Below, piece after piece: positions 1 through 64,000 of a DNA stretch of 64,000 bases (positions are counted from its first letter, which is position 1; each line of letters starts with the position of its first letter). Source of the stretch: Azospirillaceae bacterium (GTDB lineage Bacteria; Pseudomonadota; Alphaproteobacteria; Azospirillales; Azospirillaceae); assembly GCA_028283825.1 (NCBI GenBank), contig JAPWJW010000003.1:310001-374000 (forward strand). The letters are read 5' to 3'. Under the pieces are notes generated by a model. It was not told where the DNA came from, ran no database searches, and worked only from the letters and a program-made list of their open reading frames with translations. The translations under genes and the position numbers were made by a program.

Positions 1-983
1 AGCTGATGGAAGCCAAGGTGAACGAGGGGCAGGAGGTCCACGCCGGCGACCTGCTGTTCCTGCTGGACCAGCGCCCGGCCAAGGCGGCGCTGGCGCAGGC
101 CGAGGCGACGCTGGCCCGCGACCAGGCGCAACTGGGCCAGGCGCGGTCCGACGCCCAGCGCCACGCCGGCCTGTTCGCGCGCGGTGCCGTCTCGCTGCAG
201 CAGAATGAGCAGATGGCCGCCACCGCCAAGGCGCAGGAGGCCACGGTGCTGGCCGACCAGGCGATGGTGGACCAGGCGAAGCTGACCCTGGCCTTCACCG
301 AGATCCGGTCCCCCATCGATGGCGTGGTGGGCAGCATCCTGCTGCGCCCCGGCAACCTGGTGAAGGGCAGCGACAGCGGGTCGACCCTGACCACCCTGGT
401 GCAGGTGGCGCCCATCAATGTCGCCTTCACGGTGCCGGAACGCAACGTGACGGCGGTGCGCCACGCCCTGCGCGCCGCCCATCCGCCCCTGGTCAACGCC
501 AAGACGACGGATGGCCTGGTCAGCGCCACCGGCCGCCTGGTCTTCATCGACAACACGGTGGACCAGCAGTCCGGCACCATCCAGCTGAAGGCCCTGTACG
601 ACAACAAGGACCGCGCCCTGTGGCCCGGCCAGTTCGTGGACGTCAGCCTGAACCTGGGCGCCGAGGCCGACGTGCTGTCCGTGCCGGCGGTGGCGGTGCA
701 GCGCGGCCAGGCCGGCGCCTATGTCTTCATCGTCAAGGTGGACGACACGGTGGACATGCGCCCCGTGACCGTCGCGCGCTTCGCCGAGCAGGGGGCGGTG
801 ATATCCGGCGGCGTCAGTGCCGGTGAGCGGGTGGTGATTGAGGGCCAGTTGCGCCTGGTCCCCGGCGCCAAGATCATTGAGCAGCCGGCTAGCGGCGGCA
901 GCCAGGGCGGGGTGGAGGCCGACGGTGCGGCGCCCGGCGGTACCGTGGGGGCGATCCAGGCCAACGGAAAGGCGCGGACGTGA
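1..983 (+). CDS. RND efflux membrane fusion protein, HlyD/AcrA family (5' end missing)
   Basis: Periplasmic adaptor that links an inner-membrane RND pump to an outer-membrane channel. The frame is open to the left edge, so roughly the first 60-80 residues (signal peptide and first beta strands) lie outside the window. The visible part starts in the lipoyl/biotinyl-like half-motif (VNEGQEVHAGDLLF), continues through an Ala/Gln-rich coiled-coil hairpin, returns to the second lipoyl half (FTEIRSPIDGVVG), and then shows the beta-barrel and membrane-proximal domains. The stop overlaps the GTG start of the pump gene by 4 bases, so the two are translationally coupled. The family is clear; the substrate is not. 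Confidence 0.93.
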   Translation, partial: LMEAKVNEGQEVHAGDLLFLLDQRPAKAALAQAEATLARDQAQLGQARSDAQRHAGLFARGAVSLQQNEQMAATAKAQEATVLADQAMVDQAKLTLAFTEIRSPIDGVVGSILLRPGNLVKGSDSGSTLTTLVQVAPINVAFTVPERNVTAVRHALRAAHPPLVNAKTTDGLVSATGRLVFIDNTVDQQSGTIQLKALYDNKDRALWPGQFVDVSLNLGAEADVLSVPAVAVQRGQAGAYVFIVKVDDTVDMRPVTVARFAEQGAVISGGVSAGERVVIEGQLRLVPGAKIIEQPASGGSQGGVEADGAAPGGTVGAIQANGKART

Positions 984-3900
984 CCATTTCCGAGCTTTGC
1001 ATCCGCCGGCCGGTGATGACCGTCCTGCTGACGGCGGCCCTGATCTTTGGCGGCATCCTGGCCTACAGGTACCTGCCGGTGGCGGCATTGCCCCGCGTGG
1101 ACTTCCCCGTCATCAGCGTGAACGCCAGCCTGCCCGGCGCCAGCCCGGACACCATGGCCTCATCCGTCGCCATCCAGCTGGAGCGTGAATTCTCCACCAT
1201 CGCCGGCATCGACAGTATCACCTCCAGCAGCGTGCAGGGCAGCACCACGGTCAACATCCAGTTCGAACTGGACCGCGACATCGACAGCGCCGCCTTGGAC
1301 GTGCAGGCCGCCTTGTCGCGGGTGCAGCGCCGCCTGCCCATCGAGATGACGACCCCGCCCAGCTATCGCAAGGTCAACCCGGCCGACCAGCCGGTGCTGC
1401 TGCTGGCGCTCAGCAGCTCCACCCTGCCGCTGAGCCAGGTGGACGAATACGCCGAGACGCTGCTGAGCCCCGCCCTCTCCACCCTCAGCGGCGTGGCGCA
1501 GGTGCAGGTCTGGGGGGCGCAGAAATACGCCGTGCGCATCCGCCTGAACCCGGAGGCGCTGACGGCGCGCGGCCTGGGCGTGGATGAGGTGATGAACGCC
1601 ATCGCCGCCGCCAATTCCAGCACGCCGGTGGGCGTGGTCTCCGGTTCCGCCCAGCAGTTGATCCTGGAGACCAACACCCAGCTGTTCGACGCCCACGGCT
1701 TCGCCCAGATGGTGATCGCCCAGCGCAACGGCGCCCCGGTGCGTCTGGGCGACATCGCCAGCGTCATCGACGGGGTGGAGAACGACAAGACCGCCAGCTG
1801 GTTCAACGGCAACCGCACCATCGTGCTGGCCGTTCAGCGCCAGCCTGACGCCAACACGGTGGCGGTGGTGGACGCGGTGAAGCGGGTGATCCCCACCTTC
1901 AAGGCCACGCTGCCGCCGTCCATCGACATCAACGTGCTGATCGACCGTTCCATCTCCATCCGCTCGGCGGTGGAGGATGTGCAGTTCACCCTGCTGCTGA
2001 CCATCGGCCTGGTGGTGATGGTCATCTTCCTGTTCCTGCGCAAGGTCAGCGCCACCATCATTCCCGGTATCGCCGTGCCCATCTCCCTCATCGGGGCCGC
2101 CGGCGCCATGAAGGCCTTCGGCTTTTCCATCGATAACATCTCGCTGCTGGCATTGACCCTGTCGGTGGGCCTGGTGGTGGACGATGCCATCGTCATGCTG
2201 GAAAACATCGTCCGCTACATTGAGGAGGGGATGAGCCCGTTCGAGGCGGCGCTGAAAGGCAGCCGCGAGATCGGATTCACCATCGTCTCCATCACCCTGT
2301 CGCTGGTGGCGGTGTTCATCCCCATCTTCATGATGGGCGGCGTGGTCGGGCGCCTGTTCCATGAGTTCGCGGTGACGGTGACCCTGGCCATCGCGGCCTC
2401 GGCCATCACCTCGCTGACCCTGACGCCCATGCTGTGCAGCCGCTTCATCCGGCATGACGCCCATGACAAGCCGCCCAACCGGTTCGAGCGCGTGACCGAG
2501 GCGGCGTTCGATGCCTGGCTGCGCGGCTATGACCGCACGCTGGTGTGGTGCCTGGCGCACCGCCGCGTGGTGGTGGGCGTGTTCTTCGCCACCCTGGTCG
2601 GCACCGTCGTGCTGTTCCAACAGGTGCAGAAGGGTTTCTTCCCGACGGAGGACAACGGCCAGGTCTTCGCCCAGACCGAGGGGCGCCAGGACATCTCCTT
2701 CGACGCCATGATCGCCTTGCAGCAGCAGGCGGCCGCGGCCGTGGCCAAGAACCCCTATGTTGAAACCCACATCTCCTCGGTCGGCGGCAACGGCAACGTC
2801 ACCAACGCCGGCCGCATCTTCATCTCGCTGAAGGACCGCGCCCACCGCCCGAACATGGAGGCGGTGCTGCAAAGCCTGCGGCAGGACGTGGCCGGCATCG
2901 CCGGCCTCAACGTCTTTTTCCAGCCGGTGCAGAACCTGAACGTCTCCGGCCGGTCCTCCAAAAGCCTCTACCAGTACACGCTGCTGGGCCTGGACCAGCC
3001 GACCCTGTACCGCTGGTCGGACCGGCTGATGCAGAAGATGGCGCAGATGCCGGAGCTTCAGGACGTGAGCAGCGATTTGCAGCTGTCCGGCCAGAACGCC
3101 TCCATCCATGTGGATCTGGACAAGGCCTCCCTGCTGGGCATCACGGCGGAAAACCTGCGCTCCAGCCTCTACAGCGCCTTCGGCACCCGCCAGATCTCCA
3201 CCATATACACGCCGACCAACGATTATGAGGTGATCCTGGAACTGTCGCCGGAGGCGCAGAAGTCGGCCGACGTGCTGAACCGCATCTACATCCGCGCCGA
3301 CAGCGGCCGGCTGATCCCCCTGGGCTCCGTCGCCCGCATCGACCGCACCTCCGGCCCCATCAGCGTGAACCACCAGGGCCAGTTGCCGGCCGTCACCCTG
3401 TCCTTCAACCTGGCGCCCGGCGTGTCGCTGGGGGCGGCGGTCAAGGCCATCGAGGGCGTGCAGCGCGACATCGGCATGCCCGACAGCATCTCCGGCAGCT
3501 TCCAGGGCACTGCCCAGGTGTTCCAGCAGGCGCTGGCCAACCAGGGCATGCTGCTGCTGGCGGCGGTGGTGGTGATCTACATCGTGCTGGGCGTGCTGTA
3601 CGAAAGCTTCATCCACCCGCTGACCATCCTGTCCGGCCTGCCGTCGGCGGCGGTGGGGGCGGTGGGCTCCCTCATGCTGTTCGGCTTCGACCTCAGCGTC
3701 ATCGCCATCATCGGCGTGCTGATGCTGATCGGCATCGTGAAGAAGAACGCCATCATGATGATCGACTTCGCGCTGGAGGCCCGGCGCGAGGGGGCAACAC
3801 CGCACGACGCCATCTACCGCGCCTGCCTGCTGCGCTTCCGCCCCATCATGATGACCACCATGGCCGCCCTGATGGGCACCCTGCCCATCGCCCTGGCGTC

Positions 3901-4120
3901 CGGCGCCAGCGCCGAACTGCGCCAGCCCCTGGGCGTGGCCGTGGTCGGCGGCCTGGTGGTGTCACAGCTGCTGACCCTCTACATCACCCCGGTGCTGTAC
4001 CTCTACATGGAAGGGTTCAGCCGCTGGATCGACCGCCAGCTGCACCATCATAAGGCGCGGCGCGGCCTCCACTTGCAGCCGCCCGCCAACACCGATGGCC
4101 GGGCGGACGCGGCGGAGTGA
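980..4120 (+). CDS. RND multidrug efflux pump, MdtC/MuxC-like inner-membrane subunit
   Basis: Proton-driven tripartite efflux pump subunit of 1046 aa, the usual length for the AcrB superfamily. One transmembrane helix (residues 10-30) precedes a large periplasmic loop, then a bundle of helices from about 335 to 540, a second periplasmic loop and a C-terminal bundle from about 860. The N-terminal region (YRYLPVAALPRVDFPVI, LPGASPDTMASSVA) resembles MdtB/MdtC more than AcrB. The TM4 segment carries the proton-relay pair of acidic residues (GLVVDDAIVMLEN). It starts with GTG inside the stop of the adaptor gene. MdtB and MdtC normally work as a pair; only one pump gene is visible here. A dispersed hairpin repeat begins 16 bases after the stop. 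Confidence 0.93.
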   Translation: MTISELCIRRPVMTVLLTAALIFGGILAYRYLPVAALPRVDFPVISVNASLPGASPDTMASSVAIQLEREFSTIAGIDSITSSSVQGSTTVNIQFELDRDIDSAALDVQAALSRVQRRLPIEMTTPPSYRKVNPADQPVLLLALSSSTLPLSQVDEYAETLLSPALSTLSGVAQVQVWGAQKYAVRIRLNPEALTARGLGVDEVMNAIAAANSSTPVGVVSGSAQQLILETNTQLFDAHGFAQMVIAQRNGAPVRLGDIASVIDGVENDKTASWFNGNRTIVLAVQRQPDANTVAVVDAVKRVIPTFKATLPPSIDINVLIDRSISIRSAVEDVQFTLLLTIGLVVMVIFLFLRKVSATIIPGIAVPISLIGAAGAMKAFGFSIDNISLLALTLSVGLVVDDAIVMLENIVRYIEEGMSPFEAALKGSREIGFTIVSITLSLVAVFIPIFMMGGVVGRLFHEFAVTVTLAIAASAITSLTLTPMLCSRFIRHDAHDKPPNRFERVTEAAFDAWLRGYDRTLVWCLAHRRVVVGVFFATLVGTVVLFQQVQKGFFPTEDNGQVFAQTEGRQDISFDAMIALQQQAAAAVAKNPYVETHISSVGGNGNVTNAGRIFISLKDRAHRPNMEAVLQSLRQDVAGIAGLNVFFQPVQNLNVSGRSSKSLYQYTLLGLDQPTLYRWSDRLMQKMAQMPELQDVSSDLQLSGQNASIHVDLDKASLLGITAENLRSSLYSAFGTRQISTIYTPTNDYEVILELSPEAQKSADVLNRIYIRADSGRLIPLGSVARIDRTSGPISVNHQGQLPAVTLSFNLAPGVSLGAAVKAIEGVQRDIGMPDSISGSFQGTAQVFQQALANQGMLLLAAVVVIYIVLGVLYESFIHPLTILSGLPSAAVGAVGSLMLFGFDLSVIAIIGVLMLIGIVKKNAIMMIDFALEARREGATPHDAIYRACLLRFRPIMMTTMAALMGTLPIALASGASAELRQPLGVAVVGGLVVSQLLTLYITPVLYLYMEGFSRWIDRQLHHHKARRGLHLQPPANTDGRADAAE

Positions 4121-4136
4121 GGGCTTTTCATGTGTT

Positions 4137-4231
4137 CCTCAAGCGCCGGCGGCTGCGTCCGCAGCCTTGGCTTCCTCGCATTCCAGTCCGCTGACGCTTC
4201 CCGGAAATCTCCGGCGGACGCCGTCGCGTCC
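4137..4231 (+). repeat. Dispersed three-hairpin intergenic element, copy 1
   Basis: Member of the six-copy family. Starts CCTCA; hairpin 1 is GGCTGC-gtcc-GCAGCC (4151-4166); hairpin 2 closes with ATTCC/GGAAA around a CAGTCCGC core; hairpin 3 is GGACGC-cgtc-GCGTCC (4216-4231), a perfect 6-bp stem. It begins 16 bases after the pump stop codon, in the same direction, and fills the gap between two convergent genes. Confidence 0.8.
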
Positions 4232-4247
4232 TAGTCACTTCGCTCCG

Positions 4248-4586
4248 TCAAATCACCTTTCCCTCAAAGGGATGCGACCCGTCGCGACTCTCCACCTCGA
4301 TCACCCACAGGTCGGGGTCGCGGCGGGTGGCGCGCTCGATGAAGGCGTCGGCCTCCGACTCCGGCACCTGGTCGCCGTTCAGGCCGGGGAACCAGCCGAG
4401 ATTGCCGTTCATGTCGCGGCTTTGGGTGTAGACCTTGGCACCCTGGAAGGGGATGACGACCTTCAGCAGGATCAGGCCGCTTTCCGCCTCGCCCTTGCGC
4501 AGGACGTAGACGGGGATGCTGTCGGCGGCACAGCGGCGCAGGTGCAGTTGCACCCAGAGGGCGGTGGACAGCCGGTCGTCGGCCAT
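4248..4586 (-). CDS. DUF1491 family protein
   Basis: Protein of 112 aa. The chosen start gives MADDRLSTALWVQLHLRRC, which matches the usual opening of the alphaproteobacterial DUF1491 family (short basic segment followed by LWV..YLRRC). The open frame continues 36 codons further upstream, but that part has no family character and lies in the divergent promoter region with surE. No signal peptide or membrane helix. The C-terminal half is acidic with the pattern ADAFIERATRRDPDLWVIEVE, also typical of the family. Molecular function is unknown. It converges with the efflux operon and diverges from surE with about 130 bases between the starts. Confidence 0.8.
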   Translation of the reverse strand: MADDRLSTALWVQLHLRRCAADSIPVYVLRKGEAESGLILLKVVIPFQGAKVYTQSRDMNGNLGWFPGLNGDQVPESEADAFIERATRRDPDLWVIEVESRDGSHPFEGKVI

Positions 4587-4714
4587 GGGCCTGGATTCCT
4601 GAATGAGGGGCGAAGACAGGGCAGGGCGGCGTCCTTGCGGCTTGCCAGCAGGGGCCCACCCCATGGATGTTCGGTTGGTATCTATAGGGTCCAACCATCC
4701 GCGAGGCCAGCTTC

Positions 4715-5482
4715 ATGCCGCTTTCCACCCCGCCCACCCGCCGCCTGGGCCGCGTCCTACTGACCAACGACGACGGCATCAATGCCCCCGGCCTGGCCCT
4801 GCTGGCTGAGGTGGTGGCGGAGGTCGCGGACGAGGTCTGGGTGGTGGCACCGGAAAAGGATCAGAGCGGCATGTCCCGCGCCGTCACCCTGACCACCCCC
4901 TTGCGGGCGGAACAGCGGGGGGAACGGCACTTCGCCGTCACCGGCACGCCCAGCGATTGCGCCATCTTCGGCCTCCGCCACGTGCTGCGCGACAATCCGC
5001 CGGACCTGGTGCTGTCCGGCATCAACCGCGGCGCCAACGTTGGTGATGAGGTGCCGTACTCGGGCACGGTGGCGGCGGCCCTGACCGCCCGGCTGCTGGG
5101 CGTGCCGGCCATCGCCTTCAGCCAGCAGTTCACTGACCGGACGCATGTGCGCTGGGACACGGCGCGGACGCTGCTGCCCCGGGTTCTGGACCATGCGCTG
5201 GGCCTGCGCGTGGCGGCCAACGCCGTGCTGAACATCAACTTCCCCGGCCTGGACGCGGCCGACGTGGGCGACATCGTGGTGACGACGCAAAGCCGGGGCA
5301 CCCTGGACCGCATCGATGTCGAGGCCAGGTCCGACCTGCGCGGCGGCGAGTATTACTGGATGGCGTTCCGTCGGCACATGCCCATCCTGGGGCCGGACAC
5401 CGATGCCGGCGCCCTGAAGCATGGCCTGGTTTCCATCACGCCGGTGGGGTTCGACCTGACCGCTACCGACGGCATAGCCTGA
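4715..5482 (+). CDS. surE: 5'/3'-nucleotidase SurE
   Basis: Cytosolic metal-dependent nucleoside monophosphate phosphatase (EC 3.1.3.5), 255 aa, the normal length. The N-terminal metal site TNDDGINAPG is at about residues 17-26, followed by APEKDQSGMS, the TPSDC motif and SGINRGANVGDEVPYSGTVAAA, all characteristic of SurE. The start lies 9 bases after a GAGG-type ribosome site. SurE is often placed with pcm and lipoprotein genes in other proteobacteria; here it stands alone, followed 90 bases later by a tiny lipoprotein gene. Confidence 0.96.
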   Translation: MPLSTPPTRRLGRVLLTNDDGINAPGLALLAEVVAEVADEVWVVAPEKDQSGMSRAVTLTTPLRAEQRGERHFAVTGTPSDCAIFGLRHVLRDNPPDLVLSGINRGANVGDEVPYSGTVAAALTARLLGVPAIAFSQQFTDRTHVRWDTARTLLPRVLDHALGLRVAANAVLNINFPGLDAADVGDIVVTTQSRGTLDRIDVEARSDLRGGEYYWMAFRRHMPILGPDTDAGALKHGLVSITPVGFDLTATDGIA

Positions 5483-5572
5483 CCGAGATCGCACTGGCCC
5501 GGCCCTTGCTTTCGTATAAACCCGAAAGGGCCGGGTGCCGGCCTTGATGCTAGACGGCAAAAGGGTTTCGCG

Positions 5573-5767
5573 ATGATGGGGACGTCGTTTTCCGTGGGCA
5601 ATGTCTGCCGGGTGGGCAAGATCGTGCTGACCGCCGGCCTGGTGCTGGGCGCGCTGGCCGGTTGTTCGGTGGTCGGTGCGGCCGGCAGTGTCGTGGGTGG
5701 TGCCGCGGATGTCGCCGGCACGGCGGTGGGCACGACCGCCAAGGTGGTCACGGCACCGGTCCGCTGA
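5573..5767 (+). CDS. Small putative lipoprotein
   Basis: A 64-residue product. A positively charged N-terminus is followed by a hydrophobic stretch and a lipobox (LAGC at about residues 28-31), so signal peptidase II cleavage would leave a mature lipopeptide of only about 34 residues. The mature part is Gly/Ala/Val-rich with repeated VVGAA/VVGGAAD/VAGTAVG units and ends TAPVR. Such entericidin-like or glycine-zipper-like small lipoproteins are common but their role is usually unknown. Two adjacent ATG codons (5573, 5576) can serve as start; an AAAGGG ribosome site lies upstream. Confidence 0.65.
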   Translation: MMGTSFSVGNVCRVGKIVLTAGLVLGALAGCSVVGAAGSVVGGAADVAGTAVGTTAKVVTAPVR

Positions 5768-5823
5768 TCCACCACCCGATGGCTCGGTACCATGGGCATG
5801 AGGTCCAGCCTTATGCCCATGTA

Positions 5824-5920
5824 GGACGCGACTGCGTCCGCCGGAGATTTCCGGGGAGCGTCAGCGGACTGGAAATCGAGGAAGGCAAGGGCGCGGATGC
5901 GCCCGCCCGCCGTCTGAGGG
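5824..5920 (-). repeat. Dispersed three-hairpin intergenic element, copy 2
   Basis: Minus-strand copy. Hairpin 1 pairs GGGCGC with GCGCCC around a 4-base loop (5889-5904); hairpin 2 pairs GATTTCC with GGAAATC (5846-5877); hairpin 3 pairs GGACGC with GCGTCC (5824-5839). It begins 9 bases after the diguanylate cyclase stop (5930-5932), read in the same direction, with a T-run between them. Confidence 0.8.
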
Positions 5921-5929
5921 CCAAAAAAA

Positions 5930-7597
5930 TCAACCCAGCTCAATGCGGTTGCGGCCGGCTTCCTTGGCGCGGTAGAGGGCGGCGTCCGCCGCCATGCTGA
6001 TGGTCTTGGCGTCCAGGCCGGGCGCCAGGCTCATGATGCCGGCGGAGAAGGTGACCTGGAATTCCGTGTTGCCGTGGATGTGGCGGATCTCGCTGAACTG
6101 CTGGCGCAGCACCTCCAGCCGTTCGGCCGCGTCGTCGGCCGAGGTCTGCGGCATGATGATGGCGAATTCCTCACCGCCATAACGGCCGACCATGTCGCCG
6201 CGCCGCATGCGCTGTTGCAGCAGCCGGGCCAGGGCCTTGATCACCCGGTCGCCGGCGCTGTGGCCGTAGCGATCATTCACCGCCTTGAAATGGTCGATGT
6301 CCAGCATGGCGAAGGCCAGGTCGTTGCCGTCGCGCTGTGACCGCGCCACCTCGGTCGCCAGCAAATCCATGATCATGGGGTTGTTGAAGGCGCCGGTCAG
6401 GCCGTCGCGCACCATCAAGGCCTTGAGCTGCCGCGCGCGCCGCGCGCGGGCACGGACCGTTTCCGTCAGGTCGCCCAGATCCACCGGCTTGGTCAAATAG
6501 GCGTCGATGCCGGTGCGGATCGCCGACCGGTGGGTCTCGGTATCCTGGTCCGCCGTCAGGAAGACGATGGGCAGGGCCAGGAAGGCGTCGTACTGGCGCA
6601 GGACGGAGGCCAGCTCGAACCCAGTGCATTGGGGCATGATCAGGTCGGTGACCATCAGGTCGGCGTTGTTGTCGTACAGCGCCTCCACCGTCTGCAAGGG
6701 ATCGGTCACCAGGCTGGTCTGCATGCCGGCCGATTGCAGCGCCATCTCGTAATACCGGCCCAGCGTGGCGTCATCCTCCACGATCACCACGCGCAGGGGC
6801 TGGTCCGGATCCCGTTCCGTCAGGCGGTCCAACTGGTCGATCAGCACGTGGGTGTCCAGCGGCCGCACCACATAGGCGTCGCACCCGGCCCGGGCGGCGG
6901 CCAGGCGCGCCGCGAAACCGGTGGCCGACGACAGTGCGATGACCGGTATCTTGCGCCCCCGGCTGTCGGTGGCATCCATCTGCGCGGGCCGCAGCGTTTC
7001 CGTGCTGATATCCAGAAGGATCGCCGCCGGTTTCGACTGGGCGACGGCCGCCGTCAGGGCGGCCTCATCGGTAAAGGCGGTCAGTTCATAACTGTAGGTC
7101 GCCAGAAGCTCCGTCAGTTCCCGCACGTCCGTGCCGTCATGATGCAGCAGATAGACGGGCCGTGACGGGCCGTCGTGCGCCTGTCCCTGTTCTTCGAAGG
7201 CGGGATCCGGCGTGGTTCCGGATGCCGCCGGCGCCATGGCGTGGCCCAAGGCCGCGATGGCGTTCCACAGCGAGGTCGCCTGCACATCCCCCGGCCGCTT
7301 GATCACGCCCTCCAGCGTGCGGGCGGCGATGGTCAGGTCGGGCAGGCCGAAGGTGGCGCCCGATCCCGCCAGCGAATGGGTGTAGCGCGCCAGGTCGCCC
7401 CTGACCGCCTCCGCCTCACTGCCGCTCTGGGTCACCAGGGCCGTCGCCGCCTGCCGGATCTGCTCCAGCCGGTCCGGCAGGCTGGACATGAAGTCCTCCC
7501 GGATCTTCTGGACCCGCGCCGCCAGCTCTGCTGGCAGGGTGGAGGAACCCAGGCCGGACGCCGCGATATTGGAGGGGGAGGGCGCGTCGCTGTTCAT
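5930..7597 (-). CDS. Hpt-REC-REC-GGDEF diguanylate cyclase
   Basis: c-di-GMP-forming output protein of 555 aa. Domains in order: an Hpt domain (phosphorylatable His in THSLAGSGATFG, roughly residues 15-115); a degenerate receiver (150-255) that keeps the LLDIS aspartate but lacks the N-terminal acidic pair and has Arg for the final Lys; an intact receiver (260-380: VEDD, VTDLIMP, LTAD, LTKPVD); and a GGDEF domain with the active motif GGEEF near residue 474. An inhibitory I-site RRGD sits five residues before it, so product inhibition is expected. The ATG at 7597 is preferred over 7621 because the latter lies inside the upstream gene. It is the last gene of a kinase/regulator cluster. Confidence 0.92.
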   Translation of the reverse strand: MNSDAPSPSNIAASGLGSSTLPAELAARVQKIREDFMSSLPDRLEQIRQAATALVTQSGSEAEAVRGDLARYTHSLAGSGATFGLPDLTIAARTLEGVIKRPGDVQATSLWNAIAALGHAMAPAASGTTPDPAFEEQGQAHDGPSRPVYLLHHDGTDVRELTELLATYSYELTAFTDEAALTAAVAQSKPAAILLDISTETLRPAQMDATDSRGRKIPVIALSSATGFAARLAAARAGCDAYVVRPLDTHVLIDQLDRLTERDPDQPLRVVIVEDDATLGRYYEMALQSAGMQTSLVTDPLQTVEALYDNNADLMVTDLIMPQCTGFELASVLRQYDAFLALPIVFLTADQDTETHRSAIRTGIDAYLTKPVDLGDLTETVRARARRARQLKALMVRDGLTGAFNNPMIMDLLATEVARSQRDGNDLAFAMLDIDHFKAVNDRYGHSAGDRVIKALARLLQQRMRRGDMVGRYGGEEFAIIMPQTSADDAAERLEVLRQQFSEIRHIHGNTEFQVTFSAGIMSLAPGLDAKTISMAADAALYRAKEAGRNRIELG

Positions 7598-7602
7598 GTC
7601 GT

Positions 7603-7989
7603 CTACCCGACGCTGCCCCACAGGTCGCGGACGGTGGTGGGCAGGGCCATGGGGTCGAAGGGCTTGGCGATCACGCCGATGGCGCCCAGCGCCTTGAACC
7701 GTTCCACCTCCGACGGCTGGACCTTGGCGGTCATGAAGGCGATGGGGACGCCGGCCAGGCTGGGGCGTCCGCGGATGGCGGCCAGGGTGCTGGGGCCGTC
7801 CATCTCCGGCATCATGGCGTCCAGCAGGATCAACTGCGGTGTCCAGCCGTCCAATATCTCCAGCGCGCGGGCACCGGACTCGGCCATCTGGATGTCGAAC
7901 CCGCCGACATGTTTCAGGCTGAGTTCGACGATGGCGCGGATATCGGGCTCGTCATCGACGTAGAGGATACGGTTCAGTGCCTCGGCCAT
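7603..7989 (-). CDS. Single-domain response regulator (CheY-like)
   Basis: A stand-alone receiver of 128 aa with every catalytic element: the acidic pair in YVDDEPD, the phospho-acceptor Asp in LILLDAMMPEMDG, Thr/Ser in FMTAK and the Lys in IAKPFD. There is no output domain. It lies between a membrane histidine kinase and an Hpt-containing diguanylate cyclase, all on the minus strand, with only 5 bases to the cyclase start. The order suggests a relay from kinase to receiver to Hpt, but that flow is inferred from gene order only. Confidence 0.93.
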   Translation of the reverse strand: MAEALNRILYVDDEPDIRAIVELSLKHVGGFDIQMAESGARALEILDGWTPQLILLDAMMPEMDGPSTLAAIRGRPSLAGVPIAFMTAKVQPSEVERFKALGAIGVIAKPFDPMALPTTVRDLWGSVG

Positions 7990-8146
7990 ACTGCCTCGCG
8001 TTCTTTGCGGAAAACGGCCATCCCCACGGGGGTGGGCCGCTTTCCCCAGGCGGTCCTAGAAGTCGCTAGGGTAGCTGCCCCATACAACCCACGCAAATGG
8101 AGTCCCGCCTGCCGCGCCGGACGGGGAGGGAAGCTATTCTTTAGCG

Positions 8147-10276
8147 TCAGTGCGGTAGTCCGGCCGCGAATCCGGGCTCGGATCGGGCGGGCGGCAGGGT
8201 GAGGACGAATTCGGTGTCGCCGGGGTGGCTGTTCAGGGTGACATGACCGCCGTGGCGTTCCACGATGGCCTTGACGATCGACAGCCCCAGGCCATTGCCG
8301 CCCTTCTGCCGGCTGTCGGATGAATCGGCCTGGGCGAACTTCTGGAACAGGCGCGGCCGGAACCAGTCGGGCACGCCGGGGCCGGTGTCGTGCACCGACA
8401 GGCGGATGCGCCCCTCCGCCGCCCCGCCCATGACGGTGACGATGCCGCCCAGGTTGGAATATTTGATGGCGTTGGAAATCAGGTTGCCCAGCACCTGGCG
8501 CAGGCGGCGCGGGTCGCCCACCACCGGCAGCGGGCCGCCGTCGCTGTAGCGCAGGGTGACCGTGCGCTCCTCCGCCAGGGGACGCAGATTTTCCACCGCC
8601 TCCGCCGCCAGTTCCGACAGGTCCAGCTTTTCCGACTTCAGGTCCAGGGTGCCGGATTCGATGCGTTCGATGTCCAGCAGGTCGTTGACGATGGCGATCA
8701 GCCGCTCGGCGTTGCGGTCGGCGATGCGCAGCAGGTTCTGCGTCTGCGTCGGCAGGGCGTCAGGCAGGCCCAGCGCCAGGCGGATGGAGCCGTGGATGGA
8801 GGTCAGCGGCGTGCGCAATTCATGGCTGACGGTGGAGATGAAGGCATCCTTCATGCGCTCTACCTCCTTGCGGTGGGTGATGTCGCGCAGCACCAGTGTA
8901 TAGAGCGGCCGTTCCTCCGTCTGGCTGACGGTGACCGTCAGCTCCGCCGGGAAGCGCCGCTCCTCGCCGCGCACCTCGACCTCACGCGGGCCGTTGCCCT
9001 CCAGCGCCAGGGGCAGCCACAGGGCACCGGCCGCGCGGCCGGGGATGATTTCCACGGCCTCTTGCGGTGCGTCGCCGTCCGCCACCGGCATTTCCCGCCC
9101 GTCTTCGGCTGCCGCGCCGGTCTTCAGGCCGGGCAGGGTCAGGAAAAGGTCAACATCGGTGCCCAGCAGCTGGCGCACGTCCCGGCCCAGCATCTCGGCG
9201 GCGGCGCGGTTGGCGGACAGGATGACGCCGCTGTCGGTGATGGTCAGGACGCCGTCTGCCAGGCTGTTCAGGATGACGTCCAGCCGCTCCCGGCTTTCAT
9301 GCACGGTGGACAGCATGCGTCGTTCCAGGGCCTGGCGCTCCTCCCGCCGGCGTTCCCGCTCCTGTCCCTGTTCCTTCAGCGCCTGCAGGGCGCGCGCCAT
9401 GGTGCCCAGTTCATCCCGCCGGCCGGCGCCGGCGATGGCCACGTCGGTATGTCCCCGCGCCAGGCGCCGCAGCGATCGCGTCAGGGCGACGATGGGCAGC
9501 ACCAGGCTGCGCGACAGCAGCAGCCAGATACCCAGGGCGGCGGCCAGCACCAGCCCGCCGCCGGCCAGGATGCCCCACAGGCCGTCGGCTTGCGCGTCGC
9601 GCTGGCGAATCAGGGCGTCATCCAGCGCCGTCTTCTGGGCGGTGGTGATCACGTCCAGGGTGGCGCGCACCGCGTCCATGGCGCGTTTGCCGTTCAGGGC
9701 GCGGGTGGGGTCGCGGGCTGTCACGCGGGTCGTGGGGGCGCTGGCCAAGGCCAGGGTGGGGGTGGCGTAGCCGTTCTGCCAATCGCGGACCTCGGCGCGC
9801 AGTTCGTCCATGCGCCGTTGCTGGTCACTGTCGCCCTGGGTCAGGGCCTCCAGCCGGGCCAGGCGGTTCTCCACCGCCTGCGATCCCTGCCGCAATGGTT
9901 CCAGGAAGGTGGGGTCGCCCGCGACGATATAGCCGCGCAGGCCCGTTTCCTGGTCGATCATGGCGGCGCGCACCGCCTCCGCCGCCTGGATGATGGTCAG
10001 GGCCTGCTGGCTGGCACCGGTGGTGGTGACGATGACGTCAATCTTGCGCAGGCCCCACAGGGAAACGGCGGCGACCAGGACGAACAGGGTGGCGAAGGCC
10101 AGGAACAGGCGGTTGGGAATCGATAGGCCGCGGCGGCCGGTCTCCGGGCCGGACTCGTCCGGCGGAATGGGGATGTTGCTTGCCGCGTCGGGGAAGGGTG
10201 CACCCGGGTGGGGCGCCGGGTGGGACGGACTTTGATGCGTTTCCTCGCGCACCCAGGTGGTGGGATCTTGAGTCAT
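8147..10276 (-). CDS. Membrane sensor histidine kinase (CHASE3-HAMP-PAS-HisKA-HATPase)
   Basis: A 709-residue sensor. After a Pro-rich cytoplasmic start comes TM1 (about 55-75), a periplasmic CHASE3-type helical domain (QETGLRGYIVAGDPTFLEPL is the family signature), TM2, a HAMP linker (RSLRRLARGHTDVA), a PAS domain with an insertion (about 335-470), the H-box STVSHELRTPL near residue 480, and a HATPase_c domain with NLISNAIKYS, HDTGPGV and NGLGLSI. No receiver is fused, which fits the separate regulator just downstream. The ATG at 10276 is chosen because the 25 codons upstream look non-coding. The signal sensed is unknown. Confidence 0.93.
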   Translation of the reverse strand: MTQDPTTWVREETHQSPSHPAPHPGAPFPDAASNIPIPPDESGPETGRRGLSIPNRLFLAFATLFVLVAAVSLWGLRKIDVIVTTTGASQQALTIIQAAEAVRAAMIDQETGLRGYIVAGDPTFLEPLRQGSQAVENRLARLEALTQGDSDQQRRMDELRAEVRDWQNGYATPTLALASAPTTRVTARDPTRALNGKRAMDAVRATLDVITTAQKTALDDALIRQRDAQADGLWGILAGGGLVLAAALGIWLLLSRSLVLPIVALTRSLRRLARGHTDVAIAGAGRRDELGTMARALQALKEQGQERERRREERQALERRMLSTVHESRERLDVILNSLADGVLTITDSGVILSANRAAAEMLGRDVRQLLGTDVDLFLTLPGLKTGAAAEDGREMPVADGDAPQEAVEIIPGRAAGALWLPLALEGNGPREVEVRGEERRFPAELTVTVSQTEERPLYTLVLRDITHRKEVERMKDAFISTVSHELRTPLTSIHGSIRLALGLPDALPTQTQNLLRIADRNAERLIAIVNDLLDIERIESGTLDLKSEKLDLSELAAEAVENLRPLAEERTVTLRYSDGGPLPVVGDPRRLRQVLGNLISNAIKYSNLGGIVTVMGGAAEGRIRLSVHDTGPGVPDWFRPRLFQKFAQADSSDSRQKGGNGLGLSIVKAIVERHGGHVTLNSHPGDTEFVLTLPPARSEPGFAAGLPH

Positions 10277-10477
10277 CCGTCCGTCTTGCCGTGTCGCCGT
10301 GTTGGTCGCCGTCTTAATTCCATCGCCGCCCGGTGCCCCGTCGGCGGGCAAGGGCGGCCGGGGGGCGACTGGGAGAGGAGTTTAACCCCAGAACGTTAAT
10401 ATTTGCCTATCGGGGCAACCCTTTTGGATAGGGATGTCCACTTATCCAGGCTCGATTCCGCGCCCATTCACGTCAAT

Positions 10478-10515
10478 CGCCAAGGGGGCATTTGGTGAGA
10501 AAAAGCCCCTTGGCG
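10478..10515. repeat. 10-bp perfect inverted repeat upstream of fusA
   Basis: CGCCAAGGGG (10478-10487) and CCCCTTGGCG (10506-10515) can pair perfectly around an 18-base loop. There is no T-run on either side, so a simple terminator is unlikely. It lies between the kinase gene start and the fusA promoter and could be an operator or a structured RNA; no further evidence. Confidence 0.5.
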
Positions 10516-10601
10516 GGCAACTTTAGCGCTATGCCCCCGGTTGTACGGCTGCCATGCGCGTTAATCGCCCCTGGTCAGGGGGGACATGCCGCATGAGGCC
10601 C

Positions 10602-10630
10602 TTGGAAAAGGCGGCGGAACGCGCTAGATA
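10602..10630 (+). promoter_or_regulatory. Predicted fusA promoter
   Basis: TTGGAA (10602-10607) and TAGATA (10625-10630) are separated by 17 bases, a good sigma70 fit. Transcription would start near 10637 and give a leader of about 140 nt. Confidence 0.6.
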
Positions 10631-10684
10631 TCCGCCCGCCCGGGAGGTAATGCGGCGTGCCGTCGACCCCCCGGATTTTTTCGT

Positions 10685-10715
10685 GCGGGTCCTTTTGGGG
10701 CCCGCGCTCGTTTTT
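10685..10715 (+). terminator. Terminator-like hairpin in the fusA leader (possible attenuator)
   Basis: GCGGGTCC pairs with GGGCCCGC (one G-U pair) around a short T-rich loop and is followed within six bases by TTTTT. It lies downstream of the predicted promoter and about 60 bases before the fusA start, so it could end transcription early or mark the end of a small leader RNA. Confidence 0.5.
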
Positions 10716-10775
10716 GAACTTCCCCCGCGCCGGCTTCATATCATTGCACCGGACGTTGGACGACGGAGCCCCCTA

Positions 10776-12917
10776 ATGCCCCGCAGCACACCGCTGGACG
10801 ATATTCGCAACATCGGCATCATCGCCCACGTCGATGCCGGCAAGACGACGACCACCGAGCGCATCCTGTACTATACGGGTCGCAAGCACACGATCGTCGA
10901 CATCCATGACACCAAGGATCTGAAGTCGTCGACGACGACCGACTATCTGGAACAGGAACAGAAGCGCGGCATCACCATTCAGTCCGCTGCCGTGTCCTGC
11001 TTCTGGAAGAACAAGAAGATCAACCTGATCGACACCCCAGGCCACGTGGACTTCACCATTGAGGTGAACCGCTCCCTGCGCGTGCTCGACGGTGCCGTGG
11101 TGGTGTTCGACGGCGTGGCCGGTGTGGAACCGCAGACCGAGACCAACTGGCGTCTGGCGGACAACTACAACGTTCCGCGCATGTGCTACGTCAACAAGAT
11201 GGACCGTTCGGGCGCCAGCTTCGGCCGCTGCGTGGACATGATCCGCAAGCGCCTGGGTGCCACCCCGGCCATCATCCAGCTGCCGCTAGGCTCGGAAGAC
11301 AACTTCCGCGGCATGATCGACCTCGTGGAGATGAAGGCCTACGTCTGGTTCTCCGAGGAAAAGGACAGCCAGTGGGAAATCTGGGACGTCACCGACGACC
11401 TGGCCGACAAGCTGAAGATCACCAACGCCTATGACCGCGAACTGCTGGGCAAGGTCGCCGAGTACCGCGCCGAGCTGATCGACACCTGCTTGATGCTGGA
11501 CGACGCGGCCATGGAGCAGTACCTGGACAGCGGCGAGGAGCCGGCGGTCGACGTGCTGAAGGAATGCCTGCGCAAGGGCACCCTGAGCGGCGTCTTCACC
11601 CCCGTCCTGTGCGGTTCCTCGTACAAGAACAAGGGCGTGCAGCAGCTGCTGGACGCGGTGATCTGGTACCTGCCGTCCCCGACGGAAGTCGAGGCCATCA
11701 AGACCGTGGATCCGGACGGCAACCCGAACGGCGAGCGCAAGTCGTCGGACGACGAGCCCTTCTCCGGCCTGGCCTTCAAGGTCATCAACGACAAGTACGG
11801 CGCGCTGACCTTCGTGCGCGTCTACTCCGGCGTTGTGTCCAAGGGCACGTCCCTGCTGAACACCACCCGCGGCAAGCGTGAGCGCATCGGCCGTATCGTG
11901 GAAATGTTCGCCAAGGAAGCCAACGACCTGGAAGAAGCGCGCGCTGGCGACATCGTGGCCTTCGTCTCGCTGGCCGAGACGGATACCGGTGACACCCTGT
12001 GCGACGCCAGCGCCCCGGTGGTGCTGGAGCGCATGCGTTTCCCCGACCCCGTCATCAGCGTGTCGGTGGAGCCGAAGAACCGTATCGACCAGGACAAGTT
12101 CGGCGCCGCCCTGGGCAAGATGGTCCGCGCGGATCCGTCGCTGCGTCTGGAAACGGACCGCGACACCGGCCAGACCCTGCTGCGCGGCATGGGCGAGCTG
12201 CACTTGGAAGTGACGCTCGACCGTATGCGCACCGAGTTCGGCGTGGAAGGTGTGATGGGCCGGCCGCAGGTCGCCTATCGTGAGACGATCACCAAGACCG
12301 TCGAATACACCTATACCCACAAGAAGCAGACCGGTGGTTCGGGCCAGTTCGCCGAAGTGAAGATCCGCTTCGAGCCGAAGGCGCGCGGTGAGGGCTTCAA
12401 GTTCACCGATAAGGTCGTCGGCGGCACCGTGCCGCGCGAATACGTCCCGTCGGTGGACAAGGGCCTGACCGTCCAGAAGGAAGACGGCGTCCTCGCCGGC
12501 TACCCGACGGTCGATTTCGAAGCCACCCTGCTGGACGGCAAGTACCACGAAGTGGACTCGAACGCCCTGACGTTCGAAATCGCCGCCAAGGCCTGCTTCC
12601 GCGAAGGCATCCGGACCGCCGGTCCGATCCTGCTGGAGCCGGTGATGAAGGTCGAAGTGGTGGTTCCCGACGACTACCTGGGCGACGTGATCGGCGACAT
12701 CAACCGTCGCCGTGGCACGGTGCTGGGCCAGCTTGAGCGTGGCCACAACATCGCCGTGGAATCCCACGTGCCGCTGTCCGAAATGTTCGGTTACATCGGT
12801 CAGCTGCGCGGCATGACCTCGGGTCGTGGCTCCTACACCATGGAGTTCTCGCACTACGAGCCGGTGCCGAAGAACGTGGCCGACGAAATCGTGGCGAAGA
12901 GCGGCAAGGCCGCCTAA
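10776..12917 (+). CDS. fusA: Translation elongation factor G
   Basis: GTPase that drives ribosomal translocation and, with RRF, recycling; 713 aa, slightly longer than the usual 690-700. G motifs: [12 protein letters not shown] (about residues 17-28), [17 protein letters not shown]. The domain IV motif [12 protein letters not shown] and the domain V end ([16 protein letters not shown]) are canonical. The switch I segment ([20 protein letters not shown]) differs from the standard GEVHDGAATMDWMEQEQE. The ATG at 10776 gives [20 protein letters not shown], the standard opening; the longer upstream frame is leader sequence. Frequent CGT arginine codons suggest high expression. The gene is not beside rpsL, rpsG or tuf, so it may be a second EF-G copy. 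A strong terminator follows. Confidence 0.95.
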
Positions 12918-12951
12918 GTCCCGGTTTCCCGGACATTTGAGTACAAGGTTG

Positions 12952-12979
12952 CGGCCGCCCCTTCTTGGGGCGGCCGTTT
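12952..12979 (+). terminator. Rho-independent terminator of fusA
   Basis: CGGCCGCCCC (12952-12961) and GGGGCGGCCG (12967-12976) form a perfect 10-bp stem with a 5-base loop followed by TTT. It lies 35 bases after the fusA stop. Confidence 0.85.
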
Positions 12980-13075
12980 CCGTATGTGGCTTTCGTTACG
13001 GCTGCCATCGGGCGCGCATGCGCATTATCGCATGGCAGGGGGGACGAGGTGTCCTTGGCCTCCGGCGTCCACCGG

Positions 13076-13104
13076 TTGCACTATCGCCCGCGATTGATTA
13101 TCTG
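13076..13104 (+). promoter_or_regulatory. Predicted argC promoter
   Basis: TTGCAC (13076-13081) and TATCTG (13099-13104) are spaced by 17 bases and end 56 bases before the argC start. The segment just upstream (12997-13045) resembles the segment upstream of the fusA promoter. Confidence 0.5.
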
Positions 13105-13160
13105 CCCCGTCAACGGTTGGCGGTTTTTCGCATCGTAGCCTCGGAAGGAGTATCCATCCC

Positions 13161-14204
13161 ATGTCCACCGCCTTGCGCGTCGCCATCCTCGGTGCTTCCG
13201 GCTATACCGGCGCGGAACTGGTCCGCCTGCTGGTCCGTCATGCGGACGTGCGCCTGGTGGCCCTGACGGCGGAGCGACAGGCCGGCAAGCCACTGGGCGA
13301 GGTCTTCCCGCATCTGGGCGGCTACGATCTGCCGGACCTGGTGAAGATCGACCAGGTGGACTGGGACGGCGTGGACTTCGTCTTCTGCGCCCTGCCGCAT
13401 GGCACGACGCAGGAAGTGATCGCCGGCCTGCCCCGGCGGCTGAAGGTGGTGGATTTGTCGGCGGACTTCCGCCTGCACGATGTCGAGACCTATGCCACCT
13501 GGTACGGCCATGCCCACCAGGCGGTGGATTTGCAGGCCGAGGCCGTCTACGGCCTGGTGGAGGCCAACCGTGAGGCGGTGAAGGGTGCCCGCCTGGTGGC
13601 CAACCCCGGCTGCTATCCCACGGCCTCGCAGCTGCCGCTGCTGCCACTGCTGCGCCAGGGCCTGATCCTGGCTGACGACATCATCATCGACGCCAAGTCC
13701 GGGGTTTCCGGCGCCGGCCGCGATGCCAAGCAGGCCAACCTCTATGGCGAAGTGGCGGAAGGCATCCATGCCTATGGCGTCGCCAGCCATCGCCACGCCC
13801 CGGAGATCGAGCAGGGGGTGAGCGAGGCGGCGGGCAAGCCGGTGGTGGTGAACTTCACCCCCCACCTGATGCCCATGAGCCGGGGCATCCTGTCCAGCAT
13901 CTATGTGAAGCTGGCGCCCGGCGTGACCGCCGACGACCTGCGTGCCGCCCTGGTTGCCGCTTACCAGGGCGAGACCTTCGTGCGTGTCCTGCCCGCCGGC
14001 CAGGCGCCGCAGACCCGCCACGTGCGGGGCAGCAACCATTGCCTGATCGGCGTCTTCGCCGACCGGGTGCCCGGCCGCGCCATCCTGCTGTCGGTCATCG
14101 ACAACCTGGTGAAGGGCGCCTCGGGCCAGGCCGTCCAGAACATGAACCTGATGATGGGTTATCCCGAGCAGCGCGGGCTGGAACAGGCGCCCATGTTCCC
14201 GTAA
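13161..14204 (+). CDS. argC: N-acetyl-gamma-glutamyl-phosphate reductase
   Basis: Third step of arginine biosynthesis: NADPH-dependent reduction of N-acetylglutamyl phosphate to the semialdehyde (EC 1.2.1.38). The protein is 347 aa, the standard type 1 length. The Rossmann motif is LGASGYTGAEL (about residues 10-20); the catalytic Cys is in NPGCYPT near residue 150; the C-terminal half has the dimerisation/catalytic motifs HRHAPEIEQ and HLMPMSRGI. The ATG is preceded by GGAAGGA. It is monocistronic here: a terminator ends 25 bases before the next gene. Confidence 0.97.
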   Translation: MSTALRVAILGASGYTGAELVRLLVRHADVRLVALTAERQAGKPLGEVFPHLGGYDLPDLVKIDQVDWDGVDFVFCALPHGTTQEVIAGLPRRLKVVDLSADFRLHDVETYATWYGHAHQAVDLQAEAVYGLVEANREAVKGARLVANPGCYPTASQLPLLPLLRQGLILADDIIIDAKSGVSGAGRDAKQANLYGEVAEGIHAYGVASHRHAPEIEQGVSEAAGKPVVVNFTPHLMPMSRGILSSIYVKLAPGVTADDLRAALVAAYQGETFVRVLPAGQAPQTRHVRGSNHCLIGVFADRVPGRAILLSVIDNLVKGASGQAVQNMNLMMGYPEQRGLEQAPMFP

Positions 14205-14225
14205 TCAGTACGGGGTCCGATGTTC

Positions 14226-14260
14226 AAAGGCCCGGGCCGCGACACCCGGGCCTTTTTCTT
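14226..14260 (+). terminator. Rho-independent terminator of argC
   Basis: AAAGGCCCGGG (14226-14236) pairs with CCCGGGCCTTT (14245-14255) around an 8-base loop, followed by a T-rich tail. It starts 22 bases after the argC stop. Confidence 0.88.
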
Positions 14261-14285
14261 TGAAGCATAAAAACCGGAGGCGACG

Positions 14286-14837
14286 ATGACCGATGTGAAA
14301 CAAGCCCTCACCACCGTCCGGCCCACCGTGCTGCCCTACAAGGGCGTGCTGCCCCGCATCCATGACAGCGCCTTCCTGGCCAACGCCGTGGTCATCGGCG
14401 ACGTGGAGATCGGGGAGGAGGCCAGCCTGTGGTTCAACGTCACCGTCCGTGGCGACGTGAACCAGATCCGCATCGGCAAACGCACCAACATCCAGGATGG
14501 CACCACCGTCCACTGCACCCACCTGCGCTTCACCACGGTCATCGGCGATGATGTGACGGTGGGGCACATGGCCCTGCTGCATGGCTGCGTCATCGAGGAC
14601 GGCGCCTTCATTGGCATGAAGGCCTGCGTCATGGACGGCGCCGTGGTGGAAAGCGGCGCCATGGTGGCCGCCGGCGCCCTGGTCACGCCCGGCAAGCGGG
14701 TGAAGGCCGGCGAACTGTGGGGCGGCAGCCCCGCCCGCCTGCTGCGCCCCCTGACCGACCAGGACAAGGCCACGCTGCCCCTGACCGTGCCGCACTACGT
14801 CCGCCTGTCGCGGCAGTATATGAGTGAGATGGGGTGA
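14286..14837 (+). CDS. Gamma-carbonic anhydrase family protein (left-handed beta-helix)
   Basis: A 183-aa hexapeptide-repeat protein of the gamma-CA/PaaY/YrdA type. The repeats (VVIGDVEIGEEASLWFNV, IRIGKRTNIQDGTTVH) run through most of the chain and end with the helix GGSPARLLRPLT. The three zinc-ligand histidines of the family can be placed in TTVHCTH, VGHMALLHGC. These proteins form trimers; carbonic anhydrase activity is proven only for some members, so the enzymatic role is not certain. The start follows a CGGAGG ribosome site. It shares no operon with argC because a terminator lies between. Confidence 0.92.
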   Translation: MTDVKQALTTVRPTVLPYKGVLPRIHDSAFLANAVVIGDVEIGEEASLWFNVTVRGDVNQIRIGKRTNIQDGTTVHCTHLRFTTVIGDDVTVGHMALLHGCVIEDGAFIGMKACVMDGAVVESGAMVAAGALVTPGKRVKAGELWGGSPARLLRPLTDQDKATLPLTVPHYVRLSRQYMSEMG

Positions 14838-14877
14838 GGGGCTCGACAATCCCGATGGACGGTGCCACCCTTCTGAC

Positions 14878-15066
14878 ATGAGCAAAACCCTTCCCACGCC
14901 CGGCCTTGAAGATGAAGCCGCCGCTGAATTGGTGGCGCTCACGGCTGCCGTGGAAAAGGCGCGGCAGAACAAGCGGGGCGTTCCCCATTCGGAAATGCGG
15001 GAATGGCTGCTCGAATTGGCGGAAGGCCGATTTGACGCACCGCCGCCAAAGGCGCGGAATCTGTGA
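14878..15066 (+). CDS. Putative type II antitoxin (orphaned)
   Basis: A 62-aa acidic protein with a helical N-terminal half and the segment RGVPHSEMREWLLELAEG, followed by a Pro-rich tail typical of the toxin-wrapping end of small antitoxins. The start at ATG 14878 is chosen; the same frame is open from 14824 but would overlap the carbonic anhydrase gene. Its stop TGA overlaps a GTG codon (GTGA, 15063-15066), the usual antitoxin-toxin junction, but the following toxin frame is destroyed. The antitoxin reading is therefore based on size, composition and context rather than on a firm family match. Confidence 0.5.
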   Translation: MSKTLPTPGLEDEAAAELVALTAAVEKARQNKRGVPHSEMREWLLELAEGRFDAPPPKARNL

Positions 15067-15150
15067 GCGTCATTTGGCGTGTATGAAATCGCCGCTGATT
15101 CCGACGTTTACATTCTGCGCGTTTGGCATGGGGCGCAGGAACAGCCGTAA
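15063..15150 (+). pseudogene. Remnant of a RelE/ParE-type toxin gene
   Basis: Starting at the GTG that overlaps the antitoxin stop, the frame reads VSVIWRV and then stops. In the +1 frame from 15079 the sequence reads VYEIAADSDVYILRVWHGA followed by QEQP and a TAA at 15148. The ILRVWHGA ending is the typical C-terminus of ParE/RelE toxins, in which the last beta strand carries an Arg followed by HGA. A full toxin has 85-100 residues, so an internal deletion of about 60-70 codons with a frame change is the simplest explanation. No functional toxin can be made. Confidence 0.6.
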
Positions 15151-15182
15151 AGCCCGCTGACCGGGCCTTACAGCTTGGGGTC

Positions 15183-15953
15183 TTACCCCAGATTGAACCG
15201 GGTGATGGCGGCGGCGATATCGTTGCCGAAGTCGGGGCCGAGGTGGATCATCGCGACCTCGGGCGGAATGCCCTTCAGGCTGGCGGCGTCCAGGCTGGTC
15301 AGCAGCGCCATGGGCACCGCCTCGGTCAGGGAGATGGCGCGGAGCGCGCGGATCAGGTCGACGCCGCCCAACCCGTCCATGACGGCCGACGCGATGATCA
15401 TGTCGGGCGGCACGCGCACGGCCAGGGCCAGGGCCTCGATGGGATCGGTCAGGGCGTTGACCTTGAAGCCGCAGGCCGCCAGTTCCGCCGCCACCCGCCG
15501 CGCCACGATCTTGTTCGGGCTGACCAGCATGATGTCGACGTCGTGGATTTCGATGTCGGCGATGTCGAATTCGTAACGCGAGGGCAGGGCGCGGATGACG
15601 GCGTTGGTGGCCGCTAGGTCCGGCGTGTCGTCGCGGTCGGCCGCCTCGGCGATGCGGTCGGCGAAGGTGTGCAGATCGACGACCTGATGCTCGCTGAGGT
15701 CCTTCAGGCCGTTCAGATAGGCTTCCAGACGCTGGGCGATCAGGCTGACCAGGGGAAAGCCGAAGGAGGTGCCGGAGCCGCGCAGGCTGTGGGCGTCGCG
15801 CCGGATGGCCAGCAGGCCGTCGCTGGTGGGCGTGCGTCCCAGGGAGACGGCCTTCAGCGTTTCGTACAGGGCGCCCAGGCGATCATGAACGTCGTCGCGG
15901 AATTCGACCTTGAGCTGTTCGATAAGGTCGTCGAAATCAGTCTGTTCAACCAT
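15183..15953 (-). CDS. Hpt protein with a C-terminal pseudo-receiver
   Basis: A 256-aa protein. The N-terminal half (about 1-110) is an Hpt domain with the phosphorylatable His in AHSLRGSGTSFGFP. The C-terminal half (about 135-256) has the receiver fold pattern but none of its catalytic residues: LVSPN replaces the acidic pair, the phospho-acceptor position reads IIASAVMDG, and the conserved final Lys is absent. It resembles the N-terminal Hpt plus degenerate receiver of the diguanylate cyclase at 5930-7597, so the two are probably paralogues. ATG 15953 is chosen because GAGG lies 8 bases upstream; 15980 is an alternative. No cognate kinase is adjacent. Confidence 0.82.
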   Translation of the reverse strand: MVEQTDFDDLIEQLKVEFRDDVHDRLGALYETLKAVSLGRTPTSDGLLAIRRDAHSLRGSGTSFGFPLVSLIAQRLEAYLNGLKDLSEHQVVDLHTFADRIAEAADRDDTPDLAATNAVIRALPSRYEFDIADIEIHDVDIMLVSPNKIVARRVAAELAACGFKVNALTDPIEALALAVRVPPDMIIASAVMDGLGGVDLIRALRAISLTEAVPMALLTSLDAASLKGIPPEVAMIHLGPDFGNDIAAAITRFNLG

Positions 15954-16068
15954 CGTGTTCCTCAGCGTCCCTATCGGCATCTAGCCCGCCGATACGCGAA
16001 CGCGCAAGACGGGGACCGTCCTGCGCGTTGGTGCATTGGTATCGGTTGAACAACAAAGGAAATTGCCG

Positions 16069-17286
16069 TCAGGCGGCCTTCCGCAGTTCCAGCCGGCTCC
16101 ACACGTCCAGCAGCGCGTCCACCAGCCGTTCCATGTGGTCGTCGCCATGGAAAGGCGTGGGGGTGATGCGCAGCCGCTCCGTCCCGCGGGGGACGGTGGG
16201 GTAGTTGATGGGCTGGACATAAATGTCGTGCTTGGTCAGCAAATCATCGCTGGCCTGCTTGCACAGGCGGGGATCGCCCACCAGCACGGGCACGATGTGG
16301 CTGACTGACGGCATGACCGGCAGGCCGGCTTCCGTCAGCAGGCGCTTCAGGGTGGCCGCCCGCTCCTGGTGCAACACCCGCAGCTCGTTATGCTCCTTCA
16401 GGTAGCGTACCGAGGCGGCGGCACCGGCGGCGATGACCGGGGCGATGGAGGTGGTGAAGATGAAGCTGGAGGCAAAGCTGCGCACGCAGTCGACCAAGGC
16501 GGCCGAACCGGTGATGTAGCCGCCCATCAGGCCGAAGGCCTTGCCCAGCGTGCCCTCAATGACGGTCAGGCGATCCAGCACGCCGTCACGCTCCGCCACG
16601 CCGGCGCCGCGGGCGCCGTACATGCCGACGGCGTGCACCTCGTCCAGGTAGGTCATGGCGCCGTGCTTGTCGGCCACGTCGCAGATCTCATCGATGGGGG
16701 CGATGTCGCCGTCCATGGAATAGACGCTCTCGAACGCCACCAGCTTGGGCCGGTTGGCGGGATAGCGGCTCAGCAACTGGTCCAGATGTTCCGGATCGTT
16801 GTGGCGAAAGATGTGCTTTTCGGCGCCGCTGTGACGGATGCCCTCGATCATCGAGGCATGGTTCAGCGAGTCGGAGAACACCACGCAGTTGGGCAGCAGC
16901 TTCGGCAGCGTCGACAGCGACGCCTCGTTCGAGATGTAGCCCGAGGTGAACAGCAGGGCCGCTTCCTTGTGGTGTAGGTCGGCCAGCTCACGTTCCAGCA
17001 GGACGTGATAGTGGTTGGTGCCGGAGATGTTGCGGGTGCCGCCGGCACCGGCGCCGGACTTGGCCAGCGCCTCACGCATCGCGTCCAGCACCACCGGGTT
17101 CTGCCCCTGGCCCAGATAGTCGTTGCTGCACCACACGGTCACGTCGCGCGGCGGCTCATCCGGGGAAGGATAGTAGGAGGCGATCGGAAACTCACCCACG
17201 CGGCGTTCCAGATCCGCGAACACGCGATAGCGGCCCTCTCGGCGAAGGCCATCGATCTGGGAGCGGAAAAAGGCTTCGTAATCCAT
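16069..17286 (-). CDS. hemA: 5-aminolevulinate synthase
   Basis: PLP enzyme that condenses glycine and succinyl-CoA to 5-aminolevulinate (EC 2.3.1.37), the first step of haem synthesis by the C4 route used by Alphaproteobacteria. It has 405 aa, the normal length. Visible motifs: [13 protein letters not shown], the glycine-rich [12 protein letters not shown], the [13 protein letters not shown] cofactor motif, and the PLP-binding Lys in [15 protein letters not shown]. The ATG at 17286 gives [15 protein letters not shown], the usual start of the family; 13 further upstream codons are not conserved in type. Single gene; the gap of 370 bases upstream holds its promoter and one possible small ORF on the other strand. 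Confidence 0.97.
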
Positions 17287-17658
17287 CTGTCCGATGGCTC
17301 CTTCGTGGAGCGGTCCTCTAGCCATAGAAGGACCGGCGGCAAGCTACCGGTCGACACAACCACCACCCACCGTGGGCTCCGTGCTCATAGTGGGCAGCCG
17401 AGCCCCCGCTGGCAAGTGCCGACGGGCCGCGACCGAGCAGATGAACCATGCCAGTGGAACGTGCCATCAGCTTTGATATCGATCAATTCGGCGGGCAAAT
17501 GGACCTTAACCCCGAAACCCCCGGGGTGGAAAGCCCAGAAGCACTGGACAAATTGCCCAAGGCCCCCGTCTTTGGTCGAATTGCGGCGCGCCGGAACATG
17601 TTCCGCAACGATATTTCGCCGTAACCGGGACGGTCCGGCCATGCGGCGCCGGCTGTCG
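17287..17658. other. Intergenic region upstream of hemA
   Basis: This 372-base stretch separates hemA from the downstream end of the MocR-type gene. One short plus-strand frame (17448-17624) looks protein-like and is listed separately. A minus-strand frame (17385-17642) also exists but has no recognisable character. No RNA gene or repeat copy was seen. Confidence 0.6.
17448..17624 (+). CDS. Possible small protein, 58 aa, unrecognised
   Basis: Reads MPVERAISFDIDQFGG... and ends RRNMFRNDISP. The first two thirds are acidic (many Asp/Glu and Pro), the last third basic (GRIAARRNMFR), and there is no signal peptide or membrane segment. The ribosome site is weak (GAGCAG). Third-position GC is lower than in neighbouring genes. 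It is divergent from hemA. It could be a real small protein or simply an open frame in a regulatory region; no family was recognised. Confidence 0.3.
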   Translation: MPVERAISFDIDQFGGQMDLNPETPGVESPEALDKLPKAPVFGRIAARRNMFRNDISP

Positions 17659-19191
17659 TCAGCAGGCGTAGCCGCGCGCGTGGGCGTCCAGGGTTTCGGC
17701 CAGGCGCTGGGCCGCCCGCAGGATCAGCGGCGGGGTGAAGGCCGCGTACCCCAGCACCAGGCCTTGGGGGACGCCCATTTGGGCGCCATGGCCGGCGTGC
17801 GCGTGGAAGCCGCTGAGCGGCGTCACGTCGATGGACCGGGCGCGGGCGGCCTGGCGCAGCGCCATGTCCGGCGATAGGCCGGGGGCGGTCTTCAGCGCCA
17901 GCCCGTCGGCCAGCCGCGCCGCCATCTGCAGGCCGGCCGCACCGGGGCTCAGGGTCAGCGCGCCGCTCCACAGCCGCTTGGCGGCGTCGATCAGCGTCTC
18001 CCGCCGTTCCTGATAGGTCAGACGGGACCGGCGCAGGTGCGAGGCCAGGTGGCCCTCGTCGATGAATTCGGCCAGGGCGCTCTGTTCCACCACCGGGGCA
18101 TGCAGCTCGAACAGGGCGCGCATCTCCAGCGCCCGGTCCAGCAGGTCTTCCGGCACCACCAGATAGGCGATGCGCAGGCCGGGATAGAGGATGCGCTCGA
18201 ACCCGCCGATATGCAGGACGCGGCTGCCGCGGCGCTGGGCCGTGGGACCGTCCAGGCTCATCAGCGTGGCGGGCGGGCGCGTCTCATAGGTGAAGCCGCC
18301 GTCGCCGTCATCCTCGATGATGCGGGCGTCGGCGCGGGCGGCCCAGTCCAGCAGGGCCTGCCGGCGTTCCAGGCTCATGACCGTGCCCAGGGGGATCTGG
18401 CAATTGGCGGTGACGATGGCCAGGCGCGCGTCCGGGGCCAGGGCCTGGCCCATCCTGGGGTCCAGGCCGTCGGCGTCGGCCGGCACCGGCACGGGCGCCA
18501 TGCCCAGCCGGCGGACCAGGGCCTGGGTCAGGGGACAGCCGGGGTCTTCCGTCCATACCCGGTCGCCGGGACCGGCCGCCAGACCCACGGCCAGATCCAG
18601 GGCGGCGGCGCGGCCGGGCAGGATCAGGATCTGGTCGGGGTGGCAGCGTAGGCCGCGGCTGGCCTCCAGGAAGCCGGCCAACGCCACGCGCAGGGGGCGC
18701 CAGCCGGGCGCGCAGTCCCGTTCCAGGGCGCGGGCCGACAGGCTGCGCCAGGATCGGCTGAGCACGCGGCGCCAGGCCTCGATATCCAGTTGGTCGCCGG
18801 CGGCGATGCCGGGGCGGAACGGCAGGGTGGGACCGGCGGGGCCGGACGCGTTCGACGCCGGGTCGGCGCCGCCCTGGGCCCGGGGACGCGGCGCCGGCGC
18901 GCGCGCCTCGGCCGGGGCGTAGTCGGGTGGCAGGTTCTCCACCACGAAGGTGCCCGACCCGACGCGGGATTCCAGATAGCCCTCGGCCGTCAGGCGCTCG
19001 ATGGCGGCGACGGCGGTGTTGCGCGACAGGCCCATGTCGCGGGCCAGGGTGCGGGTGGAGGGCAGGCGTTCGCCCGGCGCCACCACACCGGTGGCGATGG
19101 CATGGCGCAGGCGGTCGAACAGGCGTTGTTGCAGGGAGCCGCCCTCACCACCGTCCGTCAGCGTGAGCAGGGGCCCGCGTCGGCTTTTCAT
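17659..19191 (-). CDS. MocR-type (GntR-aminotransferase) transcriptional regulator lacking the PLP lysine
   Basis: A 510-aa fusion of an N-terminal GntR winged helix (about 15-85: LRHAIATGVVAPGERLPSTR, RNTAVAAIERL, GSGTFV) and a fold-type I aminotransferase-like domain (about 140-505). Typical MocR/PdxR proteins use PLP as effector, bound to a Lys in a SFSKTLFPGLR motif. Here the segment reads GFERILYPGLR, with Arg in the Lys position, and the usual DDYDSEFRY motif reads DDGDGGFTY, so covalent PLP binding is not expected. The start at 19191 has a GGAG site; the upstream extension is unsupported. No enzyme operon that it might control is adjacent. Confidence 0.85.
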   Translation of the reverse strand: MKSRRGPLLTLTDGGEGGSLQQRLFDRLRHAIATGVVAPGERLPSTRTLARDMGLSRNTAVAAIERLTAEGYLESRVGSGTFVVENLPPDYAPAEARAPAPRPRAQGGADPASNASGPAGPTLPFRPGIAAGDQLDIEAWRRVLSRSWRSLSARALERDCAPGWRPLRVALAGFLEASRGLRCHPDQILILPGRAAALDLAVGLAAGPGDRVWTEDPGCPLTQALVRRLGMAPVPVPADADGLDPRMGQALAPDARLAIVTANCQIPLGTVMSLERRQALLDWAARADARIIEDDGDGGFTYETRPPATLMSLDGPTAQRRGSRVLHIGGFERILYPGLRIAYLVVPEDLLDRALEMRALFELHAPVVEQSALAEFIDEGHLASHLRRSRLTYQERRETLIDAAKRLWSGALTLSPGAAGLQMAARLADGLALKTAPGLSPDMALRQAARARSIDVTPLSGFHAHAGHGAQMGVPQGLVLGYAAFTPPLILRAAQRLAETLDAHARGYAC

Positions 19192-19398
19192 GGGGCGTCT
19201 CCGGTTGGGGTGGGGGAGGCGTGGGAGGGAACCGGCGGACGGCGTTGCGGGCCGTCCGCCGGGTGCGAAGGGATGGCCACACGACCATCGGGCCATCCCG
19301 TTTCAAACCGGCGGCGGGGAAGGGGCGCCACCACCACCGGTCTCGCGGGGCAGGCGGCCGCTTTGGGGCGGCCGCGAAGGGGGATCAGCGGCGGCGGT

Positions 19399-19668
19399 TC
19401 AGCGGTCCAGGACCTTGCCGGTGGCGGCATCGACGCGGAACGGCTTCAGGTGGATGCCCTCGGCGGTGGCGACGTCCACCGTGTAATACTCATCCTTGCG
19501 GGTGGCGCTGCCGACGCGCAGATTGGCCTTGTCATGGTCCTGCAGATAGGCCTGCACGGCCTTGCGGGCGTCGGCGCTGCTGACCTCGTCGGCGAAGGCC
19601 GGGGCGGCGGCACCGGCCAGCACGGCGGCGGTCGCGAAGGCGGCGAAATGGCTGGTGAAGCGGTTCAT
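19399..19668 (-). CDS. Secreted PepSY-domain protein
   Basis: An 89-aa protein with a clear Sec signal peptide (MNRFTSHFAAFATAAVLAG, cleavage after AFA near residue 26) and a single PepSY-like domain (ARKAVQAYLQDHDKANLRVG...YYTVDVATAEG...VDAATGKVLDR). The ATG at 19668 follows a GAGGAGA ribosome site; the longer open frame upstream is promoter DNA. It is divergent from an OmpR/EnvZ-type pair, an arrangement often seen for PepSY genes, so the two-component system may control it. PepSY domains are thought to act as inhibitors or sensors in the envelope. Confidence 0.8.
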   Translation of the reverse strand: MNRFTSHFAAFATAAVLAGAAAPAFADEVSSADARKAVQAYLQDHDKANLRVGSATRKDEYYTVDVATAEGIHLKPFRVDAATGKVLDR

Positions 19669-19976
19669 GGTGGTTCTCCTCGGGGTGGGGCCGGACCTGG
19701 GCCTGTGATTTGTCCCCGTGTGTTCTGGGGGGCCCTGGTGTTTGTCCGTTGTTCTTTGGCCATCCCATCCCACCATTCGCCTGTTTCGAGGTGATGTCGT
19801 TGAAGCCCATCGAATGAAACAGTGCGTAACCGCCCTTGCGGGCATTTACAGTGTCGTTACAACATCGGCGTCGGACGCGCCGTGGAATGCCGGTACAGTT
19901 GTCCGTGCCGGGTTCGGGGCTTTCTGGATTTCAACAGGGGTGCCGGTGCCTGGCGGGCCCGCACATGGGACTGACG

Positions 19977-20693
19977 ATGTCTGAGAACATTCATTTGCTG
20001 GTGGTCGACGACGACCGTGAAATCCGCGATCTTCTGACCCGTTACTTGACGCGCCACGGCTATCGCGTGACCGCCGCCCGCGACGGGCAGGAGATGCGCA
20101 AGTTCCTGGCCGACCGGAACATCGATTTGATCGTCCTGGACCTGATGCTGCCGGGTGAGGACGGCCTGGCCCTGTGCCGCGCCATCCGGGCGGAATCCGG
20201 CCCGCCGGTCGTCATGCTGTCGGCGATGGGCGAGGATGCGGACCGCATCCTGGGGCTGGAGATCGGGGCCGACGATTACCTGCCCAAGCCCTTCAACCCC
20301 CGTGAACTGGTGGCCCGCATCAAGGCCGTGCTGCGCCGGTCGCAAGGATCGACCAACGGGGCGGCACCGGCCGCCGGCGCCTTCAGCTTCGCCGGATACA
20401 TGCTGGACCCGGCCCAGCGGCGCCTGAGTGCCGCGTCGGGGGAGGAAATCGCGCTGACCGCCGGGGAGTATGAGCTGCTGCTGGCCCTGGTGCAGCGGCC
20501 CCGCCGTGTGCTGTCGCGTGATGATCTCCTGGAAATCACCCGCGGCCGCGCCGCCGGCCCCTTTGATCGGTCCATCGACGTGCAGATCAGCCGCCTGCGC
20601 CGCAAGATCGAGGTCGATCCCGCCGATCCCGCCATCATCAAGACGGTGCGCTCCGGCGGTTACATCTTCTCCGCCGAGGTGGCCACGCCATGA
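19977..20693 (+). CDS. OmpR/PhoB-family response regulator
   Basis: Two-domain regulator of 238 aa: a receiver (about 1-120) with VVDDDREI, the phospho-acceptor in VLDLMLPGEDG, LSAMGE and PKPFN; and a winged-helix DNA-binding domain (about 140-235) with LTAGEYELLLALVQ, DDLLEITRGR, IDVQISRLRRKIE and TVRSGGYIF. The final part overlaps the kinase gene by 4 bases (ATGA), showing translational coupling. The ATG at 19977 gives MSENIHLLVVDDD; an in-frame ATG at 19965 is an alternative. The divergent PepSY gene is the most obvious target. Confidence 0.95.
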   Translation: MSENIHLLVVDDDREIRDLLTRYLTRHGYRVTAARDGQEMRKFLADRNIDLIVLDLMLPGEDGLALCRAIRAESGPPVVMLSAMGEDADRILGLEIGADDYLPKPFNPRELVARIKAVLRRSQGSTNGAAPAAGAFSFAGYMLDPAQRRLSAASGEEIALTAGEYELLLALVQRPRRVLSRDDLLEITRGRAAGPFDRSIDVQISRLRRKIEVDPADPAIIKTVRSGGYIFSAEVATP

Positions 20694-22015
20694 GGGCAGT
20701 CACGGACCGCATGTCCTATTCCATCTTCGCGGTTCTGGTGGGGGGCATCCTGTTGAGCCAGGCCATCGCGCTGGGGCTCTACCGCACCGATCGGGCGGAG
20801 GCGGTGGCCGCGGCGCAGAGCGGGCAACTGGCCGGTTGCCTCGCCAGCATCGCCGGCGTGCTGGACCACCAGCCGACGGATGTTCGCGACAAGATGTTGA
20901 CCGGTTTGCGGGACGGCAACTTCAAGGTCAATGTCGCCGGCACCACCCAGGACGTGTCGCTGGATGTCTATGAGAAGCCGCCGGCGGCGGCGGTCTTGAG
21001 CAACCACCACACCGATATGATCTCCCTGCCGCCGTTCGGCACCATCACCACGCCGCCGCCGGAACCCAAGTACGTCATGGCCAGCCATCAGCTGGCCGAC
21101 GGCAGCTGGCTGAACGTGCACATCCCCATGGCGGGGGCCGACGCCCTGTCCGAACCGGGCTTCCTGGCCTCATTGGCCGGCAGTGCCGCCGTTGCCATCC
21201 TGCTGTCCGCCTGGGTGCTGGGTTTCACCACCCGGCCGCTTCGCCGTTTCGCCGCCGCCGCCGACCGGCTGGGCGTGGACATGAACGCCCCCTCGCTGGA
21301 TGAGTCGGGCCCGCGCGAGGTGCGGCTGGCCGCGGCCGCCTTCAACAAGATGCAACGCCGCCTGCGCGCCTTCGTGGAGGACCGCACCCGCATGCTGGCG
21401 GCGGTGTCGCACGATCTGCGCACGCCCTTGACCCGCATGCGCCTGCGCGCCGAATTCGTGGACGACGACGGCGTGCGCGAGAAGATGCTGGAAGATCTGG
21501 GGGAGATGGAATCCATGATCGGCGCCACCCTGGCCTTCGCCCGGGACGAGGCGGCGCAGGAAACCTTGGAGCCGCTGGACCTGAACCTGCTGCTGGCCCG
21601 CGCGGCGGAGGATTACCGCGATGCCGGCAAGCCGGTGGGCTTCAGCCCGGCATCGGGGCCCGTCCGCGTGGTGGGGCGGCGCACGGCGTTGAAGCGCGCC
21701 TTCACCAACGTGATGGAGAACGCCCTGAAGTATGGCGCCACCGCCGAGGTGACGGTGGCGATCCAGGGTGAAACGGTGGCCATCACCGTCACCGACCAGG
21801 GGCCCGGCATCCCGGAAATCGAATGGGAGAACGTCTTCCGCCCCTTTTACCGGCTGGAGGCGTCGCGCTCGCGCGATACCGGTGGCACAGGCTTGGGCCT
21901 GTCGGTCACCAACGACGTGATCCGTGCCCATGGCGGCGAGATCCAACTGGAAAACCGGGTCGAGGGGGGATTGCGCGTCATCATGCACCTGCCGTTGGAT
22001 ATCGTGCGCCCTTAG
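20690..22015 (+). CDS. EnvZ-type sensor histidine kinase
   Basis: A 441-aa membrane kinase that partners with the preceding OmpR-type regulator. TM1 (about 10-28), a periplasmic domain of about 130 residues, TM2 (about 160-180), a HAMP linker (RPLRRFAAAADRLG), the H-box AAVSHDLRTPLTRMRLRAE, and a HATPase domain with VMENALKYG, DQGPGIP and GGTGLGLSV. The order and H-box are those of the EnvZ/RstB subfamily. The start overlaps the stop of the regulator gene by 4 bases. Confidence 0.95.
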   Translation: MRAVTDRMSYSIFAVLVGGILLSQAIALGLYRTDRAEAVAAAQSGQLAGCLASIAGVLDHQPTDVRDKMLTGLRDGNFKVNVAGTTQDVSLDVYEKPPAAAVLSNHHTDMISLPPFGTITTPPPEPKYVMASHQLADGSWLNVHIPMAGADALSEPGFLASLAGSAAVAILLSAWVLGFTTRPLRRFAAAADRLGVDMNAPSLDESGPREVRLAAAAFNKMQRRLRAFVEDRTRMLAAVSHDLRTPLTRMRLRAEFVDDDGVREKMLEDLGEMESMIGATLAFARDEAAQETLEPLDLNLLLARAAEDYRDAGKPVGFSPASGPVRVVGRRTALKRAFTNVMENALKYGATAEVTVAIQGETVAITVTDQGPGIPEIEWENVFRPFYRLEASRSRDTGGTGLGLSVTNDVIRAHGGEIQLENRVEGGLRVIMHLPLDIVRP

Positions 22016-22299
22016 GCCGCAATTGGCGCGCCGCGCGGGCCGCCAAGCCCAGGCGATCCGCGGCCGAGGTACACCTGTGGAGAGGGCTGGCCACGAACCG
22101 GTTCCGCGACCATATCCTTATTCGGGTCAATGGATCGGGTGAACGCACTGGCAGTCGTCCCCGGCCCATGGCTATGATGTTCCAGTCAATTGCGATCCGG
22201 GACCGGCGCCTCAAGGGTGGGGCATCGCCGGCCCGGACCGTTTTCCCAAGCCCCATTCGTGCACCCGTTGCTGCGCACCCGTTTCCCCGAGATCCCGTT

Positions 22300-23478
22300 A
22301 TGGCCATCCAGAACCGCATCGCCGATTTCCACGCCGACATGACGGCCTGGCGGCACCACATCCACGAGAACCCCGAAGTGGCGTTCGAGGAGGTGCAGAC
22401 CTCTGACTTCGTGGCTGCGAAGCTGAGTGAATTCGGGATCGAGGTGCATCGCGGCCTGGCCGGCACCGGCCTGGTGGGCGTGCTGCAGGGCGAGGGCCGG
22501 GCCACCGGCAAGACCATCGGCTTGCGCGCCGACATGGACGCCCTGCCCATGCAGGAGGAGAATACCTTCGCCCATGCCTCCAAGGTGGCGGGCAAGATGC
22601 ACGGCTGCGGCCATGACGGCCATACCACCATGCTGCTGGGGGCGGCCCGCTATCTGGCGGAAACGCGTAACTTCTCCGGCACGGTGAACTTCATCTTCCA
22701 GCCGGCGGAAGAAGGGGCCGGTGGCGGCAAGCGCATGGTGGAGGAGGGGCTGTTCGATCGCTTCCCCTGCGACAGCGTCTTTGGCATGCACAACTGGCCG
22801 GAACTGCCGCCCGGCAAGATGGGCGTGCGCAGCGGCCCGGTGATGGCCGGCGCCGACCGGTTCGAGATCACCATCCAGGGGCGCGGCGGCCATGCGGCGC
22901 AGCCCCATCTGGCGGTGGACCCCGTGGTGGTGGCGTCGCAGCTGATATTGGCGGCGCAAACCCTGGTCAGCCGCAACATCTCCCCGGTCGAATGCGGCGT
23001 CGTCAGCTTCACCCGCATCCACGCCGGCACGGCCTACAACATCATCCCCAACGAGGTGAAGTTGGCCGGTACGATCCGGTCGCTGACCCCTGAAATCCGC
23101 CAGCAGTTGGAGGACGGCCTGCGCAACCTGGTCGCCACCTTGCCGCCGGCGTTCGGTGCCAAGGGGGCGTTGACCTATTATGTCGGCTATCCGCCCACCA
23201 TCAATCATGCCGACCCCTCGGCCATCGCCGCCAAGGTGGCGGCCAAGGTGGTGGGGGCCGATAACGTCCTGGAAGATTTGGGGCCCAGCATGGGGGCAGA
23301 GGATTTCTCCTACATGCTGAACGTTCGGCCGGGCAGTTATGTCTGGCTGGGCCAGGGCGGCAGCGCCCTGGGCTGTACGCTGCACAATCCCCGATACGAC
23401 TTCAATGATGAGGTTCTGCCCTTGGGTGCCAGCTATTGGGCCACGCTTGTCGAAACCGTTCTGCCCCGTGTGGCATGA
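22300..23478 (+). CDS. M20 family amidohydrolase (hippurate/N-acyl-amino-acid hydrolase type)
   Basis: Metal-dependent hydrolase of 392 aa that removes acyl groups from N-acyl amino acids or similar amides. Metal-site motifs: RADMDALPMQEE, the Cys/His ligands in MHGCGHDGHTTMLLG, and FQPAEEGAGGG; the lid domain contains the GRGGHAAQPH segment that completes the active site. The C-terminal catalytic half ends with MGAEDFSYML. The start at 22300 gives MAIQNRIADFHADM; a much longer open frame upstream overlaps the preceding kinase gene and is rejected. Its stop overlaps an in-frame ATG of the next lipoprotein frame, so the two may be cotranscribed. The substrate cannot be told. Confidence 0.92.
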   Translation: MAIQNRIADFHADMTAWRHHIHENPEVAFEEVQTSDFVAAKLSEFGIEVHRGLAGTGLVGVLQGEGRATGKTIGLRADMDALPMQEENTFAHASKVAGKMHGCGHDGHTTMLLGAARYLAETRNFSGTVNFIFQPAEEGAGGGKRMVEEGLFDRFPCDSVFGMHNWPELPPGKMGVRSGPVMAGADRFEITIQGRGGHAAQPHLAVDPVVVASQLILAAQTLVSRNISPVECGVVSFTRIHAGTAYNIIPNEVKLAGTIRSLTPEIRQQLEDGLRNLVATLPPAFGAKGALTYYVGYPPTINHADPSAIAAKVAAKVVGADNVLEDLGPSMGAEDFSYMLNVRPGSYVWLGQGGSALGCTLHNPRYDFNDEVLPLGASYWATLVETVLPRVA

Positions 23479-23513
23479 CCGGGGCCGGGTTCTCTGGACG
23501 GGCGAGGGCGGCC

Positions 23514-24017
23514 ATGACGCTGTCGCCATGGATGCGGGCGGGGGCCGTCGCCGCCGCGCTGTTGCTCACCGGCTGCTCCAGCAGCATGGCCTGGCTGGGC
23601 GGTGATCCGCCGCCGGACGACAATTCCGTGCCGGCCGCCGCCTCGCCCAGCCTGGTCGGCCGGGGGGAATGGCGTGGGACGCTCAGCCGGGCGCAAAGCA
23701 CGACATACCTGGTGGCCCGCAATGCCTCTGAATGGCAATCGCTGTGGGATCTGGTGGGCACGCGCGAGCCTGGCACCCTGCCGGACCGTCTGATGGCGCT
23801 GGGTGTTTTTTCCGGTTCCCGCAATTCCTCAGGCGCCGGCGTGGAGATCGTCAATACCCGGGTGGAGCATCGCGACGGCATGCGCGACCTGCTGGTGGTG
23901 GAATTCCGCGAATTCGACCAGGCGGCCCATATGCCGAACGGCAGCCTGACCAGCCCCTATGCCATCGTGCTGGTCGATTGGACGGACGCGCCGGTGCGGT
24001 TCGCCAAGGTGCCCTGA
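23514..24017 (+). CDS. Lipoprotein with PrcB-like C-terminal domain
   Basis: A 167-aa protein with an N-terminal lipoprotein signal: MTLSPWMRAGAVAAALLLTGC gives a lipobox near residue 21. After a Pro/Ala-rich linker comes a domain of about 100 residues with the pattern ASEWQSLWDLVG ... LGVFSGSRNSSGAGVEI ... VEFREFDQ ... LTSPYAIVLVDWTD, which resembles the PrcB C-terminal (protease complex-stabilising) domain. The start at 23514 has a good ribosome site and a normal signal length; an in-frame ATG at 23475 overlapping the amidohydrolase stop is an alternative. Function is unknown. Confidence 0.7.
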   Translation: MTLSPWMRAGAVAAALLLTGCSSSMAWLGGDPPPDDNSVPAAASPSLVGRGEWRGTLSRAQSTTYLVARNASEWQSLWDLVGTREPGTLPDRLMALGVFSGSRNSSGAGVEIVNTRVEHRDGMRDLLVVEFREFDQAAHMPNGSLTSPYAIVLVDWTDAPVRFAKVP

Positions 24018-24051
24018 AGCTTGTCCTGAGCGCGTGACGCGTCCTGCCCGT

Positions 24052-25107
24052 TCAGTCGCCCCTCAAGGGATAGGCGCCCAGGTCGGTGCCGGCCACGATG
24101 TCGCCCATCGGGTAGTACTGCCTGACCTGGGGGATGAAGTCAGCCGGCTGGAAAGCGTCGCCCACGCTGAAATGGGTCAGGATCACCTTCTTCACGCCCG
24201 CTTTCTGGGCCATCCGGCCCACATCCTCCGCCGTCAGATGTTCCTTGCGCATGTGGTTCAGCATGCCGTCCAGCTGCCGGGCGCCCAGCCTCTGGGTGAT
24301 GGCGGCGGACACGCTGGCCAAATCCATGATTTCCGTTACCAGCACGTCGGCGCCCTTCGCCAGTTCGGTCACCGCATCCGACGGCCCCGTGTCGCCGGTG
24401 AAGACCACCGATCCCTGCGGTGTGTCGAAGCGGTAGGCGTAGGACTGGTCGGTGCCGTAGGAGCGGCCGGGCAGGTCCATGGTGGCGTAATGCGTGTTGG
24501 GCACGGCCGTGACCCGCACCTGGTCGTCGCGGTAGACCTCCACCGGTGTGTCGCCGTCCAGGGTGATGTCGTGTGCGGGGTAGAGGGAGGCCAGCGCCGG
24601 CCGTGGCGGCAACTCAGGCTTGAAGATATTGGCGGAGATGTCCAGGGCGGCGGCGGTGCGGCTGACCAGTTCGATGGTGCCCGGCGGGCCCCAGATCGGC
24701 AGCGCGGCGTTGCGCCCGTTCATCCATCCGAACGCCATCAGGGCGCCCAGGCCCAGCGTATGGTCATAGTGCAGGTGGGTCAGGAACACGGCGGTGACAT
24801 GCGCCACCATCGCGCCCGCCCGGGTCATCTGCTGGGCGGCATTGTCGCCGACGTCGATGACATAGGTCTTGGCCCCGACCTGCAGCAGGTTCGCCGGCTG
24901 TGCCCGGTCAGGGCGGGGAATGGGGCCCGCCGCCGTGCCCAGCAGGACGATGCGGCTGGCCGGAACGCCGTCGGGCATGCCTTGGGTGGTCTGGCCGCCC
25001 GGGGGCTGGTTCGCCGGCGCCGCCGACTGGGCCAGGGCCAGCGCCGGTATCAGGCTGGCCAGCAGGGCCAGGGCCGGGCGCGTTCGTTTCCAGGCGTTTG
25101 TGATCAC
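24052..25107 (-). CDS. Secreted metallo-beta-lactamase-fold hydrolase (RNase Z/arylsulfatase-like)
   Basis: A 351-aa protein with a Sec signal peptide (cleavage after ALAQS near residue 28), so it acts in the periplasm or outside. The zinc-binding THLHYDHT motif lies near residue 110; further ligands are in the NTHYAT and FTGDTGPSDA segments and in the ILTHFSVGD motif towards the end. This spacing resembles the RNase Z/AtsA branch of the fold, but a secreted form is unlikely to process tRNA; sulfatase, phosphodiesterase or lactonase activity is more likely. It converges with the PrcB-like lipoprotein gene. Confidence 0.87.
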   Translation of the reverse strand: MITNAWKRTRPALALLASLIPALALAQSAAPANQPPGGQTTQGMPDGVPASRIVLLGTAAGPIPRPDRAQPANLLQVGAKTYVIDVGDNAAQQMTRAGAMVAHVTAVFLTHLHYDHTLGLGALMAFGWMNGRNAALPIWGPPGTIELVSRTAAALDISANIFKPELPPRPALASLYPAHDITLDGDTPVEVYRDDQVRVTAVPNTHYATMDLPGRSYGTDQSYAYRFDTPQGSVVFTGDTGPSDAVTELAKGADVLVTEIMDLASVSAAITQRLGARQLDGMLNHMRKEHLTAEDVGRMAQKAGVKKVILTHFSVGDAFQPADFIPQVRQYYPMGDIVAGTDLGAYPLRGD

Positions 25108-25290
25108 TGAGCCAATCTCCCTGTCCGGTGGCGTGCCGCCCCTGTCCGTCGCTGATATGCAACCGCTGTTTGGACACAGGGTAGCGTTTCGCCAGCCCAG
25201 GGGAATGCGTCCAATCGTGGCGGTTAGGGTCAGATACGGTGATCAGAGGCGCATCCACCCCAACCGGTGCGCCGGGGTCGAATTCCAAAG

Positions 25291-25322
25291 AAAAAGCCCG
25301 GAACCATCGGGCTCCGGGCTTG
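25291..25322 (-). terminator. Rho-independent terminator downstream of the sugar dehydratase gene
   Basis: On the minus strand AAGCCCGGA and TCCGGGCTT form a 9-bp stem (25294-25321), followed by a T-rich run. It lies about 20 bases after the stop at 25343. Confidence 0.8.
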
Positions 25323-25342
25323 GCGTCTCTGCGCGTGGAATG

Positions 25343-27325
25343 TCACGCCTGATGGGGCAAGGGGCCTTCCTCCGCCGGGGAGGGGACCGGCACCGGGTCC
25401 AACTGGCGATAATCGGGGACGATATGGTGAAGCAGCGCCTGCAGGCGGCTGGCGTCGCCCGTGGTGCACACGGCGTCCAGTTCATCCAGCGACCGGCGCA
25501 GGATGGCCAGATCGACGGCACGCGGTGAGGCGACCAGCACACCCTCGGCGGCCGTCTGTTCCGGCGGCTCGGCGGCGGCGAACATCTCTTCGTACAGCTT
25601 CTCGCCGGGGCGCAGGCCGGTGAAGGTGATCTTGATGTCCTTGTCGGGGCGCAGGCCGGCCAGACGGATCATCTGCCGCGCCAGGTCCACGATCTTCACC
25701 GGCTGGCCCATGTCCAGCACGAAGATGCGGCCACGGTCGTCCAGGCCGGCGTTCATGCCGTAGGCGGAGGCCTGCAGCACCAGTTCCACCGCCTCGCGCA
25801 CCGTCATGAAATAACGGCACACCTCCGGGTGGGTGACCGTCAGCGGGCCGCCGGCGCGTAGCTGGCGGCTGAACAGCGGCACCACCGAACCGGTGGAGCC
25901 CAACACGTTGCCGAAGCGCACGGTCATGAACCGGGTCTGCCAACCCTTGGCACCGCTGGAGGCGACGATGTCCAGGGCCTGGCAGTAACATTCGGCGATG
26001 CGCTTGGTGGCGCCCATCACGTTGGTGGAACGGACCGCCTTGTCGGTGGAGATCAGCACCATGGCGGCGGAACCGGCGGCTATGGCGGCGTCGGCCACGT
26101 TGCGGGTGCCCAGCACGTTGGTCAGCACGCCTTCCACCGGGTTCAGTTCCACCATGGGAACATGCTTCAGCGCGGCGGCGTGGAACACCAGTTCCGGCGT
26201 TTCCTCGCGGAAGATTTCCAGGATGCGGTTGCGGTCGCGCACATTGGCCAGCACGGCGCGGCAATCCAGGTCCGGGCAATTCTCCCGCATCTCCATCTCG
26301 ATGGAGTACAGGTTGAATTCCCCGTGATCCAGCAGGATCAGGCGGCGCGGCTTCAACTGCGCGATCTGGCGGGTCAGTTCTGAACCGATGGTCCCGCCGG
26401 CACCGGTGACCAGCACGGTGCGGCCGGCCACCAGGCCGTCGATGGCGCGCTTGTCCAGCGCCACCTGCGGGCGGCCCAGCAGATCCTCAATGACGATGGG
26501 GCGCACGGTCATGGGGCCGTCGCTCACTGCGTCGCGGAAGTCCGTCAGGTCGGGCAGGCGGGCCAGGACCAGGTTCAGGGCCTCGCACTTTTCCACCAGG
26601 GCGCCCAGGCGGGTGCCGGATAGGCGGGCGCGGGGGCGGGTCAGGATCAGGCGGCGGGGGCATTGGCCGCCGGCGGCCAGTTCGCCCACCACGGACGACA
26701 GCTCGGCCAGGCGGCCCAGCACCTTCACGCCATGGATCTCGCGGCCGATGCGACCGCCCTTGTCATCCAGGATGCCGACGACGCGATAGGCGGCGTCACG
26801 GTCTGTGGCCATGGCGCGGATGAAAATCTCCGCTTCGTCCCCGGCGCCGACCAGCAGCACGGGGATGCGGTCGCGGGCGTTGCTTTCCAGGATGCCGGCC
26901 AGGCGACGGTCCTTGGCCAGGCGGTACAGCAAACGCGGCCCCCCCAGCAGGACCACCAGCACGAACCAGTTGATCAGCGGGACGGAGCGGGGCAGGGCCT
27001 CCAGCCGCGTCACCAGGAACATCAGCAGCAGGAAGACCAGGATGGTGGTGGTGACGGCCCGCGCGATGGCCATGAGGTCGCGCAGCGAGGCGTAACGCCA
27101 GACCCCGGAGTTCATTCCGAAAACGCGATAAGCGACGGCGGCGATGACCGTGAAGACGACCACCCCCGGCACCATCGCCTGGATATAATGAGAGATACCG
27201 TCACCGACACGCAGATACAGCGAGACGATGAACGAAACGCCGGCCACTAAAATGTCATGAAAATATGCAAGGAACCGCCGATCGAAAAAAAGCGGCAGGT
27301 CGAGTGATTCTTTTATCTTACGCAT
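25343..27325 (-). CDS. Membrane-anchored nucleotide-sugar 4,6-dehydratase/epimerase (CapD/WbpM-like)
   Basis: A 660-aa polysaccharide biosynthesis protein. Four N-terminal transmembrane helices (about 20-135) are followed by a first Rossmann-like nucleotide-binding domain (VLLVGAGDEAEIFIR) and by the catalytic SDR domain with VLVTGAGGTIGSEL (about residue 300) and STDKAVRSTNVMGATKR. In FlaA1/WbpM relatives this acts on UDP-GlcNAc to form the 4-keto-6-deoxy intermediate for O-antigen or capsule sugars. The start at 27325 is preferred to 27358. The 5' end and its upstream DNA are richer in A and T than the rest, which suggests a mosaic origin. No other surface-polysaccharide gene is adjacent. 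Confidence 0.9.
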   Translation of the reverse strand: MRKIKESLDLPLFFDRRFLAYFHDILVAGVSFIVSLYLRVGDGISHYIQAMVPGVVVFTVIAAVAYRVFGMNSGVWRYASLRDLMAIARAVTTTILVFLLLMFLVTRLEALPRSVPLINWFVLVVLLGGPRLLYRLAKDRRLAGILESNARDRIPVLLVGAGDEAEIFIRAMATDRDAAYRVVGILDDKGGRIGREIHGVKVLGRLAELSSVVGELAAGGQCPRRLILTRPRARLSGTRLGALVEKCEALNLVLARLPDLTDFRDAVSDGPMTVRPIVIEDLLGRPQVALDKRAIDGLVAGRTVLVTGAGGTIGSELTRQIAQLKPRRLILLDHGEFNLYSIEMEMRENCPDLDCRAVLANVRDRNRILEIFREETPELVFHAAALKHVPMVELNPVEGVLTNVLGTRNVADAAIAAGSAAMVLISTDKAVRSTNVMGATKRIAECYCQALDIVASSGAKGWQTRFMTVRFGNVLGSTGSVVPLFSRQLRAGGPLTVTHPEVCRYFMTVREAVELVLQASAYGMNAGLDDRGRIFVLDMGQPVKIVDLARQMIRLAGLRPDKDIKITFTGLRPGEKLYEEMFAAAEPPEQTAAEGVLVASPRAVDLAILRRSLDELDAVCTTGDASRLQALLHHIVPDYRQLDPVPVPSPAEEGPLPHQA

Positions 27326-28366
27326 GGCTCCAGCCTGCGGTTGATTGTTTATATTCAATTAACATTCCAGCTTTCAGCCGCTGAATTTCGCGGATGACGC
27401 CATGGTAATTCTAGGCTCCTGACGCGATCCTGACACCATCCGATACTCTGCTGCAAGTGCGAAAAAGAGTTGAGTTGGCCTATGCCTACCCCGTTAGTCG
27501 CGCTTCTTTTCAATGCGCCGTCCGTCGCGCGCCGGCGACGTTCTGGGGCCGCGCGTGTCGGACCGTGGGACTTGTCCAGGATAGTCGGATCAACGCCATG
27601 AACCTATTGGGAATCTTGGTAGCGACACCGCCGGGAGGGTAGTCCTTTCCGGCTAGAAGGGAAGGGATACCTGGGATTGCGGGCCGCTCGGCTGGTATGA
27701 GCGGGGCGCGTCGGCAAGGCTTTGAAGACGCTCGCCGTCCTGCACCGGCGACCTTGGCCGCCTTTGATCGCAAGGCCGCGGGACCGGCTGGTTTGTCACG
27801 TTTGTACTGCGCATGCGCACCCATGTCCTGGGGCGTGGCAAGTCGCTCCGAGACATGGGCTCCAAGGATTGGCCAGGATCGGCGGCTTTTCTCTATCATC
27901 TTGGATTTGCATGTCCATTTCTCGCGAATACTGTCACGCGCCGATCTCCGCCGTGCCGCGTTTACGGCGGCATTTACTTGCATAATTGTTGATAACCCTG
28001 ATGGGCCCAGGTGGTTCATCTTGTGGACGACATATACGTTGGCACCATCAATGACCTTTCTTGGGAACCCGCTCGGGGCGGCCGATTCGTCCCTGAACGC
28101 GGTTTGGGCTTGAACGCGGATTGGGAAAAGGCGGCGGTTGGGCATCTCCTGGTCCTGTATGCGCGCCTTGCCCAGGCGTGTGCCACGCGTCTCCCGGTCA
28201 GATTCCCTGGAAAAAAGGACACGATCTTTAGGGATAGGGCCGGTGAAGGGGCCGTGGCGGTTGATCCGGTATCGCCATGGGCACCGGATCGGTTAGGGTC
28301 TGCCCTCCCCGGCGGGGCGGTGCCAAGCGCCGTTCCCCCAAGTCACACCTAACGGCGTTATCCGTC
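27326..28366. other. 1-kb gene-free region upstream of the restriction endonuclease
   Basis: Several frames of 60-211 codons cross this region on both strands, but none has a recognisable motif, sensible composition and ribosome site together. AT content is raised at the left end (27240-27460) and near 27960. No tRNA, SRP RNA or repeat copy was found. It may be eroded coding DNA, a landing site of foreign DNA, or a long regulatory region. Confidence 0.5.
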
Positions 28367-29170
28367 ATGTTCCCGACCCTGCTAGAACGCGGTTTCCAGG
28401 TGGAATTCCATTCCCATGCGCGGGCCATCCTGGGGGTGGATTTCCCCGATGCCATCGCCGAACTGGACATGGTCATCGGTGCCCTGGCGATTCCCATTGC
28501 GGAAATCGTCGGGTCGGGCGGGGGGGAGGCCAAGATCACGCAGCGCCTGCGTCACGCCCTGTCGGATCATGGCTGGGCCAAGGCGCATTTCACCATCGAG
28601 AAGCGGGTGAACGGCAAGCGCCGCGAGTCCATCAGCCATGAGGTCGACCACGTGCGTGACGTCCCCGGCGTGGGCGTGATCGCGCTGGAGATCGAATGGA
28701 ACAACAAGGACCCGTTCTTCGATCGCGACCTTGAGAACTTCAAGCGCCTGCATGCGGAGGGCGTCATTTCCGTCGGCGTCATCGTCACGCGCGGGCGCAG
28801 CCTGCAGGACGAGATGGTGCCCATGGTGCGCCGCTTCGCCCACAGCCGCGGGCTGGCCTCCGATGCCGACATCCAGGCCCTGGGCCTGCGGCCCACCACC
28901 CGCCAGCAGGACGACGTCAGCCGCCGCCTGGCCGGTGGCGCGCCGTCCTTCGCGGAGGCCTGGGCCGCGTCCTTCTGCCAGGACAAGTACGGGGCGGCCA
29001 CCACCCATTGGCGCAAGCTGGAGGACCGGGTGCACCGGGGCGTGGGCAACCCGTGCCCGCTGCTGCTGATCGGCATTCCGGCCGACGTCGTCACCTTCGA
29101 CGTCCCACTGTCGGAAATGCCCAAGGCGCCGATACCGGAGCCAATCGAGGCGGAGCTGCCTTTCTTTTAA
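28367..29170 (+). CDS. BglII/BstYI-like type II restriction endonuclease
   Basis: A 267-aa protein. The central segment EVDHVRD ... GVIALEIEWNNKDPFFDRDL followed by ISVGVIVTRG matches the core of the BglII/BstYI/BamHI group, where an Asp is followed after a beta turn by Glu-x-Glu/Gln; here the pair would be the EIE after the Asp of VDHVRD. That group cuts palindromes around GATC, but the exact target of this enzyme cannot be read from the sequence. The ATG at 28367 is preferred to upstream codons that lie in non-coding-like DNA. No methyltransferase or control protein is adjacent, so the usual restriction-modification pair is incomplete here. A hairpin repeat starts 3 bases after the stop. 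Confidence 0.75.
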   Translation: MFPTLLERGFQVEFHSHARAILGVDFPDAIAELDMVIGALAIPIAEIVGSGGGEAKITQRLRHALSDHGWAKAHFTIEKRVNGKRRESISHEVDHVRDVPGVGVIALEIEWNNKDPFFDRDLENFKRLHAEGVISVGVIVTRGRSLQDEMVPMVRRFAHSRGLASDADIQALGLRPTTRQQDDVSRRLAGGAPSFAEAWAASFCQDKYGAATTHWRKLEDRVHRGVGNPCPLLLIGIPADVVTFDVPLSEMPKAPIPEPIEAELPFF

Positions 29171-29173
29171 TGC

Positions 29174-29272
29174 CCTCAGGTGGCGGGCGGCCACGTCCGT
29201 GGCCTTGCCTCATCCTCGTTTTGCAGTCCGCCTGCGGCTCCCCGCAAAACTCCGGCGCTCGCGGTCGCGGGC
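29174..29272 (+). repeat. Dispersed three-hairpin intergenic element, copy 3
   Basis: Hairpin 1: GGCCAC-gtcc-GTGGCC (29189-29204). Hairpin 2: GTTTTGC (29218-29224) with GCAAAAC (29244-29250), differing at two paired positions from GATTTCC/GGAAATC in copies 2 and 5. Hairpin 3: GCTCGC-ggtc-GCGGGC (29257-29272, one T-G pair). It begins 3 bases after the stop of the endonuclease gene, in the same direction, and lies between convergent genes. Confidence 0.8.
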
Positions 29273-29296
29273 TATTCAGCTTCCGTCGCGCTTATG

Positions 29297-30568
29297 TCAA
29301 AGCAGGTCGCGCAGGCGGTACCAGAGGCTGGCCAGCACCAGGGCCGGCACGCGCCAGGGCGGGCCGACGAACGTGTCGCGCGGGATCCGGTTGAAGACGT
29401 CGTAGCGTTCCGCCTGGCCCATGACGGCCTCCGCCACCACCCGTCCGCAGATGCCGGTCAGGGCCACGCCGTGGCCGCTGTAGCCTTGCGCGAAATATGT
29501 GGTGGGCGACAGCCGTCCCACCTGGGGCAGGCGGTTGACCGTCATGCCCACCGTGCCCTGCCAGAAATGGCTGATCCCTACCTTCCCCAACTGGGGGAAA
29601 CAGTGATGCATGGCGCCGGCCAGCTTGGCCCGGGCATGCGGCGACGGCCGGCCGGTGAAGCTGGCGCCGCCACCGAACAGCAGGCGGTGGTCGCCGGTGC
29701 GGCGGAAATAGTTCAGGCCGTAATTGGTGTCGGACACCGCGTGGTCGCCGGGCAGCAGCGCCTCGGCTTGCGCCGGGCCCAGCGGTTCGGTCGCCAGCAT
29801 ATAGGTGATCAATGGCACCAGCGTGCGGGCAAGCGGGGGCGCCAAGCCTTCGCCCAGGTAGGCGTTGCCGGCCAGCACCAGGAAGTTCGCCCGCACCGTG
29901 CCGTGCGGGGTCATCACCGTCGGGGTGGCGCCGGTGGTGATGCCAAGCGCCGGCGTGCCCTCGAACAGGCGGGCGCCAGCGCCCCCGGCCGCGCGCGCCA
30001 GCCCCTGGGCATAGGCCAGCGGGTGCAGATGGCCGCTGCCGCTATCCTCCACCCCGCTGTCATAGCGTGGGCTGGCCACCAGGGCGCGCAGGGCGGCCCC
30101 CTCCACCAGGCGCATCCGGTCGTAGCCGACGGCGCGCGCCTCGTCGATCTGGGCCTGCAGGCCGGCACGGTGACGGGGCTTGGCGGTGGCGTTGATATAG
30201 CCCCAGCGCAGGTCGCAGGCGATGGCGTGCCGCTGTACCCGGTCCACCAGCAGGGCCTTGGCCTCTTCCGCCAGGTGCCACAGGCGGCGGGCGTCGTCGC
30301 GTCCCACCAGCCGGGCGATGGTGCCGACCGACTTGTTGAAGCCGCTGATCATCTGGCCGCCATTGCGGCCCGACGCGCCCCAGCCCACCCGTTCCGCTTC
30401 CAGAACGACCACGCCGTAGCCGCGCTCCGCCAAGGTCAGGGCGGTGGACAGGCCGGTATAACCGGCACCGACGACGCAGACGTCGCAACGGATGTCGCCC
30501 CGCAGCGTCGGGGCCGGGGGGCCGGGCGGGGATGATTGGACGTACCAGCTGTCCGGGAAGCCCGTCAT
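29297..30568 (-). CDS. puuB: FAD-dependent oxidoreductase, gamma-glutamylputrescine oxidase type
   Basis: A 423-aa DadA/PuuB-family flavoenzyme. The FAD-binding motif VVGAGYTGLSTALTLAERG is at about residues 31-49, followed by GWGASGRNGGQM, a signature of this branch, and a C-terminal FAD motif in YFAQGYSGHGVALT. PuuB oxidises gamma-glutamylputrescine to the aldehyde in putrescine degradation; the assignment is supported by the divergent puuA-like gene and by polyamine transport genes nearby, although glycine/sarcosine-type oxidases look similar. The ATG at 30568 overlaps the stop of the PAP2 gene (ATGA); ATG 30580 is an alternative. Confidence 0.85.
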   Translation of the reverse strand: MTGFPDSWYVQSSPPGPPAPTLRGDIRCDVCVVGAGYTGLSTALTLAERGYGVVVLEAERVGWGASGRNGGQMISGFNKSVGTIARLVGRDDARRLWHLAEEAKALLVDRVQRHAIACDLRWGYINATAKPRHRAGLQAQIDEARAVGYDRMRLVEGAALRALVASPRYDSGVEDSGSGHLHPLAYAQGLARAAGGAGARLFEGTPALGITTGATPTVMTPHGTVRANFLVLAGNAYLGEGLAPPLARTLVPLITYMLATEPLGPAQAEALLPGDHAVSDTNYGLNYFRRTGDHRLLFGGGASFTGRPSPHARAKLAGAMHHCFPQLGKVGISHFWQGTVGMTVNRLPQVGRLSPTTYFAQGYSGHGVALTGICGRVVAEAVMGQAERYDVFNRIPRDTFVGPPWRVPALVLASLWYRLRDLL

Positions 30569-31284
30569 CCAGGCAGCCATTCGCGCCACAGCGCCGCCGT
30601 CGCCTGGCGCCCGTAGAGCGCCGCATGCAGCACGGCGCTGGTCAGCACCGCCAGGACGCCGGCGTACATCACGTCGCTGAAGAAGTGCCCGCCCATGCCG
30701 ATGCGCAACAGTCCCACGCCGGCCCCCACGGCCAACCCACCCCAGAACAGGGTGCGCCGGCGCCGGCCGGTATAGGCGAAGCTGTGCAGGAAGAAGGCCA
30801 GCACCGGATCCCCCGCCACGAAGGAGCAGTTGCGGCCGCAGTTGGCCTTGGGCGCCGGCAGCAGGGGCGGGGTGTAGGGTGCCGTGCCGCCAAACGCCAC
30901 CACCTGGACGGGCCGGGCGCGATGCCAATGGTCCTTCAGGATGCTGTTGCCGATCAGGCCGGGGCCGATGGCCAGCGACAGCAGCAGGAAGGTCCAGGCG
31001 CGGGCGTCGGCCCCGAACAGCGGGCGATGGCGCCAGGCGGTCCAGGCCGTGCCCAGCACCAGCGCCCCGGCCATCACCCGCGCCCCCACCTGCACCGCCT
31101 CGTGCAGGACGTTGGCGACGGGATCGGCGCGCCAGGCGAACCCGTTCGCCGCCGTCCAGAACCAGCCGGATATGGCCAGGTCCAGGCCGGGCGACACCAC
31201 CATCCAGGCCAGCAGGGCCAAAAGGCCGCCGGCCGCCAGCCAGGTGAGGGCGCGCCAGAGGGGGGCACGGGTCGGGGGGATCAT
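30565..31284 (-). CDS. PAP2-family membrane phosphatase
   Basis: A 239-aa membrane protein with about six hydrophobic segments. PAP2 motif 1 is KDHWHRARP; motif 3 is RIGMGGHFFSDV. Motif 2, normally PSGH, reads CSFVAGD here, so the usual histidine is an Asp, as in a divergent branch of the family. Members remove phosphate from lipid A, phosphatidylglycerophosphate, undecaprenyl pyrophosphate or sphingolipid phosphates; the substrate is open. The ATG at 31284 is chosen because the 41 upstream codons are non-coding in type. The stop overlaps the puuB start by 4 bases, an odd pairing with a polyamine enzyme. Confidence 0.85.
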   Translation of the reverse strand: MIPPTRAPLWRALTWLAAGGLLALLAWMVVSPGLDLAISGWFWTAANGFAWRADPVANVLHEAVQVGARVMAGALVLGTAWTAWRHRPLFGADARAWTFLLLSLAIGPGLIGNSILKDHWHRARPVQVVAFGGTAPYTPPLLPAPKANCGRNCSFVAGDPVLAFFLHSFAYTGRRRRTLFWGGLAVGAGVGLLRIGMGGHFFSDVMYAGVLAVLTSAVLHAALYGRQATAALWREWLPG

Positions 31285-31565
31285 GAGGGGCGTTCCAATG
31301 CAGGTGACCCGTCCGCAGATAGCACCGGGCTGGCGCGGTGTCATCCCGCTGGCACCCTTCGCCTCACCTTTTGAGGGGGTGGATGCCTGGCGGGGCCTAG
31401 GCCGCAAGCGCTAGCGCTCCGCCCGGGTTTGGGCCCTGGCCCGCCCCAATGCCGCCCCTTTATGATGGGACGGTCCCTTGGATTTCCGTCCGTTTATCGG
31501 ACCTTAAGCCCCGCCGCCGTGTGTTTCCCAACTGCGCTCGGGGCCTGATCGAGGTGCACGACCCC

Positions 31566-32906
31566 ATGTCCGTCCTGGAAGAATTCATCCGCAGCAACCG
31601 CATCACCGAGGTGGAGTGCCTGGTGCCCGACCTGTCCGGCATCGCCCGGGGCAAGATCGTGCCGGCGGAGAAGTTCCTGCGCATCCTGCGCGACCGCGGC
31701 CTGCGCCTGCCGGAAAGCGTCTTCATCCAGACCGTCACCGGCGACACGCCGCCCAACGGCATCACCAGCCCGGAGAATTCCGACGTCTACATGTTGCCGG
31801 ACCCCACGTCGGTGCGTTTCGTGCCCTGGTATGAGGCGCCGACGGCGGCCGTCATCTGCGACTGCGTCTATGCCGATGGCGGCCATGTCGACATCTCCCC
31901 CCGCTGGCTGCTGAAGCGGGTGCTGGATCTGTATGCCGAGCGTGGATGGAAGCCCCTGGTGGCGCCGGAGCTGGAATTCTTCCTGGTGGCGGTGAACAAG
32001 GACCCGGACTATCCCCTGACCCCACCGGTGGGCCGGTCCGGCCGGCAGGAAAGCGGGCGCCAGGCCTTCGGCATCGACGCGGTCAACGAGTTCGACCCCA
32101 TCTTCGAGGCGGTCTACGATTACTGTGAGAAGCAGGACATCGACGTCGACACCATGAGCCATGAGGCCGGTGCCGCCCAGATCGAGATCAACTTCAACCA
32201 TGGCGACGCGCTGAGCCTGGCCGACCAGGTGTTCCTGTTCAAACGCACGGTGCGCGAGGCGGCCATCCGCCACAACGTCTACGCCACCTTCATGGCCAAG
32301 CCCATGCAGAACCAGCCGGGCAGCGCCATGCATGTCCACCAGTCGCTGGTGGATGCCGACACCGGTCGCAACCTGTTCGCCCATGCCGATGGTGAGGACA
32401 CCGGCCTGTTCATGAGCTACATCGCCGGCCTGCAGAAATACCTGCCCAGCGCCATGCCCCTGCTGGCGCCCAACGTGAACAGCTATCGCCGGCTGGTGCA
32501 GGGATCGGACGCGCCCATCAATGTGCATTGGGGTCGCGACAACCGCACCGTGGGCTTTCGCGTGCCCCTCAGCCCGCCGGAGGCGCGGCGGGTGGAGAAC
32601 CGCGTGGCCGGCGCCGACGCCAACCCCTATCTGGCCATCGCCGCCAGCCTGGCCTGCGGCTATCTGGGCATGGTCCACGAACTGGAACCGACGGAACCGG
32701 TGAAGGGGACGGCCCACCGCCTGGCCTTCACCCTGCCGCGCCACCAGGGCGATGCCCTGGCCAAGCTGAACGCCTGCCGCCCCCTGAAAGAACTGTTCGG
32801 CGAACGCTTCATCGCCAGCATCACCGCCGTGAAGCAGGCGGAGGACGCGGCCTATCAGCAGGTGATCTCCAGCTGGGAGCGGGAAAACCTGTTGCTTAAC
32901 GTATAA
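31566..32906 (+). CDS. puuA: Glutamine synthetase-family gamma-glutamylputrescine synthetase
   Basis: A 446-aa GS-fold ligase. The N-terminal beta-grasp part (MSVLEEFIRSNRITEVECL) is followed by the catalytic barrel with APELEFFLV, EAGAAQIEINFNHGDAL, the ATP/ammonia-site region AKPMQNQPGSAMHVHQSL, and VHWGRDNRTVGFRVP, with Arg/Glu in RRVENRVAGADANPYLA. It lacks the adenylylation Tyr loop of GlnA. PuuA joins glutamate to putrescine, the first step of the Puu pathway. The choice over other GS-like ligases rests on the divergent puuB and the nearby pot and aguA genes. The start at 31566 is more typical than 31449. A hairpin repeat begins immediately after the stop. Confidence 0.85.
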   Translation: MSVLEEFIRSNRITEVECLVPDLSGIARGKIVPAEKFLRILRDRGLRLPESVFIQTVTGDTPPNGITSPENSDVYMLPDPTSVRFVPWYEAPTAAVICDCVYADGGHVDISPRWLLKRVLDLYAERGWKPLVAPELEFFLVAVNKDPDYPLTPPVGRSGRQESGRQAFGIDAVNEFDPIFEAVYDYCEKQDIDVDTMSHEAGAAQIEINFNHGDALSLADQVFLFKRTVREAAIRHNVYATFMAKPMQNQPGSAMHVHQSLVDADTGRNLFAHADGEDTGLFMSYIAGLQKYLPSAMPLLAPNVNSYRRLVQGSDAPINVHWGRDNRTVGFRVPLSPPEARRVENRVAGADANPYLAIAASLACGYLGMVHELEPTEPVKGTAHRLAFTLPRHQGDALAKLNACRPLKELFGERFIASITAVKQAEDAAYQQVISSWERENLLLNV

Positions 32907-32908
32907 TT

Positions 32909-33006
32909 CCTCAAACGCCGGCAGCCGCATCCGCGGCTTTGGCTTGTCCTCGACTACCAGTCCGCTTCGCTCCCCGGAAGTCTCTGGCGCCCGCGGTCAC
33001 GACCGG
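32909..33006 (+). repeat. Dispersed three-hairpin intergenic element, copy 4
   Basis: Hairpin 1: AGCCGC-atcc-GCGGCT (32923-32938). Hairpin 2: GACTACC (32952-32958) with GGAAGTC (32976-32982), where T to C is matched by A to G; one A-A mismatch. Hairpin 3 is degenerate (only GGTC/GACC remains), so the right end is approximate. It begins 2 bases after the puuA stop, same direction. Confidence 0.72.
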
Positions 33007-33038
33007 CACCGGTGGCTTGGCCGCTTATGGCACGGCGT

Positions 33039-34724
33039 TCAGCGGATGTTGGAAAGGAAGGCGTGGACCTGGCCGCGCAGCCGGTCGGCCTCCACCGACA
33101 GGGCGCCGGCGGCGGTGTGAACGGTGTGGGCGACGGCGCCCGTCTCGGCCACCGCCTGGCGGGCGGCGGCGACGTTGCCGGAGACCTGGCGCGTGCCGGT
33201 GGCGGCCTGCTGCACGTTGCCGGCGATTTCCGCCGTGGCGGCGCCCTGTTCCTCCACCGCCGCGGCGATGGCGGAGGTGATCTCGTTCATGCGGTGCACG
33301 GTCTGGCCGATGGCGGCGATGGCGTTGACGGCGGCCCCGGTCATGCCCTGGATCTCCGCCACCTTGGCCTGGATTTCCTCGGTCGCCCGCGCGGTCTGGG
33401 TCGCCAGGCTCTTGACCTCGCTGGCCACGACGGCGAAACCCTTGCCGGCCTCACCCGCACGGGCCGCCTCGATGGTCGCGTTCAGGGCCAGCAGGTTGGT
33501 CTGGCCGGCGATGCCGGTGATCAGCGCCACGATGTCACCGACGCGCGCTGCCGAATCCGCCAGCTCGCCCATGGCGGTGCTGGTCCGGCCGACCTCATTC
33601 ACCGCGTCGGCGGCGATGGCCGATGACTGCGTGATCTGGCGTGCGATTTCGGAGATGGAGGCGCTGAGCTCCTCGGTGGCGGCGGCCACGGTGGCGACGT
33701 TGGCGCTGGTCTGTTCGGCCGCCGCGGCGGCCGAGGTGGTCTGGCCTTCCGCCTGGGCCGCGGCGGTGGAGGCGGTGTCGGTGGAGGCCGTCATCTGGCT
33801 GGCGGCGGTGGCGATGCCGTCCACCACGCCCTTGACGCCGCGTTCGAACTCATCGGCCAGGCGGGCCAAGGCCGCTTTCCGTTCCCGCTCGGCCTCCGCC
33901 TTCATCTCTTCCTGCCGCCGGCGCAGGCTGACGGCCTCGGCGGAGCGGTCGCGCAGCACGTTCACGGCCTGGGCCAGCGTGCCGATCTCGTCCTTGCGGC
34001 CGGTGCCCGGCACGGCGACATCCAGGTCGCCGTCCGCCAACCGGTTGGTGACGCCGGTCAGGCGCAGCAGCGGGCCGGTGATACCCCGGCTGAGCCACAG
34101 CGCCAGGCCCAGGGTCAGCAGGGCCAGTGCCGCCACGGTCCCACCGGTGCGCAGGGCCGCGTCACGCGCCGCCGCGTCGACATCGTCCAGGTAGATGCCG
34201 GAGGAGACCACCCATTGCCAGGCGCCGGTCATCTTGGAGTAGGTGACCTTGCGGGACGGGAGTGCGCCGGGCTTGGGCGGCCAGACGTAATAGCTGAAGC
34301 CGCCGCCGTCCCGGCCCCGGTCCAGCATGTCCTGGGCATAGTGGACACCGTTGGCGTCGGTGGCGTCGATGTTGCGCTTGCCCTCGGTGGCGCGGCTCTG
34401 GCCGCTGGCCAGCGTCAGGCCGGTAAGGTCGTGGATGACCGCGTAGTTGCTGCCGTCGTAGCGGAACCCCCGCACCAGGTCGGCGGCCAGCAACTGGGCC
34501 TGGTCCTGCGCCATTTCCCCCGCCGCCGCCTTTTTCTCCAGCGCCTCGATGATGCTGACCACGCCTTCGGTGGCGATGCGGGCGCGGGCCTGCCGTTCCT
34601 CCAGGATGGTGCGGTTGGCATTCACCACGGTGTAGGCGCCCAGCGCCGCCAGGGCGATGATGGCCAGGGTGGGGATAAGCAGGATGCGGCCGCTGATGCC
34701 GCGCAGCGCTTGGGGAAGAGGCAT
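33039..34724 (-). CDS. Methyl-accepting chemotaxis protein with sCache_2-type sensor
   Basis: A 561-aa chemoreceptor. TM1 (about 13-35), a periplasmic single-Cache domain (about 40-190; [25 protein letters not shown] and [18 protein letters not shown] are typical), TM2 (about 193-212), HAMP (about 213-266), and a long cytoplasmic coiled coil whose tip reads [20 protein letters not shown] with the signalling hairpin. The far C-terminus has no CheR/CheB tether pentapeptide. Cache_2 receptors often sense organic acids or amines. It lies beside polyamine genes, but nothing in the sequence fixes the ligand. Confidence 0.93.
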
Positions 34725-34847
34725 GGGGAAATCACCAGGCAGGACGGGAAAGGGGCGGAGCGCCGCCTAACAGCTGGCTATATCCGGTCCTTGAACAAGG
34801 TGTGGACGCTATAATGATAGCAACGCCGCCGGGCCCAAGGCGTAAAT

Positions 34848-35336
34848 TTAAAGAAACCGTCGCATATGGACCGCGTCATCACCGTAGGACGACACGTCGA
34901 TTTGTTCATCCCCCACGGGGGTGAAGCCCCGCCGGGCCCAGAACGCCTGCGAATTGTTGACCGACAGCAGCCGCATCTCGACGAACCCGGCATCGCGCGC
35001 GTGGCCGGCCAGCCGTTCCACCACTGCTTCGGCATAGCCCCGGCCCCGATGGTCGGCGGCGATGGCGATGTCGTGGACGTAATAGATGTCCGCCCCGGCA
35101 GGCAGTCCGCCCAAGGGGGTGTTCAGCTTTGGCACCCGCCCGCGCACATAGGGGTGGCTGAAGGCATAGCCCCCGATGGCCTCCGCCGAGGTTCCGTCCA
35201 GCACCAGGCAGCCGGCGGGATAGGCGGCCAGCTTGTCGGCCAGCACGTCCAGCGCCTCAAAGAAATCGACATGGATGGCGCAGGCCAGGGGGAACAGGGG
35301 GGCCAGATCGGCCGCCGTCATGGGGCGCCAGGACAT
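34848..35336 (-). CDS. GNAT-family N-acetyltransferase
   Basis: A 162-aa acetyl-CoA-dependent acetyltransferase. The acetyl-CoA loop is IAADHRGRGYAEAVVERL (R-G-x-G-Y), preceded by the beta-bulge strand YVHDIAIA and followed by LSVNNSQAFWARRGFTPVG, the standard C-terminal GNAT motif. The start at ATG 35336 gives MSWRPMTAADLAPLF, a typical opening; the open frame extends 80 codons further but overlaps the promoter region of the antiporter gene. The substrate is unknown; a polyamine acetyltransferase role is possible from the neighbourhood but not shown. Confidence 0.85.
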   Translation of the reverse strand: MSWRPMTAADLAPLFPLACAIHVDFFEALDVLADKLAAYPAGCLVLDGTSAEAIGGYAFSHPYVRGRVPKLNTPLGGLPAGADIYYVHDIAIAADHRGRGYAEAVVERLAGHARDAGFVEMRLLSVNNSQAFWARRGFTPVGDEQIDVSSYGDDAVHMRRFL

Positions 35337-35506
35337 CGAAGAGACCTTGTCTGAAAACGGACGGCCGTATGGATGGCATTCCCCGCCGTCAAACTCAATC
35401 GATAGGGGCAGGTCCGGCCGCCTTGCCCCGGCCCTCGCATCCTTGTTAGGGTCGCCCCCAAGCCGTTCGGGCGGCAACTTTTTCGCGCAAAATTCGGGGG
35501 TCCCCT

Positions 35507-37327
35507 GTGACCGACACATCCGGCGTCGACCTGGTGCAGATCGTGGCCGTGCTGGGGGCCGGCGTGGTGGCCGCACCCGTGTTCACGCGGCTGGGCTTCG
35601 GGTCCATCCTGGGTTACCTGGCCGCCGGTCTGGCCATCGGGCCCTATGGGTTCCGCGTGCTGTCCGATCCCGCCGCCGTGCTGCACTTCGCCGAACTGGG
35701 CGTGGTGATGTTCCTGTTCCTGATCGGGCTGGAGATGCGGCCGGCCAAGCTGTGGGCGCTCCGCCGGCAGATCTTCGGCCTGGGCATGGCGCAGGCGGCG
35801 GTGTGCGGTGCCTTGATGATCATCGCCGGCGTGCTTGCGGGCTTCCCGCCGGCGGTGGCCTTCGTCGCTGCCATGGGCTTCGCCCAGTCCTCCACCGCCG
35901 CCATCATCCAGACGCTGGAGGAGAAGGGGGAGATGACCACCCCCTTCGGCCAGCGCGCCATGTCCATCTTGCTGCTGGAGGATTTGTCGGTCGTCCCCTT
36001 GCTGGCCTGCGTCGCCCTGCTGGCACCGGCGGCCAGCCATCATGATCTGCGCGGCAGCTGGATGGGGGTGGTGGTGGCCGCCGCCGCCGTGGCCGCCGTG
36101 GTGGCGGCCGGCCGTTGGGTGCTGAACCCGCTGTTCGGCCTGCTGGCCGGTTCCAAGGTGCGGGAGGTGATGACGGCCGCCGCCCTGGCCGTGGTGCTGG
36201 GCACGGCCCTGCTGATGGAAAGTTCCGGCCTGTCCATGGCCATGGGCGCCTTCCTCGCGGGCGTGCTGCTGTCGGGCTCGGGCTTCCGCCATCAGCTGGA
36301 GGCGGATATCGAGCCGTTCCGCGGCCTGCTGCTGGGGCTGTTCTTCATGGCGGTGGGCATGTCGCTGGACCTGGGCGTCGTGGCGGCCGAATGGCGCCTG
36401 GTGCTGCTGGTGCTGCTGGCCTGCGTGGTGACCAAGGGGGCCGGCATCTATGCCGTGGCCCGGCTGTCCGGCGCCGATTGCCGCGAGGCCATCCAGCGCA
36501 CCACCCTGTTCGCCCAAGGCGGCGAGTTCGCCTTCGTGCTGTATGCCGCCGGCACGGCGGCCGGGGTGCTGGACGGCCAGATCAATGCCGTCATGACCGC
36601 CACCGTCATCCTGTCCATGGTGCTGACGCCCATGACGGTGCGCCTGGTGTGGTCGGTCCTGCCGGCCCCGGCGCCGGACACCGACGGGCTGGCCCGCCCC
36701 GACGGCCTGCATGGTGCGGTACTGGTCATCGGTTTCGGCCGCTTTGGCCAGGTGGTCAGCCAGACGCTGCTGGCGCGCGGCCTGGACGTCACCATCATCG
36801 ACACGGATGTGGAGATGATCCAGGCGGCCGGCAATTTCGGCTTCCAGATCTATTACGGCGACGGCACCAACCTGGACGTGCTGCACGCGTCGGGTGCCGG
36901 CAACGCGCGGGCGGTGGCCGTGTGCGTGGACGACAAGGACACCGCCAACAAGATCGTGGACCTGGTGCAGTCCAGCTTCCCCCACGCCGGCCTGCTGGTG
37001 CGCGCCTACGACCGCCGCCACACCCTGCACCTGATCGCCGCCGGCGTGGACCTGCAGGTGCGTGAGACCTGGGAATCGGCGCTGGCCTTTGGCCAAAGCG
37101 CCCTGGAGTTTCTGGGACTGTCGGCGGAAGAAGCCGCCGAGACGGCGGAGGAGGTCCGCCGCCGCGACCAGGAACGCCTGGCGCTGGAACAGGCCAGCGG
37201 CCGCCTGATCGGCCTGAAGCAGTTCCTGCCGACGGAGCCCAAGCCCACCCCGCTGTTCCAGGCTGGCAAGGCGCGGCCGTTGACACCGGAAACACGCGAG
37301 ATCGCGGAGCAGGGCGCCAACAGCTGA
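35507..37327 (+). CDS. KefB/KefC-like monovalent cation:proton antiporter (CPA2)
   Basis: A 606-aa transporter. About twelve membrane segments fill residues 10-390; the conserved core GFAQSSTAAIIQTLEE and VGMSLDLG are typical of the KefC branch. A cytosolic TrkA-N/RCK domain follows (VIGFGRFGQVVSQTLLARG near residue 410), which binds nucleotides and gates the channel. K+ or Na+ efflux with proton uptake is the expected role; glutathione gating as in E. coli KefC is not established. The start codon is GTG at 35507 with a G-rich ribosome site. The gene is divergent from the acetyltransferase and ends 138 bases before potF. Confidence 0.9.
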   Translation: MTDTSGVDLVQIVAVLGAGVVAAPVFTRLGFGSILGYLAAGLAIGPYGFRVLSDPAAVLHFAELGVVMFLFLIGLEMRPAKLWALRRQIFGLGMAQAAVCGALMIIAGVLAGFPPAVAFVAAMGFAQSSTAAIIQTLEEKGEMTTPFGQRAMSILLLEDLSVVPLLACVALLAPAASHHDLRGSWMGVVVAAAAVAAVVAAGRWVLNPLFGLLAGSKVREVMTAAALAVVLGTALLMESSGLSMAMGAFLAGVLLSGSGFRHQLEADIEPFRGLLLGLFFMAVGMSLDLGVVAAEWRLVLLVLLACVVTKGAGIYAVARLSGADCREAIQRTTLFAQGGEFAFVLYAAGTAAGVLDGQINAVMTATVILSMVLTPMTVRLVWSVLPAPAPDTDGLARPDGLHGAVLVIGFGRFGQVVSQTLLARGLDVTIIDTDVEMIQAAGNFGFQIYYGDGTNLDVLHASGAGNARAVAVCVDDKDTANKIVDLVQSSFPHAGLLVRAYDRRHTLHLIAAGVDLQVRETWESALAFGQSALEFLGLSAEEAAETAEEVRRRDQERLALEQASGRLIGLKQFLPTEPKPTPLFQAGKARPLTPETREIAEQGANS

Positions 37328-37465
37328 GACCCAGGCGGTACAGTGCAGGTTTTCTCAAAACGTAGTTAAGTGTTCAGTCTGGCGATGCTTGACAGGGCCC
37401 CGCGCATGGGGTGCAAATGCGCCTGAACGGGGCTGCGGGCCCGGGTTTCCAAAACGGGGAAGTGG

Positions 37466-38560
37466 ATGAAAAAGAAGCTGGTGCCGCTGCTGGCGGGCTT
37501 GGTCGCGGCTGTGGGGGTCGCGGGTGCCGGGATCGCCTGGGCGCAGTCCAAGAAGGTCAACGTCTACAACTGGTCCGACTATATCGGGCCGACCACGCTG
37601 GCCGACTTCACCAAGGCCACCGGCATCCAGACCAAGTACGACGTCTACACCGACCTGGAAACGCTGGAGGCCAAGCTGCTGACCGGCAACTCCGGCTACG
37701 ACGTGGTGGTGCCCTCGGCCCAGCCGACCTTGCGCAAGTTCATCCAGGCCAAGGCCGTCCAGAAGCTGGACAAGTCCAAGATCCCCAACCTGAAAAACCT
37801 GGACCCCACCCTGATGGCCCGGCTGGCCGAGGTCGATCCCGGCAACGACTATGGCGTCATCTACGAATGGGGCACTGTCGGCATCGGCTATAACGTCGAT
37901 AAGGTCAAGGCGGCCCTGGGCACCGACAAGATCGACAGCTGGAAGGTGGTGTTCGATCCGGAAAGCGCCAAGAAGCTGGCCAGTTGCGGCATCGTCATCC
38001 TGGATAGCCCGGCCGACGTCCTGCCTTCCGTCCTGAACTATCTGGGCCTGCCGCCCAGCAGCGAGAAGTCCGAGGACGTGAAGAAGGCGGGTGAGCTGAT
38101 GGCCGCCATCCGCCCCTATATCAAGACCTTCGTCCCCTCCGTCATCGATCCGCTGGCCAGCGGCGACGCCTGTGTGGCCATCGGTTATTCCGGTGACGTG
38201 CTGCAGGCCCAGGGCCGGTCCGGCGGCAAGGCGAAGATCGACTATGCCATCCCGAAGGAAGGCGCCCAGCTGTGGTTCGACACCATGGCCATCCCGGCGG
38301 GTGCGCCCGACGTGGCGGAGGCGCACGCCTACATCAACTATATGCTTGAACCCAAGGTGATGGCGGACATCAGCAACACCGTGTCCTACGCCAACGCGGT
38401 GCCCGCCGCCCTGCCCATGGTGAAGGCCGAAATCCGCAATGATCCGCGCATCTACCCGCCCAAGGAAGTGATGGAAAAGCTGTTCACCATCAAGCAGCTG
38501 GCCCAGCGGGCGGAACAGGAGCGCAACCGCACCTGGACGCGCATCAAGACCGGCCGCTGA
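37466..38560 (+). CDS. potF: Putrescine/spermidine ABC transporter substrate-binding protein
   Basis: Periplasmic polyamine receptor of 364 aa. The Sec signal peptide (MKKKLVPLLAGLVAAVG, cleavage after AWA at about residue 26) is followed by the standard start of PotD/PotF proteins, VNVYNWSDYIGPTTLADFTKATG. Other family segments are YDVVVPSAQPT, YEWGTVGIGYNVDKV and SGDACVAIGYSGDVLQA; the conserved Trp and Asp residues that clamp the diamine are present. First gene of the potFGHI set. A terminator immediately downstream would favour higher output of the binding protein than of the membrane parts. Confidence 0.95.
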   Translation: MKKKLVPLLAGLVAAVGVAGAGIAWAQSKKVNVYNWSDYIGPTTLADFTKATGIQTKYDVYTDLETLEAKLLTGNSGYDVVVPSAQPTLRKFIQAKAVQKLDKSKIPNLKNLDPTLMARLAEVDPGNDYGVIYEWGTVGIGYNVDKVKAALGTDKIDSWKVVFDPESAKKLASCGIVILDSPADVLPSVLNYLGLPPSSEKSEDVKKAGELMAAIRPYIKTFVPSVIDPLASGDACVAIGYSGDVLQAQGRSGGKAKIDYAIPKEGAQLWFDTMAIPAGAPDVAEAHAYINYMLEPKVMADISNTVSYANAVPAALPMVKAEIRNDPRIYPPKEVMEKLFTIKQLAQRAEQERNRTWTRIKTGR

Positions 38561-38584
38561 CGCCGGTTCGCACGTGAGGGACCA

Positions 38585-38616
38585 GGGGCGCCGCCGATCC
38601 GGGGGCGCCCCTTTTT
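38585..38616 (+). terminator. Rho-independent terminator between potF and potG
   Basis: GGGGCGCC and GGCGCCCC pair around an 11-base loop and are followed by TTTTT (38612-38616). It lies 25 bases after the potF stop, where a partial terminator would raise the binding-protein to transporter ratio. Confidence 0.8.
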
Positions 38617-38795
38617 CATGGGATTTCGCGACTGCGAAAAATTGCGCGGCCCACAGCCGCAGACCCCATACTTCCGGTGGACAGCGGGGGCGCGCCCTGG
38701 CATTCAGCAAGTTCGGAACGCCAGCAGGGGGCGGAAAAAGGCTTGTGCGTGGCGAGCGACGGGAAAATTCGGTCAGATTAGGAAAAGCCGAGGTG

Positions 38796-38812
38796 AGATA
38801 GCGGCGCTATCT
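38796..38812. promoter_or_regulatory. Palindromic operator candidate upstream of potG
   Basis: AGATAGCGGCGCTATCT is a perfect inverted repeat of two 8-base arms around a single G. It lies 157 bases before the potG start and would suit a dimeric repressor. No regulator gene is adjacent. Confidence 0.4.
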
Positions 38813-38968
38813 GACGAGGGTTTGACGCGAGATGAACGAAAGTTTCCCGAGCGCAGCAGCACAATGATTTTTCCGCACCCTGCCAATCCGGGCAAGCGGT
38901 TCCCCAACGGAAACGCCCATCGGACGTCCGCCATCGGGCCCACTTCCAGCATCGTGATCCGCCGCCTC

Positions 38969-40159
<1,191 letters not shown>

Positions 40160-40175
40160 GGGAAGGGGACCCGCC

Positions 40176-41174
40176 TTGGCCGCGCATCTGCCCGCCCGCC
40201 CGCCGTCGAAAGCCGCCAGTGCCGCATCCTTGCCGGCGCCGGTATCCCGGCCTTTGAAGGGCCGTGTCCTGGCCGTCACCCGGCGTTTGGGCCTGACCGG
40301 CCGGGGGGGCGTCATCCTGGGGCCCTACGCCTGGCTGTTGCTGTTCTTTTTCGTCCCCTTCCTGATCGTGCTGAAGATCAGCGTGGCGGAGCCGGCGGTG
40401 GGCATCCCGCCCTTCACCAACCTGATGGAGTGGGTGGACGGCGGCCTGGACCTGCACGTCCGCTTCAGCGGCTTCCAGTCCCTGTTCGAAGACAACCTGT
40501 ACATCCTGGCTTATCTGAACTCGCTGAAGATCGCCTTCATCTCCACCCTGTGCTGCCTGGCGCTGGGTTACCCCATGGCCTACGCCATCGCCACGGCGCC
40601 GGAGAAGCGGCGCGGGCCGCTGCTGATGCTGGTGATCCTGCCGTTCTGGACCAGCTTCCTGATCCGCGTCTATGCGTGGATGAGCATCCTGAAGGATGAG
40701 GGGCTGCTGAATAACCTGTTGATGAGCCTGGGGCTTATCCACGAGCCGCTGAAGATCCTGTACACCGACACGGCGGTCTACATCGGCATCACCTATTCCT
40801 ACCTGCCCTTCATGATCCTGCCGCTGTACGCCACGCTGGAAAAGATGGATCTCACGCTGCTGGAGGCGGCGGCCGATCTGGGCGCCCGCCCCTGGAAATC
40901 GTTCCTGACCATCACCCTGCCGCTGTCGCTGCCCGGCATCGTGGCGGGGTCGCTGCTGGTGTTCATCCCGGCGGTGGGGGAGTTCGTCATCCCGTCGCTG
41001 CTGGGCGGGTCGGACACGCTGATGATCGGGCGTGAGCTGTGGAACCTGTTCTTCAACAGCCGTGACTGGCCGTCGGCCTCGGCCGTGGCCATCGCCCTGC
41101 TGGCCTTCCTGGTGGGTCCGATCATGGTGTTCCAGCACTTCCAGGGCCGCGACCAGGACAAGGGGGCCGCGTGA
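40176..41174 (+). CDS. potH: Putrescine ABC transporter permease, PotH-type
   Basis: A 332-aa inner-membrane permease. After an unusually long, basic, Ala/Pro-rich cytoplasmic N-terminus (about 50 residues) come six transmembrane helices. The coupling-helix EAA motif reads LLEAAADLGARPWKSFLTITLPLSLPGI, the site of contact with the ATPase. Family segments such as GEFVIPSLLGGSDTLMIG are present. The stop (TGA 41172-41174) touches the ATG of the next permease gene. Confidence 0.94.
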   Translation: MAAHLPARPPSKAASAASLPAPVSRPLKGRVLAVTRRLGLTGRGGVILGPYAWLLLFFFVPFLIVLKISVAEPAVGIPPFTNLMEWVDGGLDLHVRFSGFQSLFEDNLYILAYLNSLKIAFISTLCCLALGYPMAYAIATAPEKRRGPLLMLVILPFWTSFLIRVYAWMSILKDEGLLNNLLMSLGLIHEPLKILYTDTAVYIGITYSYLPFMILPLYATLEKMDLTLLEAAADLGARPWKSFLTITLPLSLPGIVAGSLLVFIPAVGEFVIPSLLGGSDTLMIGRELWNLFFNSRDWPSASAVAIALLAFLVGPIMVFQHFQGRDQDKGAA

Positions 41175-42004
41175 TGAGAAAGTCGCGCCTGCCGATGGTG
41201 CTGCTGGGCCTGGGCCTGGCGTTCCTGTACCTGCCCATCCTGTTGCTGGTGGCCTATTCCTTCAACGACAACCGGTCGCTGACCGTTTGGACCGGCTTCT
41301 CCCTGCGCTGGTACCATGAGCTGATCGAGGACGGTCAGATGCTGGGGGCGGCGTGGCTGTCGCTGCGCATCGCCTTCGCCACCGCCTGTGGTGCCGTCGT
41401 GCTGGGCACCCTGGCCGGCATGATGCTGGCCCGCTTCGGCGCCTTCCGCGGCCGGGCGCTGTTCGCCGGCATGATCTCCGCCCCGCTGGTGATGCCGGAA
41501 GTCATCCTGGGTCTGGCGCTGTTGCTGCTGTTCGTCAGCCTGGAACAGCTGGTCGGTTGGCCGGCGGGCCGGGGTGTGTTGACCATCATCCTGGCGCACA
41601 TCACCTTCACCATGTCCTTCGTGGCGGTGGTGATCCAGTCGCGCCTGGTCAGCATGGACATCTCCCTGGAAGAGGCGGCGATGGATTTGGGCGCGCGGCC
41701 GGCCAAGGTGTTCTTCGTCATCACCCTGCCCATCATCGCCCCCGCCATCGTGTCCGGCTGGCTGCTGGCCTTCACCCTGTCGCTGGACGATCTGGTGATC
41801 ACCAGTTTCGTCTCCGGCCCCGGGTCCACCACCCTGCCGATGATCGTCTTCTCCTCCATCCGCCTGGGCCTGAAGCCGGAGATCAACGCGCTGGCCACCA
41901 TCGTGGTGGCGGTGGTCGCCAGCGGCATCGGCCTGGCCGGCTTCCTGGAGGCCCGCCGCGCCCGTATCCGCGAGCAGGAGGAAAGCCAGGCGGGCAAGGT
42001 CTGA
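41174..42004 (+). CDS. potI: Putrescine ABC transporter permease, PotI-type
   Basis: A 276-aa second permease, which forms a heterodimer with the PotH-type subunit. Six transmembrane helices; FNDNRSLTVWTGFSLRWYHEL is the usual first periplasmic loop; EAA motif LEEAAMDLGARPAKVFFVITLPI; SLDDLVITSFVSGPGSTTLP is typical of PotC/PotI. The ATG at 41174 shares its A with the previous stop and has AGGGGG 8 bases upstream; the GTG at 41171 is an alternative. The C-terminal tail is rich in Arg and Glu. Confidence 0.94.
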   Translation: MRKSRLPMVLLGLGLAFLYLPILLLVAYSFNDNRSLTVWTGFSLRWYHELIEDGQMLGAAWLSLRIAFATACGAVVLGTLAGMMLARFGAFRGRALFAGMISAPLVMPEVILGLALLLLFVSLEQLVGWPAGRGVLTIILAHITFTMSFVAVVIQSRLVSMDISLEEAAMDLGARPAKVFFVITLPIIAPAIVSGWLLAFTLSLDDLVITSFVSGPGSTTLPMIVFSSIRLGLKPEINALATIVVAVVASGIGLAGFLEARRARIREQEESQAGKV

Positions 42005-42110
42005 CCGTTAGCCGAAGCGCTGATTGCCAGGCTGTAACCTGCACTGGAATACTCTTCATTCCCAAGACAAGGCCGTCCCAGCGTGGGGCGCCCCAGGAAG
42101 GGCCATTGCC

Positions 42111-43139
42111 ATGACCTTCACCCCCGGTTCCCCCGCCGCCGCCGGCTTTGTCATGCCCGGCGAATGGCACGTGCACGACCGCTGCTGGATGGCCTGGCCC
42201 AACCGGGAAGAGACCTTCCCCAACGGGCTGGACGCCGCCCGCCGGGCCTATGCCGACGTGGCCAAGGCCATCGCGGAGTTTGAGCCGGTAACCATCGTCG
42301 CCCCGCCGGGCGAGGTGGCCACTGCCTCGCTGATGTGCGCCGGTGCAGCCGTCAGTGTCATCCCGGTGGAGCTGTCGGACAGCTGGATTCGCGACAACGG
42401 TCCCAGCTTCGTCATCGACGGCAAGGGCGGTATCGGCGGCGTGGACTGGGGCTTCAACGCCTGGGGCCGCAATTACGACGACTTCGCCGCCGACACCCAG
42501 GTGGCGGCCACGGTGCTGCAGGGGCTGGACATCCCCCGCTTCCAGGCGCCCCTGGTGATGGAGGGCGGGTCCTTCCACGTGGACGGCGAAGGCACCCTGA
42601 TCACCACCGAGGAATGCCTGCTGAACCCCAACCGCAATCCCGGCCTGGCGCGGGGCGAGATCGAGGGGCATCTGCGCGATTTCCTGGGCGTGCGCGGTAT
42701 CGTCTGGCTGGGCCAGGGCTATGAGCAGGACGAGACCGACGGCCATATCGATGAGATCGCCTGCTTCATCCGGCCGGGCCTGGTGCTGGCCATGGTCACG
42801 GACGACCCCGCCGATCCCAACTTCGCCACCTTCCAGGACAATATCGAGCGCCTGTCCATGGCCACCGACGCCAGGGGGCGGGAACTGGACATCGTGACCC
42901 TGCGCACCCCGGCCCGCCAGGAACAGGCGGGCGTGCGCCTGACCCTGTCCTACACCAACTTCTACCTGGCCAACGGCGGCGTGGTCCTGCCGGCGTTCGA
43001 GGACCCCATGGATGCAGAGGCCGCCAAGCTGTTCAGCCGCCTCTACCCCGACCGCAAGATCGTGCAGGTGCCGGCGCTGGACATCGTGCGTGGCGGCGGC
43101 GGCATCCACTGCATCACCCAGCAGCAGCCCAGGCGCTGA
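42111..43139 (+). CDS. aguA: Agmatine deiminase
   Basis: A 342-aa guanidino-group-modifying enzyme (EC 3.5.3.12) that turns agmatine into N-carbamoylputrescine. Motifs: HDRCWMAWPNREETF near the N-terminus, DSWIRDNGPSFVID, WGFNAWGRNYDD, the Glu/His pair in MEGGSFHVDGEGT and DGHIDEIACF, and the catalytic Cys in GGGGIHCITQQ at the end. The start at ATG 42111 has the ribosome site GGAAGGG. It follows potI after 106 bases and may be cotranscribed. The next enzyme, N-carbamoylputrescine amidase (aguB), is not in the window. Confidence 0.95.
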   Translation: MTFTPGSPAAAGFVMPGEWHVHDRCWMAWPNREETFPNGLDAARRAYADVAKAIAEFEPVTIVAPPGEVATASLMCAGAAVSVIPVELSDSWIRDNGPSFVIDGKGGIGGVDWGFNAWGRNYDDFAADTQVAATVLQGLDIPRFQAPLVMEGGSFHVDGEGTLITTEECLLNPNRNPGLARGEIEGHLRDFLGVRGIVWLGQGYEQDETDGHIDEIACFIRPGLVLAMVTDDPADPNFATFQDNIERLSMATDARGRELDIVTLRTPARQEQAGVRLTLSYTNFYLANGGVVLPAFEDPMDAEAAKLFSRLYPDRKIVQVPALDIVRGGGGIHCITQQQPRR

Positions 43140-43574
43140 TATTCGCTGATATTTTCGGGGCTTTTCTCGGGTTTTCGCCGCAGACGTCAGCCTTTTCTAT
43201 TCCTGTTGATTCCGATTGGCCGACGGGCGCCACCCGCCACGGACGGGGGCTGCTGCCCCATCATCGTCGTTCGCCCGCCGATCGGTTGTCGCCCCGGGCG
43301 CGCCCATCCTGCGGTGTGCCCGGGACAGGCGCGCGCGTCGCGAGACGCCCCTTCCTGGCGCTTGGAATGGTTCCTGCCGCCCCAAATCACACAACCTTTA
43401 GGTTTTGTTGCCGTGTGCGTGCTCGTGTGCGCCGGGCGAAATTATAACCAATAGAGATTGTAACAAATAGGAAATACAACCAAAGCTTTACATTTGGCGG
43501 TGTCAGGCATATCGTTTGTTGCTCGTTAAAGGTGTGTTTCTTAGAATTTAAAACCCCTTGAAGGAGCAATAAAA
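43140..43574. other. Intergenic region before the inclusion-body protein
   Basis: The 435 bases have two parts. The left (43140-43380) is GC-rich with no supported gene; short frames on both strands have no recognisable content. The right (43430-43574) is strongly AT-rich, unlike flanking DNA, and holds the predicted promoter of the next gene and the ribosome site GAAGGAG. Confidence 0.6.
43487..43515 (+). promoter_or_regulatory. Predicted promoter of the PixA/AidA-like gene
   Basis: TTTACA (43487-43492) and TATCGT (43510-43515) are separated by exactly 17 bases. Transcription would start about 55 bases before the ATG. An imperfect inverted repeat (TTATAACC ... GATTGTAA) lies just upstream near 43442-43462 and could bind a regulator. 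Confidence 0.5.
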
Positions 43575-44150
43575 ATGTCAACTCTCGCTCACGTTGGTAA
43601 GCTTGTATATGTCCAGACCGTGTTCGACACGGCGACGCTGGTGAGCAACTATGGGCACAGCACGGACTGCAGCACCCCGACCGGGCTGCCGCATCCGAAC
43701 AGCGATCCGAATTTCAAGACCTGGGTCTACATGCTGACCAACTGGAACGATCAGCTTTCCGGCCAGGCCACCGGCAACCTGAACATTCAGGCCACCGTCA
43801 ACGACCTGGTGAACTGGCGGTCGACGTCGCTGTCGTCCAACACCGGCGACGCCGCCGTGATCTACAAGATCACCACAAGCACCGGTGGTGTGATCACACC
43901 GCCGATGATGATTATCAGCAATCCGTCGGAGCCCTTTCCACCGGCCAGCATGACCGGCGCGACCAGCTGGCCGTGCCCTTGCAATACGGAGGAAGATACC
44001 GTCGTCGATTTTTACTGGCAGTCCACCGTGCTTAAAGCCGGCAGCACCGCCTATCAAGTCTATTTCTTCATTGATACCGAGGATGCTACCGGCAAAAAGG
44101 TGCGTTATTTCTACTGGTGGGATCCCACCATCACCGTGCAACAGTCCTGA
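43575..44150 (+). CDS. Inclusion body family protein (PixA/AidA-like)
   Basis: A 191-aa protein without signal peptide or membrane segment. Segments YVYMLTNWNDQLSGQATGNLNIQ (split between residues 52-75), NDLVNWRSTSLS, AVIYKI, a Pro-rich loop, DFYWQSTVLKAGSTAYQVYFFI and YFYWWDPTITV match the beta-sandwich pattern of PixA (a Xenorhabdus crystalline inclusion protein) and AidA (a quorum-sensing-induced protein of Burkholderia and Ralstonia). Compared with that family the central loop contains an extra Cys-rich piece (SWPCPCNTEED). The role is poorly known. An excellent ribosome site (GAAGGAG) and an AT-rich promoter suggest strong, regulated expression. Likely horizontally acquired. Confidence 0.85.
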   Translation: MSTLAHVGKLVYVQTVFDTATLVSNYGHSTDCSTPTGLPHPNSDPNFKTWVYMLTNWNDQLSGQATGNLNIQATVNDLVNWRSTSLSSNTGDAAVIYKITTSTGGVITPPMMIISNPSEPFPPASMTGATSWPCPCNTEEDTVVDFYWQSTVLKAGSTAYQVYFFIDTEDATGKKVRYFYWWDPTITVQQS

Positions 44151-44514
44151 TCGATAACGTTTGCCCCTGGGCCGGCTCCGTCACGGGGGCGGTCCGGGGG
44201 CCGTATTGTCCAGCGCGACCTGGTGCCGCATTCGACGGCCGGCCGCATGGGTCGTGGCCCGTACCGTCCAGCGTGATTGTCCGAAGGCTGCTTGCGCTAC
44301 CGGCGCAGGCGGCGTTCGTTGACAATGGGGTAATTCGCTCTCGCCGGTCCCCGCATTCATGATTTGCGCGCATCATCACATGCGCCATTCGCTGTCTAAT
44401 CCGACCATGCACGGAACGATAGTCTGAAAGACCTGCCCATCGCGGCGCCGGTGACGGCGCGCCGTGGCGGACGGGCGCATTCATGAATGACCGACCAGCA
44501 TAAGGAAGCCACCC
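44151..44514. other. Intergenic region upstream of the alcohol dehydrogenase gene
   Basis: No gene is supported in these 364 bases. A TTGACA hexamer occurs near 44320 without a convincing -10 element. A perfect 12-base palindrome CATTCATGAATG (44478-44489) lies 26 bases before the start codon and may be an operator. Confidence 0.5.
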
Positions 44515-45531
44515 GTGCTTGGAACCATGCTCTATGGCGCGCGCGATGTCCGGTATGTGGACATGCCCGAGCCGAAGATCCTGAAGCCGACCGACGCCAT
44601 CATCCGCCTGGCCGCGACCTGTGTTTGCGGATCGGACCTTTGGCCTTACCGGGGGATCGGCGGTGTCGATGGGCCCAAGGCGATGGGCCATGAATATTGC
44701 GGCATCGTGGAGGAGGTGGGGGCCGAGGTCACCACCGTGAAGCCCGGCCAGTTCGTCGTCGGTTCCTTCTGCATTTCCGACAACACCTGCCCGCATTGCC
44801 AATTCGGTTTCCAGTCCTCCTGCGAACAGCGGGAGTTCATGTCGGGCGCGCAGTCGCCCCTGGCCCGCGTGCCGCTGGCCGACGGCACCCTGGTCGCGCT
44901 GGACAAGGTGCCCGACGACGATCTGATCCCCAGCCTGCTGGCCGTGTCCGACGTGCTGGGCACCGGCTGGTACGCCGCCGACGCGGCATGCGTGCGGCCC
45001 GGTTGTACCGTGGCCGTGGTCGGTGACGGTGCCGTCGGCCTGATGGGTGTGCTGGCGGCCAAGCAGATGGGGGCGGCCCGCATCATCGCCATGAGCCGGC
45101 ATAAGAGCCGCCAGGACCTGGCGCTGGAATTCGGCGCCACGGACATCATTGCCGAACGGGGTGACGACGGCGTGGCCAAGGTCAAGGAACTGACCAGGGG
45201 TGTGGGCGCCGACGCCGTGCTGGAATGTGTCGGCATGCAGGAATCGATGTGGCAGGCCATCAACTGCGCCCGTCCAGGCGCCATGATCGGTTACGTCGGC
45301 GTGCCGCATGGCGTGGAGTTCGACGGGCAGAAGCTGTTCTTCGCACAGAAGGGCCTGATGGGCGGCCCCGCCCCGGTGCGGCGCTTCCTGCCGGACCTGA
45401 TCGATAGGGTGCTGACCCGCAAGATCAACCCGGGCAAGGTCTTCGACCTGACGCTGCCCCTGGCGGACGTGGCCGAAGGCTACCGCGCCATGGATGAGCG
45501 CCGCACCATCAAGACGCTGCTGCGCGTCTGA
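44515..45531 (+). CDS. Zinc-dependent alcohol dehydrogenase (MDR family)
   Basis: A 338-aa medium-chain dehydrogenase. Catalytic zinc ligands are in CVCGSDLWPYRG and the GHE of KAMGHEYCGIV; the structural-zinc loop (DNTCPHCQFGFQSSC) has three closely spaced Cys. The NAD(P)-binding motif is VVGDGAVGLMGVLAA near residue 165. The product resembles threonine-dehydrogenase-like and formaldehyde-dehydrogenase-like oxidoreductases, so the substrate is not determined. GTG at 44515 is used as start because AAGGAAG lies 7 bases before it; ATG 44527 is an alternative. A terminator follows. Confidence 0.9.
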   Translation: MLGTMLYGARDVRYVDMPEPKILKPTDAIIRLAATCVCGSDLWPYRGIGGVDGPKAMGHEYCGIVEEVGAEVTTVKPGQFVVGSFCISDNTCPHCQFGFQSSCEQREFMSGAQSPLARVPLADGTLVALDKVPDDDLIPSLLAVSDVLGTGWYAADAACVRPGCTVAVVGDGAVGLMGVLAAKQMGAARIIAMSRHKSRQDLALEFGATDIIAERGDDGVAKVKELTRGVGADAVLECVGMQESMWQAINCARPGAMIGYVGVPHGVEFDGQKLFFAQKGLMGGPAPVRRFLPDLIDRVLTRKINPGKVFDLTLPLADVAEGYRAMDERRTIKTLLRV

Positions 45532-45541
45532 TCAGCCGATG

Positions 45542-45577
45542 GGGCGGGCGGCTATTGGACCGTCCGCCCTTTTTTTG
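45542..45577 (+). terminator. Rho-independent terminator after the alcohol dehydrogenase gene
   Basis: GGGCGGGCGG and CCGTCCGCCC pair with one mismatch around an 8-base loop, followed by eight T residues (45570-45577). It separates the two dehydrogenase genes, although read-through is possible. Confidence 0.82.
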
Positions 45578-45613
45578 CGGAATGGCACCCGCAGGGGTGG
45601 TGGAGAGATCGAA

Positions 45614-46441
45614 TTGAAAAACGTGATCGTTGTTGTCGGCACCGGCCGGCTGGGCCAGGCCATCGCCCGGCGGGTGGGGGCCGGCAAGCATGTGCTGCTG
45701 GCCGACGTGCGGGAGGAGACCGCGAAGGCGGCGGTCGAACTGTTCCTGGACGCCGGCTTCGAGGCCAGCGCCGCGGTGGTGGACATCGCCTCACGCGACT
45801 CCGTCCAGGCCTTGGTCGAGCGGGCTGCGGCGCTGGGTGACATCACCGGGCTGATCCATGCCGCCGGTGTTTCGCCGTCGATGGCGTCGCCGGAAGTCAT
45901 CCTGAAGGTTGATCTGTACGGCACGGCGATGCTGCTTGAGGAATTCGGCCAGGTCATCGCCCCGGGGGGATCGGCCGTCGTCATCGCGTCGCAGTCGGGC
46001 CACCGCCTGGGCGCCCTCACGGCCGCGCAGGACGAGGCGCTGGCCACCCTGCCGGCGGAGGAGCTTCTGGCGCTGCCCATGCTGCAGCCTGACCAGGTAA
46101 CCGACACGCTGCACGCCTATCAGCTGTCCAAGCGCGCCAACGTCCTGCGGGTCAAGGCGGAGGCCGTGCGGTGGGGCCGGCGCGGCGCCCGTGTCAACGC
46201 GATCAGCCCGGGCATCGTCATCACCCCGCTGGCCCGGCATGAGCTTTCCGGCCCCCGGGGCGAGGGCTACAACCGCATGATCGAACTCAGCCCGGTCGGC
46301 CGGGCGGGAACGCCCGATGAGGTCGGCACCGTGGGTGCCTTGCTGATGGGACCGGACGGCGCCTTCATCACCGGCAGCGACTTCCTGATGGACGGCGGTG
46401 TCACGGCGTCCTTCTTCTATGGGGAGCTGAAGCCCAGCTGA
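45614..46441 (+). CDS. Short-chain dehydrogenase/reductase
   Basis: A 275-aa SDR. The cofactor motif is VVVGTGRLGQAIARR (about residues 4-18), followed by HAAGVSPS, the active-site YQLSK (Tyr and Lys), and NAISPGIVITPLARHEL; the C-terminus ends with the FLMDGGVTAS motif. The frame is open from 45494, but that part crosses the upstream terminator. The true start is most likely the TTG at 45614, which gives (M)KNVIVVVGTG and has GGAG about 8 bases upstream. The substrate is unknown; the pairing with the upstream dehydrogenase suggests a shared alcohol/ketone pathway, by inference only. Confidence 0.88.
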   Translation: MKNVIVVVGTGRLGQAIARRVGAGKHVLLADVREETAKAAVELFLDAGFEASAAVVDIASRDSVQALVERAAALGDITGLIHAAGVSPSMASPEVILKVDLYGTAMLLEEFGQVIAPGGSAVVIASQSGHRLGALTAAQDEALATLPAEELLALPMLQPDQVTDTLHAYQLSKRANVLRVKAEAVRWGRRGARVNAISPGIVITPLARHELSGPRGEGYNRMIELSPVGRAGTPDEVGTVGALLMGPDGAFITGSDFLMDGGVTASFFYGELKPS

Positions 46442-46542
46442 TCCCGGGATGGCGGGCCGGGGGCGCTTCCGGAAAAAGGGATGGCAGCCGCCCGAATTTT
46501 CCTTTGGTTCCGGTGGCTTGGCGCGCGCATGGTCCGGGGGAC

Positions 46543-46565
46543 GCCGCCCGGTCGGGGCGGCTTTT
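46543..46565 (+). terminator. Rho-independent terminator after the SDR gene
   Basis: GCCGCCC (46543-46549) pairs with GGGCGGC (46555-46561) and is followed by TTTT. It lies 100 bases after the SDR stop and 21 bases before the bestrophin start. Confidence 0.7.
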
Positions 46566-46586
46566 GGTTAATCGGGATGCCCCGTC

Positions 46587-47507
46587 ATGATCGTGCGGAA
46601 CCGGCCTGACCTGTTGCGGCTGTTCTTCATCCTGCGGGGGTCCATCGTCCCCCGCATCTTCCCGCAGATGCTGTTCATCTTCGTGCTGTCGGCGGTGGTG
46701 GTGTGGTGTCACACCACGCGGCCGGGGCTGGTGCCGGTGTTCACCGGCGCGCCCTTCACCCTGCTGGGCATCGCGCTGTCGGTGTTCCTGGGCTTCCGCA
46801 ACAGCGCCTGCTACGACCGCTGGTGGGAGGCGCGCAAGGATTGGGGGCAGCTGGTCTACACCTGCCGCGACCTGGCCCGGCAAAGCCTGATCCTGGAGGG
46901 TGATAACGAGGGCCGCGCGGCCCGCCGCCAGCTGCTGCGCCTGGCCATGGCCTTCGCCCATGCCTGCGTCTGCCACCTGCGGCCGGTGGTGGACCAGACC
47001 AAGGCCCGGCGCCACCTGCCGGCCAGCCAGCTGGCGGGGTATGAGGCGTCGCGCAACCGGCCGGATTACGTGCTGCGCCAGATGGGCCAGCTGCTGGCGG
47101 AGCAGCGGATGGAGGGGCGCCTGGGCGACATCCCGTTCAGCGTGCTGGACGCCACCCTGGGCCGCATGTCGGCGGTGCTGGCGGCGTGCGAGCGCATCCG
47201 CAACACGCCGGTGCCGTTCGGCTATACCCTGCTGCTGCACCGCACGGCCTATCTGTTCTGCTTCCTGGTGCCGTTCGGTTTCGCCGACGTGCTGGGCTGG
47301 GGTACGCCCTTCGCCACGGCCTTGGTCGCCTACACCTTCTTCGGCCTGGACGCCCTGGGCGATGAGTTGGAGGAGCCGTTCGGCACCCTGCCCAACGACC
47401 TGCCCATCGAGGCGCTGGCCGACACCATCGAGATCAACCTGCGCGAGGCCCTGGGCGAGACGGACCTGCCGCCCCTGCCGACGCCCCGCGACCATCTGCT
47501 GATGTGA
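46587..47507 (+). CDS. Bestrophin family membrane channel
   Basis: A 306-aa protein of the bacterial bestrophin (UPF0187, YneE) family, which forms pentameric ion channels. Hydrophobic segments at about 25-45, 55-70, 205-225 and 235-255; GIALSVFLGFRNSACYDRWWEARKDWG (split around residues 62-88) is the family signature, and the end carries PFGTLPNDLPIEALADTIE, another conserved motif. Bacterial homologues conduct cations while eukaryotic ones conduct chloride; the selectivity here is not known. Preceded by a terminator, so it is probably its own transcription unit. Confidence 0.9.
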   Translation: MIVRNRPDLLRLFFILRGSIVPRIFPQMLFIFVLSAVVVWCHTTRPGLVPVFTGAPFTLLGIALSVFLGFRNSACYDRWWEARKDWGQLVYTCRDLARQSLILEGDNEGRAARRQLLRLAMAFAHACVCHLRPVVDQTKARRHLPASQLAGYEASRNRPDYVLRQMGQLLAEQRMEGRLGDIPFSVLDATLGRMSAVLAACERIRNTPVPFGYTLLLHRTAYLFCFLVPFGFADVLGWGTPFATALVAYTFFGLDALGDELEEPFGTLPNDLPIEALADTIEINLREALGETDLPPLPTPRDHLLM

Positions 47508-47557
47508 GCCGGCGGTTCCCCCGACCGGTCGGGGGAACCTGCCATGGCGGTGGGTAC

Positions 47558-47917
47558 TCAGTTGGACATCAGCTGGGTTTCCGCCAGGGCGCCGTCCAGG
47601 TTGGCGACGCAGCGCTCATAGCCGTTGGTGCCGGGCAGCAGGCCCACCTGGGCGCAAGCCGTGCGGTCGGTGGGCATGTTCCGGCGTTCGGCCGGCATGG
47701 CCATCGCCAGCGACCGGCTGAGCGTGCTGACGCAAGCGGCGTAGTCGGTGTCGTTGACCGTCAGGCCCAGCGTCTGTTCACAGGTGTGCTGGACGGTCAT
47801 CGTGTCGGTATTCGTCACCGGCATGGCGTTCACGGCCGGGGCGGTGAAGGCGGCGGTGGAGACCAGGGCGACGGCCAGGATGGTCTTGATCGCGCTAGGC
47901 AGAGTCCGGGTGTGCAT
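47558..47917 (-). CDS. Small secreted protein with two Cys-pair repeats
   Basis: A 119-aa product with a Sec signal peptide (MHTRTLPSAIKTILAVALVS, cleavage after VNA near residue 31). The mature part contains two related units: CEQTLGLTVNDTDYAACVSTL and, about 40 residues later, CAQVGLLPGTNGYERCVANL, each with the pattern C...GL......YxxCVxxL. Each unit may form one disulphide-closed helix-turn. No family was recognised. It lies alone between a bestrophin gene and an AHSA1-type gene, convergent with the former. Confidence 0.7.
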   Translation of the reverse strand: MHTRTLPSAIKTILAVALVSTAAFTAPAVNAMPVTNTDTMTVQHTCEQTLGLTVNDTDYAACVSTLSRSLAMAMPAERRNMPTDRTACAQVGLLPGTNGYERCVANLDGALAETQLMSN

Positions 47918-48053
47918 GGCCTAAGCTCCTTTACTTGGCATCGTCTTTCAGGGGATTTGTCTGCTCCCCGTGTCGGGGATGCCTATAAGACGCCGGCCGT
48001 GCTGGTTTATTCCCGAGTACTGAAAATATTTTGAATTTTTGCGAAAGCCCGGC

Positions 48054-48509
48054 TTAGTCTTCCACATCGCCGAGATGCGCGCGAAGATTATGGATCTGGG
48101 CGATCCAGCCGCCCTCGTTCATGCGCAAGGCTTCCGCCCGGCGGGCGCTGGGCAAATTGTCGAAGCCGCTTTCGGTGATGGTCAGGTGGGTGCCGCCGTC
48201 GCGGGGCTCCAGGTGGAATTCCACCTGGGTCGGCTCTTCGTCCGAATAATCGCGCGCCGCATCCACCGCATAGGGATGCCAGGTGTAGGAGAGCAGGCGG
48301 GGCGGCGTCACCGCCACCACCGTCGCCTGCCATTCCACATGCTCGTACCCCGGATAGGTGATGCGGCCTCGCGATTCCTGGCCGGGGACGAAGGGCCCGT
48401 CCAGCTTCACCCGGAACCAGGTGCCGAATTCGACAGGGTCGGATAGGGCCCGCCATACCCGCTCGACCGGAGCGGCCAGTTCCACGTGCTTCTCAATGCG
48501 ATCAGACAT
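48054..48509 (-). CDS. SRPBCC/AHSA1-type protein
   Basis: A 151-aa START-like (helix-grip) protein. The opening IEKHVELAAPVERVWRALSDPVEFGTWF and the later GGTHLTITESGF ... GWIAQIHNLRAHL fit the activator-of-Hsp90-ATPase homologue 1 (AHSA1) domain. Such proteins bind hydrophobic ligands; the function is usually unknown in bacteria. It is last in a run of minus-strand genes that starts with an SrpA-like catalase, but the 48-base gap to the anti-sigma gene leaves its membership in that operon open. Confidence 0.85.
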   Translation of the reverse strand: MSDRIEKHVELAAPVERVWRALSDPVEFGTWFRVKLDGPFVPGQESRGRITYPGYEHVEWQATVVAVTPPRLLSYTWHPYAVDAARDYSDEEPTQVEFHLEPRDGGTHLTITESGFDNLPSARRAEALRMNEGGWIAQIHNLRAHLGDVED

Positions 48510-48557
48510 CCGGCCCTCCAGGGTTGCGCGGCGGTAACCCCCGAAGGCCGGAATGGT

Positions 48558-49364
48558 TCAGATCTTGGCGCGGATCTGCCGGCGCGCCTCATCCGCCAGG
48601 GGATGCAGGGCCTGGGGCGGGGCATCGGCCACCAGGCTGTAGCCCATGCCCTGGTTGCTCCAGGTGACGCCGCCCACCATTTGTCCGGCGGTTTCCTGGC
48701 GGTGTTCGGACATGGGCGCGTCCATGTCCACGGTCATGGGCCGCACCATCATGGCGATGCGGTTGCCGCCGGCGTCGTCATAGAAAAACATGGCGCCGGC
48801 GCCGTGGGCGGTGGCGATCAGCCGGCCGCCCATGAAGCGGTAGCCCGAGGCCGACAGGTCGGGCACGGCGACCGGCCGATCCAGGCGCTTGGACACCCAT
48901 TGCAGCAGTTGCTGTTCCTCGCCGGCGCGCATTTCCACCGGCCGCAGGCTGTCGGCGGCATAGACGCGGTAGTTGTCCATGGCCTCCTGCGTCAGGGCGT
49001 TGACGCCGCTCAGCGGCGCCTTGGCCGCCATGCCGTGCATGGACCAGCCGCCGGCCCCACCCACCACCAGCAGCAGCACGGCGGCGGCGAGGTTGCGCCA
49101 GGGGCCAGCCCAGGCGCGCGCCTGCCGGTCGCGCCGCGCCTCGATCAGGCGGGCCAGGTTCAGGCTGTCGGGCACCGGTGCGTCCACGATGGGGGCCAGC
49201 GCCTCACGCAGGGCCGCGCGCTGCAGGGTGTACGTTGCCACGCGCTGTGCCGCCTCGGCATGGCGGGCTAGGTAATCTTCGATCTCCGCCCGGCGCCCGG
49301 CGTCCAGGGCGCCATCGACATAGGCCTGCAAGTCTTCCTCGGTGATGGGGCGACCCGCGTTCAT
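48558..49364 (-). CDS. Membrane anti-sigma factor
   Basis: A 268-aa protein encoded immediately after, and overlapping by 4 bases, the ECF sigma gene. An N-terminal helical sigma-binding region (ITEEDLQAYVDGALDAGRRAEIEDYLARH) resembles the anti-sigma domain but without the zinc ligands Cys-x2-Cys. One transmembrane helix (about 92-108, LAAAVLLLVVGGAGG) is followed by a periplasmic domain of about 150 residues. Presumably it holds the sigma factor at the membrane until an envelope or oxidative signal arrives. The role is inferred from the gene pair and topology. Confidence 0.85.
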   Translation of the reverse strand: MNAGRPITEEDLQAYVDGALDAGRRAEIEDYLARHAEAAQRVATYTLQRAALREALAPIVDAPVPDSLNLARLIEARRDRQARAWAGPWRNLAAAVLLLVVGGAGGWSMHGMAAKAPLSGVNALTQEAMDNYRVYAADSLRPVEMRAGEEQQLLQWVSKRLDRPVAVPDLSASGYRFMGGRLIATAHGAGAMFFYDDAGGNRIAMMVRPMTVDMDAPMSEHRQETAGQMVGGVTWSNQGMGYSLVADAPPQALHPLADEARRQIRAKI

Positions 49365-49909
49365 TTCACTCTCCTGAAGATCGAGGCGCCGAAATTGGGG
49401 CGGTGGATGGTGGCGCCCGCCGGCTCCCCCTCCATGTGTTGCGCCAGCTTTTCCCGTGCCCGCGCCAGGCGGGACATGACGGTGCCGATGGGGATGTCCA
49501 GCACGCGCGCGGCCTCGGCATAGGACAGGTCCTCCACCGACACCAACAGCAGCACGGCGCGCTGGTCCTCCGGCAGGGTGTCCAGGGCGCGCAGCAGGTC
49601 GGCATGGCGCAGCGCGTCCTCCTGCGTCGGTGGGCGGCTGAGCGCCGGTTCCGCGACCGCGTCGTCCAGCGCCACCTGGCCGCCGCGCCGCCGGTTCTGG
49701 CGGATGTGGCTGACGGCCAGGTTGTGCAGGATGGTGAACAGCCAGGTGCGGGCGTCGCCGTCCGCCCGGCGCTGGTGCCAGCGGGTGATGGCCCGCTCCA
49801 GGCAGTCCTGCACCAGGTCGTCGGCGGTGGCCGCATCCCGCACCAGCGCCCGCGCGTAGCGGCGCAGGGGCGGGATCAGCGGTTCCACCAGTTGCATCAT
49901 GTCCTTCAT
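49361..49909 (-). CDS. ECF-family RNA polymerase sigma factor
   Basis: A 182-aa extracytoplasmic-function sigma factor. Region 2 (about 12-80): RYARALVRDAATADDLVQDCLERA and ARTWLFTILHNLAVSHIRQ; region 4 (about 110-165): LPEDQRAVLLLVSVEDLSYAEAARVLDIPIGTVMSRLARAREKL. The start at ATG 49909 gives the usual length. It lies between a cytochrome b561 gene and its anti-sigma gene, and the chain of overlapping starts and stops points to one operon with the SrpA-like catalase upstream. That suggests autoregulation of a peroxide-related module, by inference. Confidence 0.93.
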   Translation of the reverse strand: MKDMMQLVEPLIPPLRRYARALVRDAATADDLVQDCLERAITRWHQRRADGDARTWLFTILHNLAVSHIRQNRRRGGQVALDDAVAEPALSRPPTQEDALRHADLLRALDTLPEDQRAVLLLVSVEDLSYAEAARVLDIPIGTVMSRLARAREKLAQHMEGEPAGATIHRPNFGASIFRRVK

Positions 49910-50475
49910 GGCACGCGCCTCTTGGCCGCCCTGCCTATCGCCGGGTGCGCCAGCTCGCCATGCTCTGGAACACGCCGTCCTTGAAGATGAAGGCATGCAT
50001 CAGTGCTGCCGACAAGTGGCGCGATGACCACCAGGAACAGGGCGTACGCCAGGTAGGTGTGCAGGTGGCGCAAGCTGGCGTACAGCGCGCGGTCCATTTC
50101 CATCAGCGGCGGCAGGTGCAGCAGGCCGCCCCAGACGATGATGGGATAGCCCCCCGCCGACAGCATGGACCAGCCCACCAAGGGCAGGGCGATCATCAGC
50201 GCGTACAGCACAAGGTGGGAGGCGTGGGCGATGGCCTTCTGCGGCAGCGGCATGGCGGCGGGCAGGGCCGGCGGCGACCGCGTTGCGCGTACGGCCAGGC
50301 GGATGACCACCAGGGCCAGGATGGCGACACCGATGGATTTGTGCAGCGGCACCAGCCAGTTGTGCGCCGGCCCGACGGTGGCGACCATGCCGGCGCCGAT
50401 GAACAGCATGGCGACGATCAGCCCGGCCATCAGCCAGTGCAGGATCCGCGCGGCGGCGGTAAACGTGGGGGTCAT
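49906..50475 (-). CDS. Cytochrome b561 family protein, apparently frameshifted near the C-terminus
   Basis: Di-haem membrane cytochrome of about 185 aa with four helices (about 10-30, 45-62, 88-108, 140-155); His residues at the start (ARILHWLM), in LHKSIGV and in LRHLHTYLAY are expected haem ligands. After LVVIA the encoded frame reads PLVGSTDACLHLQGRR, which is unlike the family. Skipping one base at about 50019-50023 restores a normal ending, AHLSAALMHAFIFKDGVFQSM followed by ASWRTRR and a stop at 49935. So the present frame probably carries a one-base insertion or a sequencing error. The start overlaps the catalase stop by 4 bases. Confidence 0.8.
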   Translation of the reverse strand: MTPTFTAAARILHWLMAGLIVAMLFIGAGMVATVGPAHNWLVPLHKSIGVAILALVVIRLAVRATRSPPALPAAMPLPQKAIAHASHLVLYALMIALPLVGWSMLSAGGYPIIVWGGLLHLPPLMEMDRALYASLRHLHTYLAYALFLVVIAPLVGSTDACLHLQGRRVPEHGELAHPAIGRAAKRRVP

Positions 50476-51584
50476 CGCGCGGTCTCCTTCGGGGCGGGCA
50501 AGGCTGCGTCGTGGGCCAGGGCGCTGATACCAGCCGGCTCACCCGTACGGCGGGTGTAGCCGACGGCGTAGACGGAAGAGCGCGCCGCCAGCAGCGGGTC
50601 GTCGGACGGCGCCACGCCGGCCGGCAGGATGGTGGGGTCGAAATTGACGTCACGGCAGGGGCCGTCATCCTCCGTCACCGCGCGGTCGATGGTCAGGGTG
50701 CCGACCTCCACCCGCTGGCGATCCTCCGGCCAGGCCTTGGTGGCGTCGTCCAACGGGTCGCCTGGGTTGGGCAGCACGATGGACATGTGCCAGGTCAGCG
50801 GCCCCTGGGCCAGGCGGCCCGCCACCTCGTCGAACAGGAAGTCGCGCGGCTGGGTCGCCAGCGTCGCCTTGTCCAATTCCGCGAACGGCGTGTCGGGGGT
50901 GAACACCCAGCGCACCGGGCGCGTCCCGCCCTCGGCATTGGTGAAGCGGAAGGTGTTCACGCTGTTGTAGGTGCCGTTGGCGAAGCTGGAGGGCAGGGGC
51001 GCCTTGGCTAGGTAATCGACGAAGGCCTTGGTTTCCGGATGCTGGGCCATATAGGCCGCCGCCTTGGCCGGGTCCGGCTTGCCGGTGGCGGGATCGGGCG
51101 TGGTCGCCAGCTGGAAATCCAGGAAGGCCTGGGGTGTCGCCACCGGGAAGACGGGCACATGGTTCATGGCCATGCGCCACTGCTCCCCATCCGCTAACTG
51201 GAACTTCAGCGCCAGGCTGTGGAAGACGACACGGCCGTCAGGCGCCATGGGCACGCCGCCGGCCAGGGAAAAGCGGCCGACGACCGGCGTGGTGGTGGGG
51301 CCGAAGATGCCGGCCTTGCTGAGCGCCAGGCCCTGGCCGTTGCCGTCGAAATGCCCGATCACGCACAGGCCCTTGGCATGGGCGCGGCGATACCCTTCAT
51401 GCCGACCGTCGTGGCCCTCCAGCGCGTTGACGATCCGGGCGGGTTTAAGGGCGCCCGGTGTCAGCCAGCCGCCGGCATAGGCGAAGGCGGCGGTGGCGCC
51501 GCCGGCCACCACAGCGATGGCCGCCAGCGGCAGCAGGCTGCGTCGGCTGAGGATGTCTTTGATACCGTAGGAACCTTGCGGCAT
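50472..51584 (-). CDS. SrpA-like catalase family peroxidase
   Basis: A 370-aa protein of the short catalase-related family. The N-terminus has a membrane anchor or signal segment (LSRRSLLPLAAIAVVAGGATAA, about 14-35), with an RR pair that might permit Tat export. The catalase-like core includes the HAKGLCVIGHFDGNGQG segment with the distal His and VNTFRFTNAEGGTRPVRW; such proteins bind haem and act as peroxidases rather than true catalases. The C-terminal VYAVGYTRRTGEP contains the expected proximal Tyr region. It is first of an overlapping gene chain with cytochrome b561, ECF sigma and anti-sigma genes. Confidence 0.88.
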   Translation of the reverse strand: MPQGSYGIKDILSRRSLLPLAAIAVVAGGATAAFAYAGGWLTPGALKPARIVNALEGHDGRHEGYRRAHAKGLCVIGHFDGNGQGLALSKAGIFGPTTTPVVGRFSLAGGVPMAPDGRVVFHSLALKFQLADGEQWRMAMNHVPVFPVATPQAFLDFQLATTPDPATGKPDPAKAAAYMAQHPETKAFVDYLAKAPLPSSFANGTYNSVNTFRFTNAEGGTRPVRWVFTPDTPFAELDKATLATQPRDFLFDEVAGRLAQGPLTWHMSIVLPNPGDPLDDATKAWPEDRQRVEVGTLTIDRAVTEDDGPCRDVNFDPTILPAGVAPSDDPLLAARSSVYAVGYTRRTGEPAGISALAHDAALPAPKETAR

Positions 51585-51702
51585 GGGGCACGCTCCCTGG
51601 AAACAGGTCGGGCCCGTTGCCGGGCCGCCGATATCCAGGTTGACGCTGGCGCCGCCGGTTTATTCCCGGCGCCCCAAAACTTTTTCTGATTTTCTTTCGA
51701 TA

Positions 51703-51800
51703 GGCCCCGACCGGGGCCGCCGGAGATTTCCGGGGAGCCGTAGGCGGACCGGAAATCGAGGATAAGCCAAAGGCGCGGACGCGCCTGCCGGCGCCTGAGG
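51703..51800 (-). repeat. Dispersed three-hairpin intergenic element, copy 5
   Basis: Minus-strand copy. Hairpin 1: AGGCGC with GCGCCT (51771-51786). Hairpin 2: GATTTCC with GGAAATC (51725-51757). Hairpin 3: GGCCCC with GGGGCC around a 4-base loop (51703-51718), perfect. It begins 8 bases after the stop of the MFS gene, in the same direction, and ends about 120 bases before the catalase gene. Confidence 0.8.
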
Positions 51801-51808
51801 AACAAGAA

Positions 51809-52999
51809 TTAATGCGCGAAGCTGACCCTGTCTTCGTCACCCTCTTCCGCCGGCAGGCCGGGGTCGGTGGCGGCGGAGAATGCGGTCAGCCCCAGGGCGC
51901 AGACGGCCAGGCCGGCGCCCAGCCAGGGCAGGCTGCCGTATGCGACACCCTGGTCGATGGCGATGCCGCCGAACCAGGCGCCCAGCGCGTTGCCCATGTT
52001 GAAGGCGCCCTGGTTCAGGGTGCTGGCCAGGTTGGGCGCGCCCCGCGCCTGGTCCACCACCCGCATCTGCAGGGGGGACCCGACGGAGAAGGCGGCGATG
52101 CCCCACAGCACCAAGGTGGGCACCGCACTGATCACGGTGGCGCTGGTCCACACCAGGGCCACCAGGATCAGGGCGATGATGCCGAAGGTGGTCATGACCA
52201 CCGGCATCATCTTCCAGTCGGCCAGCCGCCCGCCCAGCAGGTTGCCCACCGTCAGCCCCACGCCGAACAGCAGCAGGACATAGGTCACCTGGTCCGGCGT
52301 CAGGCCGGTCACGTGCTCCAGCAAGGGCGTGATGTAGGTCAGCACGCTGAACAGGCTGGCCGAGGAGATGACGCTGATCAGCATGGCCATGATGACCTGC
52401 GGCCGGGCCAGTACGCGGAATTCACCCAGCAGGCCGCCGGCGCTGCCGCCGGGCAGGTTCTTCGGCAACCAGATGGTCAGCGCCGTGGCGGCGACCAGGC
52501 CAATGATGACCACGGCCCAGAAGGTGGCGCGCCAGCCCAGCTCATGCCCCAGGGCGGTGCCCAGCGGCACGCCCAGCACGTTGGCGAGCGTGAGGCCGGA
52601 GAACATCAGGGCCACGGCCTGCGCCCGGCGGTGGCGCGGCACCAGGCCGGAGGCGACCACGGCACCGATGCCGAAGAAGGTGCCGTGCGACAGGGCGGTG
52701 ACGATACGCGCCGCCATCAGCAGGCCGTAGGTGGGGGCCAGCGCGCAGAACAGGTTGCCGATGATGAAGATGCCCATCAGGCCGATCAGCGCCCGCTTGC
52801 GCGGCAGCCGTGCCGTCGCCACCGCCAGCAGCGGGGCGCCCACCACCACGGCGAGCGCGTATGCGGTGACCAGCATGCCGGCCTTGGGAATGCTGACGCC
52901 CAGATCCTGCGCCAGATCCGGCAGCATGCCCATGATGACGAATTCGGTGGTGCCGATGCCGAAAGAGGCGATGGCGAGGGCAAGCAGCGGCAGGGGCAC
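51809..52999 (-). CDS. MFS efflux transporter (DHA1 family)
   Basis: A 396-aa, twelve-helix major facilitator. The opening LALAIASFGIGTTEFVIMGMLPDLAQDLG is the hallmark of the AraJ/YdhP-like drug or sugar exporters; the second helix contains VGAPLLAVATARLPRKRALI (motif A region) and SHGTFFGIGAVVAS lies in helix 5. The substrate is unknown. The gene is read away from a nested inverted repeat at 53070-53099 that may be an operator. A hairpin repeat copy follows its stop. Confidence 0.9.
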   Translation of the reverse strand: MPLPLLALAIASFGIGTTEFVIMGMLPDLAQDLGVSIPKAGMLVTAYALAVVVGAPLLAVATARLPRKRALIGLMGIFIIGNLFCALAPTYGLLMAARIVTALSHGTFFGIGAVVASGLVPRHRRAQAVALMFSGLTLANVLGVPLGTALGHELGWRATFWAVVIIGLVAATALTIWLPKNLPGGSAGGLLGEFRVLARPQVIMAMLISVISSASLFSVLTYITPLLEHVTGLTPDQVTYVLLLFGVGLTVGNLLGGRLADWKMMPVVMTTFGIIALILVALVWTSATVISAVPTLVLWGIAAFSVGSPLQMRVVDQARGAPNLASTLNQGAFNMGNALGAWFGGIAIDQGVAYGSLPWLGAGLAVCALGLTAFSAATDPGLPAEEGDEDRVSFAH

Positions 53000-53141
53000 C
53001 GAAAACGCTCCGGAAATCTAAGGTGGCGGGGGGGCCGTTCCGGAGCATCGCCCAAAAAGGGTAAGCGCTGTCATGCTGCGTTGCAGCAGGTGCCATGACG
53101 GAATAGTTGAGGACACAAGCGTTTGTTGGAGGCGTGCCTTC

Positions 53142-53231
53142 CCTCAAGCGCCGGGCGCGACCTCTGGTCGCTTGGCTTCCTCAGTTCAAGGGCGTTCCGC
53201 CCTTAAACTTCCGGCGGCCCCCGTCGAGGCC
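53142..53231 (+). repeat. Dispersed three-hairpin intergenic element, copy 6
   Basis: The most divergent copy. Hairpin 1: GCGACC-tct-GGTCGC (53157-53171). Hairpin 2 is longer than elsewhere: GTTCAAGGGCG with CGCCCTTAAAC (53184-53208, one mismatch). Hairpin 3: GGCCCC-cgtc-GAGGCC (53216-53231, one mismatch). Unlike the other copies it does not follow a same-strand gene; it lies between the 5' end of the MFS gene and the 3' end of the next minus-strand gene. Confidence 0.72.
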
Positions 53232-53255
53232 TACAGCGGCTTGGTGCCGCTGGCC

Positions 53256-53990
53256 TTACTCCGGTGCGCGCAGCCAGCGCTCCGCGGCGGCGGCGGCCTT
53301 TTCGGCGTAGTCGGGCAGGCCGGGGCCCAGCAGGGGCAGGCCCCATTCCGCCACCACCCGGGCTATGCCGGCGGCATCCACCGGCAGGCCCAGTTCCTTC
53401 AGGCGCCAGGCCATGTTCATTTCCTGGCCCCAGAAATAGATTTCCTTGGCGCCGGTGTTGGCCGCCATGGTCCGCACCTGTTCCTCGCGGCCCAGGCCGT
53501 GCAGCGGCAGCCAGATGTCGGCCATCAGGGTGTCGAAGGCTTGGCCGTCCGCCGGCTTCCAAATATAGGCGTCGCCCTGGTGGACGGTGATCTTGGCGGC
53601 GGCCTCGGACGGCAACTGACTGAAGATGCCGGATTGCTCGACGGCGGCCAGCACCTCGGCATCGAACTCCACCACCGTGACCTGGGTGACGGCGGGGTTC
53701 AAGGCCGCGTTGGCGGCGGCCCAGCCCATACCCATGCCCATCACCGCCGTGCGGCCCCACACCAGGCGGCAGCCGATCTCCTGGCTTTCGGTTTCCATGG
53801 GCGTCATCGACATCCAGGCGCGGCTGTTCTCCCGGTCATGGCGGATCAGTGCGGCCATGTTCTCGATCATGCGCGGCCCCGTCCAATAGCCGGGGCAGAC
53901 GGCCAGGGCGGCGATCCGCATTTCCCACCGTTCCCCCTGGAAGGGCTGGTAGGTGGGATAGAACAGGGGAAAATCGGCGCTGTCGGGCAT
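53256..53990 (-). CDS. Putative SAM-dependent methyltransferase-like protein
   Basis: A 244-aa soluble protein. The region TAVMGMGMGWAAANAALNP followed by VTQVTVVEFDAEVLAAV has the strand-glycine loop-helix-strand-acid pattern of class I methyltransferases or spermidine-synthase-like folds, and the ITVHQGDAYIW segment fits the next strand. It opens with FPLFYPTYQPFQGERWEM and contains WTGPRMIENMAALIRHD. No family was identified with certainty and no substrate can be given. It lies downstream of, and on the same strand as, the ClpP-like gene, but a terminator separates them. Confidence 0.6.
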   Translation of the reverse strand: MPDSADFPLFYPTYQPFQGERWEMRIAALAVCPGYWTGPRMIENMAALIRHDRENSRAWMSMTPMETESQEIGCRLVWGRTAVMGMGMGWAAANAALNPAVTQVTVVEFDAEVLAAVEQSGIFSQLPSEAAAKITVHQGDAYIWKPADGQAFDTLMADIWLPLHGLGREEQVRTMAANTGAKEIYFWGQEMNMAWRLKELGLPVDAAGIARVVAEWGLPLLGPGLPDYAEKAAAAAERWLRAPE

Positions 53991-54005
53991 GGCGGGCTCC
54001 GGCCA

Positions 54006-54046
54006 AGAAAAAAGCCGCCGTCGCCGGGGTGGGCGAGGGCGGCTTT
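54006..54046 (-). terminator. Rho-independent terminator of the ClpP-like gene
   Basis: On the minus strand AAAGCCGCC (54046-54038) pairs with GGCGGCTTT (54019-54011), with additional pairing inside the loop, followed by a run of T residues. It lies about 30 bases after the stop at 54076. Confidence 0.82.
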
Positions 54047-54075
54047 GATCACAATGTGGTCAAGGCGGTTCGACC

Positions 54076-54726
54076 TTACTTCAGGTCGTCGGCCTTGCTG
54101 ATGATGTGCGTGACGATGCCGTAGTCCTTGGCCTCTTCCGCCGTCATCCAGAAATTGCGGTCCGTGTCCTGCTCGATCTTCTCAAGCGGCTGGCCGGTCT
54201 CGCGGGCGATGATGATGTTCAGACGCTTGCGCATCTTCACGATTTCCTTCGCCTCGATGGCGATGTCGGTGGCCTGGCCGCCGGCGCCGCCCATGGGCTG
54301 ATGGATCAGGAAACGGGTGTTGGGCAGGCAGAAGCGGTTTTCCTTCTGCGCACCCAGGAAAATGTGGGCGCCGGCGCTGGCCACCCAGCCCGTGCCCAGA
54401 ACCAGGACGCGCGGGCGGATGAACTGCAGGATGTCGTGGATGCTGTCGCCGCTTTCCACGTGGCCGCCCTGGGAATTGATCACCAGGCGGATGGGGTCGT
54501 CATTCTCGGCCGCCAGGGCCAGCAGCTGGGCCACCGTGCTTTCGGCGACCTTCTGGTTGATTTCACCGAAGATCAGGACCGTGCGGCTCTTGAACAGGTT
54601 CTGGGCGACCGCGGAGAAGGGCGCACCCTTGGCCTTTTCACCCTTTTCGCCTTCCGGGGCGGTCTCGGGGGCGTCATCGGGATCTTCGTCATCAAAGCGG
54701 ATCGGCAGGGTCACCAGGATCTCCAT
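54076..54726 (-). CDS. ClpP-like serine protease (non-standard ClpP paralogue)
   Basis: A 216-aa Clp proteolytic-subunit homologue. The catalytic triad can be placed: Ser in GTGWVASAGAH, His in RFLIHQPMGG, Asp in QDTDRNFWMTAEEAKDYG. It differs from housekeeping ClpP in its acidic N-terminal extension (DDEDPDDAPETAPEGEK) and in TGWVASAGAHIFL replacing the usual GQAASMGAFLL. Alphaproteobacteria often carry such a second ClpP. The ATG at 54726 is used; 26 codons upstream are not family-like. No clpX or tig is adjacent, so the unfoldase partner is unknown. Confidence 0.88.
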   Translation of the reverse strand: MEILVTLPIRFDDEDPDDAPETAPEGEKGEKAKGAPFSAVAQNLFKSRTVLIFGEINQKVAESTVAQLLALAAENDDPIRLVINSQGGHVESGDSIHDILQFIRPRVLVLGTGWVASAGAHIFLGAQKENRFCLPNTRFLIHQPMGGAGGQATDIAIEAKEIVKMRKRLNIIIARETGQPLEKIEQDTDRNFWMTAEEAKDYGIVTHIISKADDLK

Positions 54727-54899
54727 GGGAACGAACGGACGGGGCGACCCAGATGGTCGCTCCACTCGGGCACCCTTATCAGGTAGCGGGATTCTGCGCC
54801 CCATTCAACCCGCGCGTCACACTTCCCCTTTACCAAGATCGCTTACCCCGGCCGGCCTAACGGGTGGCGCCGGGTCGCCGGCATGGGTAAAGGTTAAGA

Positions 54900-55706
54900 A
54901 TGAGCATCGTTGGAAACGGGGGACGCGTGATGGGGCAGGGATCGGCACCCTTCCTGCGGCTGGATGGCGTGAGCAAGCGTTATCCCAATGGCACCCTGGC
55001 CTTGAGCGACGTGTCGCTGTCGGTGGCGGAGGGGGAATTCCTGGCCATCGTCGGCGCCAGCGGCTGCGGCAAAAGCACCATCCTGCGCCATGTCGCGGGC
55101 CTGGTGGCGCCGTCGGAAGGAACGGTGGCGTGGGCGCAAGCCCCTGCCAAAGGCGGCATCGGCATGGTGTTCCAGGAACCAACCCTGATGCCCTGGGCCC
55201 GTATCCGCGACAATGTCCGCCTGCCGCTGGACCTGGCCGGCGTGCCCAGGGCGGAAGGCGACGCGCGGGTGGCCGCCCTGTTGGCTCAGGTGGGCCTGGC
55301 CGATTTCGCGGAAGTCTTCCCGCGCGAACTGTCCGGCGGCATGAAGATGCGCGCCTCCATCGCCCGCGCCCTGGTCACCCGGCCGCGCCTGTTGCTGATG
55401 GATGAGCCGTTCGCCGCCCTGGATGAGATCACCCGCCAGAAACTGAACGACGACCTGCTGGCCCTGTGGGCAGAGCAGCGCTTCACAGTGATGTTCGTGA
55501 CCCACAGCGTTTATGAAAGCGTCTACCTGGCCGGCCGCGCCATCGTCATGGCGCCGCGCCCGGGGCGCATCCATGCCGATATCACGCTGGATCTGCCCTA
55601 TCCAAGGGATGAGGCCATGCGCACCGACGCCCGCTACGCCGCCTGCTGCCGCCAGGTGTCGGCGGCCCTGGGTGACGCCATGACCGGTAAGGGAGCGGCG
55701 GCATGA
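54900..55706 (+). CDS. ABC transporter ATP-binding protein, nitrate/sulfonate/taurine type
   Basis: A 268-aa ATPase of the SsuB/TauB/NrtD class. Walker A GASGCGKSTIL (about residues 50-60), Q-loop MVFQEPTLMPWARI, signature ELSGGMKMRASIARAL, Walker B LLLMDEPFAALD, switch FVTHSVYESVYLA. It overlaps the permease gene by 4 bases (ATGA at 55703). ATG 54900 is used, with 54930 as an in-frame alternative. Members import taurine, nitrate, pyrimidine precursors or thiamin-precursor compounds; here no binding protein is adjacent, so the substrate cannot be inferred. Confidence 0.92.
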   Translation: MSIVGNGGRVMGQGSAPFLRLDGVSKRYPNGTLALSDVSLSVAEGEFLAIVGASGCGKSTILRHVAGLVAPSEGTVAWAQAPAKGGIGMVFQEPTLMPWARIRDNVRLPLDLAGVPRAEGDARVAALLAQVGLADFAEVFPRELSGGMKMRASIARALVTRPRLLLMDEPFAALDEITRQKLNDDLLALWAEQRFTVMFVTHSVYESVYLAGRAIVMAPRPGRIHADITLDLPYPRDEAMRTDARYAACCRQVSAALGDAMTGKGAAA

Positions 55707-56482
55707 TCGCGTTGCGCCGTTTCGCCCCGCTGCTGCTGGGCCTGGTTTTCCTGGGCGCGTGGGAGGGGCTGGTGCGCCTGATGGAGGTGCCGGCCTTCGT
55801 GTTGCCGCCGCCCAGCGCCATCGTCGCGGCTTTGCTGGCCGATCCGCAGACCCTGGGCCTGTCCTTGTGGTTCACGCTGACCGTGACCCTTCAGGCCTTC
55901 GCGCTGGCGGTGGTGGGCGGCGTGGCGCTGGCCGTGCTGTTCACCCGCTCGCCCCTGCTGGCGTCCGCCCTTTATCCCTACGCCGTCATTTTGCAGGTGA
56001 CGCCGGTGATGGCCATCGCCCCGCTGGTGGTGATCTGGGTGGGGTATGAGCGGGTGGGCCTGGCGCAGTTGATCCTGGCCTGGATCGTCGCCTTCTTCCC
56101 CATCCTGGGCAACACCACGCTGGGCCTGCGCTCGGCCGACGCCGGTTTGCGCGACCTGTTCCGCCTGTATGGCGCCAGCCGGTGGCAGGTGCTGTGGCGC
56201 CTGGAACTGCCGTCGGCCTTGCCCTACCTGCTGGCGGGCATGAAGATTTCGGGCGGCCTGGCGCTGATCGGCGCCGTGGTGGCGGAATTCGTGGCGGGAT
56301 CGGGCACGGCCTCAGGCTTGGCCTGGCGCATTGTCGAGGCCGGCAACCGCCTCAACACCGCCCGCATGTTCGCGGCATTGACGCTGCTGTCCCTGCTGGG
56401 TATCGCCATCTTCGCCCTGCTGTCCCTAGTCCAGCGCCTGGCGCTCCGCCGCTGGCACGATAGCGAGGCATCGCGCTCTTGA
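55703..56482 (+). CDS. ABC transporter permease, nitrate/sulfonate/taurine type
   Basis: A 259-aa inner-membrane permease with about six helices. The EAA-type coupling segment is LFRLYGASRWQVLWRLELPSALPYLLAGMKI; VPAFVLPPPSAIVAALLADP is the usual first periplasmic loop of the SsuC/TauC family. It overlaps the ATPase gene by 4 bases. The expected periplasmic substrate-binding gene is missing on both sides; to the right lies an AT-rich foreign-looking gene on the opposite strand. Confidence 0.92.
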   Translation: MIALRRFAPLLLGLVFLGAWEGLVRLMEVPAFVLPPPSAIVAALLADPQTLGLSLWFTLTVTLQAFALAVVGGVALAVLFTRSPLLASALYPYAVILQVTPVMAIAPLVVIWVGYERVGLAQLILAWIVAFFPILGNTTLGLRSADAGLRDLFRLYGASRWQVLWRLELPSALPYLLAGMKISGGLALIGAVVAEFVAGSGTASGLAWRIVEAGNRLNTARMFAALTLLSLLGIAIFALLSLVQRLALRRWHDSEASRS

Positions 56483-56625
56483 TGTGCCTTCCGGCGTAAC
56501 GCGTATCATTCTGCAGCTAATGTCTTTCCGATCAACCTGGAAGGCGTCGCAACAACCTAGGGTTTGTTTGGGCTCGGTTCATAACTGAGTGTTAATAGTG
56601 CACTGAACGATTTCTTGTGTCGGTC

Positions 56626-57489
56626 TCATGTCTTGCTTCGATACTCCATTCCGAGCCAGTCATCATAAAGATTTCCAAATTCCGATAGCAGGTTTTCTAT
56701 TGCATTGTTGACTTCTTCGAGTGGCGACAGGTCTAATCCGGAAAATCGATATCCGCTAAATAATCTAATCTTCAAGCAGGTTAAGATGTCAGATAAGAGT
56801 CTGCTGCCGTAGGCCATGAGGATGGCGTTCCGTCGTTCGGGTGAACGTTGATCAAATTCAAAAGGTAATGAGGTTCCTATATGGTCTGCATGCAATATAT
56901 GGCTACTCATGGAGTAGCTGTAAGATAGGCCTGCAAGAATTTTAAATGCTTCATCATTTGATCTCGAAAAACTACCCAAGATCCCAGTGAATCCCCATTG
57001 TGTTTCTAGTGACCTTCTTCGTGATTGAGGGTATTTCCCGGAGATATCATTTATTTCTGCTTCGCTTAGCAGGCGATCCTTAAGTGGTCTCCATGAGGGG
57101 GCGTCATTGTCGGATATTAAATTTAATAATTCTTGGGTCTTTGAATGATCCTTAAGGAGGCCAATTTGAAAAAGATCATGACGGTATTCTTGATATCGAG
57201 TCTCAAAATCTGATTTGGATTGAAGCAAGTAAGTTGTCTTTATGGTACTTTCAACGATCGCACGGACTAGAATTTCAGAATCCCAAAGTTGAGCATATGA
57301 AATAAGTAGTATGGCGCTTTCGCTAGAGCGCGCTGATGCTGTTAGTAAACATTCTACGACGTGACGTTGCTCGGTGGTCCAGTTAATTTCTCTTAGGAAA
57401 TTGGACGTCAACGGCAAAAGCTCCCGCTGCAGAAATAGGGTTTTTTCCGCGCAACGCCTTAATGTATTGTAGACTTCATCCGAATACAT
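56626..57489 (-). CDS. AT-rich gene for a helical protein, DUF5677-like
   Basis: A 287-aa soluble, mostly helical protein. The pattern ESAILLISYAQLWDSEILVRAIVESTIKTTYLL, then YQEYR, and later SYSMSSHILHADHIG resembles DUF5677 proteins, where an Arg..Glu helix and a late Ser/His motif are conserved; this is a resemblance, not proof. The gene and its surroundings are conspicuously AT-rich compared with neighbours on both sides (frequent AAA, TTA, ATA codons), which points to recent horizontal transfer. No integrase, attachment site or partner gene is visible. A role in phage defence is possible but unsupported. Confidence 0.7.
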   Translation of the reverse strand: MYSDEVYNTLRRCAEKTLFLQRELLPLTSNFLREINWTTEQRHVVECLLTASARSSESAILLISYAQLWDSEILVRAIVESTIKTTYLLQSKSDFETRYQEYRHDLFQIGLLKDHSKTQELLNLISDNDAPSWRPLKDRLLSEAEINDISGKYPQSRRRSLETQWGFTGILGSFSRSNDEAFKILAGLSYSYSMSSHILHADHIGTSLPFEFDQRSPERRNAILMAYGSRLLSDILTCLKIRLFSGYRFSGLDLSPLEEVNNAIENLLSEFGNLYDDWLGMEYRSKT

Positions 57490-57538
57490 ATGATTTCACC
57501 ATGGTGGGGTGATTTTTTCTAAATCCGAGTAAAGAGAA

Positions 57539-57577
57539 ACAGCTGACGGCATAGGGTGAGGCCACGCCGTCAGCTGT
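57539..57577 (-). terminator. Rho-independent terminator of apt
   Basis: ACAGCTGACGGC and GCCGTCAGCTGT form a perfect 12-bp stem around a 15-base loop, with a T-rich run on the minus-strand side. It lies 7 bases after the apt stop. Confidence 0.88.
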
Positions 57578-57583
57578 CTGACC

Positions 57584-58099
57584 TTACTTGTCGTAATTCA
57601 ACAGCGACAAAACCGGCACGTCCAGCTTCTTGCGGCCTTCCAGGAAGTCCAGTTCGATCATGAAGCCGGCGGCGCGCACGTCGGCGCCGACGTCGCGCAG
57701 CAACTTGATGGCCGCACTCATGGTGCCGCCGGTGGCCAGCAGGTCGTCCACCACCACCACGCGCTGGCCCGGCTTGATCAGGTCCGCTTGGATTTCCACC
57801 GTGTCGCTGCCGTACTCCAGATCATAGGAATGGCGCACCACGTCGCCCGGCAGCTTGCCCTTCTTGCGCACCATGGCGAAGCCCAGGCCCAGCTTCAGGG
57901 CCAGCGGGGCCGCCATCAGGAAGCCGCGGGATTCGATGCCCACCAGGAAATCGACGCCCGTGTCCTGGATCAGGCGGGCCATGCGGCCCATGGCGACGGC
58001 CCAGGCGTCGGCGTGCGCCAGCAGCGGCGAGATGTCGTAGAACAGGATGCCGGGCTTGGGATAATCCGGCACGCCGCGGATGTGGCTCTTCAGGTCCAT
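57584..58099 (-). CDS. apt: Adenine phosphoribosyltransferase
   Basis: Purine salvage enzyme (EC 2.4.2.7) that makes AMP from adenine and PRPP; 171 aa, standard length. The opening [25 protein letters not shown] is the Apt N-terminal signature and the PRPP-binding motif is [17 protein letters not shown] near residue 125. [28 protein letters not shown] covers the flexible loop region. Single gene, divergent from the Mla-type operon. Confidence 0.96.
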
Positions 58100-58339
58100 G
58101 GGGGAACGCCTCGGGGGAAACGGAAAACGCCCCGGGCCCGGGGCGCGAAATCATAAGGGACGCCCGGCCGGCTGACCAGCGCCGGGGTGCCGGTGGCCGT
58201 GGGGCGGTCGCATCATGCGCCGAATGGGCATGTCGCGGCCGCTGCTGTTGACCCGCGAGGGGCCTTTCTGTCAAGTGGATGCCGAGCAACGCCGCCCGGC
58301 GTCCCCTTCGGTGTGGGGGCGGGGCCGGCAGGGGGTACG

Positions 58340-59476
58340 ATGGCGCCTGGCATCGGGGTGATCAAGACGGCGTGGGATGGGGACCATTGGATGGTCGCCG
58401 CCACCGGCCGCTGGGACCTGGCGGGGGCGGAGGCCCTGGACGAGCGCCTGGGCCGCCTGAAGCCGGAACGCAAGCCGGGCCAGGTCGTGCTGGATCTCTC
58501 CGGCCTGTCGGGCATGGACACGGCCGGCGCCCTGGTGCTGGACCGCCTGATCGAACGCTTGCGGGGGGAGGGGGAGACGGTGGCCGTGGTCGGCGCCACC
58601 CCGGCGCAGTGCACGCTGCTGCGCGACGTGCGCCGGGCGGTGGTGCGCCATCCCGACGTCAGCACGCCCTACCGCCCCTTCCATGATTTGCTGGAGCGGG
58701 TGGGCAAGGGCGCCTTCAGCGTCGCCTCCGACGCGTATGACCTGCTGAGCTTCTTCGGCCTGGTGTTCATCACCATCGGCCGCGTGGCGCGCGATCCGCG
58801 CCGCTTCCGATGGACCGCCTTTTTCTTCCACCTGGAACAGGTGGGATTGAACGCCCTGCCCATCATCGGGCTGCTGACCTTCCTGATCGGCGTGGTGCTG
58901 GCCTACCAGAGCGCCGACCAGTTGCGGCGATTCGGCGCGGAAATCTTTGTCGTCAATCTGCTGGGCATCGGCATCCTGCGCGAGCTGGGGGTGCTGATCA
59001 CCTCCATCATCGTCGCCGGCCGGTCCGGTTCGGCCTTCACGGCGCAGATCGGCACCATGAAGGTGAACCAGGAGGTGGACGCCATGCAGGTGCTGGGGCT
59101 GGACCCCATCGAGATGCTGGTGCTGCCCCGCCTGGCCGCCCTGTTCGTGGCGCTGCCGCTGGTCAGTTTTTATGCCGACGTGGTGGGCCTGTTCGGTGGT
59201 GCGGTCATGTCCTATGGCACCCTGGACATCACGCTGGGCCAGTTCCTGCGGCAGTTGCAGGTGGCGGTGAACCCCACCACCATGATCGTGGGCCTGATCA
59301 AGGCGCCGGTGTTCGCCATCGTCATCTCCCTGGTCGGCTGTTTTGAGGGACTGAACGTGACGGGCAGTGCGGAAAGCGTGGGCAAGCTGACCACCCGGTC
59401 CGTGGTGGAATCGATCTTCCTGGTGATCGTGCTGGACGCCCTGTTCTCCATCCTCTTCTCCTACCTGAAGATCTGA
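58340..59476 (+). CDS. mlaE: STAS-MlaE fusion, lipid ABC transporter permease
   Basis: A 378-aa protein that combines an N-terminal STAS domain (about 1-110: VAATGRWDLAGAEALDERL, VLDLSGLSGMDTAGALVLDRL), equivalent to a separate MlaB, with a C-terminal MlaE permease (about 130-378: LPIIGLLTFLIGVVLAYQS, LGVLITSIIVAGRSGSAFTAQIG, QVLGLDPIEMLVLPR). It forms the inner-membrane core of a phospholipid transporter that maintains outer-membrane asymmetry. The start at 58340 with AGGGGG is preferred to 58187. First gene of a four-gene operon. Confidence 0.93.
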   Translation: MAPGIGVIKTAWDGDHWMVAATGRWDLAGAEALDERLGRLKPERKPGQVVLDLSGLSGMDTAGALVLDRLIERLRGEGETVAVVGATPAQCTLLRDVRRAVVRHPDVSTPYRPFHDLLERVGKGAFSVASDAYDLLSFFGLVFITIGRVARDPRRFRWTAFFFHLEQVGLNALPIIGLLTFLIGVVLAYQSADQLRRFGAEIFVVNLLGIGILRELGVLITSIIVAGRSGSAFTAQIGTMKVNQEVDAMQVLGLDPIEMLVLPRLAALFVALPLVSFYADVVGLFGGAVMSYGTLDITLGQFLRQLQVAVNPTTMIVGLIKAPVFAIVISLVGCFEGLNVTGSAESVGKLTTRSVVESIFLVIVLDALFSILFSYLKI

Positions 59477-59480
59477 CGGG

Positions 59481-60269
59481 ATGGACGGCTTGGGCGACAT
59501 GGGCGGCGACAACACCGAAACGGTGATCCGGGTGCGGGGGCTGGTCACCCGCTTCGGCAGCCAGACGGTGCACGACGGCGTGGACCTGGACGTCCGCAAG
59601 GGCGAGGTGCTGGGCGTCGTCGGTGGCTCCGGCACCGGCAAGTCGGTGCTGTTGCGTGAAATCATCGGCCTGCAGCGTCCCACCCGCGGCCGGGTGGAGG
59701 TGCTGGGCCTGGACATGGAAAAGGCCGACAGCGTCGCCCGCCGCCATATCCAAAGCCGCTGGGGCGTGCTGTTCCAGGATGGCGCGCTGTTCAGTTCCAT
59801 GACCGTGGCGGAAAACGTCATGGTGGCCCTGAAGGAACACACCCATCTGGACGCCTGCCTGATTCAGGAACTGGCGCGCATCAAGATCTCGATGGTGGGC
59901 TTGCCGCCCGACAGCTGTTCCAAATACCCGTCGCAACTGTCGGGCGGCATGCGCAAGCGCGCCGGCCTGGCCCGCGCCCTGGCGCTGGATCCGGAAATCC
60001 TGTTCCTGGATGAGCCGACCGCCGGCCTGGACCCCATTGGTGCTGCCGCTTTCGATCAATTGATCGGCACCTTGCAGCGCAGCCTGGGCCTGACCGTGGT
60101 TATGGTTACCCACGATTTGGACAGCCTCTATGCCATTTGCGACCGCATCGCCGTGTTGGTCGATCGTAAAATCAAGGTGGGGACCATTGACATGTTGCTG
60201 GCGGATACGCATCCCTGGATCCACGACTATTTCCACGGGCCGCGTGGCCGTGCGGCAGTGAGGGACTGA
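59481..60269 (+). CDS. mlaF: Mla-type ABC transporter ATP-binding protein
   Basis: A 262-aa ATPase. Walker A GGSGTGKSVLLREI (about residues 49-62), Q-loop VLFQDGALFSSMTV typical of MlaF, signature QLSGGMRKRAGLARAL, Walker B ILFLDEPTAGLDP, switch VMVTHDLDSLYAIC. The N-terminus (VIRVRGLVTRFGSQTVHDGVD) is standard. It begins 4 bases after the mlaE stop and ends 5 bases before the MCE gene, showing an operon. Confidence 0.94.
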   Translation: MDGLGDMGGDNTETVIRVRGLVTRFGSQTVHDGVDLDVRKGEVLGVVGGSGTGKSVLLREIIGLQRPTRGRVEVLGLDMEKADSVARRHIQSRWGVLFQDGALFSSMTVAENVMVALKEHTHLDACLIQELARIKISMVGLPPDSCSKYPSQLSGGMRKRAGLARALALDPEILFLDEPTAGLDPIGAAAFDQLIGTLQRSLGLTVVMVTHDLDSLYAICDRIAVLVDRKIKVGTIDMLLADTHPWIHDYFHGPRGRAAVRD

Positions 60270-60274
60270 ACCAG

Positions 60275-61243
60275 ATGGAAACGCGCGCCAGCTACGCGCT
60301 CGTCGGGGGCTTCATCCTGGCTTTGACGGCGGCGTTGTTCATCGCCATCGTCTGGCTGGCCAAGGTCCAGTTCGACAAGGCCTCCACCCCCTATCGCATC
60401 TATTTCTCCGGCTCCGTCACCGGCCTGGTGGCGGGCAGCCCCGTGCGTTACCGCGGCGTGGCCGTGGGGCGCGTCACCGACATCCGCATCGATCCCGGCA
60501 ACGTGGAACGTATCGAGGTGAAGGTGGAGGTGCCGAAGGACACCCCGGTCAAGTCCGACGCCGTCGCCTCGCTGGAGCCGGTGGGCGTCACCGGCGGCGT
60601 CTATGTCGAGATCGCCGGCGGCAGCCAGGAAGCGCCGCTGCTGCGCGAAACGCAAAGCGACGTGGACGTGCCGGTCATCCCCTCGCGCCCCAGCAACATC
60701 GCCTCGCTGTTGCAGGAGGCGCCGCACCTGCTGGAAAACCTGATCAAGCTGTCGGACAGCCTGTCCGGCTTCATGACGCCGGACAACCAGAAGGCCTTCG
60801 CCTCCATGCTGGCCAACCTGGCCTCCACCGCCGGGGCCGCCAACGGCACGGTGCAGGACGCCGGCCATCTGGTGAATGAGCTGCGCGGCAGCGTGAAGGA
60901 GATCAGCAAGCAGACCGAGGAATTGCTGGTCGATACCCGCACCACGGTCAACGCGGTGGGCAGCGACGCGCGCCGCATCAGCGGCAACCTGAACCAGTCG
61001 GCCGAGGACGTGAAGGTCCTGACCCGCAACCTGAACCAGACGGTGGAGCAGTTGCGCGGCATGGTGGAGGAAAACCGCGGGCCCATCCGCGATTTCACCT
61101 CCAGTGGGTTGTATGACATGACACAGCTCATTGGTGACCTGCGCACGCTCAGCAATAACCTGTCGCGGGTGACCAACCGTATCGAGAATGACCCGTCGGG
61201 CTTCCTGTTCGGCGGCCGGCAGCGTGGCGTGGAGGTGAAATGA
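60275..61243 (+). CDS. mlaD: MCE-domain substrate-binding protein of the Mla-type system
   Basis: A 322-aa protein anchored by one N-terminal helix (YALVGGFILALTAALFIAIVW, about 7-27). The MCE domain (about 38-118) contains the typical FSGSVTGLVAGSPVRYRGVAVG and VTGGVYVEI segments; the C-terminal part is a long helical, coiled-coil region (about 190-310), longer than in E. coli MlaD, as in alphaproteobacterial and mycobacterial-like homologues. It binds lipid between the membranes. It overlaps the next gene's frame by 4 bases (ATGA at 61240). Confidence 0.93.
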   Translation: METRASYALVGGFILALTAALFIAIVWLAKVQFDKASTPYRIYFSGSVTGLVAGSPVRYRGVAVGRVTDIRIDPGNVERIEVKVEVPKDTPVKSDAVASLEPVGVTGGVYVEIAGGSQEAPLLRETQSDVDVPVIPSRPSNIASLLQEAPHLLENLIKLSDSLSGFMTPDNQKAFASMLANLASTAGAANGTVQDAGHLVNELRGSVKEISKQTEELLVDTRTTVNAVGSDARRISGNLNQSAEDVKVLTRNLNQTVEQLRGMVEENRGPIRDFTSSGLYDMTQLIGDLRTLSNNLSRVTNRIENDPSGFLFGGRQRGVEVK

Positions 61244-61263
61244 GGGGGGCCTTGAGGGGGGCG

Positions 61264-61902
61264 ATGAACCGCCGCCGCGTGCTGACGCGCGGTCTGGGGA
61301 TGCTGGGCGGCGGTATGGCGCTGGGGGCGCTGCCCGCCTGTTCCCTGTTCGAGACGCCGCCGCACGTGGTGCGGCTGACGGCGGCGCGGGAATTCAGCCC
61401 GGCGCCGCCGGTGGGCTGGCAACTGCTGGTGGCCACACCCAGCACTTCGTCGGTATTGAACACCACGCGGGTGCCGCTGCGCATGCTGCAGGGGGACTTC
61501 GGCTATTTCGATGCCGAATGGCAGGATCCCTTGCCGGAGATGCTGCAGGGCCTGCTGATCGAGTCCTTCGAGTATTCCGGCCGCATCGCCGGCGTGGGGC
61601 GCGAGGGCTCGGGCCTGCGCGCCGATTACGTCCTGCTGATGGATATCCGCGACTTCCAGGCCGAATATCCCCACGCAACGGTGGAGGACAAGCCCACCGT
61701 CCACCTGCGCGTCCAGTGCAAGATGGTGACGCTGCCCCGCCGCACCATCCAGGAAAGCCAGGGGTTCGAGGTGTCGGTGCCGGCCAAGGCCACGGGCTTC
61801 GATGCCGTGCTGGCCGCCTATGACGAGGCCTTCCACGTCCTGGCGCGCCAGGTGGCGGAATGGGCCCTGCAGCCCGGCCGGCGGGCCGGCGGCGGCGTGT
61901 GA
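61264..61902 (+). CDS. ABC-type transport auxiliary lipoprotein
   Basis: A 212-aa lipoprotein with RRR followed by a hydrophobic stretch and the lipobox LPAC near residue 26. The mature domain (GWQLLVATPSTSSVLNTTRVPL, a PqiC/ABC_trans_aux-like opening) includes ADYVLLMDIRDFQAEYP, typical of that family. It is expected to attach to the outer membrane or to bridge the Mla-type system. ATG 61264 has GAGGGGGG upstream and gives a normal signal; ATG 61240 overlaps the mlaD stop and is an alternative. Its stop overlaps the start of the next gene (TGATG). Confidence 0.88.
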   Translation: MNRRRVLTRGLGMLGGGMALGALPACSLFETPPHVVRLTAAREFSPAPPVGWQLLVATPSTSSVLNTTRVPLRMLQGDFGYFDAEWQDPLPEMLQGLLIESFEYSGRIAGVGREGSGLRADYVLLMDIRDFQAEYPHATVEDKPTVHLRVQCKMVTLPRRTIQESQGFEVSVPAKATGFDAVLAAYDEAFHVLARQVAEWALQPGRRAGGGV

Positions 61903-62672
61903 TGCCTTTCCGCCAGGATACGGCCCGGGGCACCTCGGCGGTGGATACCTTGCCCCAGGAGACGCTGGAACGCCTGTGCGAGGCGGCGCGCGACGTCACC
62001 CTGTGCACCCGTGTGCTGGCCAAGACCGGCGACACCGTGCTGGGGGAGGCGTTGCGCGACGCGCCGCTGCCCCTGGATGACTGGCGGCATTATCCGGCGG
62101 GCGACGTCTACGACAGCGAATACCACGCCCAATACTATTTCCACGCCCATCCGGAGTCGGAGCGGGTGGGCGACGATGTCGGGCATTTCCATACCTTCAT
62201 GCGGCCCCTGGGCATGCCCGATGGGGTGGCGCCCGCACCCTTGCCCGACCTGCGGCCCGATCCCGACGGCAATGACGCGCTGAGCCACCTGGTGGCCATC
62301 GGGGTCGATGGCCTGGGACGTGTCACCCGCCTATTCACCACCAACCGCTGGGTGACGGGGGAAACGTGGTATCCGGCGGCCGACGTGGCCCGCATGCTGG
62401 AGGGTTTCCAGATCGACCATGCCCGCCCGTCCTGGCCGCTGAACCGCTGGATCACGGCCATGGTCAGCCTGTACCGTGATGAGATCATTGAGCTTTTGCA
62501 GGAACGGGATGAGGTGGTCGCCCGCTGGCGGGCGGACCACCCCGGCGCGTATGTCTATGACGACCGCGATCTTGAGGTGACGTCCGAACGGGCGGTGGAT
62601 GTCGAGGGCCGCATCCAGGAATTGGAGCGTGCGCTGCGCCGTCGCCGCCGCCAACAGGCGCCATCCGCCTGA
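61902..62672 (+). CDS. Conserved protein of unknown function (possibly DUF6969)
   Basis: A 256-aa soluble protein. Notable conserved-looking segments are ETLERLCEAARDVTLCTRVLAKTGD (split across residues 20-45), HYPAGDVYDSEYHAQYYFHAH, GHFHTFMRPLGMP, IGVDGLGRVTRLFTTNRWVTGETW and DHARPSWPLNRWI. The many His, Asp and Trp residues suggest a metal site or an enzyme, but no activity is known. The C-terminus ends in an Arg-rich helix. The start overlaps the lipoprotein stop, so it is translated with the Mla-type operon; the association could be functional or only transcriptional. The family name is from memory and unverified. Confidence 0.7.
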   Translation: MPFRQDTARGTSAVDTLPQETLERLCEAARDVTLCTRVLAKTGDTVLGEALRDAPLPLDDWRHYPAGDVYDSEYHAQYYFHAHPESERVGDDVGHFHTFMRPLGMPDGVAPAPLPDLRPDPDGNDALSHLVAIGVDGLGRVTRLFTTNRWVTGETWYPAADVARMLEGFQIDHARPSWPLNRWITAMVSLYRDEIIELLQERDEVVARWRADHPGAYVYDDRDLEVTSERAVDVEGRIQELERALRRRRRQQAPSA

Positions 62673-62822
62673 CGGGTAAAGGGATATAGACCCAAGCGAA
62701 GACGGCGATATCACCCAAATGGCGTTGGCCAAGACAGCCAAGGCTGTATTATTAATGGGCAATGGTGGCCTGGTAGTGTCCGGGCGCCGCAAATGGGACG
62801 AAGGGAGCGGGTTGTCCTGCCG

Positions 62823-63929
62823 ATGGCCGAGACCTTGACGCATCAGGACGTGCAGCGCCTTCTGGCTGACCCGTCCGCCACGACCCGGGCCGAACTGGCC
62901 ACCAAGCTTGCCACCCAGGTGGGCGCGGAACAGCTATCCGTATCCGAGCGCGCGCTGGCGGAGGACATCGTCCGCCTGATGGCGAAGGACGCGGCGGTCC
63001 GCGTGCGCTCCGCTCTGTCGGAAAGCTTGAAGACCAACCCTGCCATTCCCCGCGACATCGCCCTGGTGCTGGCGCGCGACGTGGAAGAGGTGTCGCTGCC
63101 CTTCATCGAGGTATCGTCGGTGCTGACCGATGGCGACCTGCTCGAACTGATCCAGAGCGGGTCGGAGGCCAAGCAGACCGCCGTCGCCAAGCGGCCCGAT
63201 GTGTCGGAAGGCGTCGCGCATGCGCTGGTCGATGGCGGGGCCGAGAAGGCCGTCGCCACCCTGATGGCCAACGACAAGGCCAAGGTGACCGAGGCGGCGC
63301 TGACCCGGGTGCTGAACCGCTTCCCCAAGAGCGACGCCGTGCACGCCCCGCTGATCGAGCGCGGCAGCCTGCCCATCACCATCGCCGAACGGCTGGTGAC
63401 CCTGGTGTCGGAGCAGTTGCGCGACCGGCTGGTGGAAAAGCATGAGCTGTCGGCCGACGTCGCCAGCGACATCGTGCTCCAGGGGCGGGAGAAGGCGACC
63501 TACGAACTGGTCGGTGTGGCCAGCGACGCCCAGCTGGAAACGCTGGTCGAACAGCTCTATCGCAACAACCGGCTGTCGCCGTCGCTGCTGCTGCGGTCGC
63601 TGTGCGTGGGTGATCTGGCCTTCTTCGAGGTGGCGCTGGCTCAATTGGCCCGCATCCCCACGCCCAACGCCCGCATGCTGATCCATGACGCCGGCAAGCT
63701 GGGCATGAAGTCGCTGTTCGACCGCACCGGCCTGCCCAAGACGCTGTATCCCGCCATCCAGGTGGCCCTGGACGTGGCCAACGAGACGGACTTCGACGGC
63801 GGCGACCACGATCTGGAACGCCATCGGCGCAAGATGCTGGAACGCATCCTGACCCAGTTCGAGGAAATGGGCAGCGACGACCTGGATTATCTCCTGAGCA
63901 AGTTGTCGGACCTGACCGCGACGGTGTGA
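62823..63929 (+). CDS. DUF2336 domain-containing protein
   Basis: A 368-aa, almost entirely alpha-helical protein. The opening LTHQDVQRLLADPSATTRAELATKLATQ and the repeated helical pairs (ALAEDIVRLMAKDAAVRVRSALSESL, ALTRVLNRFPKSDAVHAPLIERGSLPI) fit the DUF2336 family of Alphaproteobacteria, a HEAT-like repeat protein of unknown role. The ATG at 62823 is preferred; ten further codons upstream are open. It is preceded by a 150-base gap from the Mla-type operon and is probably its own unit. Confidence 0.85.
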   Translation: MAETLTHQDVQRLLADPSATTRAELATKLATQVGAEQLSVSERALAEDIVRLMAKDAAVRVRSALSESLKTNPAIPRDIALVLARDVEEVSLPFIEVSSVLTDGDLLELIQSGSEAKQTAVAKRPDVSEGVAHALVDGGAEKAVATLMANDKAKVTEAALTRVLNRFPKSDAVHAPLIERGSLPITIAERLVTLVSEQLRDRLVEKHELSADVASDIVLQGREKATYELVGVASDAQLETLVEQLYRNNRLSPSLLLRSLCVGDLAFFEVALAQLARIPTPNARMLIHDAGKLGMKSLFDRTGLPKTLYPAIQVALDVANETDFDGGDHDLERHRRKMLERILTQFEEMGSDDLDYLLSKLSDLTATV

Positions 63930-64000
63930 TGGGCTGAGCGTGGCGGTTGCGCCGCCACGCTTCCACCACAATCACCGGGCTTATTCCCCTCATCACGTAA

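What the first reader, a model, noticed from the sequence alone, without database searches (positions are those of the whole stretch)
4137..53231. Six-copy family of intergenic elements with three hairpins kept by compensatory changes
Copies at 4137-4231, 5824-5920 (minus), 29174-29272, 32909-33006, 51703-51800 (minus) and 53142-53231 share CCTCA, a variable hairpin, a CAGTCCGC core inside a second hairpin, CTCCGGCG and a third GNNCNC hairpin. Stem sequences differ but pairing is retained: hairpin 1 is GGCTGC/GCAGCC, GGGCGC/GCGCCC, GGCCAC/GTGGCC, AGCCGC/GCGGCT, AGGCGC/GCGCCT and GCGACC/GGTCGC; hairpin 2 is GATTTCC/GGAAATC or GTTTTGC/GCAAAAC; hairpin 3 is GGACGC/GCGTCC or GGCCCC/GGGGCC. That is covariation, the mark of a selected RNA or DNA structure. 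About one copy per 11 kb suggests hundreds in the genome.
Basis: seen in the sequence. Interest (0 to 1): 0.72.

Follow-up and report, generated by a model that had tools for sequence, protein, structure and literature searches.

The report
Hundreds of hairpin repeats, unknown mover
This soil bacterium's genome is peppered with roughly four hundred copies of a short DNA repeat made of three or four hairpins whose paired arms change together from copy to copy; relatives of it occur in many alphaproteobacteria, and it looks like a small mobile parasite whose moving machinery is not yet known.

Summary
The six copies are where stated. The genome (Nitrospirillum, 7.16 Mb) has 266 strict pattern matches, reversed control 0; a sample not chosen for hits holds 52 in 864 kb, 410-430 per genome extrapolated. 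Pairing and double-sided stem changes far exceed shuffles. The unit is hp4 (58 of 123 copies)-TAG-hp3-hp2-AAGCCAAG-hp1-TGAGG. An hp1 model matches 39 of 385 alphaproteobacterial genomes drawn. In this genome copies favour convergent gaps and nearly avoid divergent ones, without clear orientation bias in tandem gaps. Sites are empty, or hold inverted or different elements, in sister species. Inherited copies show 0 double and 7 single stem changes at 3 sites; similar paralogs differ mostly by compensated changes. Best reading: a REP/BIME-like non-autonomous mobile repeat whose hairpins serve its own spread, not an RNA kept site by site. No Y1 transposase was found in 7 of 7 genus genomes; the mover is unknown. 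All 4 IS110 copies found sit in hp1. No earlier description turned up in Rfam or eight paper searches.

The parts
4137..4233 (-). copy 1 (strand given = TAG-to-TGAGG reading; CCTCA end at 4137)
   Evidence: 111.1 bits; between AcrB-type gene 980-4120(+) and DUF1491 gene 4248-4586(-), convergent
5822..5919 (+). copy 2, TAG-hp3-hp2-hp1-TGAGG
   Evidence: 112.7 bits; convergent, 10 nt from the stop of a GGDEF gene; no model hit in the orthologous stretches of 6 of 6 relatives, 3 to 73 nt between the aligned flanks
5791..5821 (+). hp4 of copy 2: 14-bp hairpin directly before TAG, taken as part of the inserted DNA
   Evidence: fold; in G005 the aligned left flank stops 56 nt before the element and only 3 nt lie between the flanks
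29174..29274 (-). copy 3, GGC/GCC variant of the outer hp1 helix
   Evidence: 96.3 bits; 3 nt after the stop of a BglII-type endonuclease gene, convergent; model hits with other stems at the same site in G001, G002, G003, G006, decayed remains by eye in G005
32909..33006 (-). copy 4, hairpin 3 broken
   Evidence: 91.5 bits; 2 nt after the stop of a glutamine-synthetase-type gene, convergent; another element at the same site in G001, G002, G003, G006 and an inverted short-type one in G004
51701..51800 (+). copy 5
   Evidence: 109.2 bits; tandem gap, 8 nt from the stop of an MFS gene
53142..53233 (-). copy 6, different hairpin 2 (CAAGGGCG type)
   Evidence: 76.3 bits; tandem gap; 36-37 nt of other sequence at the site in G002, G003, G006
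53234..53252 (-). hp4 of copy 6 (CAGCGGC...GCCGCTG)

Best explanation
A high-copy, non-autonomous mobile repeat of the general REP/BIME kind, built of three to four hairpins. Shown: its anatomy, copy number, covariation, presence/absence differences between species, and intergenic placement. Inferred: a factor acting in trans recognises the shape of the hairpins and the conserved unpaired parts (TAG, AAGCCAAG, the GGAY loop, TGAGG) on one strand, as RNA or single-stranded DNA, and copies the unit to new intergenic places. Stem letters are therefore free but pairing is needed for spread, so active lineages keep pairing while settled copies decay. Insertions survive behind genes (convergent and tandem gaps), rarely in front of them. 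Hairpins are exchanged between copies (hp1 type is independent of hp2 and hp3). The moving enzyme is not identified; it is not a recognisable Y1/RAYT transposase of the same genome.
For: Copy number. Covariation. Empty, inverted or different elements at orthologous sites: no copy 2 in 6 of 6 relatives; L282:2677 in G006 and L291:17568 in G002 are inverted relative to each other with 93-96% identical flanks. Decay after insertion: 0 double, 7 single changes at 3 inherited sites; at a fourth site 0 double, one substitution and a 1-nt indel; against 350 compensated, 121 one-sided still paired, 61 one-sided broken and 16 double broken among 131 similar paralog pairs. Placement: sample not chosen for hits 31 convergent, 16 tandem, 0 divergent, 5 edge; expected shares 0.16, 0.55, 0.29. 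Tandem orientation 28 against 23. Strand asymmetry of mismatches: 42 G.T against 13 A.C on the TAG-to-TGAGG strand; 8 against 2 in a count without the model. Hairpin independence: hp1-hp3 p 0.25, hp1-hp2 p 0.87, hp2 taken by its two outer bases. Short direct arrays, e.g. L146 9021-9337.
Against: No mover found: Y1_Tnp in 0 of 7 genus genomes; no hp1 half with cargo in 1.26 Mb (halves lacking hp1 were not sought). No target-site duplication or exact junction was seen; flanks align only to within some nt of the ends. The inherited set is small and picked by hand, and 3 of its 7 changes keep a G.T pair. hp2 and hp3 are weakly linked (p 0.01). Some sites are occupied in several species in the same orientation, which retention could also explain. 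In loci of other taxa tandem orientation is 41 against 28 and 9 of 110 classifiable copies are in divergent gaps.
Confidence: 0.65

Rival explanations
1. Host-useful 3'-UTR RNA element kept by selection at each site: mRNA 3'-end protection or bidirectional transcript end between convergent genes, as proposed for E. coli REPs.
For: Strong preference for convergent gaps; the CCTCA end is within 16 nt of a stop codon in 57 of 94 copies that face one, and the outer end of hp4 within 20 nt of the next gene in 31 of 58; strand asymmetry towards G.U. Br-REP1 in Bradyrhizobium lies in overlapping 3'-UTRs with complementary transcripts (PMC5082802, section 15 read).
Against: Uncompensated changes in inherited copies; empty sites in sister species; no clear orientation preference relative to the upstream gene in this genome, 28 against 23; no T enrichment beyond hp4 (133 of 464 bases) and an A-rich tail after TGAGG, so not intrinsic terminators (one search finds no terminator-like site at copies 5 and 6).
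Confidence: 0.18
2. Covariation without selection on structure: palindrome correction by template switching, or gene conversion between copies, makes arms match.
For: Stems are almost perfectly matched (98.2%); hairpins reassort; known behaviour of quasi-palindromes (recalled, not looked up).
Against: No correction event in the few inherited copies compared, although mismatches persist there; mismatches are strand-asymmetric, 42 against 13, which symmetric correction would not give; pairing is kept across many taxa.
Confidence: 0.12
3. Mobilised by a REP-type tyrosine transposase supplied by another replicon or an earlier host, i.e. ordinary REPs with lost RAYT.
For: TAG directly before a hairpin in 5 of 6 window copies, like the GTAG tag of REPs; Y1_Tnp occurs in 11 of 35 genomes of one draw, among them G010, G011 and G041 that carry the repeat.
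Against: Not found in the 7 genus genomes nor in G017, all with dozens or more copies; none of 10 fetched Y1_Tnp loci (up to 1.5 kb each side) has a model hit better than E 0.5.
Confidence: 0.1

Closest known systems
GTAG REPs/REPINs/BIMEs with RAYT transposases (Di Nocera 2013, PMC3733652; abstract, passages, sections 5, 6, 8, 14 and part 1 of 17 read)
   Same: Hundreds of intergenic palindromes, between convergent and tandem genes, varying complementary stems, G-T pairs, clusters, tag next to a hairpin.
   Different: Three to four different hairpins in a fixed order and polarity instead of one hairpin or an inverted pair; longer conserved unpaired linkers; no RAYT found.
CGTC REPs of alphaproteobacteria (same paper)
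   Same: Class, abundance, no dedicated transposase, placement; the paper lists A. lipoferum among the species with CGTC REPs.
   Different: Those are single 8-9 bp hairpins that nearly always begin with AT pairs, tagged CGTC, tail mostly CCA, and are reported missing from Acetobacteraceae. Here hp1 and hp3 are 5-7 bp G+C-rich stems in an array, and hp1 occurs in Acetobacteraceae records. The paper's consensus figure was not available.
Br-REP1/Br-REP2 of Bradyrhizobium (PMC5082802, section 15 read)
   Same: Three neighbouring stem-loops, about 200 sites, overlapping 3'-UTRs of convergent genes; fast turnover between relatives.
   Different: Central palindrome (its 16 middle bases) is not in the window with up to 2 mismatches; no AAGCCAAG/TGAGG parts in the printed consensus.
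RIME and other rhizobial mosaic elements (title in a reference list of PMC2873474; the rest recalled)
   Same: Intergenic mosaic of palindromes in alphaproteobacteria.
   Different: Sequence not compared here.
IS621-type IS110 elements that target REPs (PMC11208160, passages read; PMC1525189, search listing only)
   Same: An IS110 element inserted at one place of the repeat around a possible CT core, with an antisense stretch in its noncoding end.
   Different: It is a parasite of the repeat, not its mover; the target is the hp1 linker GCTTGGCT.

Membership tests
REP/BIME (RAYT-linked) | High-copy short extragenic palindrome | tested here: met
REP/BIME (RAYT-linked) | Placement behind genes, not in divergent gaps | tested here: met
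   (1 of 118 classifiable copies divergent); in loci of other taxa 9 of 110
REP/BIME (RAYT-linked) | Y1 (RAYT) transposase in the genome or beside copies | tested here: not met
   (Pfam Y1_Tnp only)
REP/BIME (RAYT-linked) | GTAG tag at the hairpin foot | tested here: inconclusive
   TAG precedes hp3 in 5 of 6 window copies, but the base before it varies (C, G, A, A, G)
CGTC REP | CGTC (or TGTC, CCTC) tag, 8-9 bp stem starting with AT pairs, CCA tail | tested here: not met
   by eye for hp1 and hp3 on stems listed, against the text of PMC3733652 section 6 (figure not held); hp4 and the palindrome after TGAGG were not compared
Known Rfam RNA | Match on the element | tested here: not met
   window, gathering cut-off; 8 related loci, E up to 1
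Br-REP1 | CCGGAATCTCGAGATTCCGG palindrome | tested here: not met
   (16 middle bases, up to 2 mismatches, window only)
MITE | Terminal inverted repeats and target-site duplication shared with an IS | tested here: inconclusive
   no inverted ends or duplication seen by eye; not compared with the IS elements of the genome

The most novel reading that the evidence does not exclude
A class-wide small mobile element that spreads through a folded single strand, possibly an RNA intermediate, with hairpins as exchangeable modules recognised by shape, moved by an enzyme family unknown for such repeats. The strand asymmetry of G.U against A.C, free stem letters, module independence and lack of a recognisable Y1 transposase all allow it.
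Probability: 0.2. Interest if true: 0.85.

Novelty: new variant of a known kind. Interest (0 to 1): 0.6.

Why it matters
It is an undescribed repeat, as far as Rfam and the papers searched show, that occupies 29 of 129 convergent gene gaps sampled in one genome and whose hp1 module recurs in 21 labelled alphaproteobacterial families. It gives a natural library of stem sequences on one scaffold, a warning that covariation among repeats need not mean function at each site, a new natural target of an IS110 element, and a concrete open question: what moves it.

Tried and rejected
Rfam (at the gathering cut-off, at E up to 1 on eight related loci): nothing on the element; the best listed match, a CC2171 match below its cut-off in L180, lies away from the repeat used to fetch that locus. 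RAYT as mover: not supported in this genus. Intrinsic terminator: no T enrichment. A multi-branch junction closing GCCGG/CCGGC: two of the six copies lack one of its five pairs, the GGC/GCC variants, so I left it out of the consensus. Search for hp1 halves carrying a gene: three cores outside model hits, two of them a further short subtype, one apparently inside a gene and judged chance. A first pattern with wrong spacing found nothing. Gene annotation for the Niveispirillum record: none held. Papers: 8 of 10 searches used; searching for printed strings of the element gave two papers on other organisms (listing only). In one search I used a wrong register for hairpin 2 of one set; one search repeats it correctly but leaves out the copy 3 site and the G003 copy, which adds. 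Gene calls are from my own codon-usage script; Pfam supports 9 of the 10 flanking proteins of the window copies that I submitted.
Full report
WHAT WAS CHECKED. The six copies are real and where stated. A pattern of their conserved parts matches the window six times and none of 100 shuffles, and the whole genome 266 times (131 forward, 135 reverse) with 0 matches of the reversed control. The window lies in contig C3 of a 7,162,758-base genome in 5 contigs. Of those 61 sources, the window plus 40 stretches, all from the first 874 kb of C3, were not chosen for hits: 864 kb with 52 hits, 6 of them in the window, which extrapolates to 410-430 per genome without or with the window. The other 20 stretches were mostly chosen because hits were known there.

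ANATOMY. hp1 is flanked by a three-pair helix GCC/GGC that appears as GGC/GCC in a minority (3 of 42 cores; 16 of 110 parsed copies by their 5' part), a further double change. hp4, a long hairpin right before TAG, was detected in 58 of 123 copies with full flanks (arm at least 9, at most one mismatch); other copies have different sequence there. At copy 2, the orthologous site of G005 lacks the DNA of hp4 together with the element, so I count hp4 as part of the unit. Some copies carry a further palindrome after TGAGG. Shorter subtypes differ in hp2.

COVARIATION. On the 126 hits, 98.2% of cells form a standard pair (shuffled mean 73.6%), 574 cells are changed on both sides (shuffled 168.7), covariation score 0.570 (0.161); 0 of 500 shuffles reach these three, and sliding the arms destroys them. 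The plain number of pairs with any double change, 16, is less telling (shuffled 14.5; 28 of 500 reach it). That alignment was fitted to the model, and shuffles do not remove shared ancestry. Two sets are less open to the first objection. The 42 hp1 cores from many taxa give 99.7% against 74.4%, 91 double-changed cells against 31.5, 0 of 500 each. And 135 matches found by a pattern that left four positions of each arm free have all four pairs Watson-Crick in 122 cases, 521 of 540 cells, with 34 distinct arm pairs. In the genome, hp1 has 39 and hp3 24 distinct arm pairs among 110 copies parsed of 126. hp1 type is independent of hp3 (p 0.25) and of hp2, taken by its two outer bases (p 0.87); hp2 and hp3 are weakly linked (p 0.01), as are hp1 and its outer helix (p 0.01); hp3 and its own loop are linked (p 0.0005). 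So hp1 behaves as a module exchangeable with the rest.

STRAND. Mismatches in the stems are not symmetric. In the TAG-to-TGAGG strand there are 42 G.T against 13 A.C cells, leaving out two inner hp2 pairs, one of them usually G.T (p 1e-4; the model was built on this strand, which may favour G.T). For hp1 plus hp3 alone in that count it is 21 against 9. A regex count without the model gives 8 against 2 for hp1 over all held sources, and a count on 110 parsed copies 11 against 3. In the pattern-selected set it is 3 against 1, and 0 against 1 in the genome's own pattern matches. These counts overlap in copies. They point, with modest strength, to a folded strand of that sense, RNA or single-stranded DNA.

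WHERE IT SITS. With my own gene finder, the 126 hits fall in convergent gaps 66, tandem 51, divergent 1, edge of a stretch 7, overlapping a called gene 1. In the sample not chosen for hits the counts are 31, 16, 0 and 5 edge, against expected shares of 0.16, 0.55 and 0.29 of intergenic bases for convergent, tandem and divergent gaps (p 1e-14 for convergent, 1e-7 for divergent), and 29 of 129 convergent gaps are occupied. The CCTCA end lies within 16 nt of a stop codon in 57 of the 94 copies where it faces one; the TA end lies within 20 nt in only 7 of 89 (median 47), but where hp4 was detected its outer end is within 20 nt of the next gene in 31 of 58. In tandem gaps the two orientations are 28 and 23. 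Pfam supports 9 of 10 flanking proteins of the window copies. In the loci, which include some Nitrospirillum, the finder gives tandem 69, convergent 32, divergent 9, edge 42, and tandem orientations 41 and 28, so the avoidance of divergent gaps is weaker there and an orientation preference is not excluded. No T enrichment follows hp4, and the bases after TGAGG are A-rich.

TURNOVER. Six genus mates were compared. Copy 2: no model hit in the orthologous stretches of 6 of 6, 3 to 73 nt between aligned flanks; G003 and G006 keep a 73-nt piece with a hairpin that may be a relic. Copy 1: 28 nt in G001; in the other five the flanks lie 1.9-2.0 kb apart, not printed, without a model hit. Copy 5: 43, 134 and 199 nt without the element in G005, G003 and G002, 2.4 kb not printed in G004 and G006, not aligned in G001. 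Copy 6: 36-37 nt in G002, G003 and G006, 3.4-3.5 kb not printed in G004 and G005, not aligned in G001. Copy 3: model hits with other stems, some decayed, in G001, G002, G003 and G006, decayed remains by eye in G005, 41 nt of other sequence in G004. Copy 4: one shared element in G001, G002, G003 and G006, an inverted element of the short, Niveispirillum-like type in G004, and an unclear remnant in G005. Elsewhere, G006 and G002 hold elements in opposite orientation at one site with 93-96% identical flanks, and at another site G002, G003 and G004 hold different elements while G006 keeps only hp4 and part of hp3. With about a fifth of convergent gaps occupied, repeated independent insertion is expected. 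I saw no target-site duplication and could not fix the junction to the base.

WHAT THE COVARIATION MEANS. If host selection kept the structure at each site, inherited copies should show compensated changes. In three inherited sets (copy 4 site in G001, G002, G006; L279/L290; L276/L285) there are 0 double changes and 7 single ones, of which 3 keep a G.T pair. Adding the G003 copy brings no further stem change, and adding the copy 3 site of G002 and G006 brings 0 double, one substitution and a 1-nt indel. Among 131 similar but unlinked paralog pairs (at least 86% identity), 350 stem differences are compensated, 121 one-sided but still paired, 61 one-sided and broken, 16 double and broken. Pairs share copies and are not independent, and the inherited set is small and hand-picked. 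The contrast fits a unit whose pairing matters while it spreads and not after it has settled.

HOST RANGE. R1 finds the unit in 23 of 59 genomes drawn from relatives, own genome included. In the loci that I printed, similar hairpins precede hp1; this was judged by eye and not counted. A model of the hp1 core (R2) matches 39 of 385 genomes drawn from the class at E <= 1e-4, in 21 labelled families by my count of the table, some by a single or weak match, and 14 of 398 drawn from the phylum at E <= 1e-6, all 14 in the window's class, own genome included (the output does not say how many of the 398 are outside it).

WHO MOVES IT. Pfam Y1_Tnp has no match in the 7 genus genomes, own included, nor in G017, which has many copies; it occurs in 11 of 35 genomes of that draw. 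None of the ten such loci fetched, up to 1.5 kb on each side, has the repeat beside it (two hits at E 0.5-0.9 are noise). No hp1 half with cargo turned up in 1.26 Mb; halves without hp1 were not sought. Other transposase classes were not searched genome-wide as movers.

A PARASITE OF THE REPEAT. The genome has 4 matches to the IS110 family domain Transposase_20. All 4 lie in the same spot of hp1's linker, between GCTTG and GCTTGGCT (the protein of one copy checked), one of them in an element of the short, Niveispirillum-like type. The noncoding end of the insertion contains TAGCCAAGC, antisense to 9 nt of the target across the insertion point; 23 of 1000 mononucleotide shuffles do as well, so this is suggestive only. 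IS110 elements that use REPs as targets are known (PMC11208160, passages; PMC1525189, listing only).

COMPARISON WITH WHAT IS KNOWN. It works like a REP/BIME family, and it fails one defining test of RAYT-linked REPs, the transposase. By the text definition its hp1 and hp3 are not CGTC REPs (PMC3733652, sections read), and Br-REP1's palindrome is not in the window, though Br-REP1, three stem-loops between convergent genes with complementary transcripts, is the closest in style. The claim that it is undescribed rests on Rfam and eight paper searches; most subscription papers are not covered.

VERDICT. A real, abundant and widespread hairpin-array repeat; best read as a non-autonomous mobile element with an unknown mover; new variant of a known kind.

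Noticed in passing
L133:16212-17356, L150, L151, L152 (genome G000): An IS110-family insertion of about 1145 bp; all 4 matches found in the genome sit at the same point of hp1 of this repeat, and its noncoding end holds 9 nt antisense to that target.
   Followed up: partly
window 28277-29170 (+): Protein with a BglII-type restriction endonuclease domain (Pfam PF09195, E 9.5e-24) ending 3 nt before copy 3.
   Followed up: no
L146:9021-9337; G000:C1:518065-518314; C3:1217343-1217566: Direct arrays of three copies about 104-126 nt apart; the L146 copies are 96-99% identical to each other.
   Followed up: no
L090:9197-9269 (G004): A Niveispirillum-like short element with long flanking palindromes inside a genus mate of the window, at the site where others have the local type; possible transfer between genera.
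   Followed up: partly
L032, L048, L124, L140 and others, just after TGAGG: A separate A+T-richer palindrome (type TTTGATCGGTCACGATCAAA) follows the element in a number of copies; similar palindromes flank it in the Niveispirillum-like loci.
   Followed up: no
L213, L224 (Sphingomonadaceae): Some hp1-TGAGG ends lie a few tens of nt before an ATG with an A-rich spacer, i.e. possibly in 5' leaders, unlike the usual place in Nitrospirillum (by eye).
   Followed up: no
L180:1494-1655: Rfam CC2171 (Caulobacter sRNA) match at 61.7 bits, below its cut-off of 75, in Roseococcus.
   Followed up: no
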